Positions 1 through 64,000 of a stretch of 64,000 bases of DNA are shown piece by piece. The DNA is from Owenia fusiformis (Eukaryota > Annelida > Polychaeta > Sabellida > Oweniidae), in contig CAIIXF020000004.1 of NCBI GenBank assembly GCA_903813345.2, positions 21,881,985-21,945,984 on the forward strand, read 5' to 3'. How positions within the stretch are numbered: position 1 is the first letter of the stretch; every line of letters starts with the position of its first letter. The position numbers were made by a program, and so were the translations under genes. The notes beneath the pieces were generated by a model. That model saw only the letters and a program-made list of their open reading frames with translations, did not search any database and was not told the origin of the DNA.

Positions 1-3000
1 CAGGTGTTGAAGGCACTAGTGTACTAGGTTCAGGTGTTGAAGGAACTATTGTACTAGGTTCAGGTGTTGAAGGAATAGGTGTACTTGGTTCTTTTGTTGA
101 TGGAACAATTGTACTTGGTGCATGTGTTGAAGGAACAATTGTACTAGGTTCAGGTGTTGAAGGAACAATTGTACTTGGTGCAGGTGTTGAAGGAACTAAT
201 GTACTTGGTACAGGTGTTGAAGGCACTATTGTACTAGGTTCAGGTGTTGAGGGAACTATTGTACTTGGTTCACGTGTTGAAGGAACTATCGTACTTTGTT
301 CAGGTGTTGAAGGAACTATTGTACTAGGTTTAGCTGTTGATGGAACAATTGTACTTGGTTGGGGTGGTGTTGAAGGAACAATTGTACTAGGTTCAGGTGT
401 TGAAGGAACTATTGTACTTGGTGCAGGTGTTGAAGGCACAATTGTACTTGGTGCAGGTGTAGAAGGAACAATTGTACTTGGTTCTTTTGTTGATGGAACT
501 ATTGTACTTGGTGCAGGTGTTGAAGGTACTATTGTACTTGGTGCAGGTGTTGAAGGCACAATTGTACTTGGTGCAGGTGTAGAAGGAACAATTGTACTTG
601 GTTCTTTTGTTGATGGAACTATTGTACTTGGTACAGGTGTTGAAGGCACTATTGTACTTGGTTCAGGTGTTGAAGGAACAATTGTACTTGGTTGAGGTGG
701 TGTTGAAGGAACAATTGTACTAGGTTCAAGTGTTGAAGGCACTATTGTGCTTGCTGCAGGTGTTGAAGGCACTATTGTACTAGGTTCAGGTGTTGATGGC
801 ACTATTGTACTTGGTACAGGTGTTGGAGGAAGAATTGTACTAGGTTCAGGTGTTGATGGAACTATTGTACTTTGTGCAGGAGTTGAGGGCACTATTGTAC
901 TAGGTCCAGGTGTTGAAGGAATAATTGTACTAGGTTCAGGGGTTGAAGGAACTATTGTACTTGGTGCAGGTGTTGAAGGAACTATTGTACTTGGTGCAGG
1001 TGTTGAAGGAACAATTGTACTTGGAGCAAGTGTTGAAGGAACAATTGTACTAGGTTCTTGGGTTGAAGGAACTATTGTACTTGGTGCTGGTGTTGAAGGC
1101 ACTATTGTACTAGGTTTAGGTGTTGATGGCACTATTGAACTTGGTGTAGGTGTTGAAGGAACAATTGTACTTGGTGCAGGTGTTGAAGGCACTATAGTAC
1201 TTGGTGCAGGTGTTGAAGGAACTATTGTACTTGGTGCAGGTGTTGAAGGAACAATTGAACTTGGTGCAGGTGTTGAAGGAACAATTGTACTTGGGGCAGG
1301 TGTTGAAGGAACAATTGTACTAGATTCTGGGGTTGAAGGAACTATTGTACTTGGTGCAGGTGTTGAAGGCACTATTGTACTAGGTTTAGGTGTTGATGGC
1401 ACTATTGTACTTGGTGCAGGTGTTGAAGGCACTATTGTACTTGGTGCAGGTGTTGAAGGCACTATTGTACTTGGTGCAAGTGTTGAAGGAACTAATGTAC
1501 TAGGTTCAGGTGTTGATGGCACTATTGTACTTGGTACAGGTGTTGAAGGAACAATTGTACTTGGTTCAGGTGTTGATGGAACTATTGTACTTTGTGCAGG
1601 AGTTGAGGGCACTATTGTACTGGGCTCAGGTGTTGAAGGAATAATTGTACTAGGTTCAGGGGTTGAAGGAACTATTGTACTTGGTGCAGGTGTTGAAGGA
1701 ACAATTGTACTTGGTGAAGGTGTTGAAGGAACAATCGTACTTGGTGCAGGTGTTGAAGGAACAATTGTACTAGGTTTTGGGGTTGAAGGAACTATTGTAC
1801 TTGGTGCAGGTGTTGAAGGCACTATTGTACTTGGTACAGGTGTTGATGGCACTATTGTACTTGGTGTAGGTGTTGAAGGAACAATTGTACTTGGTGCAGG
1901 TGTTGAAGGCACTATTGTACTTGGTGCATGTGTTGAAGGCACTATTGTACTTGGTGCAAGTGTTGAAGGAACAATTGTACTTGGTGCAGGTGTTGAAGGA
2001 ACAATTGTACTTGGTGCAGGTGTTGAAGGAACAATTGTACTTGGTGCAGGTGTTGAAGGAATAATTGTACTCGGTGCAGGTGTTGATGGAACAATTGTAC
2101 TAGGTTCAGGGGTTGAAGGAACTATTGTGCTTGCTGCAAGTGTTGAAGGCACTATTGTACTTGGTACAAGTGTTGAAGGAACAATTGTACTAGGTTCAGG
2201 TGTTGAAGGAACAATTGTACTTGGTGCAGGTGTTGAAGGAACAATTGTACTTGGTGCAAGTGTTGAAGGAACAATTGTACTTGGTACAGGTGTCGAAGGA
2301 ACTATTGTACTTGGTGCAAGTGTTGAAGGAACAATTGTACTTGGTTGAGGTGGTGTTGAAGGAACAATTGTACTTGGTGCAGGTGTTGAAGGAACAATTG
2401 TACTAGATTCAGCTGTTGATGGAACAATTGTACTTGGTGCATGTGTTGAAGGAACAATTGTACTAGGTTCAGCTGTTGAAGGAACTATTGTACTTGGGGC
2501 AAGTGTTGAGGGAACAATTGTACTTGGTGCAAGTGTTGAAGGAACAATTGTACTGGGTTCAGCTGTTGAAGGAACTATTGTACTTGGTGCAAGTGTTGAA
2601 GGAACAATTGTACTTGGTTCAGGTGTTGAAGGAACAATTGTACTAGGTTCAGCTGTTGAAGGAACTATTGTACTTGGTGCAGGTGTCGAAGGCACTATTG
2701 TACTTGGTGCAGGTGTTGATGGAACTATTGTACTAGGTTCAGGGGTTGAAGGAACTACTGTACTTGGTTCAGGGGTGGAAGGAACTATTGTACTTGGTGC
2801 AGGTGTTGAAGGGACAATTGTACTTGGTGCAGGAGTTGATGGAACAATTGAACTTGGTGCAGGTGTAGAAGGAACAATTGTACTTGGTTCTTTTGTTGAT
2901 GGAACTATTGTACTTGGTGCAGGTGTTGAAGGTACTATTGTACTTGGTGCAGGTGTTGAAGGCACAATTGTACTTGGTGCAGGTGTAGAAGGAACAATTG

Positions 3001-4064
3001 TACTTGGTTCTTTTGTTGATGGAACTATTGTACTTGGTACAGGTGTTGAAGGCACTATTGTACTTGGTTCAGGTGTTGAAGGAACAATTGTACTTGGTTG
3101 AGGTGGTGTTGAAGGAACAATTGTACTAGGTACAAGTGTTGAAGGCACTATTGTGCTTGCTGCAGGTGTTGAAGGCACTATTGTACTAGGTTCAGGTGTT
3201 GATGGCACTATTGTACTTGGTACAGGTGTTGGAGGAAGAATTGTACTAGGTTCAGGTGTTGATGGAACTATTGTACTTTGTGCAGGAGTTGAGGGCACTA
3301 TTGTACTAGGTCCAGGTGTTGAAGGAATAATTGTACTAGGTTCAGGGGTTGAAGGAACTATTGTACTTGGTGCAGGTGTTGAAGGAACTATTGTACTTGG
3401 TGCAGGTGTTGAAGGAACAATTGTACTTGGTACAGGAGTTGAAGGAACAATTGTACTTGGTTCAGGGGTTGAAGGAACTATTGTACTTGGTACTGGTGTT
3501 GAAGGCACTATTGTACTTGGTCCAGGTGTTGAAGGAACTATTGTACTTGGTGCAAGTGTTGAAGGAACAATTGTACTTGGTACTGGTGTTGAAGGAACTA
3601 TTGTACTTGGTGCTGGTGTTGAAGGAACTATTGTACTTGGTGCTGGTGTTGAAGGAACTATTGTACTTGGTACAGGTGTTGAAGGCACTATTGTACTTGG
3701 TTCAGGTGTTGAAGGAACTATTGTACTTGGTACAAGTGTTGAAGGGACTATTGTTGATCCTGGTCCAGGTGTTGAAGGAACTATTGTACTTGGTGCTGGT
3801 GTTGAAGGCACTATTGTACTTGGTGCTGGTCTTGAAGGCACTATTGTACTTGGTGCTGGTGTTGAAGGAACTATTGTTGTACCTGGTCCAGGTTTTGAAG
3901 GAACTATTGTACTTGGGGCAGGTGTTGAAGGAACAATTGTACTAGATTCTGGGGTTGAAGGAACTATTGTACTTGGTGCAGGTGTTGAAGGCACTATTGT
4001 ACTTGGTGCTGGTGTTGAAGGCACTATTGTACTTGGTGCTGGTCTTGATGACAATTGTGTGCTG
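1..4064 (-). repeat. 30-bp coding minisatellite (~135 units)
   Basis: Tandem 30-bp units of the type ggtgttgaaggaacaattgt plus ten more bases fill the left 4 kb. Length changes are multiples of three and stops are absent in the minus-strand frame, which argues for selection on that frame. A block at about 460-1020 reappears at about 2866-3426 (offset 2,406 bp) with roughly one mismatch, showing recent unequal exchange or conversion inside the array. Confidence 0.95.
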
Positions 4065-4837
4065 GGCTGAGGTGACTTTGATTGGACCTTTGTACTAGGA
4101 TTACCTGGAGTTGATGATGTCTTTGAGGTTTGTTGACCTGGTGTTGTTTTTTCATAAACAGAAGTGGCATCTGTGTCAAAATTAGGTTGTCCACTGACTG
4201 GTGTTGTGAAACCTTCTCTTTTTATTGTGGCGAATGAGCTTCCCCGACTTGCTCTTGTAGGGACCACTGTACTAGGTTGTCCATTGACTGGTGTTGTGAA
4301 ACCTTCTCTTATTATTGTGGCGAATGAGCTTCCCTGACTTGCTCTTGTATTGACCACTGTAATAGGTGGTATTATTGTGGCTACTTTTGTACTAGGTGTA
4401 CCTTTTTCATATGTTGTCGAAGGATAATTTGTTGAGGGTTCCATTGTACTAGACACAATTTCATCACCTCGAATTGTTGAAGGTACCATTGTACTAGACA
4501 CAATTTCTTCACCTCTAATTGTTGAGGGTACCATTGTACTAGACACAATTTCATCACCTGTTGTTATGGGTTCCTTTGTTGTAGGCTGACCATTCGTACT
4601 TGTTTGAACTGCTGTGGAAGGCTTGATTGAGCTTGGCCATCCTGGTGTTGTAGGTGGTTTGGCACTAGTTTGACTTGCTGTTGAAGGATTGGCAGAGCTG
4701 GGCCATCCTGGTGTTGATGGTGCTAGTGTAGTAAAGGAGAACGGTGTTGTCCATGGTACCCAAGTTGTTTTTGTCTGACTTGTGATGGGTCCAATACAGA
4801 GGACCAAGATTAACACACTAGAACTGACACATTTCAT
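1..4837 (-). CDS. Secreted mucin-like Thr/Ser/Pro-repeat protein, 5' part, open at the window edge
   Basis: On the minus strand the frame that starts with ATG at 4837 stays open for at least 1,612 codons and leaves the window at base 1 without a stop. The first ~21 residues (MKCVSSSVLILVLCIGPITS) look like a signal peptide. Next comes a Thr/Ser/Pro-rich linker of ~260 residues with two copies each of a TMVPSTIRG-type and an REGFTTPVNGQP-type segment. The rest is ~135 near-identical decapeptides of the type TIVPSTPAPS, with insertions in multiples of three, so the frame never breaks. Such repeats are typical of mucins and secreted adhesive or matrix proteins and would carry dense O-glycans; no cysteine-rich domain is visible in this part. 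The start is chosen because the signal peptide follows it directly and a good splice acceptor ends just before it. The plus strand also has long open frames here (GVEGTIVLGA repeats), but they lack any leader and stop at irregular units. Family and C-terminus are unknown. Confidence 0.8.
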   Translation of the reverse strand, partial: MKCVSSSVLILVLCIGPITSQTKTTWVPWTTPFSFTTLAPSTPGWPSSANPSTASQTSAKPPTTPGWPSSIKPSTAVQTSTNGQPTTKEPITTGDEIVSSTMVPSTIRGEEIVSSTMVPSTIRGDEIVSSTMEPSTNYPSTTYEKGTPSTKVATIIPPITVVNTRASQGSSFATIIREGFTTPVNGQPSTVVPTRASRGSSFATIKREGFTTPVSGQPNFDTDATSVYEKTTPGQQTSKTSSTPGNPSTKVQSKSPQPSTQLSSRPAPSTIVPSTPAPSTIVPSTPAPSTIVPSTPESSTIVPSTPAPSTIVPSKPGPGTTIVPSTPAPSTIVPSRPAPSTIVPSTPAPSTIVPSTPGPGSTIVPSTLVPSTIVPSTPEPSTIVPSTPVPSTIVPSTPAPSTIVPSTPAPSTIVPSTPVPSTIVPSTLAPSTIVPSTPGPSTIVPSTPVPSTIVPSTPEPSTIVPSTPVPSTIVPSTPAPSTIVPSTPAPSTIVPSTPEPSTIIPSTPGPSTIVPSTPAQSTIVPSTPEPSTILPPTPVPSTIVPSTPEPSTIVPSTPAASTIVPSTLVPSTIVPSTPPQPSTIVPSTPEPSTIVPSTPVPSTIVPSTKEPSTIVPSTPAPSTIVPSTPAPSTIVPSTPAPSTIVPSTKEPSTIVPSTPAPSSIVPSTPAPSTIVPSTPAPSTIVPSTPEPSTVVPSTPEPSTIVPSTPAPSTIVPSTPAPSTIVPSTAEPSTIVPSTPEPSTIVPSTLAPSTIVPSTAEPSTIVPSTLAPSTIVPSTLAPSTIVPSTAEPSTIVPSTHAPSTIVPSTAESSTIVPSTPAPSTIVPSTPPQPSTIVPSTLAPSTIVPSTPVPSTIVPSTLAPSTIVPSTPAPSTIVPSTPEPSTIVPSTLVPSTIVPSTLAASTIVPSTPEPSTIVPSTPAPSTIIPSTPAPSTIVPSTPAPSTIVPSTPAPSTIVPSTLAPSTIVPSTHAPSTIVPSTPAPSTIVPSTPTPSTIVPSTPVPSTIVPSTPAPSTIVPSTPKPSTIVPSTPAPSTIVPSTPSPSTIVPSTPAPSTIVPSTPEPSTIIPSTPEPSTIVPSTPAQSTIVPSTPEPSTIVPSTPVPSTIVPSTPEPSTLVPSTLAPSTIVPSTPAPSTIVPSTPAPSTIVPSTPKPSTIVPSTPAPSTIVPSTPESSTIVPSTPAPSTIVPSTPAPSSIVPSTPAPSTIVPSTPAPSTIVPSTPAPSTIVPSTPTPSSIVPSTPKPSTIVPSTPAPSTIVPSTQEPSTIVPSTLAPSTIVPSTPAPSTIVPSTPAPSTIVPSTPEPSTIIPSTPGPSTIVPSTPAQSTIVPSTPEPSTILPPTPVPSTIVPSTPEPSTIVPSTPAASTIVPSTLEPSTIVPSTPPQPSTIVPSTPEPSTIVPSTPVPSTIVPSTKEPSTIVPSTPAPSTIVPSTPAPSTIVPSTPAPSTIVPSTKEPSTIVPSTPAPSTIVPSTPAPSTIVPSTPEPSTIVPSTPPQPSTIVPSTAKPSTIVPSTPEQSTIVPSTREPSTIVPSTPEPSTIVPSTPVPSTLVPSTPAPSTIVPSTPEPSTIVPSTHAPSTIVPSTKEPSTPIPSTPEPSTIVPSTPEPSTLVPSTP

Positions 4838-4851
4838 CTGAAATGAGAAAA
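4838..4851 (-). other. 3' splice acceptor directly before the mucin-like start codon
   Basis: Reading the minus strand, the bases before the ATG are ttttctcatttcag, a pyrimidine-rich tract ending in AG exactly at the start codon. It implies a 5' UTR intron, or a trans-splicing acceptor if the organism uses a spliced leader. The upstream exon was not found. Confidence 0.6.
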
Positions 4852-4951
4852 GTGTAATTAAAAAAAAATATAAATTCATCCTCAAGCCTTATTGTAAATG
4901 AAATAAATTTTTCAGGTAATGATGCAATTCAAGTGTTTAATTTCATATATA

Positions 4952-6198
4952 CGAGGGTTGTCCCAGAAGTAATGCACTATATGCTCTAACTTTCTTTAAT
5001 ATTCTTCAATTCAGCTGAAATTTTGTGTAGATAACAACTTAAGTTTTATCTATTACATCCTGAAGTTTCAGCATCCAACATTAATATTAAGTCTTTATAT
5101 GGTTGCTATAACAACATGGGGGTAGGGGTGGGCGGGGCAGGTACCAATTTTTCTAATTATGAAAAGATCTTAAGTGTTATTTTATTTATATTTCTTTCCT
5201 CTAAATGGTCAAAATGTTTGGGAAATTTATTCAGCATGATGTAAACCAAGTACGAATAATGACATTTAACACTGTGATGTCATAATACCACATTTCAATA
5301 GTCACGAATTCAAATACAGTCACGGTCAAGAAATTGCAAAAATGGCTGCAATTCTCACCTGATAACAGAAGGCCTTGCGTTTGGTGGCCTAATTCCATAC
5401 TTCACTTGGACTCACAGCCACGCAAAACAATGCTACCATGAAGAAAGTATATAAGGAGTTCTATGTAAGTTCATCTCTCTGGTTAATATATCAGAAACAA
5501 GTCAAATTCTTTACTTCAGAGAATATTTTTAATTTATTGAGACTTTCGACTAATATCCCTTAGTCTTTTTCAAAATATAACAGCATGTATACATTTAAAA
5601 ATATTCTCTGAAGTAAAGAATTTGACTTGTTTCTGATATATAAGGAGTATATACCAGATAGAACTTCAATTATGGGGTGGCAGAAGAGATGTAAAAGAGA
5701 CGATTTGACCCTGTATGACAACTCCAAACATGGGAGGCAAAAACTCCACAAGTCACAGTGGAAGAAATTGCCGAGGGAGTTTGACCTGACAGGCATCAAA
5801 AGTACATACTATGCAAAGGGCAATATTTTGAGAAAATGTGAAATGGGACACTGTGCAATATACATCCATTAAATCTAGGATGTGCTCATAGTAATTTAGT
5901 ATCTTAAAATGTATTTTTGAGCATACTTCTTATAGCTACACCAAATGGTATTTGTTGATTGATTATTTCATATTTTCAATTTTTTATTTCTTTTGACGTG
6001 ACTGTATAACCTGCCCCGCCCTACCCAAACTCACCAACTTGATTTTATTATAACATCAATATAGTTTTATCAGTCAACATGAAAGTTTGTAGAATAATCA
6101 AAATGTCTCTAAGGAACATTTACTGAAAATTTCATGGAAAAATATCAATTATTGATAAAGTTAGAGCATATAGTGCATTACTTCTGGGACAACCCTCG
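4952..6198. mobile_element. mariner/Tc1-like DNA transposon, decayed (1.25 kb)
   Basis: Inverted terminal repeats of ~42 bp beginning cgagggttgtcccagaagta are flanked on both sides by TA. Size and TA target fit Tc1/mariner. Only traces of a transposase remain: around 5627-5872 (plus) a short frame has a Trp...Leu-x-x-Asp...GlyArg pattern like the mariner helix-turn-helix region. A ~155-bp foldback is inserted in the middle. It lies just upstream of the mucin-like gene. Confidence 0.75.
5487..5642. repeat. Foldback nested in the mariner-like element
   Basis: Arms of ~45 bp (left beginning atatcagaaacaagtcaaat, right its reverse complement) surround a ~60-bp centre. It interrupts the mariner-like element, so it inserted later. 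Confidence 0.7.
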
Positions 6199-6202
6199 TA
6201 TA

Positions 6203-9200
6203 GTTTATCTGATGAACATACATATAAAAAAATATTGAATTTTTTTTTATTATTATTATTATTTTTTTTTATTGAAGTGACACCTATTGTACAAAATAGC
6301 CAGCCCAAACTGGGCTTATGAGACACATTAAACATTTAATTATTAAATATATGCGATTCTTTCTCATATTAAAAATACAGCTCAAATAGTTTGCAAATTT
6401 TTTAACAATACTCTTAGTTTTAAATATATTTATAAATGATTCAATATTTGGTGTTAAAATGAAAGTCTCTCTCCTCCATTTTGATAAATCCGTTCCAAAG
6501 GCGTAATATTTCGAGTTTGCGTGTGTAATTTTTTGGTAGTCGACCCTGTATCACCATACATCACAGGTATAGAACAAAATTCATGGACTCCCAAATAAGC
6601 CCTTATAGATTACTCAAACAATTTGTATAGTTTTATTTTTTTTATTTTGTATGTCCTTTTGCATGTGTTCAAAACCCAATCATAGGTTGATCAAAATTAA
6701 ATTTTTTACCATCTATATCAAAAGTCTTTCTGAACCGAGTACAATAGTTTTACTCAAAATATTACATATATAACATAGAATATACCTAAAATGTGATGTT
6801 AAATTACTTAAGATTACCACACTGAGCAAAATCAGGCTACTCTTGGGCAAAAGTCTTGATACTACAAAATGCTGATTATGAGCAATCTGAATACATTACA
6901 GAATTTACAAATGATCCAGTGTTCATGACAGTTGTATATTTCATAATATAAAGATGTCACTGAAAACTGTGTACTAGTACTAGCAATGCAAAAGTCCCTA
7001 CACTTGGGTCTTATAACAATGTTGCATTACTATTCGGTGTTATGTTATATTTCCTTAATTCTTACCCCTTACCTGCCCAATCACATCAATTAGTATAATG
7101 TTGAGACTAATGTGTTAATTTGATTTTCTCGTGGGTTTATCTTCTCGATATGTGTGATGTAATTTTGGTATTTATTCAAATGAATCTATCATATTTCCAT
7201 TTTATTGCAGTAATTCTGAATCATAATGCATCGACATGATATATTAATGTGGTATTGCTTATTGTTATGACATATTTCTGAATTCCTCAAATAATTTTGG
7301 GCAAAAAAGGCTTTAGCATAGTATAACATGGTTTAGGGCTTTTAGTAAAATGTATGTAGACATTCAGAGTATATATTTGCATAATTTTACAGAGCAACCT
7401 GATTTTGGTCAGTTTGTCAATTTAAAAGTTTCAGTTGAGATTGTTATATTATACTAGCTTGTTTCATTGTTACAAACATCTGCAATAGTGGATGGAACCA
7501 CCTTTTTTACTTTTTACTTTGATTTAAAAGTTATCATAATTTTGTTTGGGATGATATTATTGATATACATAATATGGAATCTTGTTATTGATTATCCAAG
7601 GGGGGGGTTGTTCAAGGAGAACGGGCAAACCCTTTTCCCTGGCCAAGTATTATCTCAAAATCATGCAGTTTTTCGCCATTTTGATCAGTTTTGCTTGGTT
7701 TTGGGCAAAAATTGTCTGATGTGAGCTTTCCCCTGGAATTTTTTAGAAAGTGAACCCCCCGGCAAGTATTTTTGTTTGAAAAATGTTATCCAATGTTGAC
7801 CAATTTTATCTGCTTTTTTCACCAACTTAATGAAAAGTTTTTTTTTCAAAACATTGGGAATCTTGAATAAAAATTAAATGTTCGGTTTACCTCATAAAAT
7901 GATGTTCCCTGGGATGAGTATATATATAGAAGTGTGTAATATGTTTAGTATGCCATCTTTCTGAAAAGCCCAAGAGTTCTGACTTCTTACACTAGAAATG
8001 ATTTGGTTTTGAGGTTATATGACAAAAATGACATCCTTATTTTAATGAATTTTGACAATCACTCATCTCTAAATTCAGTAACTTAATTTCCTGATGAGAT
8101 ACTAGGTTTTTTTCCTATTCTTTTTTATAATTTATTTCAAGATTTAGAATATAATAGAATATAATAGAATAAAATAATTAGGAGGCCCCATCGGGGGGCC
8201 TCCTATAGATTTTATTTAATTAAAAAAATTAATTACATGAAAAAAACATCCCAATTACAGTACTTTACTTTTTTCTACAAGGTAATAATATTTGAATGTT
8301 CATGTAAGATTTATTTCAACATTTCACAATTGATATCCTTTAGAACTACATGTATATGCTTTAAATCTAAATTCTAAACAAATTTAAATTTGAATAATAA
8401 ACAACAGTGATAATTCAAAAATAATTTAACATTAATAATGAATTTCTAATACTGGCAATATTTAATTAGACTAATATTATTAACAATATTTTTAGAGTAT
8501 GTTGTTATTAAATGAAGAAGTGATTAAAACTACTAATCTATGCGCATGGATGACATAGTTATAAAAAATGACAAACCTTTTACTGTCTTTATCGCTTCAT
8601 GCTCTGCGAATGATCCGCAAACTGCACCAGCGTCTCCCAAACCTGCATCTGATCTCGGATGAACTATGACAACACTTTAAACTAAATTTAAACAATTTAA
8701 TTGTCAAACTGAAAATGCTCTTACAAAAAACATTATCGCTCTTGGCTTCTGTCTCATTTTTTATAAACACAGTAGTGTGTAATGAAATTGAAAATATTCA
8801 AATTGAATTTGTCTGTAAATTGTAAATTTATGTAATACTAAGATAATTGGGATAAATGAGAACAGAGAGGAATTGAGTGAAATTTTATGTTAAGTACTAG
8901 ATTCTTTGAAGTGTATCAATTCATTATTTTGACAATACTAATGTATGTTTACTTGACAAGATCTCATTTGAATATGTAGATTTTAAAATTTGACAATATT
9001 GTTTATGTTTGAATTGTTTCTTAATGTTCACTAATTTATCAGTATGGTTTGTAAATCATTAAATTTGAATTGAGAGATTGATTTGTAATTAATACACAAA
9101 AGTTAAAAAACAGAAATCTTAATGACGATCGAGAGTCACATTAATTTATAAATCAATACATGTAACTGTTGAAATAGAGTAAAACTTGTGTAGGTACATC

Positions 9201-9322
9201 CTCCTAAGCAGGTGTCCATAATCCGTACCTCCTTCTTCCCCCTGCTATTACCAATTTGGAAGTGCCCGATTTAACTGAATTACCTGATATAATTAATCTT
9301 AAATGGTAACTGCTTATCGCAG
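6203..9322. other. AT-rich non-coding stretch
   Basis: I see no credible gene here. A degraded copy of the CAGGCCC-ended MITE lies around 7590-7765 (C-runs plus the shared tract caaaatcatgcagttttt), a perfect short hairpin at 8179-8206, and many A/T homopolymers. Confidence 0.5.
8179..8206. repeat. GC-rich perfect hairpin
   Basis: TAGGAGGCCCC and GGGGCCTCCTA are separated by a five-base loop inside very AT-rich DNA. The flanking ATAGA repeats suggest a small insertion or slippage product. No function is implied. Confidence 0.6.
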
Positions 9323-9378
9323 GGGGTAAAAAGAAAGAATATATTCTGGATTTTGAAGCCCTGTGATCGGAGGATGGT
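9323..9378 (+). CDS. Tentative exon (KNIFWILKPCDRRM)
   Basis: An acceptor (tgcttatcgcag) is followed by 56 open bases encoding a peptide containing KNIFWILKPCDRRM, then GGT followed by GTAAGT. The short Trp/Cys-containing peptide could be an N-terminal exon of the CATSPERB-like gene. It does not phase directly onto the next candidate exon at 12235, so at least one exon would be missing between them. Confidence 0.25.
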
Positions 9379-9995
9379 GTAAGTAGAAGATTTTGGATAA
9401 CATTCAAAAGTTACTTACAACTTTCTTACAGAGGTTCATTTAACATTGAGTCAATTTGTCATGTGACTTTTAAAAGTGTTCAGCTTTCTGAAGTTTTCTA
9501 TAACAAAAGTGTTCCACTTAACACATTTTACTGTAGTTAATTATTTTAACTCCTTTGTAATACTTTTCCATGATAAATGTTGTCCTTTGTGCAATGTTTG
9601 AGTGCTAATGTATACCTAATTATATCACCACTAAAAAAATGGTGAAATATTGTTATGGTCTCTATTTTTTGTGACGGCATGCTGAAATGTGTAATAACTG
9701 ATATTATTATATCACTATCTAGCTAGCGAAAGTATGATTGGTCAAAACCGGGTCACATGTCGTGGGATATCTGGCGATATTCAATGGCAATGTTAATCAG
9801 ATAAGACAACCGTGAGATATCTAGCGATATCCCACGCTCCCGGGAATTTTCAAAGAATTTGTTTTCGTTCAGTGTAAATAATTTAGTTCAGTGTAAGTCA
9901 AAATGGCAGATGAACCGAGTAGATTCAATGTATTTCAATGTTAACCTATGACTTAATAATATTAGGGATGTTTAACTAGACAGTGATATAATAAA

Positions 9996-10132
9996 ACAAA
10001 TATTTCACTCTATTTTCGGTGAATACCTGTAGCACTTTCACAAGGTGATATTCCACTTGCCCTTCGGGCTTCGTGGAATATCACTTGTGAAAGATGTACA
10101 GGTATTCACCTCAATAGAGTGAAATATTTGTT
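9996..10132. repeat. Foldback with GC-rich loop
   Basis: Long imperfect arms, left beginning aacaaatatttcactctatt and right ending with its complement, meet at a GC-rich loop containing cttgcccttcgggctt. The whole ~137 bp can fold into one hairpin. Around 9755-9840 there is a second, weaker inverted pair (gtgggatatct and agatatc..cccac). Confidence 0.7.
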
Positions 10133-10709
10133 CAGTATTAAATCTGTAAAGTTGAACCTGTCTATGTATACACACCCCAGTTTTCCATTTCTGCAAAGCA
10201 AGTACAAAATTTGCATAGGCCTATATATTTGCAGAATATTGAACTTTGATCAATTTCTTCTGGTAATTAATTTTGTGGAATAATCAGCATTTTCTCTCAT
10301 TCAACAGCTATATTTTCATTAGTTCACCCAAAATCAAATACTTCTACTCTGATAATATCAATTTAAATGGAAAGCATAATAATATGGTAATATTTATTCA
10401 TCTAATACAGCATTTACAGCAATAAAACATACAGCATGGTATGCCCTTAAGAAGAAAATGATTTAATATGCATGGAAAGGGGGTACTCTTACTTAATTCT
10501 TTAATCCTCTCATATGTGATGTGGAAAAATAAAGTAAAAACAATAACATTATATCCGCCATTCTCCCCACTCATCCACAGCAGGAAATATATGGTGAAAT
10601 GATATGAAATAAAGATGAGAGTTATTTCATTTAGCCACATTACTCAACTGTCCTCCACATTTTTCCCTCTGGTAAAAGTGAGTAAAAACAAGAGTACAGT
10701 CTTATTTTT

Positions 10710-11259
10710 TATGTCACCGCCAAAAAGTTGCGACATATTGTTACGGTCTCCGTTTATTTGACGGCAGTTGGCTGTCTGTAACAAATTCTTACAACTTCCA
10801 ATAACTTTACAAATACTGTTTAGACTGATAAGTTTTCAGAAGTTCAAATCTGACTTAAGATTTGACCTTCAATGACCTTTACAAGGTCAAAAAGGTTTTT
10901 TTTAATTTGCTTCAAATTGACCAATTTTTTTTCAAAAGCATCTACAAGTTCTCAGAAATTGATATCTGACTTTAGATGTGAGATTTGACCTTCAATGACC
11001 TTCTCAGGGTAAAAAGGTCAAAAGGTATTTTTTCACCTTGCTCGAAATTGACCAATTTTTCTTTTCAAAATCATCTAAATTGACATGACTTCTACAGTGA
11101 TCATCAATTTGGCATGTTTTATATATGTTTAACCTTTTAGCAAAATCTGGTACATAGAACCATATTACATGAGACTTGTGCTTACATTTAACTTTTGATT
11201 ACTCTAATATTGTGTGAAACTAGGTGGTGGTGACATTTTGTAATGATAACGCCTTGTTA
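10710..11259. mobile_element. Copy of the TGTCACCACC-ended dispersed repeat
   Basis: The left end resembles atgtcaccgccaaaa..gcgaca..ttgttacggtctcc and the right end ctaggtggtggtgacatttt..cgccttgtt, as in the copies at 18335, 39052, 55769 and 56699. Inside are two diverged copies of the ~150-bp gaccttcaatgacctt unit. Confidence 0.65.
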
Positions 11260-11531
11260 CTTTATTATTTCCCACCACACGTGGGAGGATCAAAGAACAA
11301 ATGTGAAAAAATAACAACATATAAAAACGTGATTTGTTCCTAATTAAGGGCAGTCATCACAGTAGCAAAATACATTACTTAACCCAAAGGTTTCATTCAA
11401 ACCTTGATAACAGGCAAAATGCACGAAAGCAAAACAGTCAAAATATTTTGAAAAAATAATATTATGCTACATGGAAACTATGAAATAACTGCAAAGTTTA
11501 CAAAACAACAGGTTAGTATTTGTGAAAACAG

Positions 11532-11719
11532 AAGGCCTGTAGCCAGGATTTGCCAAGGGGGTTCAGTTTTCAAAAATTTCCAGGGAGGTTCGTATTTGAC
11601 AATTTTGGCCCAAATATGGCTAAAATCACTTGAGAAGTGCTCAAAATGGTGAAAAACTGCATGATTTTGAAAGAAATTTTGGCCAGGGAAACACCCCCCC
11701 CCCCCTTGTTACGGGCCTG
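11532..11719 (-). mobile_element. CAGGCCC-ended MITE, 5-bp target duplication AACAG
   Basis: The ends are aaggcctgtagccagg and its near complement; AACAG flanks both sides (11527-11531 and 11720-11724). The interior matches the copies at 38425 and 47481 and contains long C-runs. Confidence 0.75.
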
Positions 11720-12002
11720 AACAGTCACTTGAATTGTTGCCATTTCAAGCACCTTTCTTGTGAATTTGAACCCACACTGAATTGTTTTAAAAACTGAACC
11801 CCATGTGAATCCCCCTCCTTGTCAAAAGCTGGCTAATGGCCTAAACTCCTCTACATTTGTTATATCCTTAAATACTTACAAAAAATGTATCCAAGTGTGT
11901 CTTGGATAAAAGGTAGAGAAAAACAGGTCAGTCAAGAGAGGGAACAGGGATTGGGAGAATTTCCAAGCAATATAAGTCAGTCTTATCTGTTCTGTCTTCA
12001 CA

Positions 12003-12140
12003 CCGGAATAGCTTGACTACGGTAAAGTCAGATACCGTTTTCACAAATGGTGAACATAACCGTCGCTTCAATAAGATTTTCATCTAATTATATATTATTA
12101 TCTAATAATATCTGACTTTACCGTTGTCAGGCTATTCCGG
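12003..12140. mobile_element. Short MITE with CCGGAATAGC ends
   Basis: Inverted ends ccggaatagcttgactacgg / ..gtcaggctattccgg enclose 138 bp. The same ends and adjoining sequence (taaagtcagatacc, cataaccgtcgcttcaat) occur in the 504-bp copy at 34241-34744. Confidence 0.7.
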
Positions 12141-12234
12141 GGTGGTCTTGTCCAATGAGATTTTCTTAGATGACTGTTCCCCCTTTTGGCACCCCCCTCA
12201 TACAAATAAACTGTATGTTGTTATATATATACAG

Positions 12235-12348
12235 GTACAAGATATGCATGCAGCATACAACCATGAAGTGTTTTACATTGATAAAGATGGGCAAACAACA
12301 ATACAGACCAAGACAGTGCCCCAACAGTGGCAGACCAACCAACTCATA
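12235..12348 (+). CDS. Probable exon of an extracellular protein, candidate CATSPERB-like N-terminal exon
   Basis: An acceptor (gttatatatatacag) precedes 38 whole codons and a donor (ATA followed by GTAAGG). The peptide includes HEVFYIDKDGQTTIQT and QQWQTNQL, which resembles one blade of a beta-propeller. It begins and ends in phase 0. The next candidate exon (20393) starts with two bases of a split codon, so at least one exon is missing if both belong to the same gene. That it belongs to the CATSPERB-like gene is inference from strand and position only. Confidence 0.4.
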
Positions 12349-12375
12349 GTAAGGATTTAAATTTATGTCTCATGT

Positions 12376-14258
12376 TTCAGATAAATTCTTCATCTTATAC
12401 ATATATAAATTATCCAAAAAACTACTGGAAAATCTTTATTTCTTAATGTTTTTATCTGTAAGGTATTACAAGCATGTTATTTCCAGGTCCAACTTGGGTT
12501 ATCATTGTCAAATCAATATTTACTTATTTTTGTTTTGGAAATACAGAAATACTGTTCCCTATATATCTAATGATTACATACGTATATGTCTTTCTTTTAA
12601 ATTAAAATACCTGTCTTGAGATTGGGCAAGGCAAAATTAAAGGCAGAATCAGATCGATGGGGGTGACAAAATTACAAGCAACATGTACAATAATTGGCCT
12701 ACCAATCTATTCCTTACAATCTCAAATCCAATATCTCCCTAAAGATTCATGATATGTTATAAATTGGTGAAGTTATAATGGATTCAAAGTGCAGATATGG
12801 GTGAAAATGTTTAAATTCTCCCAAATGATAAGAGTGGTATAGAAAAATAATACATTATTGTAAAAATCTTTAATTTTCCTGAAATAAAGTGTGCACTTAG
12901 GGGATCTTTAGACAAAAGACATGAAAAGGAATGACATAAGCCAGAAATATTTCAAAATTGAAATAATTTTTTGTGAGGCTGCTTGCTAGATCTGACTCTC
13001 TCTTTAATTAACTCTGAGTTTGTAAAACAATACTATAATAGTGTTGCTTCCATCTGCCATCGTTTGAGTCCAGATTGAATATTCTTTTATTTTGACCAAA
13101 TATTTCACTGGGCTTCCTGAATATCTCAAGTCTCTGAGGCGCATTCCAACTTTATATAATTAAATTTTCTTCTGAATGCACATTATACACAATGTAAAAA
13201 TATCAAGTTTTCTAATTGTCCAGAACTATAAAAGATGTACATGTCATGGATAAGCTTTTGTATAAGCTATTTATGATAGCCATCAATACAGTTGGCATAT
13301 TTACACTCGATCATTCTAAGACAGCTTGACCAAGAGCCCTTACAAAAAATTCTGGTGAGCTTTCACAATTATTCTCAAGACGTCTTACAAGATATCATGT
13401 GCTCAGCGCCAAAAGGATGTTAAGTGAATACAAAATTCCACTAAGATACATGAACATCCTTTTTGGCGCTGAGCATGTGATATATTTGAGTTTACAACTA
13501 ATTTTCTAAGACGTCTTAGAAAATGAGCTGTGACTGAGGTGGCTTCCCACTTTTCTTTTTTTACTACAAAATATATTGGGTCTTTTAAGAATATTTTTAA
13601 AAAATGGATATCCACATTGATATTATTAGCTCACATTGTGAGCTTTTGCAATCACTCACTTGTCCATCCGTCTGTCTATTTGCCTGTCTGTAAACAATAG
13701 TGGCATGTTTTGAAACCTCTGTCGATAAGATTCCTGTTTTAAGTTATTTTTGTTCAACATCATTTATGATGCAATAATTGAATAAAATAGTACCCAGTTG
13801 ACAATAACCTAAGTACAATCATAGAAACAGAATTGTGCACATCCATTTTTAAAAAATATTCTTGATAAACTGGTAGAATAATTGGTGAGACGTTGAAAAT
13901 AAATTATATTAGTCTTTGAAGTAAATGAACTTGAGGTAATTAATGCACTACCAGAAACTGAGATGAATTTAAATATAAATTATATTTAATTGAATTGAAT
14001 TGATGTCATTGATTTAATAAAATTATGAATGGGTTTAAAATCATTTTATGAAAAGACTAGTCTCCAAATTGAAACTTGTCTTTTATTTAATCAGTCTTCT
14101 GCACATTACGCCTGCCTCGGACAATTTTTATATTTTCACCTATTGTAGATTTCTTATGAATATTCATAATTTATTTGAGTGTTATTTTGACATTTAATGT
14201 CCTGAAAAATTATTAGCCCAGTAAATTGTTCTCCAAACTGTCCGGTACATGCATTATA
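12376..14258. other. Non-coding stretch with one foldback
   Basis: No supported gene. Apart from the foldback at 13391-13483 I see only AT-rich unique sequence. An open segment at about 13076-13160 has an acceptor-like start but no donor. Confidence 0.4.
13391..13483. repeat. Foldback (arms ~31 bp)
   Basis: The left arm contains catgtgctcagcgccaaaa and the right arm its complement with one or two mismatches. The copies of aagacgtctta outside the arms (near 13380 and 13510) may extend the structure. Confidence 0.65.
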
Positions 14259-15324
14259 CAGGGTGTTCACTAAGTAATGACATTAGGTCTCCCATTTCTA
14301 CAGTCTTTAACCAATCGTTCTAAATCTGAACATATCATCTGGCATGTAATAATGAGGGCACATACTAAATTTCATGTCTCAAGAATGAAAATAGTTAATT
14401 TTATCATTTATATTTTGATTTGATAACATGGTCCTTGACATAGCACATATCACATCACATTTTACATCAATTAGGAATCTTTAATCCCTAGCATATCCCT
14501 TCTGCAAATGATATAATATTTATCATGTATTTATTTTCCACTCTTGGTCCATGCCCAGTGGATACGATATTCACTTTAATAAAAGTAATTTGTATTTTCT
14601 TTAATGCATTTTTATTGTTGTTTAGCCACCCATTTTTGGAAGACATTTGTTTGGCCAATCTTATCTCATTTCAACCTGGCTGCCCTTACAGTTTTCTCAC
14701 TGGAATGAAACTTCTGACTCTTTAGGAGACCAACAGTAAAAAAAATGTAGTTCAAGTTCATTTGGTGAATAATGAGCAAGGTCTACATTTTTAAATCATA
14801 GATTACTCTGCAATCTGTTCATTCTCTATGGACTACATTGCAGTATGACAAGGATGTTTCTGCGATGCAGCCAGTTTCCTATTTCCACAAAATTTGTTTT
14901 CCGATGACATTTTGAACTTTGGCAGACTTTCCAACCCATGGAGATCCCAGACTATTACAATGTCTTTTAACCAGGACTATTATTAGGCTATATGTTGCCA
15001 TACTATGAATGTAACTACTATATAGACATATATTAAATAACCAACTGGCATAAGTTTAATGGAGATTTCATAGCTCAAAATCATGTGACCCCAATCATAT
15101 TATGCTTCGTTTCATGAAAATTGAGTAGAAACTGAAGTCTGTGTCAACGCAACGCACCTGTCGTCAAGTTGCTATGGCAACCATTATTTCATTGTTTTGA
15201 GGTTATGAGCTTTAAGACTTCAAATAAAATCACAATTACAATAAGACATGCTGAAAATTTAAGTAAGATTTCTTAAAATCTGACAAAATGGGAGAACTAG
15301 TGTCGTTACTTAGTGAACACCCTG
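14259..15324. mobile_element. TA-flanked inverted-repeat element (1.07 kb), no transposase
   Basis: The ends cagggtgttcactaagtaat and their near-complement are ~39 bp long and flanked by TA on both sides, as in Tc1/mariner relatives. The interior carries no recognisable transposase, so it is non-autonomous. Other CAGGGTG-ended elements in this window (23081, 48863) have different interiors. Confidence 0.7.
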
Positions 15325-16105
15325 TATATTTAAAATAATGTGATAGTACCTCTAATGAAATGCTCTCCAGTATATGTTTAATTTAGTGCTCTAGTGTTTA
15401 GACAAGCCTAAATGATATACATGGTGGACCTTTTGCTTAATGATGCAGAAATATATATATTATTTTGATTTACTTTGACAGATAGGTACAATTTATATTA
15501 ATGACTCTCTTTTTCATGATCATGTTACGCTACTATTTTCTTTGTTATTTGGAACTATTTATCATTTATTATCTATATTATGTCCCTTGGGCTTCTGGTC
15601 TTGGATTGTGATAATGGTTCTTGAATGGTGGGGGGAAAGGGGGTATTAGACATTGTTTCTTTTCACGTTAGATCATGGTTTTGGGATATATGGGGTTTGT
15701 TTTTCTTGACTGGTATGCTCTTAGAGTTTGCTTTTTCTTGCTAAGTTCTATTACAACTTTTGGTCCTTTTCCTTTGGCACTAGTGCTTATATATTGTAAT
15801 TTGAAACATCAAAAATTGCCCTGATCGTGAACCTGAACAACCAGCCAGGTATTATACTCACCAGTGGCCTATAAGCCTCTTTGATGTGCTTAACAAGATT
15901 GTAATATCAAGTTTTCATCACAATAATTCTTTAACAAACTCATCTCTTTGTAACTTACACTGGCCAATAATATTGGAAATTGCAATTTCAGATGTACATG
16001 TACCCTAGAATCCATTATTTACCACCTTTTGTGATAGTGCCTCACATAATTGAATATAGTATTTCAATACAGGCTTTAACATAAATCATATAATATTATG
16101 ATAAA
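15325..16105. other. Intergenic or intronic gap before the DEG/ENaC exon
   Basis: No gene or repeat recognised. This would hold the 3' UTR of the minus-strand channel gene; I could not place a polyadenylation signal with confidence. Confidence 0.4.
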
Positions 16106-18205
16106 TTATCTTATGTACATGAATTTGCAAAGAACAAACACCATTGAGATTAAAGTATACACTAGCTCCACAAGAGACACTGCTGACATGCCAGCATACA
16201 TCCCAATAATACCCCCAAAGTCAGACAACCACTTGTTAAATGGGTAACTTGGCTCTTCCGCAATTGTATTGACAGTCAAGGACTGATAGTATATGTTAAC
16301 TTTCAAGAAGTTTGTCTCAATGATCTTGTTAAGAACTGGGTATTTTCTAATGGTTGGAAATCTATATCCATACGAATAATCATTTATGCAGTCTATATAT
16401 TGCGAACCATCTGCCCAGAACTGAGGAGGCTCCATATAATAATCATGATAAGATTTCATCTGAGGATTTGCACACAGTACTCCTCCTTTATCAATTTCCC
16501 AAAACCAACTGTTCCTATGATTTTCATCTAGTAGTTGGGCAATTTTCGGTTGTCTCCTCAAGAATTTGATAAAGTTTCTGCGATTGATACCTTTGTAGTA
16601 TTTTTCATTCGGCCATGGTACTGCATGTATTAGTGGGGTATAGTCTATACTATTACACTGCCTTTTACACCCACAGGTTTTCTCGCCTAATGAAAACATT
16701 TTTTTCACATCTCTTTCACAATTGATAATATGCAGCATTTCTTTGAAATTATCTTCAATTGACTCATGCATATACTCATACTTTCTAATAATACTTGTCC
16801 ATAAGATACCCATTATCTTGGTATAACAGAACAAGGTTACTGTTGCAGTTTTATTTGGAGGAATTGGTGCCAAGCGAGTCATACATCCACAGGTTTCTAT
16901 CATGTATTTTTGCAGACACTGCTTGAGGCACAAATCTATTGTGTATATGAATGATGTGTTCTTCTTGTAGTCTTCATTGGTACAATGTCCATATGGTGGC
17001 TCAAGCAAAGTACGAACATCTTGTGAAAGACCAATTGTTGTGAATTTTCCTGGTGAAAGGTCTATGCCTTCATTGTCAAGATCAGGCAGTGTGCCATGGG
17101 AATGAATTCCCAATCTTATTCCATCACTTGCTTTGGAATATTTACTAGAAAATAGATTTGGCGTATTTAACATAACATCACGGTTCTTACTTCGAAATTC
17201 GTCTAATGGAGAATAATCATTGAGAAATAAAATAAGTGTTAATCCAGAGTCTGGCCCTATTTCTCTCACCATATATCTTTCAGTGATGTTAGATTTAAAT
17301 GTGTAACAGTTGCCATAATTATCGAGGGATATTGTGGTAAAATCACTTTCATTGCATATTTCTCCATTGAAGCGGCATGCTAGAAATATATCGCTGTATG
17401 TCTTGAGATGATATAAGTCACGTTGATTATCCAAGAATTTCTCATAGGTCCTTATTCTGTTCAGAACTGGTTCAAGTAAATGTTGCCTTGAGGTTTCATT
17501 TATTTCTCTATGAAAACTATCAATATAGCTTTCGAATATTATGTCACTTATATCACTCAAAACAACATTTTGATTCTTGTCAAAAATAACAGGCACTATA
17601 GGACACAGGGTAACTGAAGGAAATGTAATGACTTCCTCTCTGTTGTACAGAGAATCTTCAGTTGGGAAACTGAGGAATCTGGTGGTAATTTCTGTGACCT
17701 TTATGACTATAATACTTAAAACACCTAATGCTATCAAGAACCAAACCATCCTTCCAACCACAGATTTGGCATTGCGTATCTGGAGGAGAGAATGGATAGA
17801 TGTTATGTTCGCAAATTCAGATAGTATGTTCTTGAGCCTGTTATACATCTCTAATAGGCCAATTGTAATTGGCTTGCCTTTATTTGTTTCTGGATCTTTA
17901 GCTACATCAACACTGCCTACCATTTCTTTATCTCTCTCATTCCTTGTATTGTTCTCATCAATTGTGACTTGGTTTGTAATTTCTTTTGTGTCATCTTGAT
18001 GTTCAACACTGATTATATTTGGTACATCTTCATCACTCTCAATGGTTTCACACCTTCTGCCATTCTCTTCAATTGTTACTGGATTTGTATTTGCTTTTGT
18101 ATCATTTGGTACTTCAGCATTTGCTTTTCGTCTTTCATTATTGATTTCAATTACGTCTGCAAATATGTGTGCTGGAACAGTGTCTGGCTGAGCATTTTGA
18201 CACAC
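16106..18205 (-). CDS. DEG/ENaC-family cation channel, main coding exon
   Basis: This 2.1-kb open exon encodes nearly a complete trimeric sodium-type channel subunit of the degenerin/epithelial Na+ channel family (which includes FMRFamide-gated channels and ASICs). The N-terminal ~115 cytosolic residues are acidic and Asn/Thr-rich. TM1 is at about residues 153-172 and is followed by FPSVTLC (195-201), a family signature. The extracellular loop has conserved Cys clusters (CLKQCLQKYMIETCGC and CGCKRQC...Y..HAVPWP). TM2 lies at the end, with GMYAGMSAVSLVELVY (about 668-683). In the selectivity-filter position it has Gly-Met-Ser where most family members have Gly-Ala/Ser-Ser. The frame's first codon is GTG right after a 3' splice site (caaacttcag), so the true ATG is in an upstream exon, possibly the one at 25246-25560. 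A broken tandem copy lies upstream. The ligand is not predictable. Confidence 0.9.
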   Translation of the reverse strand: MCQNAQPDTVPAHIFADVIEINNERRKANAEVPNDTKANTNPVTIEENGRRCETIESDEDVPNIISVEHQDDTKEITNQVTIDENNTRNERDKEMVGSVDVAKDPETNKGKPITIGLLEMYNRLKNILSEFANITSIHSLLQIRNAKSVVGRMVWFLIALGVLSIIVIKVTEITTRFLSFPTEDSLYNREEVITFPSVTLCPIVPVIFDKNQNVVLSDISDIIFESYIDSFHREINETSRQHLLEPVLNRIRTYEKFLDNQRDLYHLKTYSDIFLACRFNGEICNESDFTTISLDNYGNCYTFKSNITERYMVREIGPDSGLTLILFLNDYSPLDEFRSKNRDVMLNTPNLFSSKYSKASDGIRLGIHSHGTLPDLDNEGIDLSPGKFTTIGLSQDVRTLLEPPYGHCTNEDYKKNTSFIYTIDLCLKQCLQKYMIETCGCMTRLAPIPPNKTATVTLFCYTKIMGILWTSIIRKYEYMHESIEDNFKEMLHIINCERDVKKMFSLGEKTCGCKRQCNSIDYTPLIHAVPWPNEKYYKGINRRNFIKFLRRQPKIAQLLDENHRNSWFWEIDKGGVLCANPQMKSYHDYYMEPPQFWADGSQYIDCINDYSYGYRFPTIRKYPVLNKIIETNFLKVNIYYQSLTVNTIAEEPSYPFNKWLSDFGGIIGMYAGMSAVSLVELVYTLISMVFVLCKFMYIR

Positions 18206-18334
18206 CTGAAGTTTGCACAGAGAAATATTATTATTTCAGTGAATGAATTTTAAGTACAGATATAGAGAACTTGTCTGTCTATCCATCCATCTGCCTGTTC
18301 TTCTGTCAGGGAAAACAAATACCAGATAGCTTTT

Positions 18335-20334
18335 TATGTCACCACCAAAAGTGGTGACATATTGTTATGGTCTCCGTTTTTTTGCGACGGCGGTTGGTGG
18401 TTGGCATCCGGCGGTTGGTGGTTGGCGTCCGGCGTCTGTAACAATTTCTTACAACTTCCTATAACTTAACAAATACTGTTTAGACTGACTTCAATTTTTT
18501 TCTAAATCATCTACATGTTCTCAGAAGTTCAAATCTGACTTTAGATTTGGCATTTGACCTTCAATGACCTTCTCAAGGTCAAAAAGGTCTTTTTTCAACT
18601 TTCTTCACATTGACTAATTTTTTTTTCAAAATCATCTACATGTTCTCAGAAATTCAAATCTGACTTTACATTTGACATTTGACCTTCAAATCTGACTTTA
18701 GATTTGACATTTGACCTTCAATGACCTTCTCAAGGTCAAAAAAGGTCAAAAAGGTCTGTTTTCAACTTGCTTCAAATTGACTAAATTTTTTTTTCAAAAT
18801 CATCTACGTGTTCTCAGAAATTCAAATCTGACTTAAGATTTGACATTTGACCTTCAATGACCTTCTCAAGGTCAAAAAAGGTCAAAAAGGTCTGTTTTCA
18901 ACTTGCTTCAAATTGACTAAAAAAATTTTTCAATATCATCTACGTGTTCTCAGAAATTCAAATCTGACTTTAGATTTGACTTAAGATTTGACCTTCAATG
19001 ACCTTCTCAAAGTCAAAAAAGGTCAAAAAGGTCTTTTTTCAACTTGCTTCAAATTGACTAATTTTTTTTTTCAAAATCATCTACATGTTCTCAGAAATTC
19101 ACATCTGACTTTAGATTTGACATTTGACCTTCAATGACCTTCTCAAGGTCAAAAAAGGTCAAAAAGGTCTGTTTTCAACTTGCTTCAAATTGACTAAATT
19201 TTTTTTTCAAAATCATCTACGTGTTCTCAGAAATTCAAATCTGACTTAAGATTTGACTTAAGATTTGACATTTGACCTTCAATGACCTTCTCAAGGTCAA
19301 AAAAGGTCAAAAAGGTCTGTTTTCAACTTGCTTCAAATTGACTAAAAAAAATTTTCAAAATCATCTATGTGTTCTCAGAAATTCAAATCTGACTTTAGAT
19401 TTGACTTAAGATTTGACATTTGACCTTCAATGACCTTCTCAAAGTCAAAAAAGGTCAAAAAGGTCTTTTTTCAACTTGCTTCAAATTGACTAAATTTTTT
19501 TTTCAAAATCATTTACATGTTCTCAGAAATTCAAATCTGACTTTAGATTTGACATTTGACCTTCAATGACCTTCTCAATGTCAAAAAAGGTCAAAAAGGT
19601 ATTTTTTCATCTTGCTTCAAATTGACTAAATTTTTTTTCAAAATCATCTACATGTTCTCAGAAATTCAAATCTGACTTTAGATTTGACATTTGACCTTCA
19701 ATGACCTTCTCAAGGTCAAAAAAGGTCAAAAAAGGTCAAAAAGGTCTTTTTTCAACTTGCTTCAAATTGACTAATTTTTTTTCAAAATCATCTACATGTT
19801 CTCAGAAATTCAAATCTGACTTTAGATTTGACATTTGACCTTTAATGACCTTCTCAAGGTCAAAAAATGTCAAAAAGGTCTGTTTTCAACTTGCTTCATA
19901 TTGACTAAAAAAAATTTTCAAAATCATCTATGTGTTCTCAGAAATTCAAATCTGACTTTAGATTTGACTTAAGATTTGACATTTGACCTTCAATGACCTT
20001 CTCAAAGTCAAAAAAGGTCAAAAAGGTCTTTTTTCAACTTGCTTCAAATTGACTAATTTTTTTTTCAAAATCATCTACATGTTCTCAGAAATTCAAATCT
20101 GACTTTAGATTTGACATTTGACCTTTAATGACCTTTTCAAGGTCAAAAAAGGTCAAAAAGGTCTGTTTTCAACTTGCTTCAAATTGACCAAATTTTTTTT
20201 TCAAAATCATCTACATCTTTTCAGAAGTTCAAATTTGACTTTACAAGTTCTCAGAAATTCAAATCTGACTTAAGTTTGAACTCATAATATTGTGAGCAAC
20301 TAGGTGGTGACATTTTGTCATGTTAATGCCTTGT
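18335..20334. mobile_element. TGTCACCACC-ended repeat, expanded copy with internal satellite
   Basis: The left end forms a hairpin (tgtcaccaccaaaagtggtg) followed by ttgttatggtctcc; the right end is aactaggtggtgacattttg followed by tcatgttaatgccttgt. The same two ends bound the copies at 10710, 39052, 55769 and 56699, so this is one dispersed family. No coding capacity is seen; the class is undetermined. It sits between the DEG/ENaC exon and the tentative exon at 20393. Confidence 0.75.
18480..20280. repeat. ~150-bp satellite rich in TGACCT/AGGTCA half-sites
   Basis: About a dozen units carry tgaccttcaatgacctt, ctcaaggtcaaaaaaggtca and cttgcttcaaattgac. Every unit has direct and everted copies of the nuclear-receptor half-site, including TCAAGGTCA. 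It is internal to the dispersed element. Confidence 0.85.
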
Positions 20335-20392
20335 GTTCAATTCTGATGTAATATTGTTTCTGGTAGTATCATTTGTCAAATTGCAGTTTCAG

Positions 20393-20468
20393 TACAGATT
20401 CGAGTGGGAAAAGATGGTTTGAAACATACTCGAGATAAATGTAAAGGTTGCAATTTCAAGAGAACCTG
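20393..20468 (+). CDS. Probable exon with a CxxC peptide, candidate CATSPERB-like exon
   Basis: A strong acceptor (caaattgcagtttcag) precedes 76 bases with one long open frame and a donor (ACCTG followed by GTAATA). Read with two leading bases of a split codon, it gives QIRVGKDGLKHTRDKCKGC and then NFKRT. It lies on the same strand as the confident CATSPERB-like exons and would be upstream of them. An alternative donor after GATAAAT (GTAAAG) would shorten it and give the phase the next confident exon (32791) needs. Assignment is inference. Confidence 0.45.
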
Positions 20469-20469
20469 G

Positions 20470-22576
20470 TAATAGACTAATGCCAAGAACATGAGAAATA
20501 CACCACACTATATACACAATGATCTCAATATATTCAATAGATGTTTGCTTCAAAATCAGGTGAAAATTGATAGAGTCAGAATTTTTTGTGAACATAAATT
20601 GCAACCTTTGAAACATTTGAGATATAATTCATACTATTTGGCTTGCTCCTATCTCAGTGCAATGTGTCTAATACATCATAATTGAAATGAGTGCTTATTT
20701 AATGAATGGAACTATGTTTTCAAATTGAATAGTATTAACTTATACATACAAAATGAAATCTTTCAAAATAGATTTCACTTCATATGCCTGAATTTTAATT
20801 TTTTTCTATGTCTTGACATGATAGATGTAAATAAATAAATTTTGCATGATTTCGCGTGATTTTATCATTCCTTTTGATTTTGTGGGACCATCTTTTTCTG
20901 CAACTGCCTATTGAGAAACATTTCCCGGCATATTAGTCTACTGGTAAAGTGCCATTTTCGGAGACAATCTCCCAATGCTTAGTACATTTTATTTTGCATT
21001 TTCTCTTTATACAAGATGTTCACATGCAAAAACTCAGATGATACAACATCCAAGTATTATTGGTCATTCTCCATTGGATAACCCCCCCCCCATTTGACCA
21101 TTAGAATTAGCATTTAACATAATGAGAATATGTAGTTGTTGCTGAACAAAATATCAGAGAGTGAACTTGTTTTTAAACCACAAACAAATTCAAGATGGCT
21201 GCCAGTTATTTTAAGATATTCAAACAAACAGGATAATGACTTCTTATTGAACGCTACCTCTGGTATGAGATAAACAAAATTTCAAATTTTTTCTCAGTGT
21301 TTTTTTTTATTCATAGAACAGAAACAAATATTAGCCCAGTCACTGTGTTATAAACAGATAATATAAGATCAAGTCAGAATCGACCTGAATTGACCTTCCC
21401 AAAAATATGAAAAAAATTACCATTGAGTACATTGTATGAACAATTCTGAGGATGCATAACAAATAGTAGGTAATCTTCTGAAATCACAGAAATATTAATG
21501 AATGAAATGCCAATGTCAATATAAATGTATTTAATCTGTTTGATGAGATGTTAGCATGTGATGTGAGTTTATAATAACTGTTATGTATACTTTTAGTATA
21601 ATTACTATGCCAGTCATCAGTATAATTGTGACGTCAGTATACCATCAGTAAAATTAGAATGGCAGTGATAATGGTCTGTCCTCTATATTAAAAAGTATTA
21701 AATTGTGATTTGTTGCTCTGAAATGATGTACTATACGAGGAACACCTCAAATAAGAATTTTCTGACTTAATTCAACCTTATATGCATTTGGCATATAGTT
21801 AAAGGCTCCATTACATGCAAAGTTGAAAATATTGTTTGTCATCCAAATATTATACGTTATGACTGAAAGAATTATCTAAAACATGTATTTGAAAAATAAA
21901 AAAAATCTACATATAAAGATTATATGGTTGAAAGGATGGGTATCAATATGATGAACTGAATTCAACAATGTTTTTCTCTTAAACCAATTATTGAAAACAT
22001 TCTGTAAAAAAACACAGTTCTTTATGTTATGTTGACTGATTGGCAACAATTAAATGCGAAAATTATTTATATATATTTTATATAACTGTCTTTGTTAACA
22101 TATTTTGTTTTTTAGTGCAATTGTTTTTTTTGTTCCTTTCTACAAATTTTTGAGAATGAAACAAAATGTGTTTCCGAACCATATTGGAACAAAATAGCAT
22201 GTACAACATTTTCTTAGACCTCTTGATATTATAGTTATACAAGGAAATTTCTAAATAGAAATGAGGTTCAGATAGATGTTTCACTTCATTCCGAAAATAT
22301 GATACCAAGAACAAAAGAAATGGATGATGTGTTTTCTTAAACAATGAAGAGAAAAGTATAAATATATACATATTTCAAATTATAATGTTACCATCTAAAT
22401 GATGACCATTAAATTGACAATGAGTAAAATTTTCAGAATGTTTTTATGACTGGTTTAAGAGAAACGCGGGTTCAAAAAGTTAACTATACCGATACCACTC
22501 CTTTCATTTGTGATGTCATCAATTTATGATGTGAGGTCACTTTGGTAATTTATTATCCTTCAATATTATTCACTAT
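20470..22576. other. Non-coding stretch
   Basis: AT-rich sequence with no gene, array or paired inverted repeat that I could support. Confidence 0.4.
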
Positions 22577-22698
22577 TTATTAACCCACGGAAAGAAGTTC
22601 ACAGGGCATATAGGAAAGCCGTCCATCTGTTCTTCCAACTGTCCGGGCAATAACTCAAATGATGGATTTGATTCTAATGTTATAGGCATATGCCTTAT

Positions 22699-24338
22699 CA
22701 CGGTGTCCAACCTAAACGTTCTTGCATGCACGATGGAAAGTTTCATTACTTAAACTAAACAAAGAAATGCTCCGGAGTAGGACAACTGGTGGGCGGGAAT
22801 GATGAGCTGTCTGACGATTTCCCCAATAATGGGAATAAGAGGCATAACTTACTTATTTCGAGTATACCATTCGATGGGTGTGATATTCATGTTGTACTTG
22901 GCTGGCTGTTGACATTTGAAGCAATTGGGAAGAGCTGTACGAAGCAGAATAGTTATGGAAATTCAAGTATTTGTCATTCTACCGGTCAAAACCCCTTTCG
23001 TCGAGACATGTGATTAGATGAGCCAAGATAAGATCACTAATGTATATTTTGGTCAAATTTCAATGCTTCAACACACCATACAGGGTGTCAAATGGCGTTG
23101 TGCCCCCTATCCCCAGCATAAACTAGAAGAGGTACACATGCATACTATATACCATTGGAAAGAGCATTTAATTGTTCTTAAAGTGTGAAAAGATGAAGAT
23201 GGATGATAGAAAATAAAACATAATTTGAACCAACTTTTAAAAGAGAGTTTGACCATCCCCCGCTGCTTTAAACGGATGCCAGTCAGGCTGGATATCGAGT
23301 TAAAAGGGCATTGAAAAGAGCAATGTCTTGAGCAGAGATCACAATACTTTTTGAGGTTCTCCTGGAGGGTATCTATGGAATATCTGTTCTCTACAGCTTG
23401 AGCTTCCATAAGTAGCTCTGTTTTATCCATTAATATAGGCTCAATTTGAACTGAAGCATTTAAGTCAGAGTTGTTGCTCGGGTATTCACCAATACCAAAA
23501 AGGTCTATGCAGGAATTTTTAAAAATCAATAAAAATAGCACTATACCGGTGCATTTCAAATGCTTATGAAACTTTGTAGCAATATCTGACCCTGGTCATC
23601 TAGGATTCATTTTATCCAGAATTGAATGCTCTTTCTAATGATATATATAATGTATGTGTATTTCTCCTAGTTAATGCTGTGGAAGGGGGGCACAACGCCA
23701 TTTGACACCCTGTACATTATCGTAATAGTGATTTGATGACCAAAAATCCAGTCTTAAAAATGATGACTTTCTCATATTCCAGAAACGCTCCGATCTGGTT
23801 AACACAGTGAACTTGAAACGCTGCGGTAGTCTAGATCTGTTTAGGAAATATATAGCTTGACTTTCTGTTTTAGGAAAAGAAAAAAAAGATCTATTATACC
23901 CCTTGGCATCAAAAGAAGAAAGATTAAACTTTTCTTTTTTTTCAATAGTTATGTTTTAGCACACTTGTAGGCATGACATCATCTAATGTAGGCTTATTAG
24001 CCAGCTACCGTAGTTGCACGTTTAGCACCACCAGGTTAGAACATTTCAATTTGCCTAACAAGTACAACACGTTTTTGAGAGATAGATTCGATTCTTAACT
24101 CTTCTCTAATAATCTGAAAATTACATGAAAACAAAATGGTAAGAGCGTTTCTAAAATTGTGTCGTAAATCAACGGAGCGTTCCGAGGAAAACAAGCGATT
24201 TCTCGAGAACAGGTAATTGATTTAGACTGGGATTGTAGGAAATCTTCATTAGCCACCATTTTATTTTGCTCCGCAGTGTTTCGAAGGAAATGAAACGCTC
24301 CGTCGTGCATGTGTCGAGCATTTGGGTTGGACACCGTG
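22699..24338. mobile_element. Non-autonomous element with CACGGTG termini and 5-bp target duplication
   Basis: The ends are CACGGTGTCCAACC and its exact complement, continuing as a ~40-bp imperfect inverted repeat that includes atgcacga. CTTAT flanks both ends (22694-22698 and 24339-24343), and removing the element restores the host repeat. CAC..TG termini with 5-bp duplications are features of Transib transposons, the relatives of RAG. No transposase frame was recognised, so mobility would need a protein in trans. A second MITE (23081-23712) lies inside. Confidence 0.65.
23081..23712. mobile_element. TA-flanked MITE with CAGGGTGTCAAATGG ends
   Basis: The terminal inverted repeats cagggtgtcaaatggcgttg continue to ~28 bp; TA lies on each side. 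It is nested in the CACGGTG-ended element. The minus frame at 23107-23559 lies wholly within it and includes the inverted repeat, so I do not call it a gene. Confidence 0.75.
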
Positions 24339-25245
24339 CTTATGAGTGTAGGATCTCTGCCCGAGAAGGAATTTTCAATATGGCCGCTCAATTCAAAATG
24401 GCCACCATTTTTCGTAAAAACCAGTGGACGGATTAGATTCCAATTTTATATGCTGATGCCTAGGGACAAACGAGCTTTTATATAAGAAGAGATTTTAAAG
24501 ATGGCTGCTGATTTTCAAAATGGCTGCCATTTTTCGCAAGAAAACGTAATCTTTGATAACTAGAATACCAGTGAACGGATTTCATGCTAATTTCATATGT
24601 CGATGCCTAGATACACAGTTGCTCTGTTTGATAAAGAATTTTCAGGATTACTGCTGAATTTCAAAATGGCCGCCATTTTTTTGTTACAAAATGTAATATT
24701 TGATAACCCAAAAAACAGTGAATTGATTTAGTTTAAATTTTATATGCTGAAGCCAAGGGACACTGTAGCTCTGTTTGAGAAAGAATTTTCAAGATGGCTC
24801 CTGATTGAATTGCCACCTTTTGTTCGTTAAAAAAAACGTAATATTTGATAATCCAAAAATCAATGAATGGATTTAGTTCAAATTTCATATGCTAAAGCCA
24901 AGAGACACTGGAGCTCTGTTCGATGGCTTCTGAATTTCGAAACAGCCACCATCTTTTCTAAAAAACGTAATGTTTGATAACTCAAATACCAGTAAACGGA
25001 TTTGGTTTAAATTTTAGAAGCTGATATATACTCTGTTCAAGATGAAATTTTCAAGATAGCCACTAATTATCAAAATGTGTTTTGTTCGGTGGGATTTGCT
25101 ACTCTGTGGAGTTGCTGTTTTCTATTTTTTTAAATTATCTTGCACATTCATTTGCCAATGGAGTTAATGACATTTTACTATAGGACTTCTATTATATTAT
25201 TATAATATCTTGTCAATAAAGTAGATTGAAAAAAGCAAAGCATAC

Positions 25246-25560
25246 CTGATGTTCATTATCATGTGTTTTTGTGTCTTCAGATGTCATATTGTCATTATTA
25301 AGTCCACATGTTTCAGCATTCTTTTTGGATTCACATACAGTGTCATTTCCCACAAGTTCCTGCTTTGATACGTTCCCTGGCATATCAACAGAAGTTTCAG
25401 CAATTAAATGTTTTTTGTTTTCCTGAAACTGTATTCTGTATTGGCCAGATGTTGAAGTGTCATTTCCCACCAGTCCCATCTTTGATACGTTTCCTGACAT
25501 ATCAACAGAAGTTTCACCAATTTCCTGAAATTGTATTCTGTATGGGCCATGATGCCAGTT
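25246..25560 (-). CDS. Candidate upstream exon of the DEG/ENaC gene (repeat-containing)
   Basis: On the minus strand an acceptor-like site (tgtgacag at 25561) opens 105 whole codons that end at a clear donor (GAACATCAG followed by GTATGC). The peptide has two copies of a QYRIQFQE...ETSVDM.GNVSK..LVGNDT module and an acidic, Asn/Thr-rich tail. It is phase 0 at both ends, and the DEG/ENaC exon at 18205 also starts in phase 0 right after an acceptor; spliced, the junction would read ..NEHQ then VCQNAQ... Composition matches the channel's N-terminal region. It has no obvious start codon context, so a further 5' exon may exist. Assignment to the channel gene is inference; it could belong to an unrelated transcript. 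Confidence 0.4.
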
Positions 25561-25593
25561 CTGTCACAGTGTTTTATGAACAGTTGTCTCCAA

Positions 25594-25998
25594 TCTACAT
25601 TGCTGTATCAGTTCAAGTATGTGTTTTGTATTAATTTGTAAAGCCGTGTTGAGTTTTCTCAAAATATGAAGCAAAAATGACACTGGAATATGCAGTGCCT
25701 CTTATTATTATTTTCAAACCTATGTTGCTCATCTGTGATTGATTAAATGCAGATCACATGAATATTCTGTAATATTTCCCTCAGTGATGATAACTCTACA
25801 CTAACATATATTTTCATTATCTACAAAGAAGCCCCTGGATGAACATTATTTCAGCTGATATTCCTCTTGAAATGTGGTGTATCTAAATAATATATAAGGG
25901 TCACTCCCTTTAAAGAAGCTTTGGACTGAATTTACACTTCTTAATGCTGAGATTGATTTTGTCGTGTTCAAAATATATTGTACAACATTTGTGATAAA
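25594..25998. other. Non-coding gap with a segment shared with 29795-29905
   Basis: About 25665-25770 matches 29795-29905 (gcaaaaatgacactgg, tctgtgattg.ttaaat.cag), consistent with the channel duplication including flanking DNA. Confidence 0.45.
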
Positions 25999-28971
25999 TT
26001 ATCTTCTACACATGAATTTGCAAGAAACAAACACTATTGAGAGTAAAGTATACACTAGCTCCACAAGAGACACTGCTGACATGCCAGCATACATCCCAAT
26101 GATTCCCCCAAAGTCAGACAACCACTTGTTAAATGGGTAACTTGGCTCTTCCGCAATTGTATTGACAGTTAAGGACTGATAGTATATGTTAACTTTCAAA
26201 AAGTTTGTCTCAATGATCTTGTTAAGAACTTGGTATTTTTTAATTGTTGAATCACCATTTTGATCTGAATTATAAATACAGTCAACGTATGGTGACCCAT
26301 CTTTCCAGAACCTATAACGACTATGTTTTTGCAATGTTGAATTAGGATTTGAAACTTTACATAGCTTACGTCCTTTTCCAGTTTTACTTATTTCATGAAA
26401 CCAACTGTTCTTATCGTTTTCATCTAGTAATGGGGATATTTTGGGTTGTCTCCTCAAGAACCTGATAAAGTTTCTGCGATTGATACCTTTATAGTATTTT
26501 TCATTCGGCCATGGTACTGCATGTATTAGTGGTATAAAGACTTTACTAGTACACTGCCTTTTACAGCCACAGGTTTTTTTCCCAATGAAAACATTTTTTT
26601 CACATCTCTTTCACAATTGATAATATGCACCATTTCAATAAAATCATTCCAATCAACACCCTCTGGCCAATAATCCGTGATACCAAGATATATTTTTTCC
26701 TTATTCTTTTCCCATAAAATGCTTATCTTTTGATAGCAGTATTTGGTTTTGGTTTTGTTTATATTTGAAAGAATTGGTGCCAAGCGAGTCATACATTCAC
26801 AGGTTTCTATCATGTATTTTTGCAGACATTGCTTGAGGCACAAATCTATTGTGTATATGAATGATGTGTTCTTCTTGTAGTCTTCATTGGTACAATGTCC
26901 ATATGGTGGCTCAAGCAAAGTACGAACATCTTGTGAAAGACCAATTGTTGTGAATTTTCCTGGTGAAAGGTCTATGCCTTCATTGTCAAGATCAGGCAGT
27001 GTGCCATGGGAATGAATTCACAATCTTATCCCATCACTTGCTTTGGTATATTTACTAGAAAATAGATTCGGAGTATTATACATAACCTGAATCTTCTTAT
27101 CTCGGAATTCTTCCAATGGAGAGTAATCATTTAGAAATAAAATAAGTGTTAATCCAGAGTGTGGCCCTATTTGTCTCACCATATATCTTTCCATTGAGTA
27201 AGTTTGAAATATGTAACAGTTGCCATAATTATCAAGTGATACTCTTGTAAAATCGCTTTCATTGCATATTTCTCCATTGAAGCGGCATGCTAGAAATATA
27301 TCGCTTGTCTTGAGATGATATAAGTCACGTTGAATATCCAAGTATTTCTCATAGGTCCTTATTCTGTTCAGAACTGGTTCAAGTAAATGATTTTTTGTAG
27401 TTTCATTTTCATTCCATGGATATGAAAGATACTATTTTCCATAGCTGCTTCTAAATCAAAATTATCATTCTCGTCAAAATAACATGACAGGCACTATTGG
27501 ACAAAGGGTAACTGAAGGAAATGTAATCACTTCCTCTCTGTTGTACAGAGAATCTTCACTTGGGAAAGTAAGAAATCTGGTAGTAATATCGTGACTTCTA
27601 TGACTATAATACTTAAAACACCTAATGCTATCAAGAACCAAACCATCCTTCCAACCACAGATTTGACATTGCGTATCTTGAGGAAACAATGAATGGATGT
27701 TATGTTTGCAAATTAGATAGCATGTTCCTAAGCCTGTTATTCATCTCTTATAAGCCAACTCCTATTGACTTGCCTTTATTCGTTTCTTTAATATCAGTTA
27801 CATCATCATTAATTACTATTTGTCCATATCCATCATTCTCTTCATTTGTAACAGAGTTCGTAATTGCTGTTGTGTCATCTAATGGTTCAACATTGATTGT
27901 ATTATGGTCATCTTCATCATGTACGATGGTTCCACATCTCCTGTCATTCTCTTCATTTGTAACAGAGTTCGTAATTGCTTTTGTGTCATCTAATGGTTCA
28001 ACATTGATTGTATTATGGTCATCTTCATCATGTACGATGGTTCCACATCTCCTGTCATTCTCTTCATTTGTAACAGAGTTTGTAATTGCTGTTGTGTCAT
28101 CTAATGGTTCAACATTGATTGTATTATGGTCATCTTCATCATGTACGATGGTTCCACATCTCCTGCCATTCTCTTCATTTGTAACAGAGTTCGTAATTGC
28201 TGTTGTGTCATCTAATGGTTCAACATTGATTGTATTATGGTCATCTTCATCATTTACGTTGGTTCCACATCTCCTGTCATTCTCTTCATTTGTAACATAG
28301 TTCGTAATTGCTTTTGTGTCATCTAATGGTTCAACATTGATTGTGTTATGGTCATCTTCATCATTTACGATGGTTCCACATCTCCTGCCATTCTCTTCAT
28401 TTGTAACAGAGTTTGTAATTGCTGTTGTGTCATCTAATGGTTCAACATTGATTGTATTATGGTCATCTTCATCATGTACGATGGTTCCACATCTGTCATT
28501 CTCATCATTTGTTACAGAGTTCATAATTGCTTTTGTGTCATCTGATGGTTCAACATTGATTGTATTATGGTCATCTTCATCATTTACGATGGTTCCACAT
28601 CTCCTGTCATTCTCTTCATTTGTTACAGAGTTTGTAATTGCTGTTGTGTCATCTGATGGTTCAACATTGATTGTATTATGGTCATCTTCATCATTTACGA
28701 TGCTTCCACATCTCCTGCCATTCTCATCATTTGTAACAGAGTTTGTAATTGCTTTTGTGTCATCTAATGGTTCAACATTGATTGTATTATGGTCATCTTC
28801 ATCATGTACGATGGTTCCACATCTCCTGTCTTTCTCATCATTTGTAACTGGATTTGTATCATCTGGTGTTTCAACATTGACTTTTGTTCTTTCATTACTG
28901 ATTTCAATTACCTCAGTAAATATGTGTGCTGGAACAGTATCTTCTTTTCCTGGTTGAGCATTTCCACACAC
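25999..28971 (-). pseudogene. Tandem DEG/ENaC paralogue, disrupted
   Basis: This copy aligns to the whole intact channel exon, including the acceptor followed by GTGTGT and the C-terminal GMYAGMSAVSLVELVY segment. Compared with it, I see a one-base deletion just after TM1 (near 27590), a +4 change near 27475, further divergence at 27380-27470, a nonsense TGA at 27018-27020 in GIRLGIHS, and a one-base deletion near 26570 before the second Cys cluster. Together they rule out a full-length channel unless they are assembly errors. The N-terminal segment 27748-28971 is nevertheless open for 407 codons because of in-frame 111-bp repeats. Protein identity to the neighbour is high elsewhere, so the duplication is not ancient. 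A short product with only the cytosolic N-terminus remains possible. Confidence 0.8.
27830..28850 (-). repeat. 111-bp in-frame coding repeat (37 aa, ~9-10 copies)
   Basis: Units begin near 27884 and 27995 and recur every 111 bp (one copy is 108). Each encodes roughly NSVTNEENDRRCGTIV followed by DEDDHNTINVEPLDDTTAIT on the minus strand. The intact neighbour has only about two diverged units in the same place, so the array grew after duplication. Confidence 0.9.
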
Positions 28972-30060
28972 CTGGAGTTAACATTGAGATTGATTGTTAT
29001 TACTGATCCACAACAGGATGTTAAAAATGGATCCTCAGTGGTGTTGAGGTCAGTTATTGGACTATTTTGCACCATTGTATGTTAATTGTAAAAGTTGTTA
29101 AGATGTTTCAACTAAGTAAATGAATAAAGCAAAAGCAGTTAAGAAAGATCACATAGCAATGATGTCTATTCACGGTGTACCATCGAATAATTTTGGCAAC
29201 GTACCGGAGAACGACATTTTACTAAGAAATGGCAATAATTTAGCACAATATATTTTTTAACTAGAGTTCTATTTTGATTTTGACAAAAGTAAGTATTCCA
29301 TGCAATAACTATTACATTCATGAGTTTGTAGGAATTCTGTTGGAACCCAGTTCTGATCAAGTACGAAGTTATTGAAATCGGCGCAGACGGACTTTACTCC
29401 GAAAGATGGTTTTTCGATTATAACTTTTCACAAGTATAGACTTTTGAAAAAAGTACAGAATAGTCCTTATACTTTTGAATAATTCTGTTATTTCTGATTC
29501 ACACGACTCTGATTTGTTTAATTAAAAAAAAGTTTTAAAAATATTACTTAGGAACGTAACCGGAGCTGGGAACGTAACCGGAGCAGATCAGTTGAATTAT
29601 TTAATCAAAAAAAAAAGATTTAAAGCACATATACTAATTTAAAAACATACGGGATTGTTCGAATGCATATTTATTAATATATATGCTTTAAATCATATAT
29701 TTTATTTTTTTAAATTATTGCACTGCAGTATTCCACTGCAGTATTAAAATGTGTTTATAAACATCTAGAACTGTCCTAAGGTAACAGTTTGTTTAAATGA
29801 GCAAAAATGACACTGGGATATGTGACTGCCTCTTTTCATTATTTTTCTTACTCATGCTGCCCTGGCCCAATCTGTGATTGGTTAAATACAGGTCACATTT
29901 AATCCTGAAATTACTGAGATCGATTACTGATTACTGATTTGCATGCTTAAATCTGTCAATACTTTTTGCTCCTAATCCTTATACAGTTAATTGGTTTGAT
30001 AAAAAAGACTTTCCAAATACAGTTATCAGATTAAGTAAATCCTGTTGCAGTCACAGAGTT
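28972..30060. other. Non-coding gap upstream of the DEG/ENaC paralogue
   Basis: No supported gene. 29795-29905 is the duplicated counterpart of 25665-25770. I found no counterpart of the 25246-25560 exon here. Confidence 0.4.
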
Positions 30061-30079
30061 CATATCAAACCTGTCATAC

Positions 30080-32790
30080 AGGCCCACATTTACAAGATTA
30101 GTCTTCCTACTTGACTAATACCTTACTTTAACTATTGTTGTTGAGTGTATCAGACCCATATTTCCAAGATTAGTCTTCCTACTTGACTAATACCTTAATT
30201 TAACTATTGTTGTTGAGTGTATCAGGCCCACATTTCCAAGATTAGTCTTCCTACTTGACTAATACCTTACTTTAACTATTGTTGTTGAGTATCAGACCTA
30301 CATTTCCAAGATTAGTCTTCCTACTTGACTAATACCTTACTTTAACTATTGTTGTTGAGTGTATCAGGCCCACATTTCCAAGATTAGTCTTCCTACTTGA
30401 CTAATACCTTACTTTAACTATTGTTGTTGAGTGTATCAGACCCACATTTCCAAGATTAGTCTTCCTACTTGACTAATACCTTACTTTAACTATTGTTGTT
30501 GAGTGTATCAGGCCCATAGTTCCAAGATTATTCTTCCTACTTGACTAATACCTTACTTTAACTATTGTTGTTGAGTGTATCAGGCCGATAGTTCCAAGAT
30601 TAGTCTTCCTACTTGACTAATACCTTACTTTAACTATTGTTGTTGAGTGTATCAGGCTGTTAGTTCCAAGATTAGTCTTCCTACTTGACTAATACCTTAC
30701 TTTAAGTATTGTTGTTGAGTGTATCAGACCCATATTTCCAAGATTAGTCTTCCTACTTGACTAATACCTTACTTTAACTATTGTTGTTGAGTGTATCAGA
30801 CCGATAGTTCCAAGATTAATCTTCCTACTTGACTAATACCTTACTTTAACTATTGTTGTTGAGTGTATCAGGCCGATAGTTCCAAGATTAGTCTTCCTAC
30901 TTGACTAATACCTTACTTTAACTATTGTTGAGTGTATCAGGTCCATAATTCCAAGATTAGTCTTCCTACTGGACTAATACCTTACTTTAACTATTGTTGT
31001 TGAGCATCAAGCCCATATTTCCAAGATTATTCTTCCTACTTGACTAATACCTTACTTTAACTATTGTTGTTGAGTGTATCAGGCCCACATTTACAAGATT
31101 ATTCTTCCTACTTGACTAATACCTTACTTTAACTATTGTTGTTGAGTGTATCAGGCCCATATTTCCAAGATTATTCTTCCTACTTGACTAATACATTACT
31201 TCAACTGTGTTAACTTTGTTGGATGATGCTATTTACAGACATATTTGGCTGTTCCAAGCAACCCCCTTTCATTTTATACCGGATTTTGGTCTTTAATACC
31301 TTACATCTACTATGTTAGGTGAGTGTATCAGACCCATATTTCCAAGATTATTCTTCCCACTTGACTAATACCTTTCTTTAACTATGTTAGGTGAGTGTAT
31401 CAGGCCCACATTTCCAAGATTATTCTTCCTGCTTGACTAATACTTTACTTGAACTATTGTTGTTGAGTGTATCAGACCCATATTTCCAAGATTATTCTTC
31501 CCACTTGACTAATACCTTTCTTTAACTATGTTAGGTGAGTGTATCAGCCCCATTTTCAAGATTATTCTTCCTACTTGACTAATACCTTACATTTACTTTT
31601 GTAGGTGAGTGTATCAGCCCCATTTTCAAGATTAGTCTTCCTACTTGACTAATACCTTACTTTAACTATGTTAGGTGAGTGTATCCAAGATTATTCTTCC
31701 TGCTTGACTAATACCTTACATTTACCATTGTAGGTGAGTGTATCAGATTCATATTACCCAGTTAATACCTTACATTTACTTTTGTAGGTGAGTGTATCAG
31801 GCCCACATTTCCAAGATTATTCTTCCTGCTTGACTAATACCTTACTTTAACTATTGTTGTTGATTGTATCAGGCCCATATTTCCAAGATTATTCTTCCTA
31901 CTTGACTAATACATTACTTCAACTATGTTAGGTGAGTGTATCCAAGATTATTCTTCCTGCTTGACTAATACCTTACATTTACCATTGTAGGTGAGTGTAT
32001 CAGATCCATATTACCCAGTTAATACCTTACATCTACTATGTTAGGTGAGTGTATCAGGCCCACATTTCCAAGATTATTCTTCCTGCTTGACTAATACCTT
32101 ACTTTAACTATGTTAGGTGAGTGTATCCAAGATTATTCTTCCTGCTTGACTAATACCTTACATTTACCATTGTAGGTGAGTGTATCAGATTCATATTACC
32201 CCAATTAAAAAATAAAACTAATTACCAACTTATTACCAACTAATTTACAACTAATTATCAACAATTCTGCTGGCAATTGGAATTAAAGTTAAGCGTTAAT
32301 TAAAACAATGATAATTATGGCCTAATTATCAGTAGCAAGTTCAACGTAAATTAACTTACAAATGCTGATTTATGATTTTTGGTTGATAATTAAGATATGA
32401 AATGTTTGAGGGTGATAGTAAGTGGTAAATTAAAACGTTTTTGTTCTGAAGTAGATTATTGGTTGATAGTTAACATTAGGTGAGTGTATCCAAGATTATT
32501 CTTCCTGCTTGACTAATACCTTACATTTACCATTGTAGGTGAGTGTATCAGATCCATATTACCCAGTTAATACCTTACATTTACTTTTGTAGGTGAGTGT
32601 ATCAGGCCCACATTTCCAAGATTATTCTTCCTGCTTGACTAATACCTTACTTTAACTATGTTAGGTGAGTGTATCCAAGATTATTCTTCCTGCTTGACTA
32701 ATACCTTACATTTACCATTGTAGGTGAGTGTATCAGATCCATATTACCCAGTTAATACCTTACATTTACTTTTGTAGGTGAGTGTATCAG
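30080..32790 (+). repeat. ~72-bp tandem array ending at a splice acceptor
   Basis: Units contain ccaagattagtcttcctact, tgactaataccttacttt and tgagtgtatcag. Later units read taggtgagtgtatcag, so each has a consensus donor-like AG/GTGAGT and an acceptor-like tatcag. The last unit runs directly into the exon at 32791. A ~270-bp non-repeat insert rich in attaccaact lies at about 32200-32470. Confidence 0.85.
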
Positions 32791-32872
32791 ATCCCAGGTT
32801 GATTGCAGTTGAGTCACAATATCTGGAACCAGAATTCATCAGCCGCGGTGTGTCTACTAGCATGTTGGTGAG
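32791..32872 (+). CDS. CATSPERB-like exon (ESQYLEPEFISRGVST)
   Basis: It starts after tgtatcag (or after gattgcag at 32809; both leave two bases of a split codon) and encodes PRLIAVESQYLEPEFISRG and STSMLV. The donor is GTGAG followed by GTTAAT, chosen because it leaves the two bases that the next exon completes. The copied GTGAG/GTTAAT sequence also occurs in the downstream 69-bp repeats. Confidence 0.6.
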
Positions 32873-35800
32873 GTTAATATTAAACAAATACTGGATGATC
32901 AGGAGCTGGATATGGCAGAATACCTATTCGAGAAAAAATATTGGGCAAGGCGGCAGCCGAGCCTAATATTTTTTCGAGGATAGGTATTCTGGCCATATCC
33001 AGCTCCTGATCATCCAGTATTTGTTTTATTATGCACCTCCCAATCAAAGTTAAGTGGAGTACTTACTGGAGTACAGGCTTAAACTGTCGTTTAGTTGACA
33101 TTATTTTGACATTTATTTATTTTTTCTTTCAAAACTCAGACGACTTCCGGCCAGTTTATTCGCTACACTGGACAAAAATATTTGCCCCAGGGATTTAATT
33201 TTTATTTATTCGAGACGTTCTTGAAGAATTATATGTAACTTTTGAATGATAAGAGTAATTGTGATTGATTAAGTGCATTTTTTCTTCTATTTTCCGCCAG
33301 TTTCAGATGTAAGCTTTTTAAGTAGTACTCCAGTTATTAAGAAATAAAACTCTGAAGTGGGAATGTTGCAAAAACATTGAAAAAAATATCCAACCCTTTT
33401 TCTCGAAAGGGTCAGATATTAAAAAAATATCCGGCAGTTTTCAGAAAAGAGCAGAGTATTGCCAAATTACAAGCAACTAAGAACCAATCAGATTTGAGTA
33501 TTTTAATGAGGTGCATAATAATAAAACATATATCTGAGACACATAAACATGATTATATAAGTGTCCACAAGCATGTTGGTGAGGTTAATATTAAACATAT
33601 ATCTGAGACACATAAACATGATTATGTAAGTGTCCACAAGCATGTTGGTGAGGTTAATATTAAACATATATCTGAGACACATAAACATGATTATGTAAGT
33701 GTCCACAAGCATGTTGGTGAGGTTAATATTAAACATATATCTGAGACACATAAACATGATTATGTAAGTGTCCACAAGCATGTTGGTGAGGTTAATATTA
33801 AACATTCATCTGAGACACATAAACATGATTATGTAAGTGTACACAAACATGTTGGTGAGGTTAATATTAAAACATATATCTGAGACATTTCATGATTTAT
33901 CTTGCTTCAATGAACTAACTGTTTTGAGGAAATAATAAATCGAAAAATGAAAAAGTTGTTTTGTAATGTTTTTATGATTAAGGAGACATATAGAAAAAAT
34001 AAATAAAAATCATAAATATACACATAATGTTATGTCTTCAAAACAGAGGGGTCAGACCATATTTGAAAGAGGGGTGATGATGTTTCTCTCTGAGTGTTTT
34101 TACTTGTATAAGATCAACTCGAAAACAATCGTTTAAAAAATCTCTGATTTTCAGAATACCACGGTAAAGCAGCGACAGTTAGAGCGTCATAGCGATGAAC
34201 CAGGGTGAGAAAGATATGAATATCGGTTGATAATCACTGGGGAATATCCTGACTATGGTAAAGTCAGATACCTTTGTCACAAATGGCGGACATAACCGTC
34301 GCTTCAATTAGATTTTCATGAACTGTATGTTTAATGGAGCACCTAGACTAAATTCCTTTGGAATAACAATCAATCAAAGTGTCTTAATACTCATTGTACA
34401 GTTAATTATATTCTACCATCGAAATAAAGTCTTTAATTTAACCGATCAAAATGAGATACGGGACAACGGACACTTACCATATGCCGTTGTCTTTCTAAAT
34501 TACTCAAAATCAGATTCCGTTGTCATAGACGATATCGAAGACGCTATATTGTGGCGATTCCCGACCCAATTTGATAGAAAATGGGATTTCATATGATACC
34601 TTATCACAAGAGCTTAATGCATGCACAGAATTAGCGAAGATAAAATCCCATGAAATGAAGACCAAGTGATTAAACAGTTGAAGCGACGGTTATGTCCGCC
34701 ATTTGTGACAACGGTATCTGACTTTACCGTAGTCAGGCTGTTCCAGTGTGATAATGGAACCAATAATAAGTATCACAGTCTACGAAATACCTTATATTAA
34801 GGAAGAAAAAACTAAAATCAGAGGGTTTAACTTTGTGGGCTCACCCTGTAGATTAAAACAAGAATGGAATGGAAGATATGCTTGAGAATGACAGTAGTTT
34901 TGAATTCTAATGAATTAAAGCATTTAAATCGCAATGTTTAGACATAATATTGGTAGATACATTAAATGTCTTTAGTAAAATAGATCCATATTCTTATTAA
35001 TAAAATTAAGAGATTTTATATGAAACATGAAACAAAACAAATAATCTAAATGTTTGAATTTCAGTTTTGTCAGTGACAGGTCCATTTAAGATTATTCTTT
35101 GAATACAAAGAATAAATCTGGATTCTTTCCATTCTATATTCTATTTGAATTACAGCTTCAAGTTGACAGGTCCATATAAGAGTATACCTGTATACAAAGA
35201 ATAAATCTGGATTCTTTCCATTCTATATTCTATTTGAATTACAGTTTCAAGTTGACAGGTCCATATAAGAGTATACCTGTATACAAAGAATAAATCTGGA
35301 TTCTTTCCATTCTATATTCTATTTGAATTACAGTTTCAAGTTGACAGGTCCATATAAGAGTATACCTGTATACAAAGAATAAATCTGGATTCTTTCCATT
35401 CTATATTCTATTTGAATTACGGTTTCAAGTTGACAGGTCCATATAAGAGTATACCTGTATACAAAGAATAAATCTGGATTCTTTCCATTCTATATTCTAT
35501 TTGAATTACAGTTTCAAGTTGACAGGTCCATATAAGAGTATACCTGTATACAAAGAATAAATCTGGATTCTTTCCATTTTATATTCTATTTGAATTACAG
35601 TTTCAAGTTAACAGGTCCATATAAGATTATACCTGTATACAAAGAATAAATCTGGATTCTTTCCATTCTATATTCTATTTGAATTACAGTTTAAAGTTAA
35701 CAGGTCCATATAAGAGTATACCTGTATACAAAGAATAAATCTGGATTCTTTCCATTCTATATTCTATTTGAATTACAGTTTAAAGTTAACAGGTCCATAT

Positions 35801-38800
35801 AGGATTATACCTGTATACAAAGTACGAATCTGGATTCTATCTATTCTATACTCCATTTGAATTTCAGTTTCAAGTTGACAGGTCTATATAAGATTATACC
35901 TGTATACAAAGTACGAATCTTGATTCTATCTATTCTATATTCCATTTGAATTTCAGTTTCAAGGTGACAGGTCCCTCTAAAGTTAGAGTGAATACCATAA
36001 CCAAGAATATTGCATGCAAGAACAATATGCAAACTGTGAGTATATTGCATTACCATATTCTTTATTTGTTACCATAGCATCAATGTGCAACAGTGTTATT
36101 AGCTTGCATGGGAAGCATTTCACTTAATCAAAAGTACAAAAAAATGGCAGTCATATATTTTTGACAAAGTCACATGATTTTGTATTCTGTTTTCCTTATA
36201 TGTGAATGCATTTCCTGACTAAAGAGACATGTCAAAGAAAACTTCACTTTTAAAGGCATTTTTTATAACTATGAATTGGAGCTGGTGCATGGGTCCCTAA
36301 AGCTAACATTAAGACCGTGAAATGAGGCTAAATTTTGAAAGTTTGAAGGAGTAGCCTTGCAACAGTCAAACATTTGCAAGAATCCAAAATTTCCACAAAT
36401 CATCTTACCTTACCAAGGAACATCGAGGGAGCATGAAAATGTGCTCTTCTTGCATTGTTAGAGTATGATAAAGCTCAAACCAAAGTTTCTGATAAATATT
36501 TCATGTCCACCCTTTTTCTTGCCGGAACTACTTCTAGACTTCCTGTTATCCTCATATAAGTTTTTATCCCATCGAACGAAGTTCGGAGGGATATAGGGAA
36601 CGCCTCCGTCCGTCCGTCCGTCCGTACGTCCGTCCGTCCGTACGTCCGTCCGTACGTCCGTCCGTCCGTACGTACGTACGTCCGTCTGTCCGTCCGTCCG
36701 GGCAATAACTCAAATACCGTTCGCCCGATTTTATTCATATTTTGTACACATATACCCTATGGGGGTAGAAGTTCTGCTCGAAAGCCAATTTTCAAAATGG
36801 CCGCTCATTTAAAAATGGCGGCAGTAATTTAGGTGCAATATGTAAAACTGTAATAGCAATATGTTTTAAATGTAAAAAAATTATATAGGACATTAATAAA
36901 GCTGGAAATGTAGATATTAAAAAAGCACATGGCAGCCATCTTGAAAAATGGCGGCCTTTACTCGTTGTTTTACGATTTTTCCTGTAACTCGAAAAGTGGT
37001 AGAGCGATTTTCTTCATATTTGGTATGTGAATACGTATAAGCATGGCACACTGTCCAATGACACTTTTGGTAGAGGGCGGTCATTTTTCAAAATGGCCGC
37101 CATTTTAACGTATTTTACTATAACTCGAAAAGTAGTGGAGCGATTTTTTTCATATTCGGTATGTGAATACTGTAAGCATGGCACACTGTCTAATGACACT
37201 TTTGTTTGAAGGTGGCCATTTTGAAAAATGGCGGACATTTTGAAAAATGGCTGCCATTTTGATAAATGGCTGCCATTTTAACTTATTTTACTATAACTCG
37301 AAAAGTAGTGGAGCGATTTTGTTCATATTTGGTACGTGAATACGTATAAGCATGGCACACTGTCTTATGACACTTTTGGTAGAAGGCGGCCATTTTTCAA
37401 AATGGCCGCTATTTTAACGTATTTTACTATAACTGGAAAAGTAGTGGAGCGATTTTGTTCATATTTGGTATGTGAATACTATAAGCATGGCACACTGTCT
37501 AATGAGACTTTTGGTAGAAGGTGGCCATTTTGAAAAATGGCCGCCATTTTAACGTATTTTACTATAACTCGAAAAGTAGTAGAGCGATTTTGTTCATATT
37601 TGGTATGTGAATATTATAAGCATGGCACACTGTCTTATGACACTTTTGGTAGAAGGTGCCCGTTTTGAAAAATGTTCGATGGGATTCGCTACGCTTTGGC
37701 GTTGCCGTTGTTCTGGTTGTGACTTCACCAAGTGGCATGGATTATCACTAGTATACTTTATATATAACAGTATAATAATCATGATAGATACATAATTGAT
37801 GTTTTTTAAATGTAAACAATGGATACATGAGTGAAGATTATTTTGGACTAGAAAATAGTCCCAGCAAACAAAATGGTGGATATGAAATATTTAGAATTTA
37901 CTTTGGTTTGAGCTTTATTATACTCTAACAATGCATGAAGTACACATTTTAATGCTCCTTCAGTGTTCCTTGGTAAGGTAAGATGATTTGTGGAAATTTT
38001 CGAGTCTTACAAATGTGTCTCCATTGCAATCCTACTCCTTGAAATTTTAAAAAGTTATCCTCACTCCACGGTCTCCATGCTAGCTTTAGGGACCCATGCA
38101 CCTCCAATTCATCGTCAAAAAAAATGCGTTTAAATGTGAAGCTTTCTTTGACATGTCTCTTTAGTCAGGAAATGCATTCACATATAAGGAAAACAGAAAA
38201 CAAAATCTTGTGACTTAGTCAAAAAAATATGCCTGCCATTTTTTTGTACTTTTGATTAACTTAAGCGTTACCTCAAAGTGGTTTGTAACCTTTTTAAAAA
38301 AATTTGTGGAGCCACTAAGTAAAATAGCAGATTTCTCTGCACAATGATGTCCAATCAAGATCATTGATGAGTATCTGTGTTCCTGGGATGTTTTGGCATT
38401 CAAGAATGACATTGCTACCCAAAGCAGGCCCGTAGCCAGGGGGGGTTCGAAGGGTTCGGGTGAACCCCCCCCCCCCCTGGCCAAAAATTCTTTCAAAATC
38501 ATGCAGTTTTTGACCATTTTGAGCACTTCTCAAGTGATTTTAGCCTAATTTGCGCCAGAATTGTCAAATGTGAACCCCCCTGGAAATTTTTGAAAATTGA
38601 ACCCCCCCCCTTGGCAAATCCTGGCTATGGGCCTGCAAAGTTTGCACACTATGTTGAAGTAAAGTTTATAAGCCACCTTAATGGATTCATTTTAAAATTT
38701 ACATACAGCTACCAGTTCTATTACTGGAATTACACTATGTGTTTTAAGAAAGTGCGTTTGAGTTTAGCCTGGTTCTAGATTCAGGTGTAATCACAATTTG

Positions 38801-41800
38801 GATTTTAGAAAAAAGTTTTTACAGAAAAATTCATCAAACTATACTTAACACTCTCTAGAGTCCTCAAGTCATGAACCCTTCAATTAAAATTAAGCTTAAA
38901 AACTTTTTCTCTCTGTAGATTGCTCATATGTCAGTCGGATGTCCACCATTCAAGAACATAAGAGTTCAAAAGTGAGACTTTTAGGTAGTTACTAACAGGA
39001 GATGGGGGTTGCCAGATTGATTGTCCTGGATTCTTATATCTTAGATTCATTATGTCACCACCACAAGTGGTGACTTATTGTTATGGTCTCCAATTTTTTT
39101 TACATCGGTCGGGGTTCTGCATTCGGTGTCTGTAACAAATGGCAGGTGGTGACACTTTGCATGTTTATGCCTTGTTACAGCTTGTGTTGGTTTGAATGGA
39201 TTCAAATAAAAAGTAGTAATATGCCATGACTATATAGTCAGGAATTGGAAAGTTTTTAGATTATATAAATCAAAACCCTTTGGCTTTATTACTCTGCAAT
39301 CCATTATTTTGACAGATCCCGTGACAATTCTACTAATAGAGATTTTACATTTTGGCATGCCAACCTAAGGTCCTTACCATGACATGGGTGCACTAAGGTC
39401 CTATCACTTTTGGAAGAGTTTATTTTCATTCAAAAGGTAGTATAGGTGTCAACTTTACATAACAATATTTGAGTTCTAAACTAATTATTTATTCATGACG
39501 TAATCCAATGTATGAATTACACTGTACGAAATGATTACACAGTACATCAACTTATTCCCGGGAACACTCTCACCTGTATGGAACATTTACATATATATCA
39601 ATAATATGACATCTCCCCTTATTAAGTATGTGAGAAAACTCAAGAGTCTATCAAGCATGAATAATACAAAAGCACATTTATATAAACAGTTGAACAGTCT
39701 TTTGAACAGTCTTTTATATCAATGCATCACACTGCATAATATGCTGTAGTGTCAAGTCACTCTGAAGTATAATAAACATATCGATGATTAAAATGCAACA
39801 CACTGCATTATGTCAAATCATATTTCAAATGCAACACACTGCATTATATCAAATCATATTTCAAATGCAACACACTGCATTATATCAAATCATAACTCAT
39901 AATCTGAAGCATGTTTATCATAACATAATGTCAATCAATTAGCATATCTGGCTGGTTTGTTAACCTCTAGTCCTGACCTTGACCTAGTCTGAATGACTCT
40001 CTGAGTAGGTACTGTATTATGTCTGGGTGACATACTGGTACTGGGAACAGTATACTGTGCACTATCTTTAGTGTCACGATACACACTTGTATTGTTTTGA
40101 CTATCCATAGACACATCTACAGGTTTGTGAACTACTGGACTTGATATACCAATCTGTTCTGATGGACCCTGATTTGTGTCACTGTTATGTAAAATTGGTT
40201 TTGACTTACAAAATTTGTAAATCAGATTATCATCATTATGTGGACTTGGACTTCTGGATCTGTGGTATAAGACTGGTTTGGGACTAAATGTACTGGCACT
40301 TCTGACCATAGGACCATTTACACTGGGACTTTTATTACTGGGACTTGGAATTGCCATTATGTGACGCCTGTTACGTCTGTAAGTTCCCTTAGGAGTCTCA
40401 ACAATATATGACCTAGGTGAACTATGTTTACATTTGACAACACCTCTTGTTTTCCATCCCTTTTCCTGGTCAGTTTTCAATAAAACTTGTGAACCCGGTA
40501 CTAGTTCAGTCAAAGGTCTCACTCCATGATGTTTGTCATAATTGGTTTTGTACATATTCTTAGCAGTCTTGTCATTTAAGGCTACCTGTCTGAGATTAGG
40601 CCATTTCGGGTTGAGATTGCTAGGCAGTGTAGGGACTGTAGATTTGATTTGCCTACCCATAAGCAATTGAGCTGGCGATGCTCCAGTCGCAAAGTGAGGC
40701 GTAGCGCGATAAGTTAATAAAGCTAGGTAAGGATCTTCCTGACACAAAATACGCTTCAAAATCTGGACTCCCCTCTCAACCTGACCATTTGCTTGACTAA
40801 AATGTGGACTACTTGTACAGTGAATAAAATTGTACCTTTCCGCAAATTCTTTGAACTCTGCACTGGTAAATTGCGGACCGTTATCTGAAATGCATGTTTC
40901 ACAAACACCGAATCTTGCAAAAATAATCTTCAATCTGTCTATGACACTTTTTGCAGTTGTGTTTTTGTTCATTTTAGCAATTTCCGGATAACGCGAAAAA
41001 TAATCTACCACTACTAGCCAGTGGCAATTTTCATACTCACATAAATCCACAGCTATCTTGGACCATGGACGCTTGGGAAGAACTGTAGGCATCAAAGGTT
41101 CCTTCCTCTGTGTACTTTTGATTGCTTGGCAATGTTCACATTTTTCTATCATGACTTTTATTTGTGAGCTCATACCTGGCCACCAAACTGATTGATTGGC
41201 TCTACTCCGGCATTTTGTAATACCAAGGTGACCATCATGAATTCTACTCAAAATCAAGTTTTGCATACCTACTGGTACGACCACTCTATTTCCATGAGTT
41301 ATTAAACCATTGTATAGGCTCAAAGCACTCCGCTCGGGGAAAAATGGCTTAACAACCGGGGGAACGGACTTGATATTTTCTGGCCATCCATGCGTTACAT
41401 AATCACGCACACGCAGTAATACAATGTCTACATCTGTTTCTACTCTGATTTTCTCAAGCAAATAATCCGCAATCGGTCTAGCACTATCTATCGACGCGAG
41501 ATACTGCTCTATATCTTCATGAGATGTATCAAGAGATTTACCTACCTCTATTGGATCCCGACTAAGCATATCTGCCACATGCATGTCCTTGCCTGGAACA
41601 TATCTAGCAACTGCATTGAAACGCATCAGCCTGATCAACAATCTTTGACATCTAATCGGTACTCTATCTAAGTCTTTGATATTAATCAATGGTACTAAGG
41701 GCTTGTGATCTGTCAATACTTCAAATCGATCGAGACCAATGAGAAACCGTTCAAAACGTTCAGTTGCCCATACCGACGCGAGACATTCTTTTTCTATCTG

Positions 41801-44800
41801 TGCGTACTTTTTCTCACTATCATTAAGACTTCTCGAAGCGTAACAGACTGGCTTGAGGCCATTTGAATGTTCCTGAAACAAACACGCTCCCATACCATAA
41901 CTACTACTGTCCGCACTCACAATTGTAGGTTTATTCGGATCATAGAATGCTAACACGGGCGCACGGGTGACCAATTCCTTAATTTTGTCAAAGGATTCCT
42001 GCTGGGCCAACTCCCATGTGAAACTTACCTCTTTCCGCAGTAGCGCATACAGTGGGGCAGCTATCGTAGCCATACCCGGGATAAACTTTGCAAGATAATT
42101 GGCTGTACCCAGAAATCTCCGTAATTCTGTGACATTTGTAGGTACAGTGAGCTTCAGTATAGCTTGCACATTGCTATCTGACGGACTAATTCCATCTTTC
42201 GTAACTGTATGTCCGAAGAAAGTAACGCGCGACTGACGGAATTTACATTTCTTCTTATTAAGCTTGATTCCTACCTTCTTGAGTGTCTGCATAACACGTT
42301 CCAAACGCTCGTCATGTTCAGCTTTGTCCTTGCCATGGACTATCAAATCATCTATGATATTTTCAACACCTTCATGGTTCTCCAAAATTCCGGCCATTAC
42401 ACGCTGATACAACTCACTCGCGAATGAAAGTCCAAACGGAACGCGGTTGAATTTATATCGACCAAATGGGGTCATGAAAGTTGTTAAATATGAACTTTCT
42501 TCATCTAATACTAATCCCCAAAAACTATTGGACGCATCTAGAGTTGTAAACACTGTAGAGCCCTGCATTTTGTGAAACAAATCCTCAGCAGAAGGCAACA
42601 TGAATTTTTCATTTTTCACAGATTTATTCAAATTTCTGAGATCTACACATATTCTAGGTTCTGGATCTGACTTCTTCTCAACAACAACCATAGGGGCACA
42701 CCATTCTGTTGGCTTTGTTACTCTTGAAATGACACCCAAATTCTCAAGTTTTTTCAATTTATCTTGTACACGCGGCATCATTGGCAAACTTACCCTTCGC
42801 GAAATACTCACACTGTACGGCTGGGCATCATCCTTCAAATTTATCTTGACAGGGTCAGTTTTAATTTTACCAATCTCACCATACATTTCAGATGATGTTT
42901 CAATTGACTGAACACGCCGAACCAAACCCATCCCGATGGCACATCCCCTCGATAAAAGACTCATGTCTGAGGTCATGTCAGCTACATGTATATCTGTCTT
43001 AAAACGTTTGTTGTCTAAGTCAATTGTCCCAGAAAACTTACCAACACAGGCTACATTACCACCTGGACTTTTAAGTTGGACCTTGGAAGGTTTAAGGACA
43101 GGGGGCTTATCAAAAGACTCAAACACACATTGGGGCATAACAGTAACATCGGCACCTGTGTCCAGTTTGAACATGATTGGTTTACCATTTACACTGAGTT
43201 CACTCACCCATGGTGGTTCCTTGTTGTTGATGTCAATCACACCGACCTCGTCAACACGAAAATCTTGTGTAGGCTCATCATCATGCTGGAATCTCGGCTT
43301 AGGAATATCACCAACTGGATACATATCGTCACAGACAATCTCGCCAATGAATGCCTGGTAATAATCGTCATCTTCATGTTGATCACTATCACAATCAAGT
43401 ATTTCATGAATATTTTTGCGCTTATCCATTGACTTTTGGTTGCGTTTGTTGCAACAACGTTTGTAGTGGTTCATGCCACCACACTGTAAACATGTTTTAC
43501 CATATGCACCACACTCCCTAGGCTTGTGTGTTAACGCACACTTGTTACACTTGAATGCAGCTGATTGTGATTGTCCCTTGGACTGTGTTGTTGACCTTTT
43601 CGACCTCCTAGACCTGGTGACGTCATCCAGATTCTGCGGGGTTTCCGACTTCAGATGCACGGGTGCGACGTGCTCTCTGATCCGCGCCATTTCAATCACC
43701 TTGGCAAATGTTAATTTGCTATAGTCCATTATCTTTACCTTTTCTGATAAATCTTTATTGTTCATACCGTTAACAAACTGGTGCAAAAGTTCACGTTCAG
43801 TATTATCGAAAGAGCATATATCGGCTTGATCGTATAACTTACGTATGAAACTATCCACGTTCTCCTCAGACGACTGTTTCATGTGATGAAATGTTTTCTG
43901 TTCTTCAATCACATTCACCTTTGGCGTGAAGTATCTGTCGAATTTATCCATTACAACCGTGAACGATTTCTTGTTCTCTGCTTCAGTGAACACAAATGTC
44001 TTATATATTGTCTCCGCTTTCGGTCCCATGCAATAAAGCAATGTATTTATCACTTGCGTATCGTCAATCAAATCAACACTAGCGACGCCATTTTCCAATC
44101 CAACTTTCAAATTTGCAGCTGATTGAAAACGCTCGAATCTCGACCTCCAGTGTCTCCATTCTCTGGGTTGCGTAACATCAAACGCTTGCGGAGGCTCTAG
44201 CCGAAAGGCCATCACTGTTGTTTAGAGACAAATACTCCTAGTATCGTTGTAAATCCAATTTACAAACACATCTAGACACCATGTCAACTTTACATAACAA
44301 TATTTGAGTTCTAAACTAATTATTTATTCATGACGTAATCCAATGTATGAATTACACTGTACGAAATGATTACACAGTACATCAACTTATTCCCGGGAAC
44401 ACTCTCACCTGTATGGAGCATTTACATATATATCAATAATATGACAATAGGAGTCGATACATTTTATAAGCACAACATTTGAATACACACTCAGTGGAGT
44501 CAGTTACTTGAATAAAACCTAGACATTGCAAATCTATATAGTAATGTATTAGTATAGTATATGATTTATCAATTGTGCAAAAGACCCCATGCAGAACAGT
44601 CCTAGTGATAAAGACAATCTTCCCATTACAAACCAAAGGCTTTACCAAAATGCTCAAAAAATCACTATTGATTTTTTCTATCATTGCAGACATTTATGGT
44701 TAGTTTATTGACTAAATTTCACAAACAGGCACAATTCTAAAAAATCTTACTTGGATATACAAATTAAGGTGCTATGGAAGTTAACAGGAAATGACAAAAC

Positions 44801-47800
44801 AAAAAATGTCAAAACCATGCTGGATTTTGAAAATTTTTTGAATCAAGATAACAGAGTTCTGTTTGGACCTCCAGTCAGTTTAACTAGTTCATCATATTTA
44901 CACGACAGGGAACACAAGGAAAATGGTCAGAATGACCATAAACATGATGAAATAACCTTTTCAGTCCTCTGAAAATGTGACTGAAAATAGCTAAGAGTAG
45001 GTGCTCAGGAAAGGTCACTGAAGAGAATCTTTTGACTTTTTCAGAAAATATGCCCAATGATACAATTTTGAAAAAATTCATATCATTCTCAGAAAAAGAA
45101 AAATGGAAAAAAACTGAATTCAAAATCGATCTATTTTCCTTTTAACTACAGCAATTATTGTTTCAGACAATTTTTTAAAATTTCAAAGATTGTATCATTT
45201 AGAGCAATATATTAGACACATTTTCTGAAAAAATCAAGAGATTTTGTTCATTGACCTTTCCTGAGCCCTACTTTTAGCTATTTTTCAGTCACATTTTCAG
45301 AGGGCTGAAAAGGTTATTTCATCATGTTTATGGTCATTCTGACCATTTATCTTGTGTTCCCAGTCGTGTAAATATGTTGAACTAGTTAAACTGATGGGAG
45401 GTCCAAACAGAACTCTGTTATCTTGGTTCAAAAAAATTTCAGAATCCAGCATGGTTTTGACATTTTTGTTTTGTCATTTCTGTTAACTTACATAGCACCT
45501 TAAATTACAAATTAAAATGTGTTGCATGAAACACATTGATGAATTTGTTCATACAAACTGGAGAAAGTATATAATCTGGGTTCTCCACTTTCAATGAACA
45601 CATTTTTGTACTTTCTCCTGCATGTCTGAACAAATATTTTGTGTCCATTCTCCAACATGCATAAGCAAATGATTTGTACTTTCTCCATTGTGCATGAACC
45701 AAAACGTTGTTCATTTTCTTCCGTGATTTCAATATTTTGTTAATTAATCAATGTGTCAGAACGAATAAAATGTACCTAAACCAGTGAGCATGAACGAATT
45801 TAATGTTCTACAATATCTATAATGTGTATGAAGTGACATTACGCTCTTTCTCCAGTATGGACATGTATATGAACCAACACGCCTGTGTATATACTTTCTC
45901 CAGTATGTATGAACAAATATCATGTACTCCATTGTTTATGAACACACATTTTGTATGAACAAATACTATGTACTTTCTCCAGTGTGTATGAACGTACAGA
46001 GTATTGGTTAAATAACTAAAGTGAAAGTACATAATATTTGCTCATACATACTGGAGAAAGTACATGATATTTTTCAATACAGGACAGTTAAAATTTATTG
46101 TTTCATATATACACTGGAAAAATATAAATAGTAGTCCATACACAGAAAGTAAATAAAACAATAAAATATTGGTTTAGGCACATGGGAAATTAACCTAGTT
46201 TCGATTCATACATACTGGAGAAAGTATACACAGAGGAGTGTGACTCAAAAAATTTGACTCAAAAACAGTTAAAAGTTGGACTTTTAGAAAGGTTACCAGA
46301 CAGAATCTATTGCATTTTTGAGAAAGTGTGCCAAATATATTATTTGAAATTATAGAAGCTTTTGAAAATTTGAATTCATTCCTAAAAATATAAAAAATGA
46401 GAAAACTGCTTTAGAAAGCAATCCATTCTCTTTTTATGATCACAATTTTTGTTTCAGACAACTTTTCAAAATTTCAAATTAAAGCTCCTATGACATTATG
46501 ATTTAGAGTAATATATTGGGCACATTTTCTGAGAAGTCTTTCACATGATGTTTAGGGTCATTCATTCATACAAACTAGAGAGAGTATGAGAATATTGATT
46601 AATCCAATCTGAGTAATATGATAGATAGTCGGTTCTTCAAAAAGAGAGGTTTAGTTAGATTTTGAATATCAAATAGATTTGGATCAAGTGTTATAAAGAA
46701 TCTGATCTTCTTAACTTACTTAACTTCGAGCACGCAGATAAATATTCAATGGATTTGCATAAAATGCAGAGTTCCTGTGACAATGGCATTTATTTTTAAT
46801 AATCAAGAAAGTACTTTGCACCCTCCCGCCAAGTTAGGAAGAAGCCAGAGCTTTCATTCTGGTACACATCGCATCTAGAAACATGTCTGTGTCTATCATG
46901 TAAGAAGAGAGAGTCAAGGTATTCCATGATGGAGCATTTTGGAAACCCTTCTTAGAAATTGCAATGCTGAAAATGGGCTATTGGTATACACTGTGTACAA
47001 GTAATGCAGATTGCTCCGATTTTCACTACGGCGCCATGCCGATTGAGTATTTTGTTCAAAATTAAATACAATATTGAACAAACGGAGCAAATGTGACCCA
47101 GGCATCAGTGTAGTATGAATTTATTTTGTTAGGATGCCAGTCAGAGCTCTTGGTGCAAGTACTAAGTTTGCAAACATGCATGTCAACCATGGCCAATTAG
47201 AAAAGTGCACCCCTTCTATATGATAATATAAACCCTTCCTACACCTTGGTTTAGCTTTGGATCACTATGCTATCACTATGTGGCAGAAATGCATTCTGAT
47301 TGGATATAAATGATCACATGACTTAGTTCACCAAGGTATCAGGAGATGGCATGCCAAAATGTAAAATCTCTGATAACTGATTTAGTAATAATGGTTCTAA
47401 TGTTCATACTTGTTGTTATCAACATTTTAGACATATGTATTACTATCATGATTTTATGACATTTTACAATATGTATATAACAGGCCCGTAGCTAGGAGGG
47501 GTGGGTTTGATGGGTTCGAGCGAACCCCTCCCTGGCCCAAAAATCTTTCAAAATCATACAGTTTTTCACCATTAACTCTTTAGTGATTTTGGTCATTTTT
47601 GGACCAAAATTGTCACAAGTGAACCCCCCCTGGAATTTTTCAAAAAGTGAACCCCGATTGGCAAATCCTGGCTAAGGGCCTGTATAATATTTATATGAAT
47701 TAATTTTACAAACAAAAGTCATATCCTTAAAAGATATACTGTCATATTATTTTTTCAGGAATACTGCTCCTACATCCTGTGGTAAACTTATGAACTCCAC

Positions 47801-50800
47801 CTATGTTTTACCCAAGTAAGTTCGTGAAAGGTGTTCAGATTTTAAGGTGTTCATCTTAGAGATTTAATATGTATAGATGCATATTCTAGACAGTTCAATG
47901 TTTTTGAGTATTCATTTTAGAGAGTTGAATTAAACATGGGCCCAATGCGAGCACACGACACATAGATATGAAAAGCTCAAAGAAATGATTCCACAATTTT
48001 CATCATTTGTGGTTCAGTTGTTATGGTTAAGGATTTAAGCCTTGGAATCAGTGCATTGTGTGCTGAACAATTGTGTGCTTGCATTGTGTGCTGAACCATT
48101 GTGTGCTTGCACTGTGTGCTGAACCATTGTGTGCTGAACCATTGTGAGCTGAACCATTGTGAGCTGAACCATTGTGAGCTGAACCATTGTGTGCTGAACC
48201 ATTGTGTGCTTGCACTGTGTGCTGAACCATTGTGTGCTTGCATTGTGTGCTGAACCATTGTGTGCTTGCACTGTGTGCTGAACCATTGTGTGCTTGCATT
48301 GTGTGCTGAACCATTGTGTGCTTGCACTGTGTGCTGAACCATTGTGTGTTTACATTGTGTGCTGAACCATTGTGTGCTTGCATTGTGTGCTGAACCATTG
48401 TGTGCTTGCACTTTGTGCTGAACCATTGTGTGCTTGCATTGTGTGCTGAACCATTGTGTGCTTGTATTGGGCCTGAAGGGTTACATTATATCAATATATT
48501 GTCAATGGTAGATAGTTCTAAATTGTTCTTATTGATAAAAACTGTTGGTAGACAATAATATAGAACTTTATTAAGTATTGTGTACTTATCAAATGATATG
48601 ATTTATTAGTTAATGTTTTGTTTATCAGCATTTTATACTCATAAGTATCAGTATCTGACAATTTAAATTAGTTTATATTGATGATAAGGAAATAATGTTT
48701 TGTGGGACAGTAAACATTGAAAATTCTACCCAGTCTTTGGCATTAAGTTTATGAATCATTCTCCGACCGCAGTACTCCAAGATCTGGTATCTTCTTTCTC
48801 CTTTATTCCTGCAGTAGGAATGAGGTCTGTAGCACTGCATTTTGAGGATGATACTGCATGTACAGGGTAACCCAAACAAATCTTAATTATAATGGATATG
48901 AACAACCCTAGAGAGTTGAAACAAGAGATTAGAAGTGAAATGAGAGCCATTTCACAAGAAATCTGTGAGTGTGTAGTCAGAAAACTTAACCTGATACTTT
49001 AAAGTTTGCCTCAAAAGACAAGACCGGCATGTTGAGCATGTTTTGTAAAATGGCCATAAGATCATGAATATTTCGAAAAGACCAACGAAACTTGGCTGAA
49101 TGAAAGAACATTGAACAAGGTTTACAGTAATTGTGTAAAATGACTTAAGATTTGTTTGGGTTACCTTTTTGGGCTCACCCTGTATAATTTGGTTATTGTA
49201 ACCAACATAATTAGTGATTTATTGGTTGTAAAAGAGTGTAGCAGGCATCATTATATTTGCCCCCATATTGAGCCCCACTTGTTAAAGCAAGTGGTGTGAC
49301 TCCATCTTTATCAAATACAAAATGTGGACGTTCACGACGTGTGAACTCGAATTCAGTACCATCCGTAAACTGGACCTTATTTCCAAATGCCCTACCACCA
49401 TATTGCCAGTTTATACCATCAGGGCTATAGGCATGGCCTCCACAATTTTCTTGTATGTCATTTGGGTACATATTGTGAAATATAGCATGGAAATTTCCCC
49501 TCTTGTCTATGTACATAAATGGATCCTCAGTCCCTGCAGCTGGGAGGAGTGGCCAGAGCTCATCAGGATTTTGCTTATAGGTGCTTGGATCCAGGTAGCT
49601 CTCTGCCCGCACAAGGTGAATCCTAGATCCACTGGTCCCCCATTTTCCTACCCTGTTAAACCCAATCAGGGTACCATTTTTGAGGATTACCATCGCAAAG
49701 TTGTTATCACCAGGGGCTGTTGGAAAGACCACAACAGGCTCAGACCAAGGTCCTTTAGGGCGTGCAGCCATGCTCATATATGTCGTGAAAGTAACCAATC
49801 CTGGTTTACAACTTGGTGGGGTTGATCCATCTGAACAGTTACACAGTGTATCATTGTTCTTATGCTCCATAGCCGACCAGTACATGATTGCCTCTCCTCT
49901 GGGCCCATTGATGACATCTGGTTCATGCGCAAATGGTGGTTGCTGCTCTTGGATACGCTTATACTTCCCCAGTGGTGTTTCAGACACTGCGTGTACAATA
50001 CGACTGTTCACTGTCCAAGAATTTATACCACAATGTCTAGTCATTTCCGCAGGGAACATGTGATATGTACCATCAACGGGATCACGTATTACAGGGCCAC
50101 CCCAGCTGGATGTTGGCACACCATCATCCATTTGTTTATACCCAGTGTTCTTATCTGCTTTTAGTAGATTTAACTCATCACAGTTATGTAACATCCATGC
50201 TTGGTCACACTTACACATCCCATCTAGGCATTCACCATTTAGACTACAGTCCAAGTTGCTTCTACAGGGCCATAGGATTCTTCCGGAGTTGATGCCCATT
50301 TCCTTCATTGGTGACCACAGGAGTTCTTCTATTCTTCCAAAGCACTGTCCTTCGTATCCTACAATATATTTAAGTAATTGATCAACTCATAACCTCTGAT
50401 CATCCCAGGGGCAAATTTATGATAATTGATATTTTCAAATATAGTCAAATTCTGTTATTTTACCAAAGCCTGTGCCATGTGTGTTAATATTAACAACATT
50501 TATTGTGTGGTATTTTAATGTTAACACAACTGGTTATCAGTATAGTTATCAAAAGAATACAGTCAAAAACCAAACCTGTAAACTTTGAAGAGTGGTGAGT
50601 GTATGACCAACATCTTTCAACCTGCTTGATACATTCTTTTTCACATTCTTCTGTTGTGTTAAACGTCCCTAGGTAGTGCACTGAGCCTTTTGATGTCTTT
50701 GGATCAATTCTACCATATACATTGTTTGCATTTGGTACTCTAAGCACCTTGACTGGTGAATCATGAGCAAATGTATTGAATGATGTAATGCAATACAGGA

Positions 50801-53800
50801 ATATGCAAAGAATCTTTTTCATGTTGTGCATATTCCTTGAATACCTGCATGAGAATCTACCTTTTTAATTTCTATAGTATTACACATATGATCATGTGTC
50901 TGTTTATCAATGTTATGAAGTACATTCATGTGATGTATTTGTGATTTTTAAGTGTACGATAACCTGTATGTTTAAATGAGTATACAAAAGATGCTCTAGT
51001 TTATCTTGTATTTATTAAACAAAGGCTATACTTAAATAACTACCATGCTTTTAAAGGTTTATCTTTTCAAAAGGTTTGCTTAGAAATGCTGGTAGGGTAT
51101 ATTCTTGAAAAGTTGAGGGCTAATTATCTATCAGATAGTATTTGACATGTATTATCATTATAATAGACTAGATACAGTGGAAATAATCTTCATTTACTTC
51201 ATTAAATATTCAAGATTTAGTCAAAGTGATATATTTTAAGTCTACATGTACATGTAAAATTACCTTTAGAAATGTGGTTTAAAAATTACTGATGAACTCA
51301 TAATGCATTAAATTCAAATGCTACTCTTCACCATTCTGCTGTTGTACTTCTACATTTAATATAGTATATTGCAATCTGAACTTTTCCAGATAACACTATT
51401 AAATGTTCTTCACATACTGAACATGAACTCAAAATGTTATTGATTTTGCAACAGATGCTTCTAATACTTATATGTATTTCATACCTACTGAGGTTCTAGG
51501 TACATAACGAACGGGAATATGTAGTGTATCTAGGGAGCTGTCACCAAGGGTCGGGACTGGGATGGATACACCCTGCGGTCCCTCGGGAGATACCCATATT
51601 TCCCTTAGGATAAACCCTGTATCCAAAACCTCTCAGTACATAAGCTTTATGTATATATAATATATATATAATATATACTAATATTAATATGTATATACAA
51701 ATGTAAAATAATTTAGAAATCAAACAGGTACATTTTTCAATGCACATAATTGATTTCCAATTTCACAAATGTTTACAATTAATTATACTGTCATGTACAT
51801 GTGAAGTGTAAATTAGCTAAAAGGTTTTAGCAATAAAACCAGATCCCTTTGAAAAGATAACGTGTAATTACTGCTTTAACCATACTGTCGAGTATTGTCA
51901 TTATGTACATATTAATTTTACTTGAGTCAATTCTATATGTGAGTCTTATCAATGTTTGATTTGCTTATACAAAATATGCTGTAATTAGTAAAATGCATTT
52001 TTTTAATCATGTAATTTATTTCAGGCACCACTGTACTTAATATCTGTAGATGTTGTATTGATTGTGTTCTGTTTCTTTGTTTATGAATTCTAACTCAAAT
52101 CTTGATATACCTTTTCTTCTTTACCCTATTTTCAAACATAATGTCTATTGCCGTACTGTTAGATCTGATATAAGAGTCAAATATGACAATGTTGTTTTTG
52201 TAACTATAGGGATATTGTGGACCCTACGTTCAAGCACAATGTCTATGGTCGTACTGCTGGATCTGATATCAGAGTCAAATATGACTATGTTGTTTTTATA
52301 TATATAGGAATATTGTGGACCCTACCTTCAAGCGCAATGTCTATGGTCGTACTGCTGGATCTGATATGAGAGTCAAATATGACTATGTTGTTTTTGTAAC
52401 TATAGGGATATTGTGGACCCTACGTTCAAGCACAATGTCTATGGTCGTACTGCTGGATCTGATATCAGAGTCAAATATGACTATGTTGTTTTTATATATA
52501 TAGGAATATTGTGGACCCTACCTTCAAGCGCAATGTCTATGGTACTGCTGGTCGTACTGCTGGATTGCCTATATTTACTGTTATTGAAAATTGTATATTG
52601 GATGTACGTTTGGCCCTAAAAGGGCATCAGTACTAATAAAATCCTATTATTACTATGGTGGTACTGCTGGATCTGATATGAGAGTCAAATATGACTATGT
52701 TGTTTTTGTAACTACTTAGGTCAGTCAAAAAGTTCTGTTTATTTATCTCTAACTTTGTCATTTTGAGGAATTGTTTCTTGATATTTGGTACTTATACAGA
52801 ACATACATTTGTGCTAATATTGACTAAATATTGTATCTCAACTATCATTGGTTACTGAATAATAGTTGCTATGGTAACAGAAGGGCGATGTACTCGGTTC
52901 AAACCAATTTTATTGATTTTCATACACTGTTATATTACATGAAATATACTTTAAACTGTCTTAATATTTAAAAACTCCTTTCTAACTAAGTCCCCGATGT
53001 CATATCTAAGTTTAATTTAGTTATTTAGCCTTCAAAACAGTCGCCCCCTGCAGCAATGACCTTTCGGTGCCTTTCTACCCAGTCTCTGAAGACACCTTTG
53101 AAACCGCTAGCCGACAATTCATTTAAACGTCTGCGCACTGCTGCCTGCAGAGCCCCCATCGGAATCAAATCGGAATCGAAGACCCCTCTTTATATTGCTG
53201 AGGAGGTAAAAGTCACACGAGATGTGTCTGGGGAGTATATTGCTTGTGGAATCCTGCTCCATTGGAGATCTTCTGAGGCAGTCTTTATGGCAACATTACT
53301 TGTATGGGGACGAGCATTGTCCATATTCATCAAAAAACTGCCTCGAGACATCAATTCTTTCTTGCTTCTGTTCTTGAGTGAGGAATCTTTGAACCCATTT
53401 TGAGGCTAAGTAACACTTTTTCAATACTTTAGTGATGATTGTATGACAAGAGCCATGAGAAATATTCAGAATGGAACTAATTTCATCCAGTGAAATGTGC
53501 CTATCTTGCTCAATCAACTCTTGTATTTTCTCAGCATTGTCCTCATTCACATAACTCTTGGGCCGGCCAGTTCGTTCTGAATCAGAGAGTTTATCCCTTT
53601 TTCCAGACAAGAAGTCATTGTACCATCTACGGACAGTATTATATCTTGGGGCATCCTGTCCAAAAGCGCCTTTAACAAGTGAATATGTCTCTTGTAGTGT
53701 TTTCCTGTTTTCTACCATACACTGTATCAAGTTTCTTTGCGTCCACTTTAACAACTTGCTAGGAGAATCAACATTTGACATGATTTTTTCTCAAAATCCC

Positions 53801-56800
53801 GTTTTCACTTTTTCATCCTGAAAATCATCTATGTCAGCTGAAAATTGTCACAATTGAATATTTCCTTGACTGTGATGTCTTCAAGACAATAGAATTGGCA
53901 TCAAACCCTGTCAATTTGCACAATTTGATATTTTAACATGAAAAAGCGTCCAATGAATTGATGCCAAATGAAATTAATGTGACATTAAAAATATGACGTT
54001 TTTTAGCTGAACCGTGTACCAAACAATTCTGTTACCATAGCAACCATAATTCAATAACCAATCATAGTTGAGATACAATATTTGGCCAATAGTTGCACAA
54101 ATATATGTTCTATAGATGTACCAAATATCAAGAAGTATATCCTCAAAATGACAAAGTAAGAGATAAATAAACAGAACTTTTTGACTGACCCAAGTATATG
54201 GATATTGTGGACCCTACCTTCAAGCACAATGTCTATGGTCGTACTGCTGGATCTGATATCAGAGTCAAATATGACTATGTTGTTTTTATATATATAGGAA
54301 TATTGTGGACCCTACGTTCAAGCACAATGTCTATGGTCGTACTGCTGGATCTGATATTACAGTCAAATATGACAATGTTGTTTTTGTAACTATAGGGATA
54401 TTGTGGACCCTACGTTCAAGCACAATGTCTATGGTTGTACTGCTGGATCTGATATCAGAGTCAAATATGACTATGTTGTTTTTATATATATAGGAATATT
54501 GTGGACCCTACGTTCAAGCACAATGTCTATGGTCGTACTGCTGGATCTGATATTACAGTCAAATATGACAATGTTGTTTTTGTAACTATAGGGATATTGT
54601 GGACCCTACATTCAAGCACAATGTCTATGGTTGTACTGCTTGGTCTGATGTAAGAGTCAAATATGACTATGTTGTTTTTATAACTATAGGGATATTGTGG
54701 ACCCTACATTCAAGCACAATGTCTATGGCCGTACTGCTGGATCTGATATGAGAGTCAAATATGACTATGTTGTTTTTATAACTATTGGGATATTGTGGAC
54801 CCTACATCCAAACATAATGTCTATTGCCGTACTGCTGGGTCTGATGTAAGAGTCAAATATGACTATGTTGTTTTTGTAACTATAGGGATATTGTGGACCC
54901 TACGTTCAAGCACAATGTATATGGTCGTACTGCTGGATCTGATATCAGAGTCAAATATGACTATGTTGTTTTTATATATATAGGAATATTGTGGACCCTA
55001 CCTTCAAGCGCAATGTCTATGGTCGTACTGCTGGATCTGATATAAGAGTCAAATATGACTATGTTGGTTTTATATCTATAAGGATTTTGTTGACCCTACA
55101 TTCAAGCACAATGTCTATGGCCGTACTGCTGGATCTGATATAAGAGTCAAATATGACTATGTTGTTTTTATAACTATAGGGATATTGTGGACCCTACGTT
55201 CAAGCACAATGTATATGGTCGTACTGCTGGATCTGATATAAGAGTCAAATATGACTATGTTGGTTTTATATCTATAAGGATTTTGTGGACCCTACATTCA
55301 AGCACAATGTCTATGGCCGTACTGCTGGATCTGATATAAGAGTCAAATATGACTATGTTGTTTTTATAACTATAGGGATATTGTGGACCCTACGTTCAAG
55401 CACAATGTATATGGTCGTACTGCTGGATCTGATATAAGAGTCAAATATGACAATGTTGTTTTTGTAACTATAGGGATATTGTGGACCCTACATTCAAGCA
55501 CAATGTCTATGGCCGTACTGCTGGATCTGATATAAGAGTCAAATATGACTATGATGCATGGGGTTGCCCATCGCCAGCGTTCCACTCAGACTTCTTCATG
55601 CCTATTTTAGAAATGTAAGTATTTGTTAAGATTACTCTATAGATTTTGATTGATTCATAACATATAATTTGAAATATATCTCAGGTCCTACATGAGAGAC
55701 AAAAAAATAGTTCTCGAAAGTTAATCCTGGTAATCTGTTTACATGTCTATCTTGAAAATGTAAGTTTTTATGTCACCACCACAAGCGGTGAAATATTGTT
55801 ATAGTCTCCATTTTTTGTGAATGGTGTCCAGCATCTGTAACAAATGGAAAGTGGTGACATTTTGCATTGTAATGGCTTGTTTGTAGATGGTGTTCGGCAT
55901 CCGGTGGCTGGCAAAACATTTCAGTTATTCTTTCTTATATTCTTGGTCCAGAAAATATTAATGCATGATAACAGCCAATCTATACTTTTTATTATCTAGT
56001 TTCAAGTACAATTCTTTACCAAAATCATTTTTAAATAATTTGTACGTTCTCAATATAGGATAAGTGTTCAAATCATTTTTCCATTTTTCTACAAACAACA
56101 TTTTTAATTTCTTTTCAACCATAGTCACCAGATTTTCAGTATCCAGATTTTGATTATTCCAATAATCTAGTAAATCTTATTTCTAGTAAAAATGTAACCT
56201 TGCAAAGACATATTGGCAAATTCATTTACCATTCATTTAAGAATTTAGCATCATGATGCATTGTACCACACTATTATTGTTACCTTATATATTTTTATAT
56301 ATTTTTTGTATTTTTAGTTTAGTTGGTGTTTTGTAGTTTAGATATGTAGTCTACCATAGTTCTGACTAATGTAATCATGTTATGATACTATATGTCAATA
56401 AAAGTTATATATATAACTGTGATACGATTAAGATTCTTAGCTATGTTTGTGTTGCTGTAAAAATATCATTTATTACAAATTGTAACCTTTGTTTTTTAAT
56501 TCTTGTGCCTATTTTAATGTACATTTGAAATTATACTGCAATTGGTGTAACTTATAAAGTTGATGTGACATGTATTAGAATGTTGTGAGAAAATGTTTTT
56601 AAGCTACTCTGATCAATTTCAATAGATCTTGGCAGAACTCATAATATGTGCACTAACTAGTTCTTCCCAGAAATCATCAAACAAGTTGTCTCTAATTGTT
56701 ATGTCACCACCAAAAAGTGGTGACATTTTGTTATGGTCTCCTTTTTTGTGGCATCAAGTTTTCAGAAGTTCAAATCTGACTTTACATTTAAGATTTGACC

Positions 56801-59800
56801 TTCAATGACCTTTTCAAGGTCAAAAATGTATTTTTCAACTTGCTTCAAATTGACCAATCTTTTTTTCAAAATCATCTAAATTAGTTCTCAAAAGTTCAAA
56901 TCTGACTATAGATTTGACCTTCAATGACATTCTCAGGTCAAAAAAAAATTTGACCTTCAATGACCTTCTCAGTGTCAAAAAGGACTTTTTTCAACTTGCT
57001 TCAAATTGACCAATCCTTTTTTCAAAATCATCTACAAGTTGTCAGAAGTCAAAATCTGATTTGAGATTTGAGATTTCACCTTCAATGACCTACTCAAACG
57101 TTCCCAGGGTCAAAAAAGGTATTTTTTCAACTTGCTTCAAATTGACCAATTTCTTTTACTAAATCATTTACAGTGTTCTCAGAAATTCAAATATGACTTA
57201 TTATTGAACCAATAATATTGTGTGCGACTAGGTGGTGACATGTCATGTTAATGCCTTGTTTATTATAACGCTAAAGGCCCAACCCAAAGTTCAAATCACT
57301 TTAAATTGGCTTATTAATAATTATTTCAAATTTTGCATGGAGCCTATAAATAACTGTACATTGTACATTCTATGTACATTCTATGCCGAAGGATCACTTC
57401 AACTCATAATCAAATATACTCCTATATATTTTAATATTACAGCTATGATGGGGATGTCAACCAAGGTGTACTCCAAGCTGACTATATAATATATGAGAAA
57501 TATAGTGTATTCAAGTATCACTTTACTGAGATGGCCCCTGATTGTACATGTATTAATTGTAATATTACAGCTATGATGGGGATGTCAACCAAGGTGTTCT
57601 CCAAGCAGATTATATAATATATGAGAAATATAGTGTATTCAAGTATCACTTTACTGAGATGGCCCCTGATTGTACATGTATTAATTGTAATATTACAGCT
57701 ATGATGGGGATGTCAACCAAGGTGTTCTCCAAGCAGATTATATAATATATGAGAAATATGGGGTATTCAAATATCACTTTACTGAGATGACCCCTGATTG
57801 TACATATATTAATTGTAATATTACAGCTATGATGGGGATGTCAACTAAGGTGTTCTCCAAGCTGAATATATAGTATATGAGAAATATGGGGTATTCAAGT
57901 ATCACTTTACTGAAATGGCTCCTGATTGTACATATATTAATTGTATGTTAATTTTCCGAAGGATCGCTTCAACTCATAATCAAATATATATATTTTAACA
58001 TTTCAGCTACGATGGGGATGTCAACCAAGGTGTACTCCAAGCTGATTATATAATATATGAGAAATATGGGGTATTCAAGTATTACTTTACTGAAATGGCC
58101 CCTGGGTGTACACATATTAATTGTAATATTACAGTTATGATGGGGATGTCAACCAAGGTGTACTCCAAGCAGAATATATAATGTATGAGAAATATGGGGT
58201 ATTCAAATATCACTTTACTGAGATGACTCCTGATTGTACATATATTAATTGTATGTTAATTTTCTGAAGGATCGCTTCAACTCATAATCAAATATATATA
58301 TTTTAATATTACAGCTATGATGGGGATGTCAATCAAGGTGTTCTTCAAGCAGATTATATAATATATGAGAAATATGGGGTATTCAAATATCACTTTACTG
58401 AAATGGCCCCTGAGTGTACACATAAGCCTCAGACTTGGAGAGAGATGCTTAAGAATGATCCAGATCCATCAACTGCATGGACCAAAAAGGTTAGTTTTAC
58501 TTATAGTACAGGCTAGGGACATTCCAGCGAGGCCTCTTTCTATGACATACCCCCGCACCCGGTATAACGAGACGTATGTGGTACCATTTTGTTCGGTATG
58601 ATGTGAAGTTTTCAGAAACCAATTTTGACATTTTCAAATATGGGTCAGATTCCAGATAATTAGCGCAATGTTACATAATTTATTGTTTTCTATGTTTTTA
58701 TATTTTCAAGGTTTAAAACAGCTATGGTTAGGTTTTTATCAAAGTATAACAACAGATAATGGTGGTAATGCTTTCAGAAAAAATTGATGACAAAATTTTA
58801 AGAAATTTAAAATCAATATTAATCATAATTATGTAATTATTATGTAATAATGTTAAAAAATTTGAAATTAGACGTTGCAAGACACGCTTTAATGCAATAA
58901 ACTGGTTAAACTTCACCAAATACAAAAAAATGAATAAAAGGATGTGATAGTACAATTATTTCCACAATAACATAATTAATATGAGGATATAATATTATGT
59001 AACATATAGAGACTTATAGATTTTCAGTATCTGTTTGCCATACAGTAATCGTTTTATCAGAGTCACTATGCAGAGCTTATGGCCATCCAGATAGGATGGT
59101 CTTGCTGAATGCATTCAACAAGAGGTTATGTGTAGCTAGTTTATTTAATACTTTGTTATCCCACCAAACGAAGGGAGGGATATAGAAAAGCCACCCGTCT
59201 GTCCGTAAGTATGTTTGGGTGATTACTTAAATACCGATTGACATATTTGATTCAAATTTTATAGGCTTATGCCTTATGGGTGTAGGACCTCTGCTGGAGA
59301 AGGAATTATCAATATGACTGCTCATATGGCCACCATTTGTGTAAAAATACAAAAAATCTCAGTGGTATTGAGAAACCTGCCGATGATGGAAATATTGGTT
59401 TTATTAGTGGATGCTGCAATCCATAACTTTGATCAAATCGAAGACACTATTGATGGGAAGGGATCAACACATCCTATGGCCATGGTCTTGTATAAACGAT
59501 CAGAAATTAATAATGATAACAAGGAGCAGAACAGAAAAAACAAGACTTCTCTGGAAGACACAGATATATGTAACTATGAAAACCAAAGGTTGATGAGTTA
59601 AACCAAAAGTGACACCAACACCGAATCCCATTTCATCAAAAGAAAATATAGAAATGATGACAAAGTCCAGTTCATACCACAGGACAATCAAATCTGACCT
59701 GATGTGGAGACTTGTGAGGCATATGAGACAATCAGAAGGCTGAAAGAAGGCCATTTACAGGATGGTAAAAAAAACTTACACCATTTTTCTCATATCTTTG

Positions 59801-62800
59801 TCATTTTAAGAACTGATATTTTACACATTTGTACATAATTCAATTTCCTACCAGCCCACTATATTTCATGACCATCAGATTGATAGTCACAATATTACAG
59901 CACTTTAAAGAACATGCCCCAGTGGCCACTATTGTGCTGTCAGCAAACCTGCACATGTAGTCCAAAATGTCTCTACTTGTGGGGAAACGGCAACGATAAA
60001 GTGTATGAGAATGACCTCAGGACAATTGCAGACCTCAAAAGTAAGATCATTAGTGTCATTCAGGCCATATCTGCTGAAGAATGTATTTGGATCATTGACA
60101 ACTGTGCAGGTTTGACAACAGCGTGATAATGCCAAAACCTGAAGCATGTTGTTTAAAGTGCTGTTGTATGATAGTGAATGATGTACAAATGTGTGAAATA
60201 TGAGAGAGTAATATTTTAAAATGACAAAGATATGAGGAAAATGCAAGGTTTCCATTTTTTGACCACCCTGTACAACAAAGCACAAAAGAACCATCTCGTG
60301 TATAGAATATGACAATGAGTGTCATGCACTTGACAGCAACCCTAGCCTTATTTCCAGGATTGTTTTTTTTTGTTTTTTTTATTAAGTTATTCATTTGTAC
60401 AAAGATTACAATACAAAAATACAGTGTGAGTGGCTGTGCTTTTAGCATTATTAGCCACGTCCAGGATTGTTAAACTGTATAGTGAATCGAGATGGCAAGT
60501 GAAGCATGTTTCTGGCTGATGTTTAAGTCTGCAGAAGAAAACCAGGTCTATCAGGGAGGTGGTAAAGTCACAACATTGTCACATCGCCAGCGACTATGCA
60601 GAATCTGTTAAAAATCTGTACATTCAACACAAAAACCTCATGAAGAATGCCAACCAAAGCGAGTCGAAAAGGATGAAGATGATGTGCGCAAGATATGTAG
60701 TCTTGTAGGTCCAAATTATAGATGGTGTCTTAGGAATGGTAAAATAAGGCAAATCTTGCTAATTTGAAAAAAGTGATGAATCAATCATCTTAGCTGGACG
60801 TTTTCAAAAAAGGGTGAAGGCTAATGACCATAACAACAACTGGCCCTTACAGTGCAGAGTAAGAGAGTATACATGGAAGCATGTCTTGATGAGGCAGATG
60901 CTCTAATGATTTACCATGCAATACAAAGGTCAAAGACAGCTAAGTAAGAATAAGAGAAATAATTCGATGCAGTGATGCTGATGCGTTGGTCATGTTTTTG
61001 TACTACTACCACACAGTTCTTTACATCGTCACATGAGATATTCATGCACGGTGGCCATGGGTCAAAGCAGCGCATCATCAATTCAAAGAATATGAGAAAA
61101 CTTGGTGAAAAGTTTTGCAAATCATTATCAGCAGCTCACACCCTTATAGGATGTGACACTACCTGTTCATTTGCTAAAATTGGGGATATATTACACAAAA
61201 TTAATCAAGAACATTGATCACCTCAGCAATTTATGCAAGCTTGGATCAGATGAGCATCTACAATGTGAGAGCCATGTAGATGACAAGAAGAAGATGACAT
61301 TGGATGACCTATGCTTTATTTTGGCATCCACAACTGACAAGCCTGCATCTGCAATGCTACTAACAAAAGATGCTTTAAACAACATCTTCTACCAGCACAT
61401 CTCCAATGTCAAATCTGGACAAAGTGCTCACACAGCAAAGCCCAAACTTTGGAAACCAGAAGGCAACGAATGCTACTTTATTGATGGAAGTCTGGTTCCA
61501 AAGATGATTTTGAGAGCATCCGCCCCCATTGAATTAAGGTATCTTACCCAAATCTATTGTAAAGATGGATTTCGCACTAATCAGGCTTGTAGATGCCTAC
61601 TTGCAGGATTGTTGCGCATGTCTATCTGTTCCCGTGAGGTGGGTATTTGCCAAAACACAATAATGGTTGAGGAAAAACCATATCCAGATGTTTAGAATAA
61701 AGATGTTTGAAATAATCATATCATCATATTATATAATGATTCTATTGAAAGATGTAAGCCCTTATATGTAAAAATTGATATTTATCATGTTTAAAATGAT
61801 CATAACAGTTACCTGATTTTTATATGCATGAATATTTGGATAAGTATATCTGATTAAATATTTAATGATATTATCATTGTGTCTTAATACACCGTTCAAG
61901 ACTGTTATTTGCTGCTACATATGCATGGCATATATTGTTTGCAATGAGATTAAGTCTTTTTTATAAAGGTTTGTACTCATAATAAGATATTATTGCTTGA
62001 ATTGGTTTAGCACATGACGTTTATATCATTTAGAACAAAAATTCTGTTATCTTAAAAACGAAAACAATTCAAATTGTAATTTTACTCATAAAACAATGGA
62101 AATTATGTAATAATTACATAATTCTAAGTCCAAAGTATTTTCGATAATTATCAAAATTTATTTTAAAGTATATACACAATTAATATTTGTTTAGCTCATG
62201 ATTTCTTTTCATTATTTCCTTTAAAAATGCTTTACAAAAAATGCTATGTCATAATAATAGATTACATAACATTATGTCATATTTATCGAATCTGACCCAT
62301 ATTTCAATCTGTCAAAATTGGTTTTTGTAATGTACTCAACAAGACGAACAATTTGATACCCATGACGACTTGTTATACTGGGTGCGGGGGTCAAGTTGAT
62401 ATTTGGCTCATAGGTAGCCTGCACTATTAAGAATCCAGAAAATTTCATTTTTATATTCTATTAATTTATTTTTAATCTGAACGATACATTCAATCATCTC
62501 ACTTACCTGAATGCATCTGACATCTTTGATTATCCCACCGAGGGAAGTTTGTAGGGATATAGAGAATCCATCTGTCCATATGTTCGTTCATCCATGTCCG
62601 TCTGCCGGGCGATAACTCAAATAAAGGGTGATGGATTTCATTCAATTTTTATAGGCTTATGCCTTATGGGTGTAAAGTCTCTGTTCAAGAAGGAATTTTC
62701 AATATGGCTACTCAATTCAAAATGGCCCCCACTTTTGATAAAAACGTAATCTTTGACATTCAAATACTGTTGAGGGATTTGGTTCAAATTTTATATGCTG

Positions 62801-63881
62801 ATGGCTAGGGACAAAGGAGCAAAGGAGCTTTGCTCATGATGGAACTTTAAGATGGCGGCTGAATTTCAAAATGGTCACCATTTTTTGTAAAAAACCTAAT
62901 CTTTGCTAACTCAAATACTAGTGAATGGATTTTGGTTCAAATTTTATATGCTGATGCCTTAGGACATAGTAGCTCTGTTTGTGAGAATTTTCAAGATGAT
63001 GGTTGAATCTCAAAATGGCTGCCATCTTACGTAAAAAATGTAAACTTTGATTACTCAAATAACAATTTTGAAATTAGTTTAAACTTTATATGTTGATCCA
63101 AGGCACAAATCAGCTCTGCTAAAGAAGACATTTTCAAGATGCCCACTGAATTTCAAAATGGCCGCCATTTTTCATAATAAAACATTGTCTTTGATAACTC
63201 AAATACCAGTTGTATGGATTTTGTTCATATCTTATATGATCTGTTCAAGAAGAAATTTTCAAGATGGCCACTAATTATAAAAAATATGCTTTCTTCGGTG
63301 GGATTTGCTACTCTGTGGAGTTGCTTTTTTCTAGTTGTATTTGATTTATTTATATCATACAGACCCTCTACTTTACCATATGATGTAAAATGTTTTCAGA
63401 ACTATATAAAGTGCAATGCAAACTCCACAAGGCCTTCATACAGACCCTCTACTTTACCATATGATGTAAAATGTTTTCAGAACTATATAAAATGCAATGC
63501 AAACTCCACAAGGCCTTCATACAGACCCTCTACTTTACCATATGATGTAAAATGTTTTCAGAACTATATAAAATGCAATGCAAATTCCACAAGGCCTTCA
63601 TACAGACCCTCTACTTTACCATATGATGTAAAATGTTTTCAGAACTATATAAAATGCAATGCAAACTCCACAAGGCCTTCATACAGACCCTCTACTTTAC
63701 CATATGATGTAAAATGTTTTCAGAACTATATAAAATGCAATGCAAACTCCACAAGGCCTTCATACAGACCCTCTACTTTACCCTATGAGATCCTAAATGC
63801 TGGAAAGAATAACAAGATTCTCTGGGAAGGAGTGAATACCATTCTGGTATTTGAGGCTATTGTTCTGGACCCTGAATATAG
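32791..63881 (+). CDS. CATSPERB-like CatSper channel auxiliary subunit, seven C-terminal-half exons
   Basis: CatSper is the sperm-specific, pH- and ligand-controlled Ca2+ channel of the flagellum; its single-pass subunits (beta, gamma, delta, epsilon) form an extracellular canopy. Exons at 32791-32872, 35957-36035, 38919-38971, 47759-47815, 55474-55613, 58315-58489 and 63724-63881 have GT..AG borders and mutually consistent phases (2, 0, 2, 2, 2, 0). Joined, they give motifs in the order I associate with CatSper beta: VGCPP..NIRV, GCP...F, PQTW, NY..C and PYEILN....ILW..VLDP. From memory the last segments fit CATSPERB better than D or E; I could not align them. The transmembrane segment and cytosolic tail should lie beyond the right edge. 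Upstream ectodomain exons are only tentative. One exon carries a one-base frameshift. Introns hold a retrotransposon, a nested gene and many repeats. Confidence 0.72.
32882..33025. repeat. Foldback with GC-rich loop inserted next to the exon
   Basis: Arms of ~60 bp, left aacaaatactggatgatcag and onward, right its complement, meet at ggcaaggcggcagccgagcc. The architecture is like the foldback at 9996-10132, but the arm sequence is different. Confidence 0.75.
33022..33526. mobile_element. MITE with TTTTATTATGCACCTC ends (~500 bp)
   Basis: The left end ttttattatgcacctc and the right end gaggtgcataataataaaa are inverted. Together with the adjacent foldback it splits a 69-bp repeat array: taatattaaaca at 32875-32886 continues as ataaaacatatatctgag at 33521. 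Confidence 0.6.
33520..33890 (+). repeat. 69-bp donor-edge array (5 units)
   Basis: Each unit contains gtccacaagcatgttggtga followed by ggttaatatt, a copy of the 3' end and donor of the exon at 32791-32872 (gtctactagcatgttggtga then ggttaatatt), plus ~40 bp of intron. It also has an extra donor-like atGTAAGT. The open frame across it (ETHKHDYVSVHKHVGEVNIK repeats) reflects a unit divisible by three. Confidence 0.85.
34241..34744. mobile_element. 504-bp MITE, long form of the family at 12003
   Basis: The ends ggaatatcctgactatggta and the complement ..gtagtcaggctgttcc enclose long subterminal repeats with ccgccatttgtgacaa and cataaccgtcgcttcaa. The plus frame at 34318-34596 (92 codons) has no family I recognise and is probably not a gene. 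Confidence 0.7.
35065..35956 (+). repeat. 89-bp acceptor-edge array (about 10 units)
   Basis: The unit is atttgaattacag plus tttcaagttgacaggtccat and ~55 bp of AT-rich sequence. Its AG and the ~24 bases after it match the acceptor and beginning of the exon at 35957 (tttcaaggtgacaggtccc). The true exon is the last copy. Confidence 0.9.
35957..36035 (+). CDS. CATSPERB-like exon (FKVTGPSKVRVN)
   Basis: Acceptor atttgaatttcag, donor CAAACT followed by GTGAGT. It starts with one base completing Ser from the previous exon and encodes FKVTGPSKVRVNTITKN and IACKNNMQT. Phase 0 at the end matches the next exon. Confidence 0.65.
36123..38261. mobile_element. Long-TIR foldback element (2.1 kb, arms ~400 bp)
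   Basis: The left arm (cttaatcaaaagtac onward) and the right arm (its complement, ending gtacttttgattaa) pair for roughly 400 bp at ~85-90% by eye, including acatgtctctttagtcagga and catgggtccctaaagc in complement. The centre is an ATCCCACCGAAC-family element with its own TIRs. Confidence 0.7.
36566..37685. mobile_element. ATCCCA(C/T)CGAAC-ended repeat element with (CCGT)n and ATGGCGG subrepeats
   Basis: The left end is atcccatcgaacgaagttcg, followed by a (gtccgtccgtac)n tract at 36605-36700, gggcaataactcaaat, and about five ~140-bp units with tataactcgaaaagtagtgg and aaaatggccgccatttt. The right end is ttcgatgggattcgctacg. The ends are inverted. No protein is encoded. Confidence 0.7.
38425..38635 (+). 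mobile_element. CAGGCCC-ended MITE, 5-bp target duplication CAAAG
   Basis: The ends caggcccgtagccagg and cctggctatgggcctg are inverted; CAAAG occurs at 38420-38424 and 38636-38640. The interior has long C-runs and is closely related to the copies at 11532 and 47481. Confidence 0.85.
38919..38971 (+). CDS. CATSPERB-like exon (VGCPPFKNIRV)
   Basis: A strong acceptor (ctttttctctctgtag) and a donor (CAAAA followed by GTGAGA) bound 17 codons plus two bases. It encodes IAHMSVGCPPFKNIRVQ; the VGCPP..(N/H)IRV motif is shared by several CatSper ectodomain subunits. The phase joins the exons on both sides. Confidence 0.65.
39052..39175. mobile_element. Minimal copy of the TGTCACCACC-ended repeat
   Basis: It has both conserved ends (tatgtcaccaccacaagtgg, ttgttatggtctcc; aggtggtgacactttgc, ttatgccttgtta) but almost no interior, showing that the ends alone define the family. 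Confidence 0.65.
39447..39611 (-). repeat. 3' LTR of the Ty3/gypsy element
   Basis: 165 bp, nearly identical to 44282-44446. It is at the downstream end in element orientation and is preceded by the purine tract. Confidence 0.93.
39786..39895. repeat. ~39-bp minisatellite (3 copies) in the retrotransposon 3' UTR
   Basis: Three copies of aaatgcaacacactgcatta plus a tcaaatcatatt segment lie between the gag-pol stop and the 3' LTR. Confidence 0.85.
39935..44215 (-). CDS. Ty3/gypsy gag-pol polyprotein (1,426 aa, single frame)
   Basis: Domain order: gag (about residues 1-200), a Cys/His-rich nucleocapsid-like stretch (about 221-256, two imperfect knuckles), aspartic protease with LDTGAD (351-356), reverse transcriptase, RNase H (SADSSSYGMGA), an HHCC zinc-binding integrase N-terminus (H..H...C..C), and an integrase core with D, D and E in the expected contexts (DLCEYENCHW, SDNGPQF, NGQVERG). 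The RT catalytic box reads IIDD where Tyr or Phe is usual in the first position. Gag and pol are fused in frame, so no frameshift signal is needed. After the integrase is a Ser/Pro-rich tail. No envelope-like frame is present. The element encodes everything for copying itself inside the cell; whether it is active is unknown. Confidence 0.95.
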   Translation of the reverse strand: MMAFRLEPPQAFDVTQPREWRHWRSRFERFQSAANLKVGLENGVASVDLIDDTQVINTLLYCMGPKAETIYKTFVFTEAENKKSFTVVMDKFDRYFTPKVNVIEEQKTFHHMKQSSEENVDSFIRKLYDQADICSFDNTERELLHQFVNGMNNKDLSEKVKIMDYSKLTFAKVIEMARIREHVAPVHLKSETPQNLDDVTRSRRSKRSTTQSKGQSQSAAFKCNKCALTHKPRECGAYGKTCLQCGGMNHYKRCCNKRNQKSMDKRKNIHEILDCDSDQHEDDDYYQAFIGEIVCDDMYPVGDIPKPRFQHDDEPTQDFRVDEVGVIDINNKEPPWVSELSVNGKPIMFKLDTGADVTVMPQCVFESFDKPPVLKPSKVQLKSPGGNVACVGKFSGTIDLDNKRFKTDIHVADMTSDMSLLSRGCAIGMGLVRRVQSIETSSEMYGEIGKIKTDPVKINLKDDAQPYSVSISRRVSLPMMPRVQDKLKKLENLGVISRVTKPTEWCAPMVVVEKKSDPEPRICVDLRNLNKSVKNEKFMLPSAEDLFHKMQGSTVFTTLDASNSFWGLVLDEESSYLTTFMTPFGRYKFNRVPFGLSFASELYQRVMAGILENHEGVENIIDDLIVHGKDKAEHDERLERVMQTLKKVGIKLNKKKCKFRQSRVTFFGHTVTKDGISPSDSNVQAILKLTVPTNVTELRRFLGTANYLAKFIPGMATIAAPLYALLRKEVSFTWELAQQESFDKIKELVTRAPVLAFYDPNKPTIVSADSSSYGMGACLFQEHSNGLKPVCYASRSLNDSEKKYAQIEKECLASVWATERFERFLIGLDRFEVLTDHKPLVPLINIKDLDRVPIRCQRLLIRLMRFNAVARYVPGKDMHVADMLSRDPIEVGKSLDTSHEDIEQYLASIDSARPIADYLLEKIRVETDVDIVLLRVRDYVTHGWPENIKSVPPVVKPFFPERSALSLYNGLITHGNRVVVPVGMQNLILSRIHDGHLGITKCRSRANQSVWWPGMSSQIKVMIEKCEHCQAIKSTQRKEPLMPTVLPKRPWSKIAVDLCEYENCHWLVVVDYFSRYPEIAKMNKNTTAKSVIDRLKIIFARFGVCETCISDNGPQFTSAEFKEFAERYNFIHCTSSPHFSQANGQVERGVQILKRILCQEDPYLALLTYRATPHFATGASPAQLLMGRQIKSTVPTLPSNLNPKWPNLRQVALNDKTAKNMYKTNYDKHHGVRPLTELVPGSQVLLKTDQEKGWKTRGVVKCKHSSPRSYIVETPKGTYRRNRRHIMAIPSPSNKSPSVNGPMVRSASTFSPKPVLYHRSRSPSPHNDDNLIYKFCKSKPILHNSDTNQGPSEQIGISSPVVHKPVDVSMDSQNNTSVYRDTKDSAQYTVPSTSMSPRHNTVPTQRVIQTRSRSGLEVNKPARYAN
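44282..44446 (-). repeat. 5' LTR of the Ty3/gypsy element
   Basis: 165 bp, TG...CA, about one difference from the other LTR. It should hold the element's promoter on the minus strand. Confidence 0.93.
44755..45508. repeat. Large palindrome (arms ~350 bp)
   Basis: The left arm (aattaaggtgctatggaagt ... aaccatgctgga ... gaaaatgtgactgaaaatag) is mirrored by the right arm (ctatttttcagtcacatttt ... tccagcatggtt ... acatagcaccttaaattac) with few mismatches. The arms nearly meet around 45140-45160. It lies just outside the retrotransposon and encodes nothing recognised. Confidence 0.8.
45530..46640. repeat. Degenerate repeats around catactggagaaagtac
   Basis: At least eight copies of a catactggagaaagtac core occur in both orientations at irregular spacing (e.g. 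45611, 45675, 45892, 45971, 46046, 46209). One frame of the core reads HTGES, like the linker between C2H2 zinc fingers, but no Cys-Cys-His-His pattern survives and the spacing is not 84 bp. It may be a shattered zinc-finger gene or only a satellite. The rest to 47480 shows no supported feature. Confidence 0.4.
47481..47682 (+). mobile_element. CAGGCCC-ended MITE, 5-bp target duplication TATAA
   Basis: The ends caggcccgtagctagg and cctggctaagggcctg are inverted; TATAA is at 47476-47480 and 47683-47687. It lies 76 bp upstream of a CATSPERB-like exon. Confidence 0.85.
47759..47815 (+). CDS. CATSPERB-like exon (SCGKLMNSTYVLP)
   Basis: Acceptor tattattttttcag, donor CCCAA followed by GTAAGT. It starts with G completing Lys and encodes NTAPTSCGKLMNSTYVLP. 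The other two frames are closed. The sequon NST suggests an extracellular location. It is not preceded by an array of its own edge. Confidence 0.65.
48052..48470. repeat. ~28-bp minisatellite
   Basis: Units tgtgctgaaccattg and tgtgcttgca(t/c)tg alternate, with a run of the 15-bp part alone near 48120-48200. Frames open on the minus strand (MVQHT.QAHNGSA) follow from the repeat and are not genes. Confidence 0.9.
48471..48862. other. Non-coding gap
   Basis: Nothing recognised; AT-rich. Confidence 0.4.
48863..49182. mobile_element. TA-flanked MITE (320 bp)
   Basis: Inverted ends cagggtaacccaaacaaatc and ..gatttgtttgggttacc..ctcaccctg, with TA on both sides. It ends 29 bp before the stop-codon side of the nested GH43-like gene, so it may form part of that transcript's 3' UTR. 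Confidence 0.7.
49211..50831 (-). CDS. Secreted PAN/EGF/GH43-like propeller protein, two exons
   Basis: Exon 1 is 50831-50576 and exon 2 is 50358-49211 (donor TTTACAG before GTTTGG; acceptor atatattgtag; the split Gly codon joins in frame), giving ~467 residues. An N-terminal signal peptide (MKKILCIFLYCITSFNTFA, from the second ATG) is followed by a PAN/apple-like segment with Cys (TTEECEKECIKQVERCWSY, continuing as GYEGQCFG across the intron), an EGF-like module (C..NLDCSLNGECLDGMCKC) and then a ~300-residue repeat of beta-strands with WGGPVIRDP, AHEPDV and NFHAIFHNMY. The last part resembles the five-bladed GH43/GH32-type propeller of many uncharacterised marine invertebrate proteins. The catalytic acids cannot be assigned by eye. 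Likely role: extracellular glycan binding or cleavage. The gene is complete and nested in an intron of the CATSPERB-like gene, on the opposite strand. Confidence 0.85.
50832..52139. other. Non-coding stretch upstream of the nested gene
   Basis: It should contain the promoter of the minus-strand secreted-protein gene. I see no clear core element and no repeat except a short (TA)n tract near 51650-51680. Confidence 0.4.
52563..52658 (+). mobile_element. 5'-truncated LINE-like 3' tail
   Basis: A short segment with a ggccctaaaagggc hairpin, cagtactaataaaatcc and a (tatta)n end interrupts one 98-bp unit. The layout is typical of 3' ends of CR1/L2-like or Jockey-like elements; the clade is not assignable. 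Confidence 0.5.
52715..54194 (-). mobile_element. mariner element with internally deleted transposase
   Basis: The terminal repeats (cttaggtcagtcaaaaagtt, ~50 bp inverted) are flanked by TA at 52713-52714 and 54195-54196. It inserted into a unit of the 98-bp array, whose sequence continues on both sides. Confidence 0.9.
53035..53781 (-). pseudogene. mariner transposase remnant
   Basis: The N-terminal half is open (53781-53296) with two helix-turn-helix regions and the mariner-type linker region (RRWYNDF..G, DSERTGRPKS). The central catalytic part is missing: the frame jumps from ..QFFDEY directly into DNARPHTS in another frame, so the first catalytic Asp region is deleted. Further frame changes follow before the C-terminal RRRLNEL...DWVERH segment. 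It cannot make an active enzyme. Confidence 0.85.
55474..55613 (+). CDS. CATSPERB-like exon (DIVDPTFKHNVYGR ... GCPSPAF) with a one-base frameshift
   Basis: Acceptor gtttttgtaactatag, donor AGAAAT followed by GTAAGT. The first 29 codons encode DIVDPTFKHNVYGRTAGSD and IRVKYDYDAW; the end encodes GCPSPAFHSDFFMPILE in the next frame. The switch falls at a GGG run (55560-55562); one more G would restore a single frame, giving the expected WGCP motif and the right phase on both sides. This is either an assembly slip in a G-run or a real inactivating change. It is the last and complete copy of the 98-bp array. Confidence 0.6.
55769..55881. mobile_element. Minimal copy of the TGTCACCACC-ended repeat
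   Basis: Both family ends (tatgtcaccaccacaagcgg; aagtggtgacattttgcatt, ggcttgtt) with a ~40-bp interior. Confidence 0.6.
55882..56698. other. Non-coding gap
   Basis: AT-rich unique sequence, no supported feature. Confidence 0.4.
56699..57260. mobile_element. Copy of the TGTCACCACC-ended repeat with half-site satellite
   Basis: The left hairpin end and right end (gcgactaggtggtgacatgt, taatgccttgtt) enclose about four diverged copies of the gaccttcaatgacctt unit. Confidence 0.7.
57385..58314 (+). repeat. 128/180-bp acceptor-edge array (6 extra copies)
   Basis: Acceptors (..atattacag before ctatgatgggg) occur at 57442, 57570, 57698, 57826, 58006 and 58134, and then at the true exon (58314). 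Each copy carries ~108 bases of exon sequence; spacing is 128 bp or, when an extra 52 bp of upstream intron (aaggatcgcttcaactcata) is included, 180 bp. The copies keep coding-like differences, but at least one has a stop (aactaagg, fourth copy). Confidence 0.93.
58315..58489 (+). CDS. CATSPERB-like exon (QADYIIYEKYGVFKYHF ... PQTWREMLK)
   Basis: Acceptor ttttaatattacag, donor ACCAAAAAG followed by GTTAGT; 58 codons after one completing base. It encodes YDGDVNQGVLQADYIIYEKY, GVFKYHFTEMAPEC, KPQTWREMLK and TAWTKK. The spacing of the Ile/Tyr-rich strand, Cys, Gln-Thr-Trp and Trp matches what I recall of the CatSper beta membrane-proximal region. It is the complete, last copy of the array. Confidence 0.75.
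59157..59350. mobile_element. Truncated ATCCCACC-ended repeat
   Basis: tatcccaccaaacgaaggga, the gatatag and ccgtctgtccg segments, then tataggcttatgccttatgg and one atatggccaccatttgt subunit; no right end. Confidence 0.6.
59782..60245. repeat. Inverted-repeat insertion
   Basis: ccatttttctcatatctttg ... acacatttgtacat is mirrored by atgtacaaatgtgtgaaata ... caaagatatgaggaaaatg. It has no coding content and lies within the 3.9-kb element. Confidence 0.6.
60950..61695 (+). pseudogene. Decayed ORF with a GCDTT motif, multi-copy invertebrate family
   Basis: Overlapping frames encode SAAHTLIGCDTTCSFAKIGD, then a ~150-residue part with TLDDLCFILASTTDKP, KPKLWKPEGN and APIELRYLTQIYCKDG, ending in a Cys-rich stretch (CRTNQACRCLLAGL pattern with one Cys lost). 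The HALTGCDTT...F core followed by a Cys-rich tail is a layout I have seen in many repeated, uncharacterised marine invertebrate proteins. Frame changes near 61150 and the missing N-terminus (fragments may extend back to 59360) mark it as broken. Its position between long TIRs suggests it is transposon cargo. Confidence 0.55.
62532..63304. mobile_element. ATCCCACCGA-ended repeat with AAGATGGCGGC subrepeats
   Basis: The left end atcccaccgagggaagttt and right end ttcttcggtgggat are inverted; inside are gggcgataactcaaat and about five ~130-bp units with caagatggc and aaaatggccgccattttt. It stops ~55 bp before the final acceptor-edge array. Confidence 0.65.
63360..63764 (+). repeat. 81-bp in-frame acceptor-edge array (5 units)
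   Basis: The unit is cagaccctctactttaccat, atgatgtaaaatgttttcag and aactatataaaatgcaatgc plus 21 bases, repeated at exactly 81-bp spacing (63360, 63441, 63522, 63603, 63684) with almost no differences. Acceptors for the exon occur at 63399, 63480, 63561, 63642 and 63723. No stop occurs in the exon frame. Confidence 0.95.
63724..63881 (+). CDS. CATSPERB-like exon (NYIKCNANST ... PYEILNAGKNNKILW)
   Basis: It starts in phase 0 after atgttttcag, as the previous exon requires, and ends TATAG followed by GTAATA. It encodes NYIKCNANSTRPSYRPSTLP, YEILNAGKNNKILWEG and VNTILVFEAIVLDPEYR. The PYEI.N....N.I.W and .LDP.Y motifs are what I recall immediately before the transmembrane helix of CatSper beta. 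Using the first of the five acceptors would lengthen the exon to start at 63400 and stay in frame. Confidence 0.75.
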
Positions 63882-64000
63882 GTAATATATGTTTCCTAAG
63901 TGACATCTATACATTCCAGTAGATTTCATGTTAGAAGGATTGGGTGAAATACATTTTATGTGAAACCCACTGTATTGTATAGATTGCACAACCTCAGAAA

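Follow-up and report, generated by a model that had tools for sequence, protein, structure and literature searches.

The window, that is, the whole stretch of 64,000 nucleotides analysed, holds six plus-strand exons which, joined by frame and phase, gave one open frame of 228 residues; the gene they form is a CatSper delta/epsilon gene. Exons 4 (55474-55614), 5 (58315-58489) and 6 (63724-63881) were located by their open frame and by matches to the C-terminal domain PF22850. Exon 1 (32791-32872), the first located, was placed by open frame and phase, matched no Pfam or PDB entry by itself, and could also start at 32778 with an alternative acceptor. Exon 2 (35957-36035) was placed by frame and phase with a weak collinear alignment. 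Exons 2 and 4 do not join in phase, and the interval between them was therefore searched for an open exon that would restore the frame. The search gave two candidates, and 38919-38971 was taken as exon 3, since it reads IAHMSVGCPPFKNIRVQ, which we take to resemble a CatSper motif; the joined frame and a weak collinear alignment to CatSper delta were consistent with this choice.

An early three-exon peptide gave matches to CatSper delta and epsilon and to the Pfam entry CATSPERD-E_C. A query made of the window exons except exon 3 and of the next exon, which lies on an unplaced contig, matched the Pfam profile PF22850 with 146.7 bits (E 8.6e-43, cut-off 27.4). That next exon fits exon 6 in phase and by look encodes a membrane helix. 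A solved CatSper delta chain was matched with 93.8 bits and an E value of 1.8e-26 for the strong match downstream of exons 1-3. The end of exon 1 together with exons 2 and 3 was collinear with CatSper delta residues 456-503, just ahead of the strong match. This piece alone scored 2.5 bits (E 680), which is not significant, and exons 1-3 were therefore assigned by frame, phase and order, not by score; exons 1 and 2 as the sole query gave no Pfam or PDB match. Exons further 5' were not located, and a long frame scan in one of the three frames gave nothing useful. A large protein database gave no relative at E 0.001 among 17 candidates. The GC content of the window was 35%, and that of five exons was 38-48% against 28-40% in their flanks. 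A CatSper beta gene was also observed on another contig (L019:2681-6124) as a single intronless frame of 1148 residues, inside which TRF found no array. CatSper in an annelid would be noteworthy, because the word "annelid" is absent from the available main text of a survey of CatSper across animals.

Tandem arrays were found on five of the six located exons, at five of the six acceptors and one of the six donors. The evidence consisted of TRF output for the window, inspection of the raw sequence and copy-by-copy listing. At all five acceptors, the unit spanned the intron end, the AG and the start of the exon, and the working exon was the last copy. Each copy held one exon edge only, and the upstream acceptor copies were not accompanied by a donor copy. 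Tandem arrays of whole alternative exons were considered and rejected, as the copies had only one exon edge. This anatomy confirmed what the first-pass annotation had observed: arrays at the edges of the exons it named with the working exon last, a fifth exon (32791-32872) with both an acceptor array and an array copying its donor, units that differ from array to array, and exons belonging to one CatSper-subunit gene, for which the joint open frame, PF22850 and the CatSper delta chain all spoke. Three of its details stood in part. It gave the exon part of the unit as 25-110 bases; the part common to the units was about 5 to 110 bases, so that the upper end held and the lower did not. Its exon list was right for five exons and missed exon 3, which no array touches according to TRF on the window. 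It called each array private, and this held for the exon 2 array, copies of which were found nowhere else in the genome among the 40 of 373 candidates scored.

The acceptor array of exon 1 (30079-32796) was composed of about 31 copies with 72-, 59- and 54-bp units and ended in GAGTGTATCAG; TRF followed it to 32790, and the last common bases were read by eye. The motif TATCAG was intact in 27 of the 31 copies read from the listing. Moreover, AGGTGAGT, an AG acceptor-like sequence immediately followed by a donor-like one, occurred in 18 copies, all within 30000-32800 (array 30079-32790), and nowhere on the plus strand of the window outside this interval; by their letters, these copies resemble recursive splice points. 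The donor array of exon 1 (33516-33887) was recognised by TRF, sequence and inverted repeats. Its 69-bp units copied the donor sequence GTGAG/GTTAAT, where the slash marks the exon/intron border, and a fold-back element, identified by inverted repeats and its full extent by reading, sat between exon 1 and this array.

The remaining acceptor arrays were each supported by TRF, sequence and listing. The exon 2 array (35074-35974) had ten 89-bp copies with an exon part of about 18 nt and an AG in 9/10 copies. Its copy adjoining the working one was closer to the working copy (0.94) than the inner copies were (0.85-0.90). The idea that the spacer in the 89-bp unit derives from an ancient duplication of the remainder of exon 2 was dropped as too weak, with 5 of 500 shuffles scoring equally high. 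The exon 4 array, with a 98-bp unit (about 80 nt of exon and 18 nt of intron), comprised an upstream piece (52123-52543) and a main part (54195-55553), with 18 copies and an AG in 14 of them. The array was split by a transposable element at 52713-54196 with 189-nt inverted ends and minus-strand protein fragments, presumably mariner-like. The exon 5 array (57428-58424) had seven copies with 128- and 180-bp units, and the exon 6 array (63355-63788) five copies of 81 bp, open throughout in the frame of the exon; the AG was present in every copy of both (7/7 and 5/5). Arrays lying in introns only were also present, at 39791 and 48054 in the window and at the control loci L052, L061 and L064.

The genome (498 Mb) was searched by gene family, with P450, myosin heads and dynein heavy chains as controls. 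For P450, no array touched a match at the loci of 30 of the 106 matches, the nearest being 135 bases away. The four dynein stretches, which covered 33 of 56 matches, contained no edge array, and a borderline 28-bp pair starting at a donor in L067 was left uncounted. For myosin heads, 14 stretches chosen for dense exons covered 62 of 92 matches, and five edge arrays were found in three of these stretches, corresponding to three genes. One gene (L051) had a donor array of four 34-bp copies with 100% identity, another (L053) a donor array of four 41-bp copies, and the third (L059) a donor array (83 bp, seven copies) and two acceptor arrays (91 bp, 12 copies; 260 bp, four copies). Two of these genes lie on C4, 3-5 Mb from the CatSper gene, and one on C7. 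In addition, the gene about 15 kb downstream of exon 6 carried two 88-bp copies spanning the acceptor, the start codon and 24 coding bases beyond it. Its product (L010:6084-6500) is a small cysteine-containing peptide (MKVFTGLLTLML...), secreted by look. Arrays at L020, L028 and L045 were inspected and judged to lie away from exon edges, and two arrays in L061 were intronic by reading. In a myosin heavy chain region at C9:37986009-37994334 (minus strand), one and the same portion of the head (profile about 18-84) was matched 12 times at separate sites, which looks like a large tandem series of alternative exons.

The position of the arrays was compared with random placement. Between 29900 and 64000, five of 12 arrays ended inside an exon at most one unit from its edge, a count reached in 2 of 200,000 random placements; the 12 arrays were TRF output merged by hand, and on inspection one of the five was lengthened by 6 bases. 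A count based on five exons and on the TRF ends as given put four of 11 arrays at edges, which was reached in 14 of 100,000 placements. The exon-edge placement in the CatSper gene is thus not by chance. In the myosin stretches, five of ten arrays were at edges. When each array was placed at random inside its own stretch, at least five fell at edges in 464 of 200,000 trials; under a looser null, with placement over all stretches, this happened in 484 of 50,000 (P 0.01 only). The exon list behind these counts was filled in by eye at places where arrays stood out, which favours the test. Coincidence, with some arrays meeting exons by accident because the genome is rich in repeats, is in keeping with this looser null and with the many other repeats of the window, both coding and dispersed, but the count in the CatSper gene leaves it a vanishingly small probability. 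An assembly artefact, that is, one copy repeated in error, might be suspected from arrays with identical copies such as the 34-bp myosin array. However, the copies in the CatSper gene differed from one another, in part by common and in part by private changes, and their arrays had higher-order periods and contained inserted elements; the pattern also recurred in unrelated genes, so an artefact is extremely unlikely.

Only two of the five myosin edge arrays were on profile-matched exons, and the control rate was therefore 2/125, compared with 5/6 exons in the CatSper gene (Fisher P 4e-7); the control items were not quite alike, as some P450 loci may be entire genes and others single exons. The chance that some control stretch holds at least three of the five arrays was 0.04, so clustering of edge arrays by gene is suggested but not proven. 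The first-pass annotation had suggested testing whether the gene is an outlier, and against the control exons it was. It had also proposed a mechanism specific to the locus. The excess over the controls speaks for such a mechanism; however, arrays of the same anatomy in myosin genes on both C4 and C7, one gene having three, and in the nearby gene leave it unsupported, and amphioxus, in the available parts of the reports, has such arrays in several genes. A mechanism peculiar to the CatSper gene or its locus is accordingly judged very unlikely. The statement that no such system had been described was also wrong, because amphioxus mirages, which have the same structure, are known. Overall, the interpretation offered with the confirmed observation was partly supported and mostly failed; its other suggestion, a tolerance of multiple splice sites, would fit the sequence.

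Mirages have been described gene by gene in lancelets. According to the available parts of PMC3087553, minisatellite-like duplications of intron-exon boundaries occur in two amphioxus globin genes (BflGb6 and BflGb9), and earlier Adh3 cases, named mirages, are cited. The same parts give units of 10-72 and 150-160 bp with splice signals kept in many copies, RT-PCR results suggesting regular splicing, length instability, and a proposal that mirages are a source of new introns. The seen portion of PMC3902484 adds amphioxus PGBD5 and cites troponin C. As far as these texts go, amphioxus mirages are homogenised inside with the end copies left out, and their length varies between haplotypes or somatic cells. 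The arrays found here were similar in having a tandem unit across the exon-intron border, in affecting both 5' and 3' borders (donor arrays at exon 1, L051, L053 and L059), in keeping AG or GT in many copies, and in a unit length of 34-128 bp for most, although the 180- and 260-bp units exceeded 160 bp. They differed in number, with up to about 31 copies in an array and six arrays in the gene, and in a host that probably belongs to another phylum, since lancelet genomes have a higher GC content and more chromosomes; our literature search found no report of mirages outside lancelets. Furthermore, the coding bias described below is absent from the mirage descriptions in the parts available. Intron gain by tandem genomic duplication in potato RdRp (PMC4974935, as far as its available text goes) is likewise a within-gene tandem duplication bearing on splicing; unlike there, no new intron was seen here, and the copies lengthen an existing one. 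The array type was thus already known from amphioxus, and the new point is the coding bias among the upstream copies.

If the upstream copies were dead, variation would be expected to be even across codon positions. Changes were counted in the arrays of exons 2, 4, 5 and 6 and the myosin 91-bp array, with the working copy omitted and each minor allele counted once; the donor arrays and the exon 1 array were not part of the count. In the exon parts of the upstream copies, 23 of 46 changes were silent compared with 11.1 expected (neutral 11-12), with P about 1e-4 (1.2e-4; 5.5e-5), or 6.4e-4 with a transition weight of 4. Codon positions 1 and 2 had a variation rate of 0.087, compared with 0.27 for position 3 and 0.21 for the intron part, and the difference between positions 1 and 2 and the intron part was significant (Fisher P 0.002). 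The bias held whichever single array was removed (P at most 0.002), and the silent share was alike in variants common to at least two copies (14/28) and in singletons (9/18). These 46 events, drawn from five arrays, are the whole basis of the bias. The exon 2 array alone had one silent change of three. The exon 4 array had 9/21, or 13/43 when two dropped copies were included, one truncated and the other at the transposon edge, with one of the two out of register. An indel kept the myosin 260-bp array out of the count; its copy pairs showed 0-5 silent and 1-6 replacement codon differences.

The working copies themselves were also compared. Working exon 4 had no private change among the 17 copies compared, whereas exon 5 had two silent ones at third positions and exon 2 one replacement at a first position; from these private changes, working exons 5 and 2 are therefore not plain members of the pool. 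One upstream copy of the myosin acceptor array (L059:5773-5860) contained clustered codon changes, five silent and four replacement, as if a patch had been taken from another coding sequence, and no source of it was found among the loci examined.

We read the coding bias as a sign of continuing exchange between the copies and the working exon, which would leave changes made under selection mixed with changes free of it. If the copies were themselves used in splicing, with upstream acceptors giving alternative exon starts and protein length variants kept by selection, the same bias would result. The AG intact in most copies points the same way, as does the exon 6 array, whose units leave the frame open, so that splicing to an upstream acceptor would lengthen the protein by 27 residues per copy. 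A minisatellite of the human interferon-induced gene 6-16 reportedly has multiple splice donors, with repeats used as alternative donors. The likeness is that each tandem unit holds a splice site, but the copies here are known as sequence only, whereas donor use is reported there. Use of the copies is harder to square with the 89-, 98- and 128-bp units, which shift the frame, and with upstream acceptor copies that have no donor copy; in addition, amphioxus mirages are reported without disturbed splicing in the parts available. This explanation is hence considered improbable.

Most probably, the arrays are mirage-type minisatellites of exon borders which grow by slippage or unequal exchange, have only the last copy spliced, and exchange sequence with the working exon. 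The process would start in the germ line with the tandem duplication of a short segment that straddles an exon edge, and the row of copies would then expand and contract by slippage or unequal exchange. The splicing machinery would pair a donor with the nearest acceptor, or an acceptor with the nearest donor. Because the nearest sites pair, the gene would stay functional: the copy continuous with the remaining exon sequence would be the only one used, and the others would remain intronic. The working copy would stay in the exchanging pool; for this reason, it would give rise to further copies and might, with time, be overwritten by them. The composition step from exon to flank given above is a candidate cause of the preference for borders.

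On a tentative reading, which we consider possible but doubtful, the intronic copies form a living reserve that rewrites exon edges by exchange or conversion, exon edges are a favoured birthplace of minisatellites across phyla in some animal genomes, and sperm-surface genes collect the most. If the reserve were real, the coding sequence at borders would be repeatedly rewritten from linked spare copies. The earlier record, in the available texts, treats mirages as a proposed route to new introns; dense and recent mirages in another phylum as well would indicate that exon borders are more generally prone to this kind of mutation. A mirage-rich species would allow direct tests of how the arrays originate, as well as of spliceosome choice among near-identical sites and of feedback from the copies into the protein.

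Other coding features were also seen in the window. The long intron that separates exons 3 and 4 contained a gene-like set of minus-strand frames (49214-50864). The neighbouring minus-strand frames at 1-4048 and 27833-28848 contained long coding repeats, with 134 copies of 30 bp in a Thr/Ser/Pro-rich frame and nine copies of 111 bp in the second frame.
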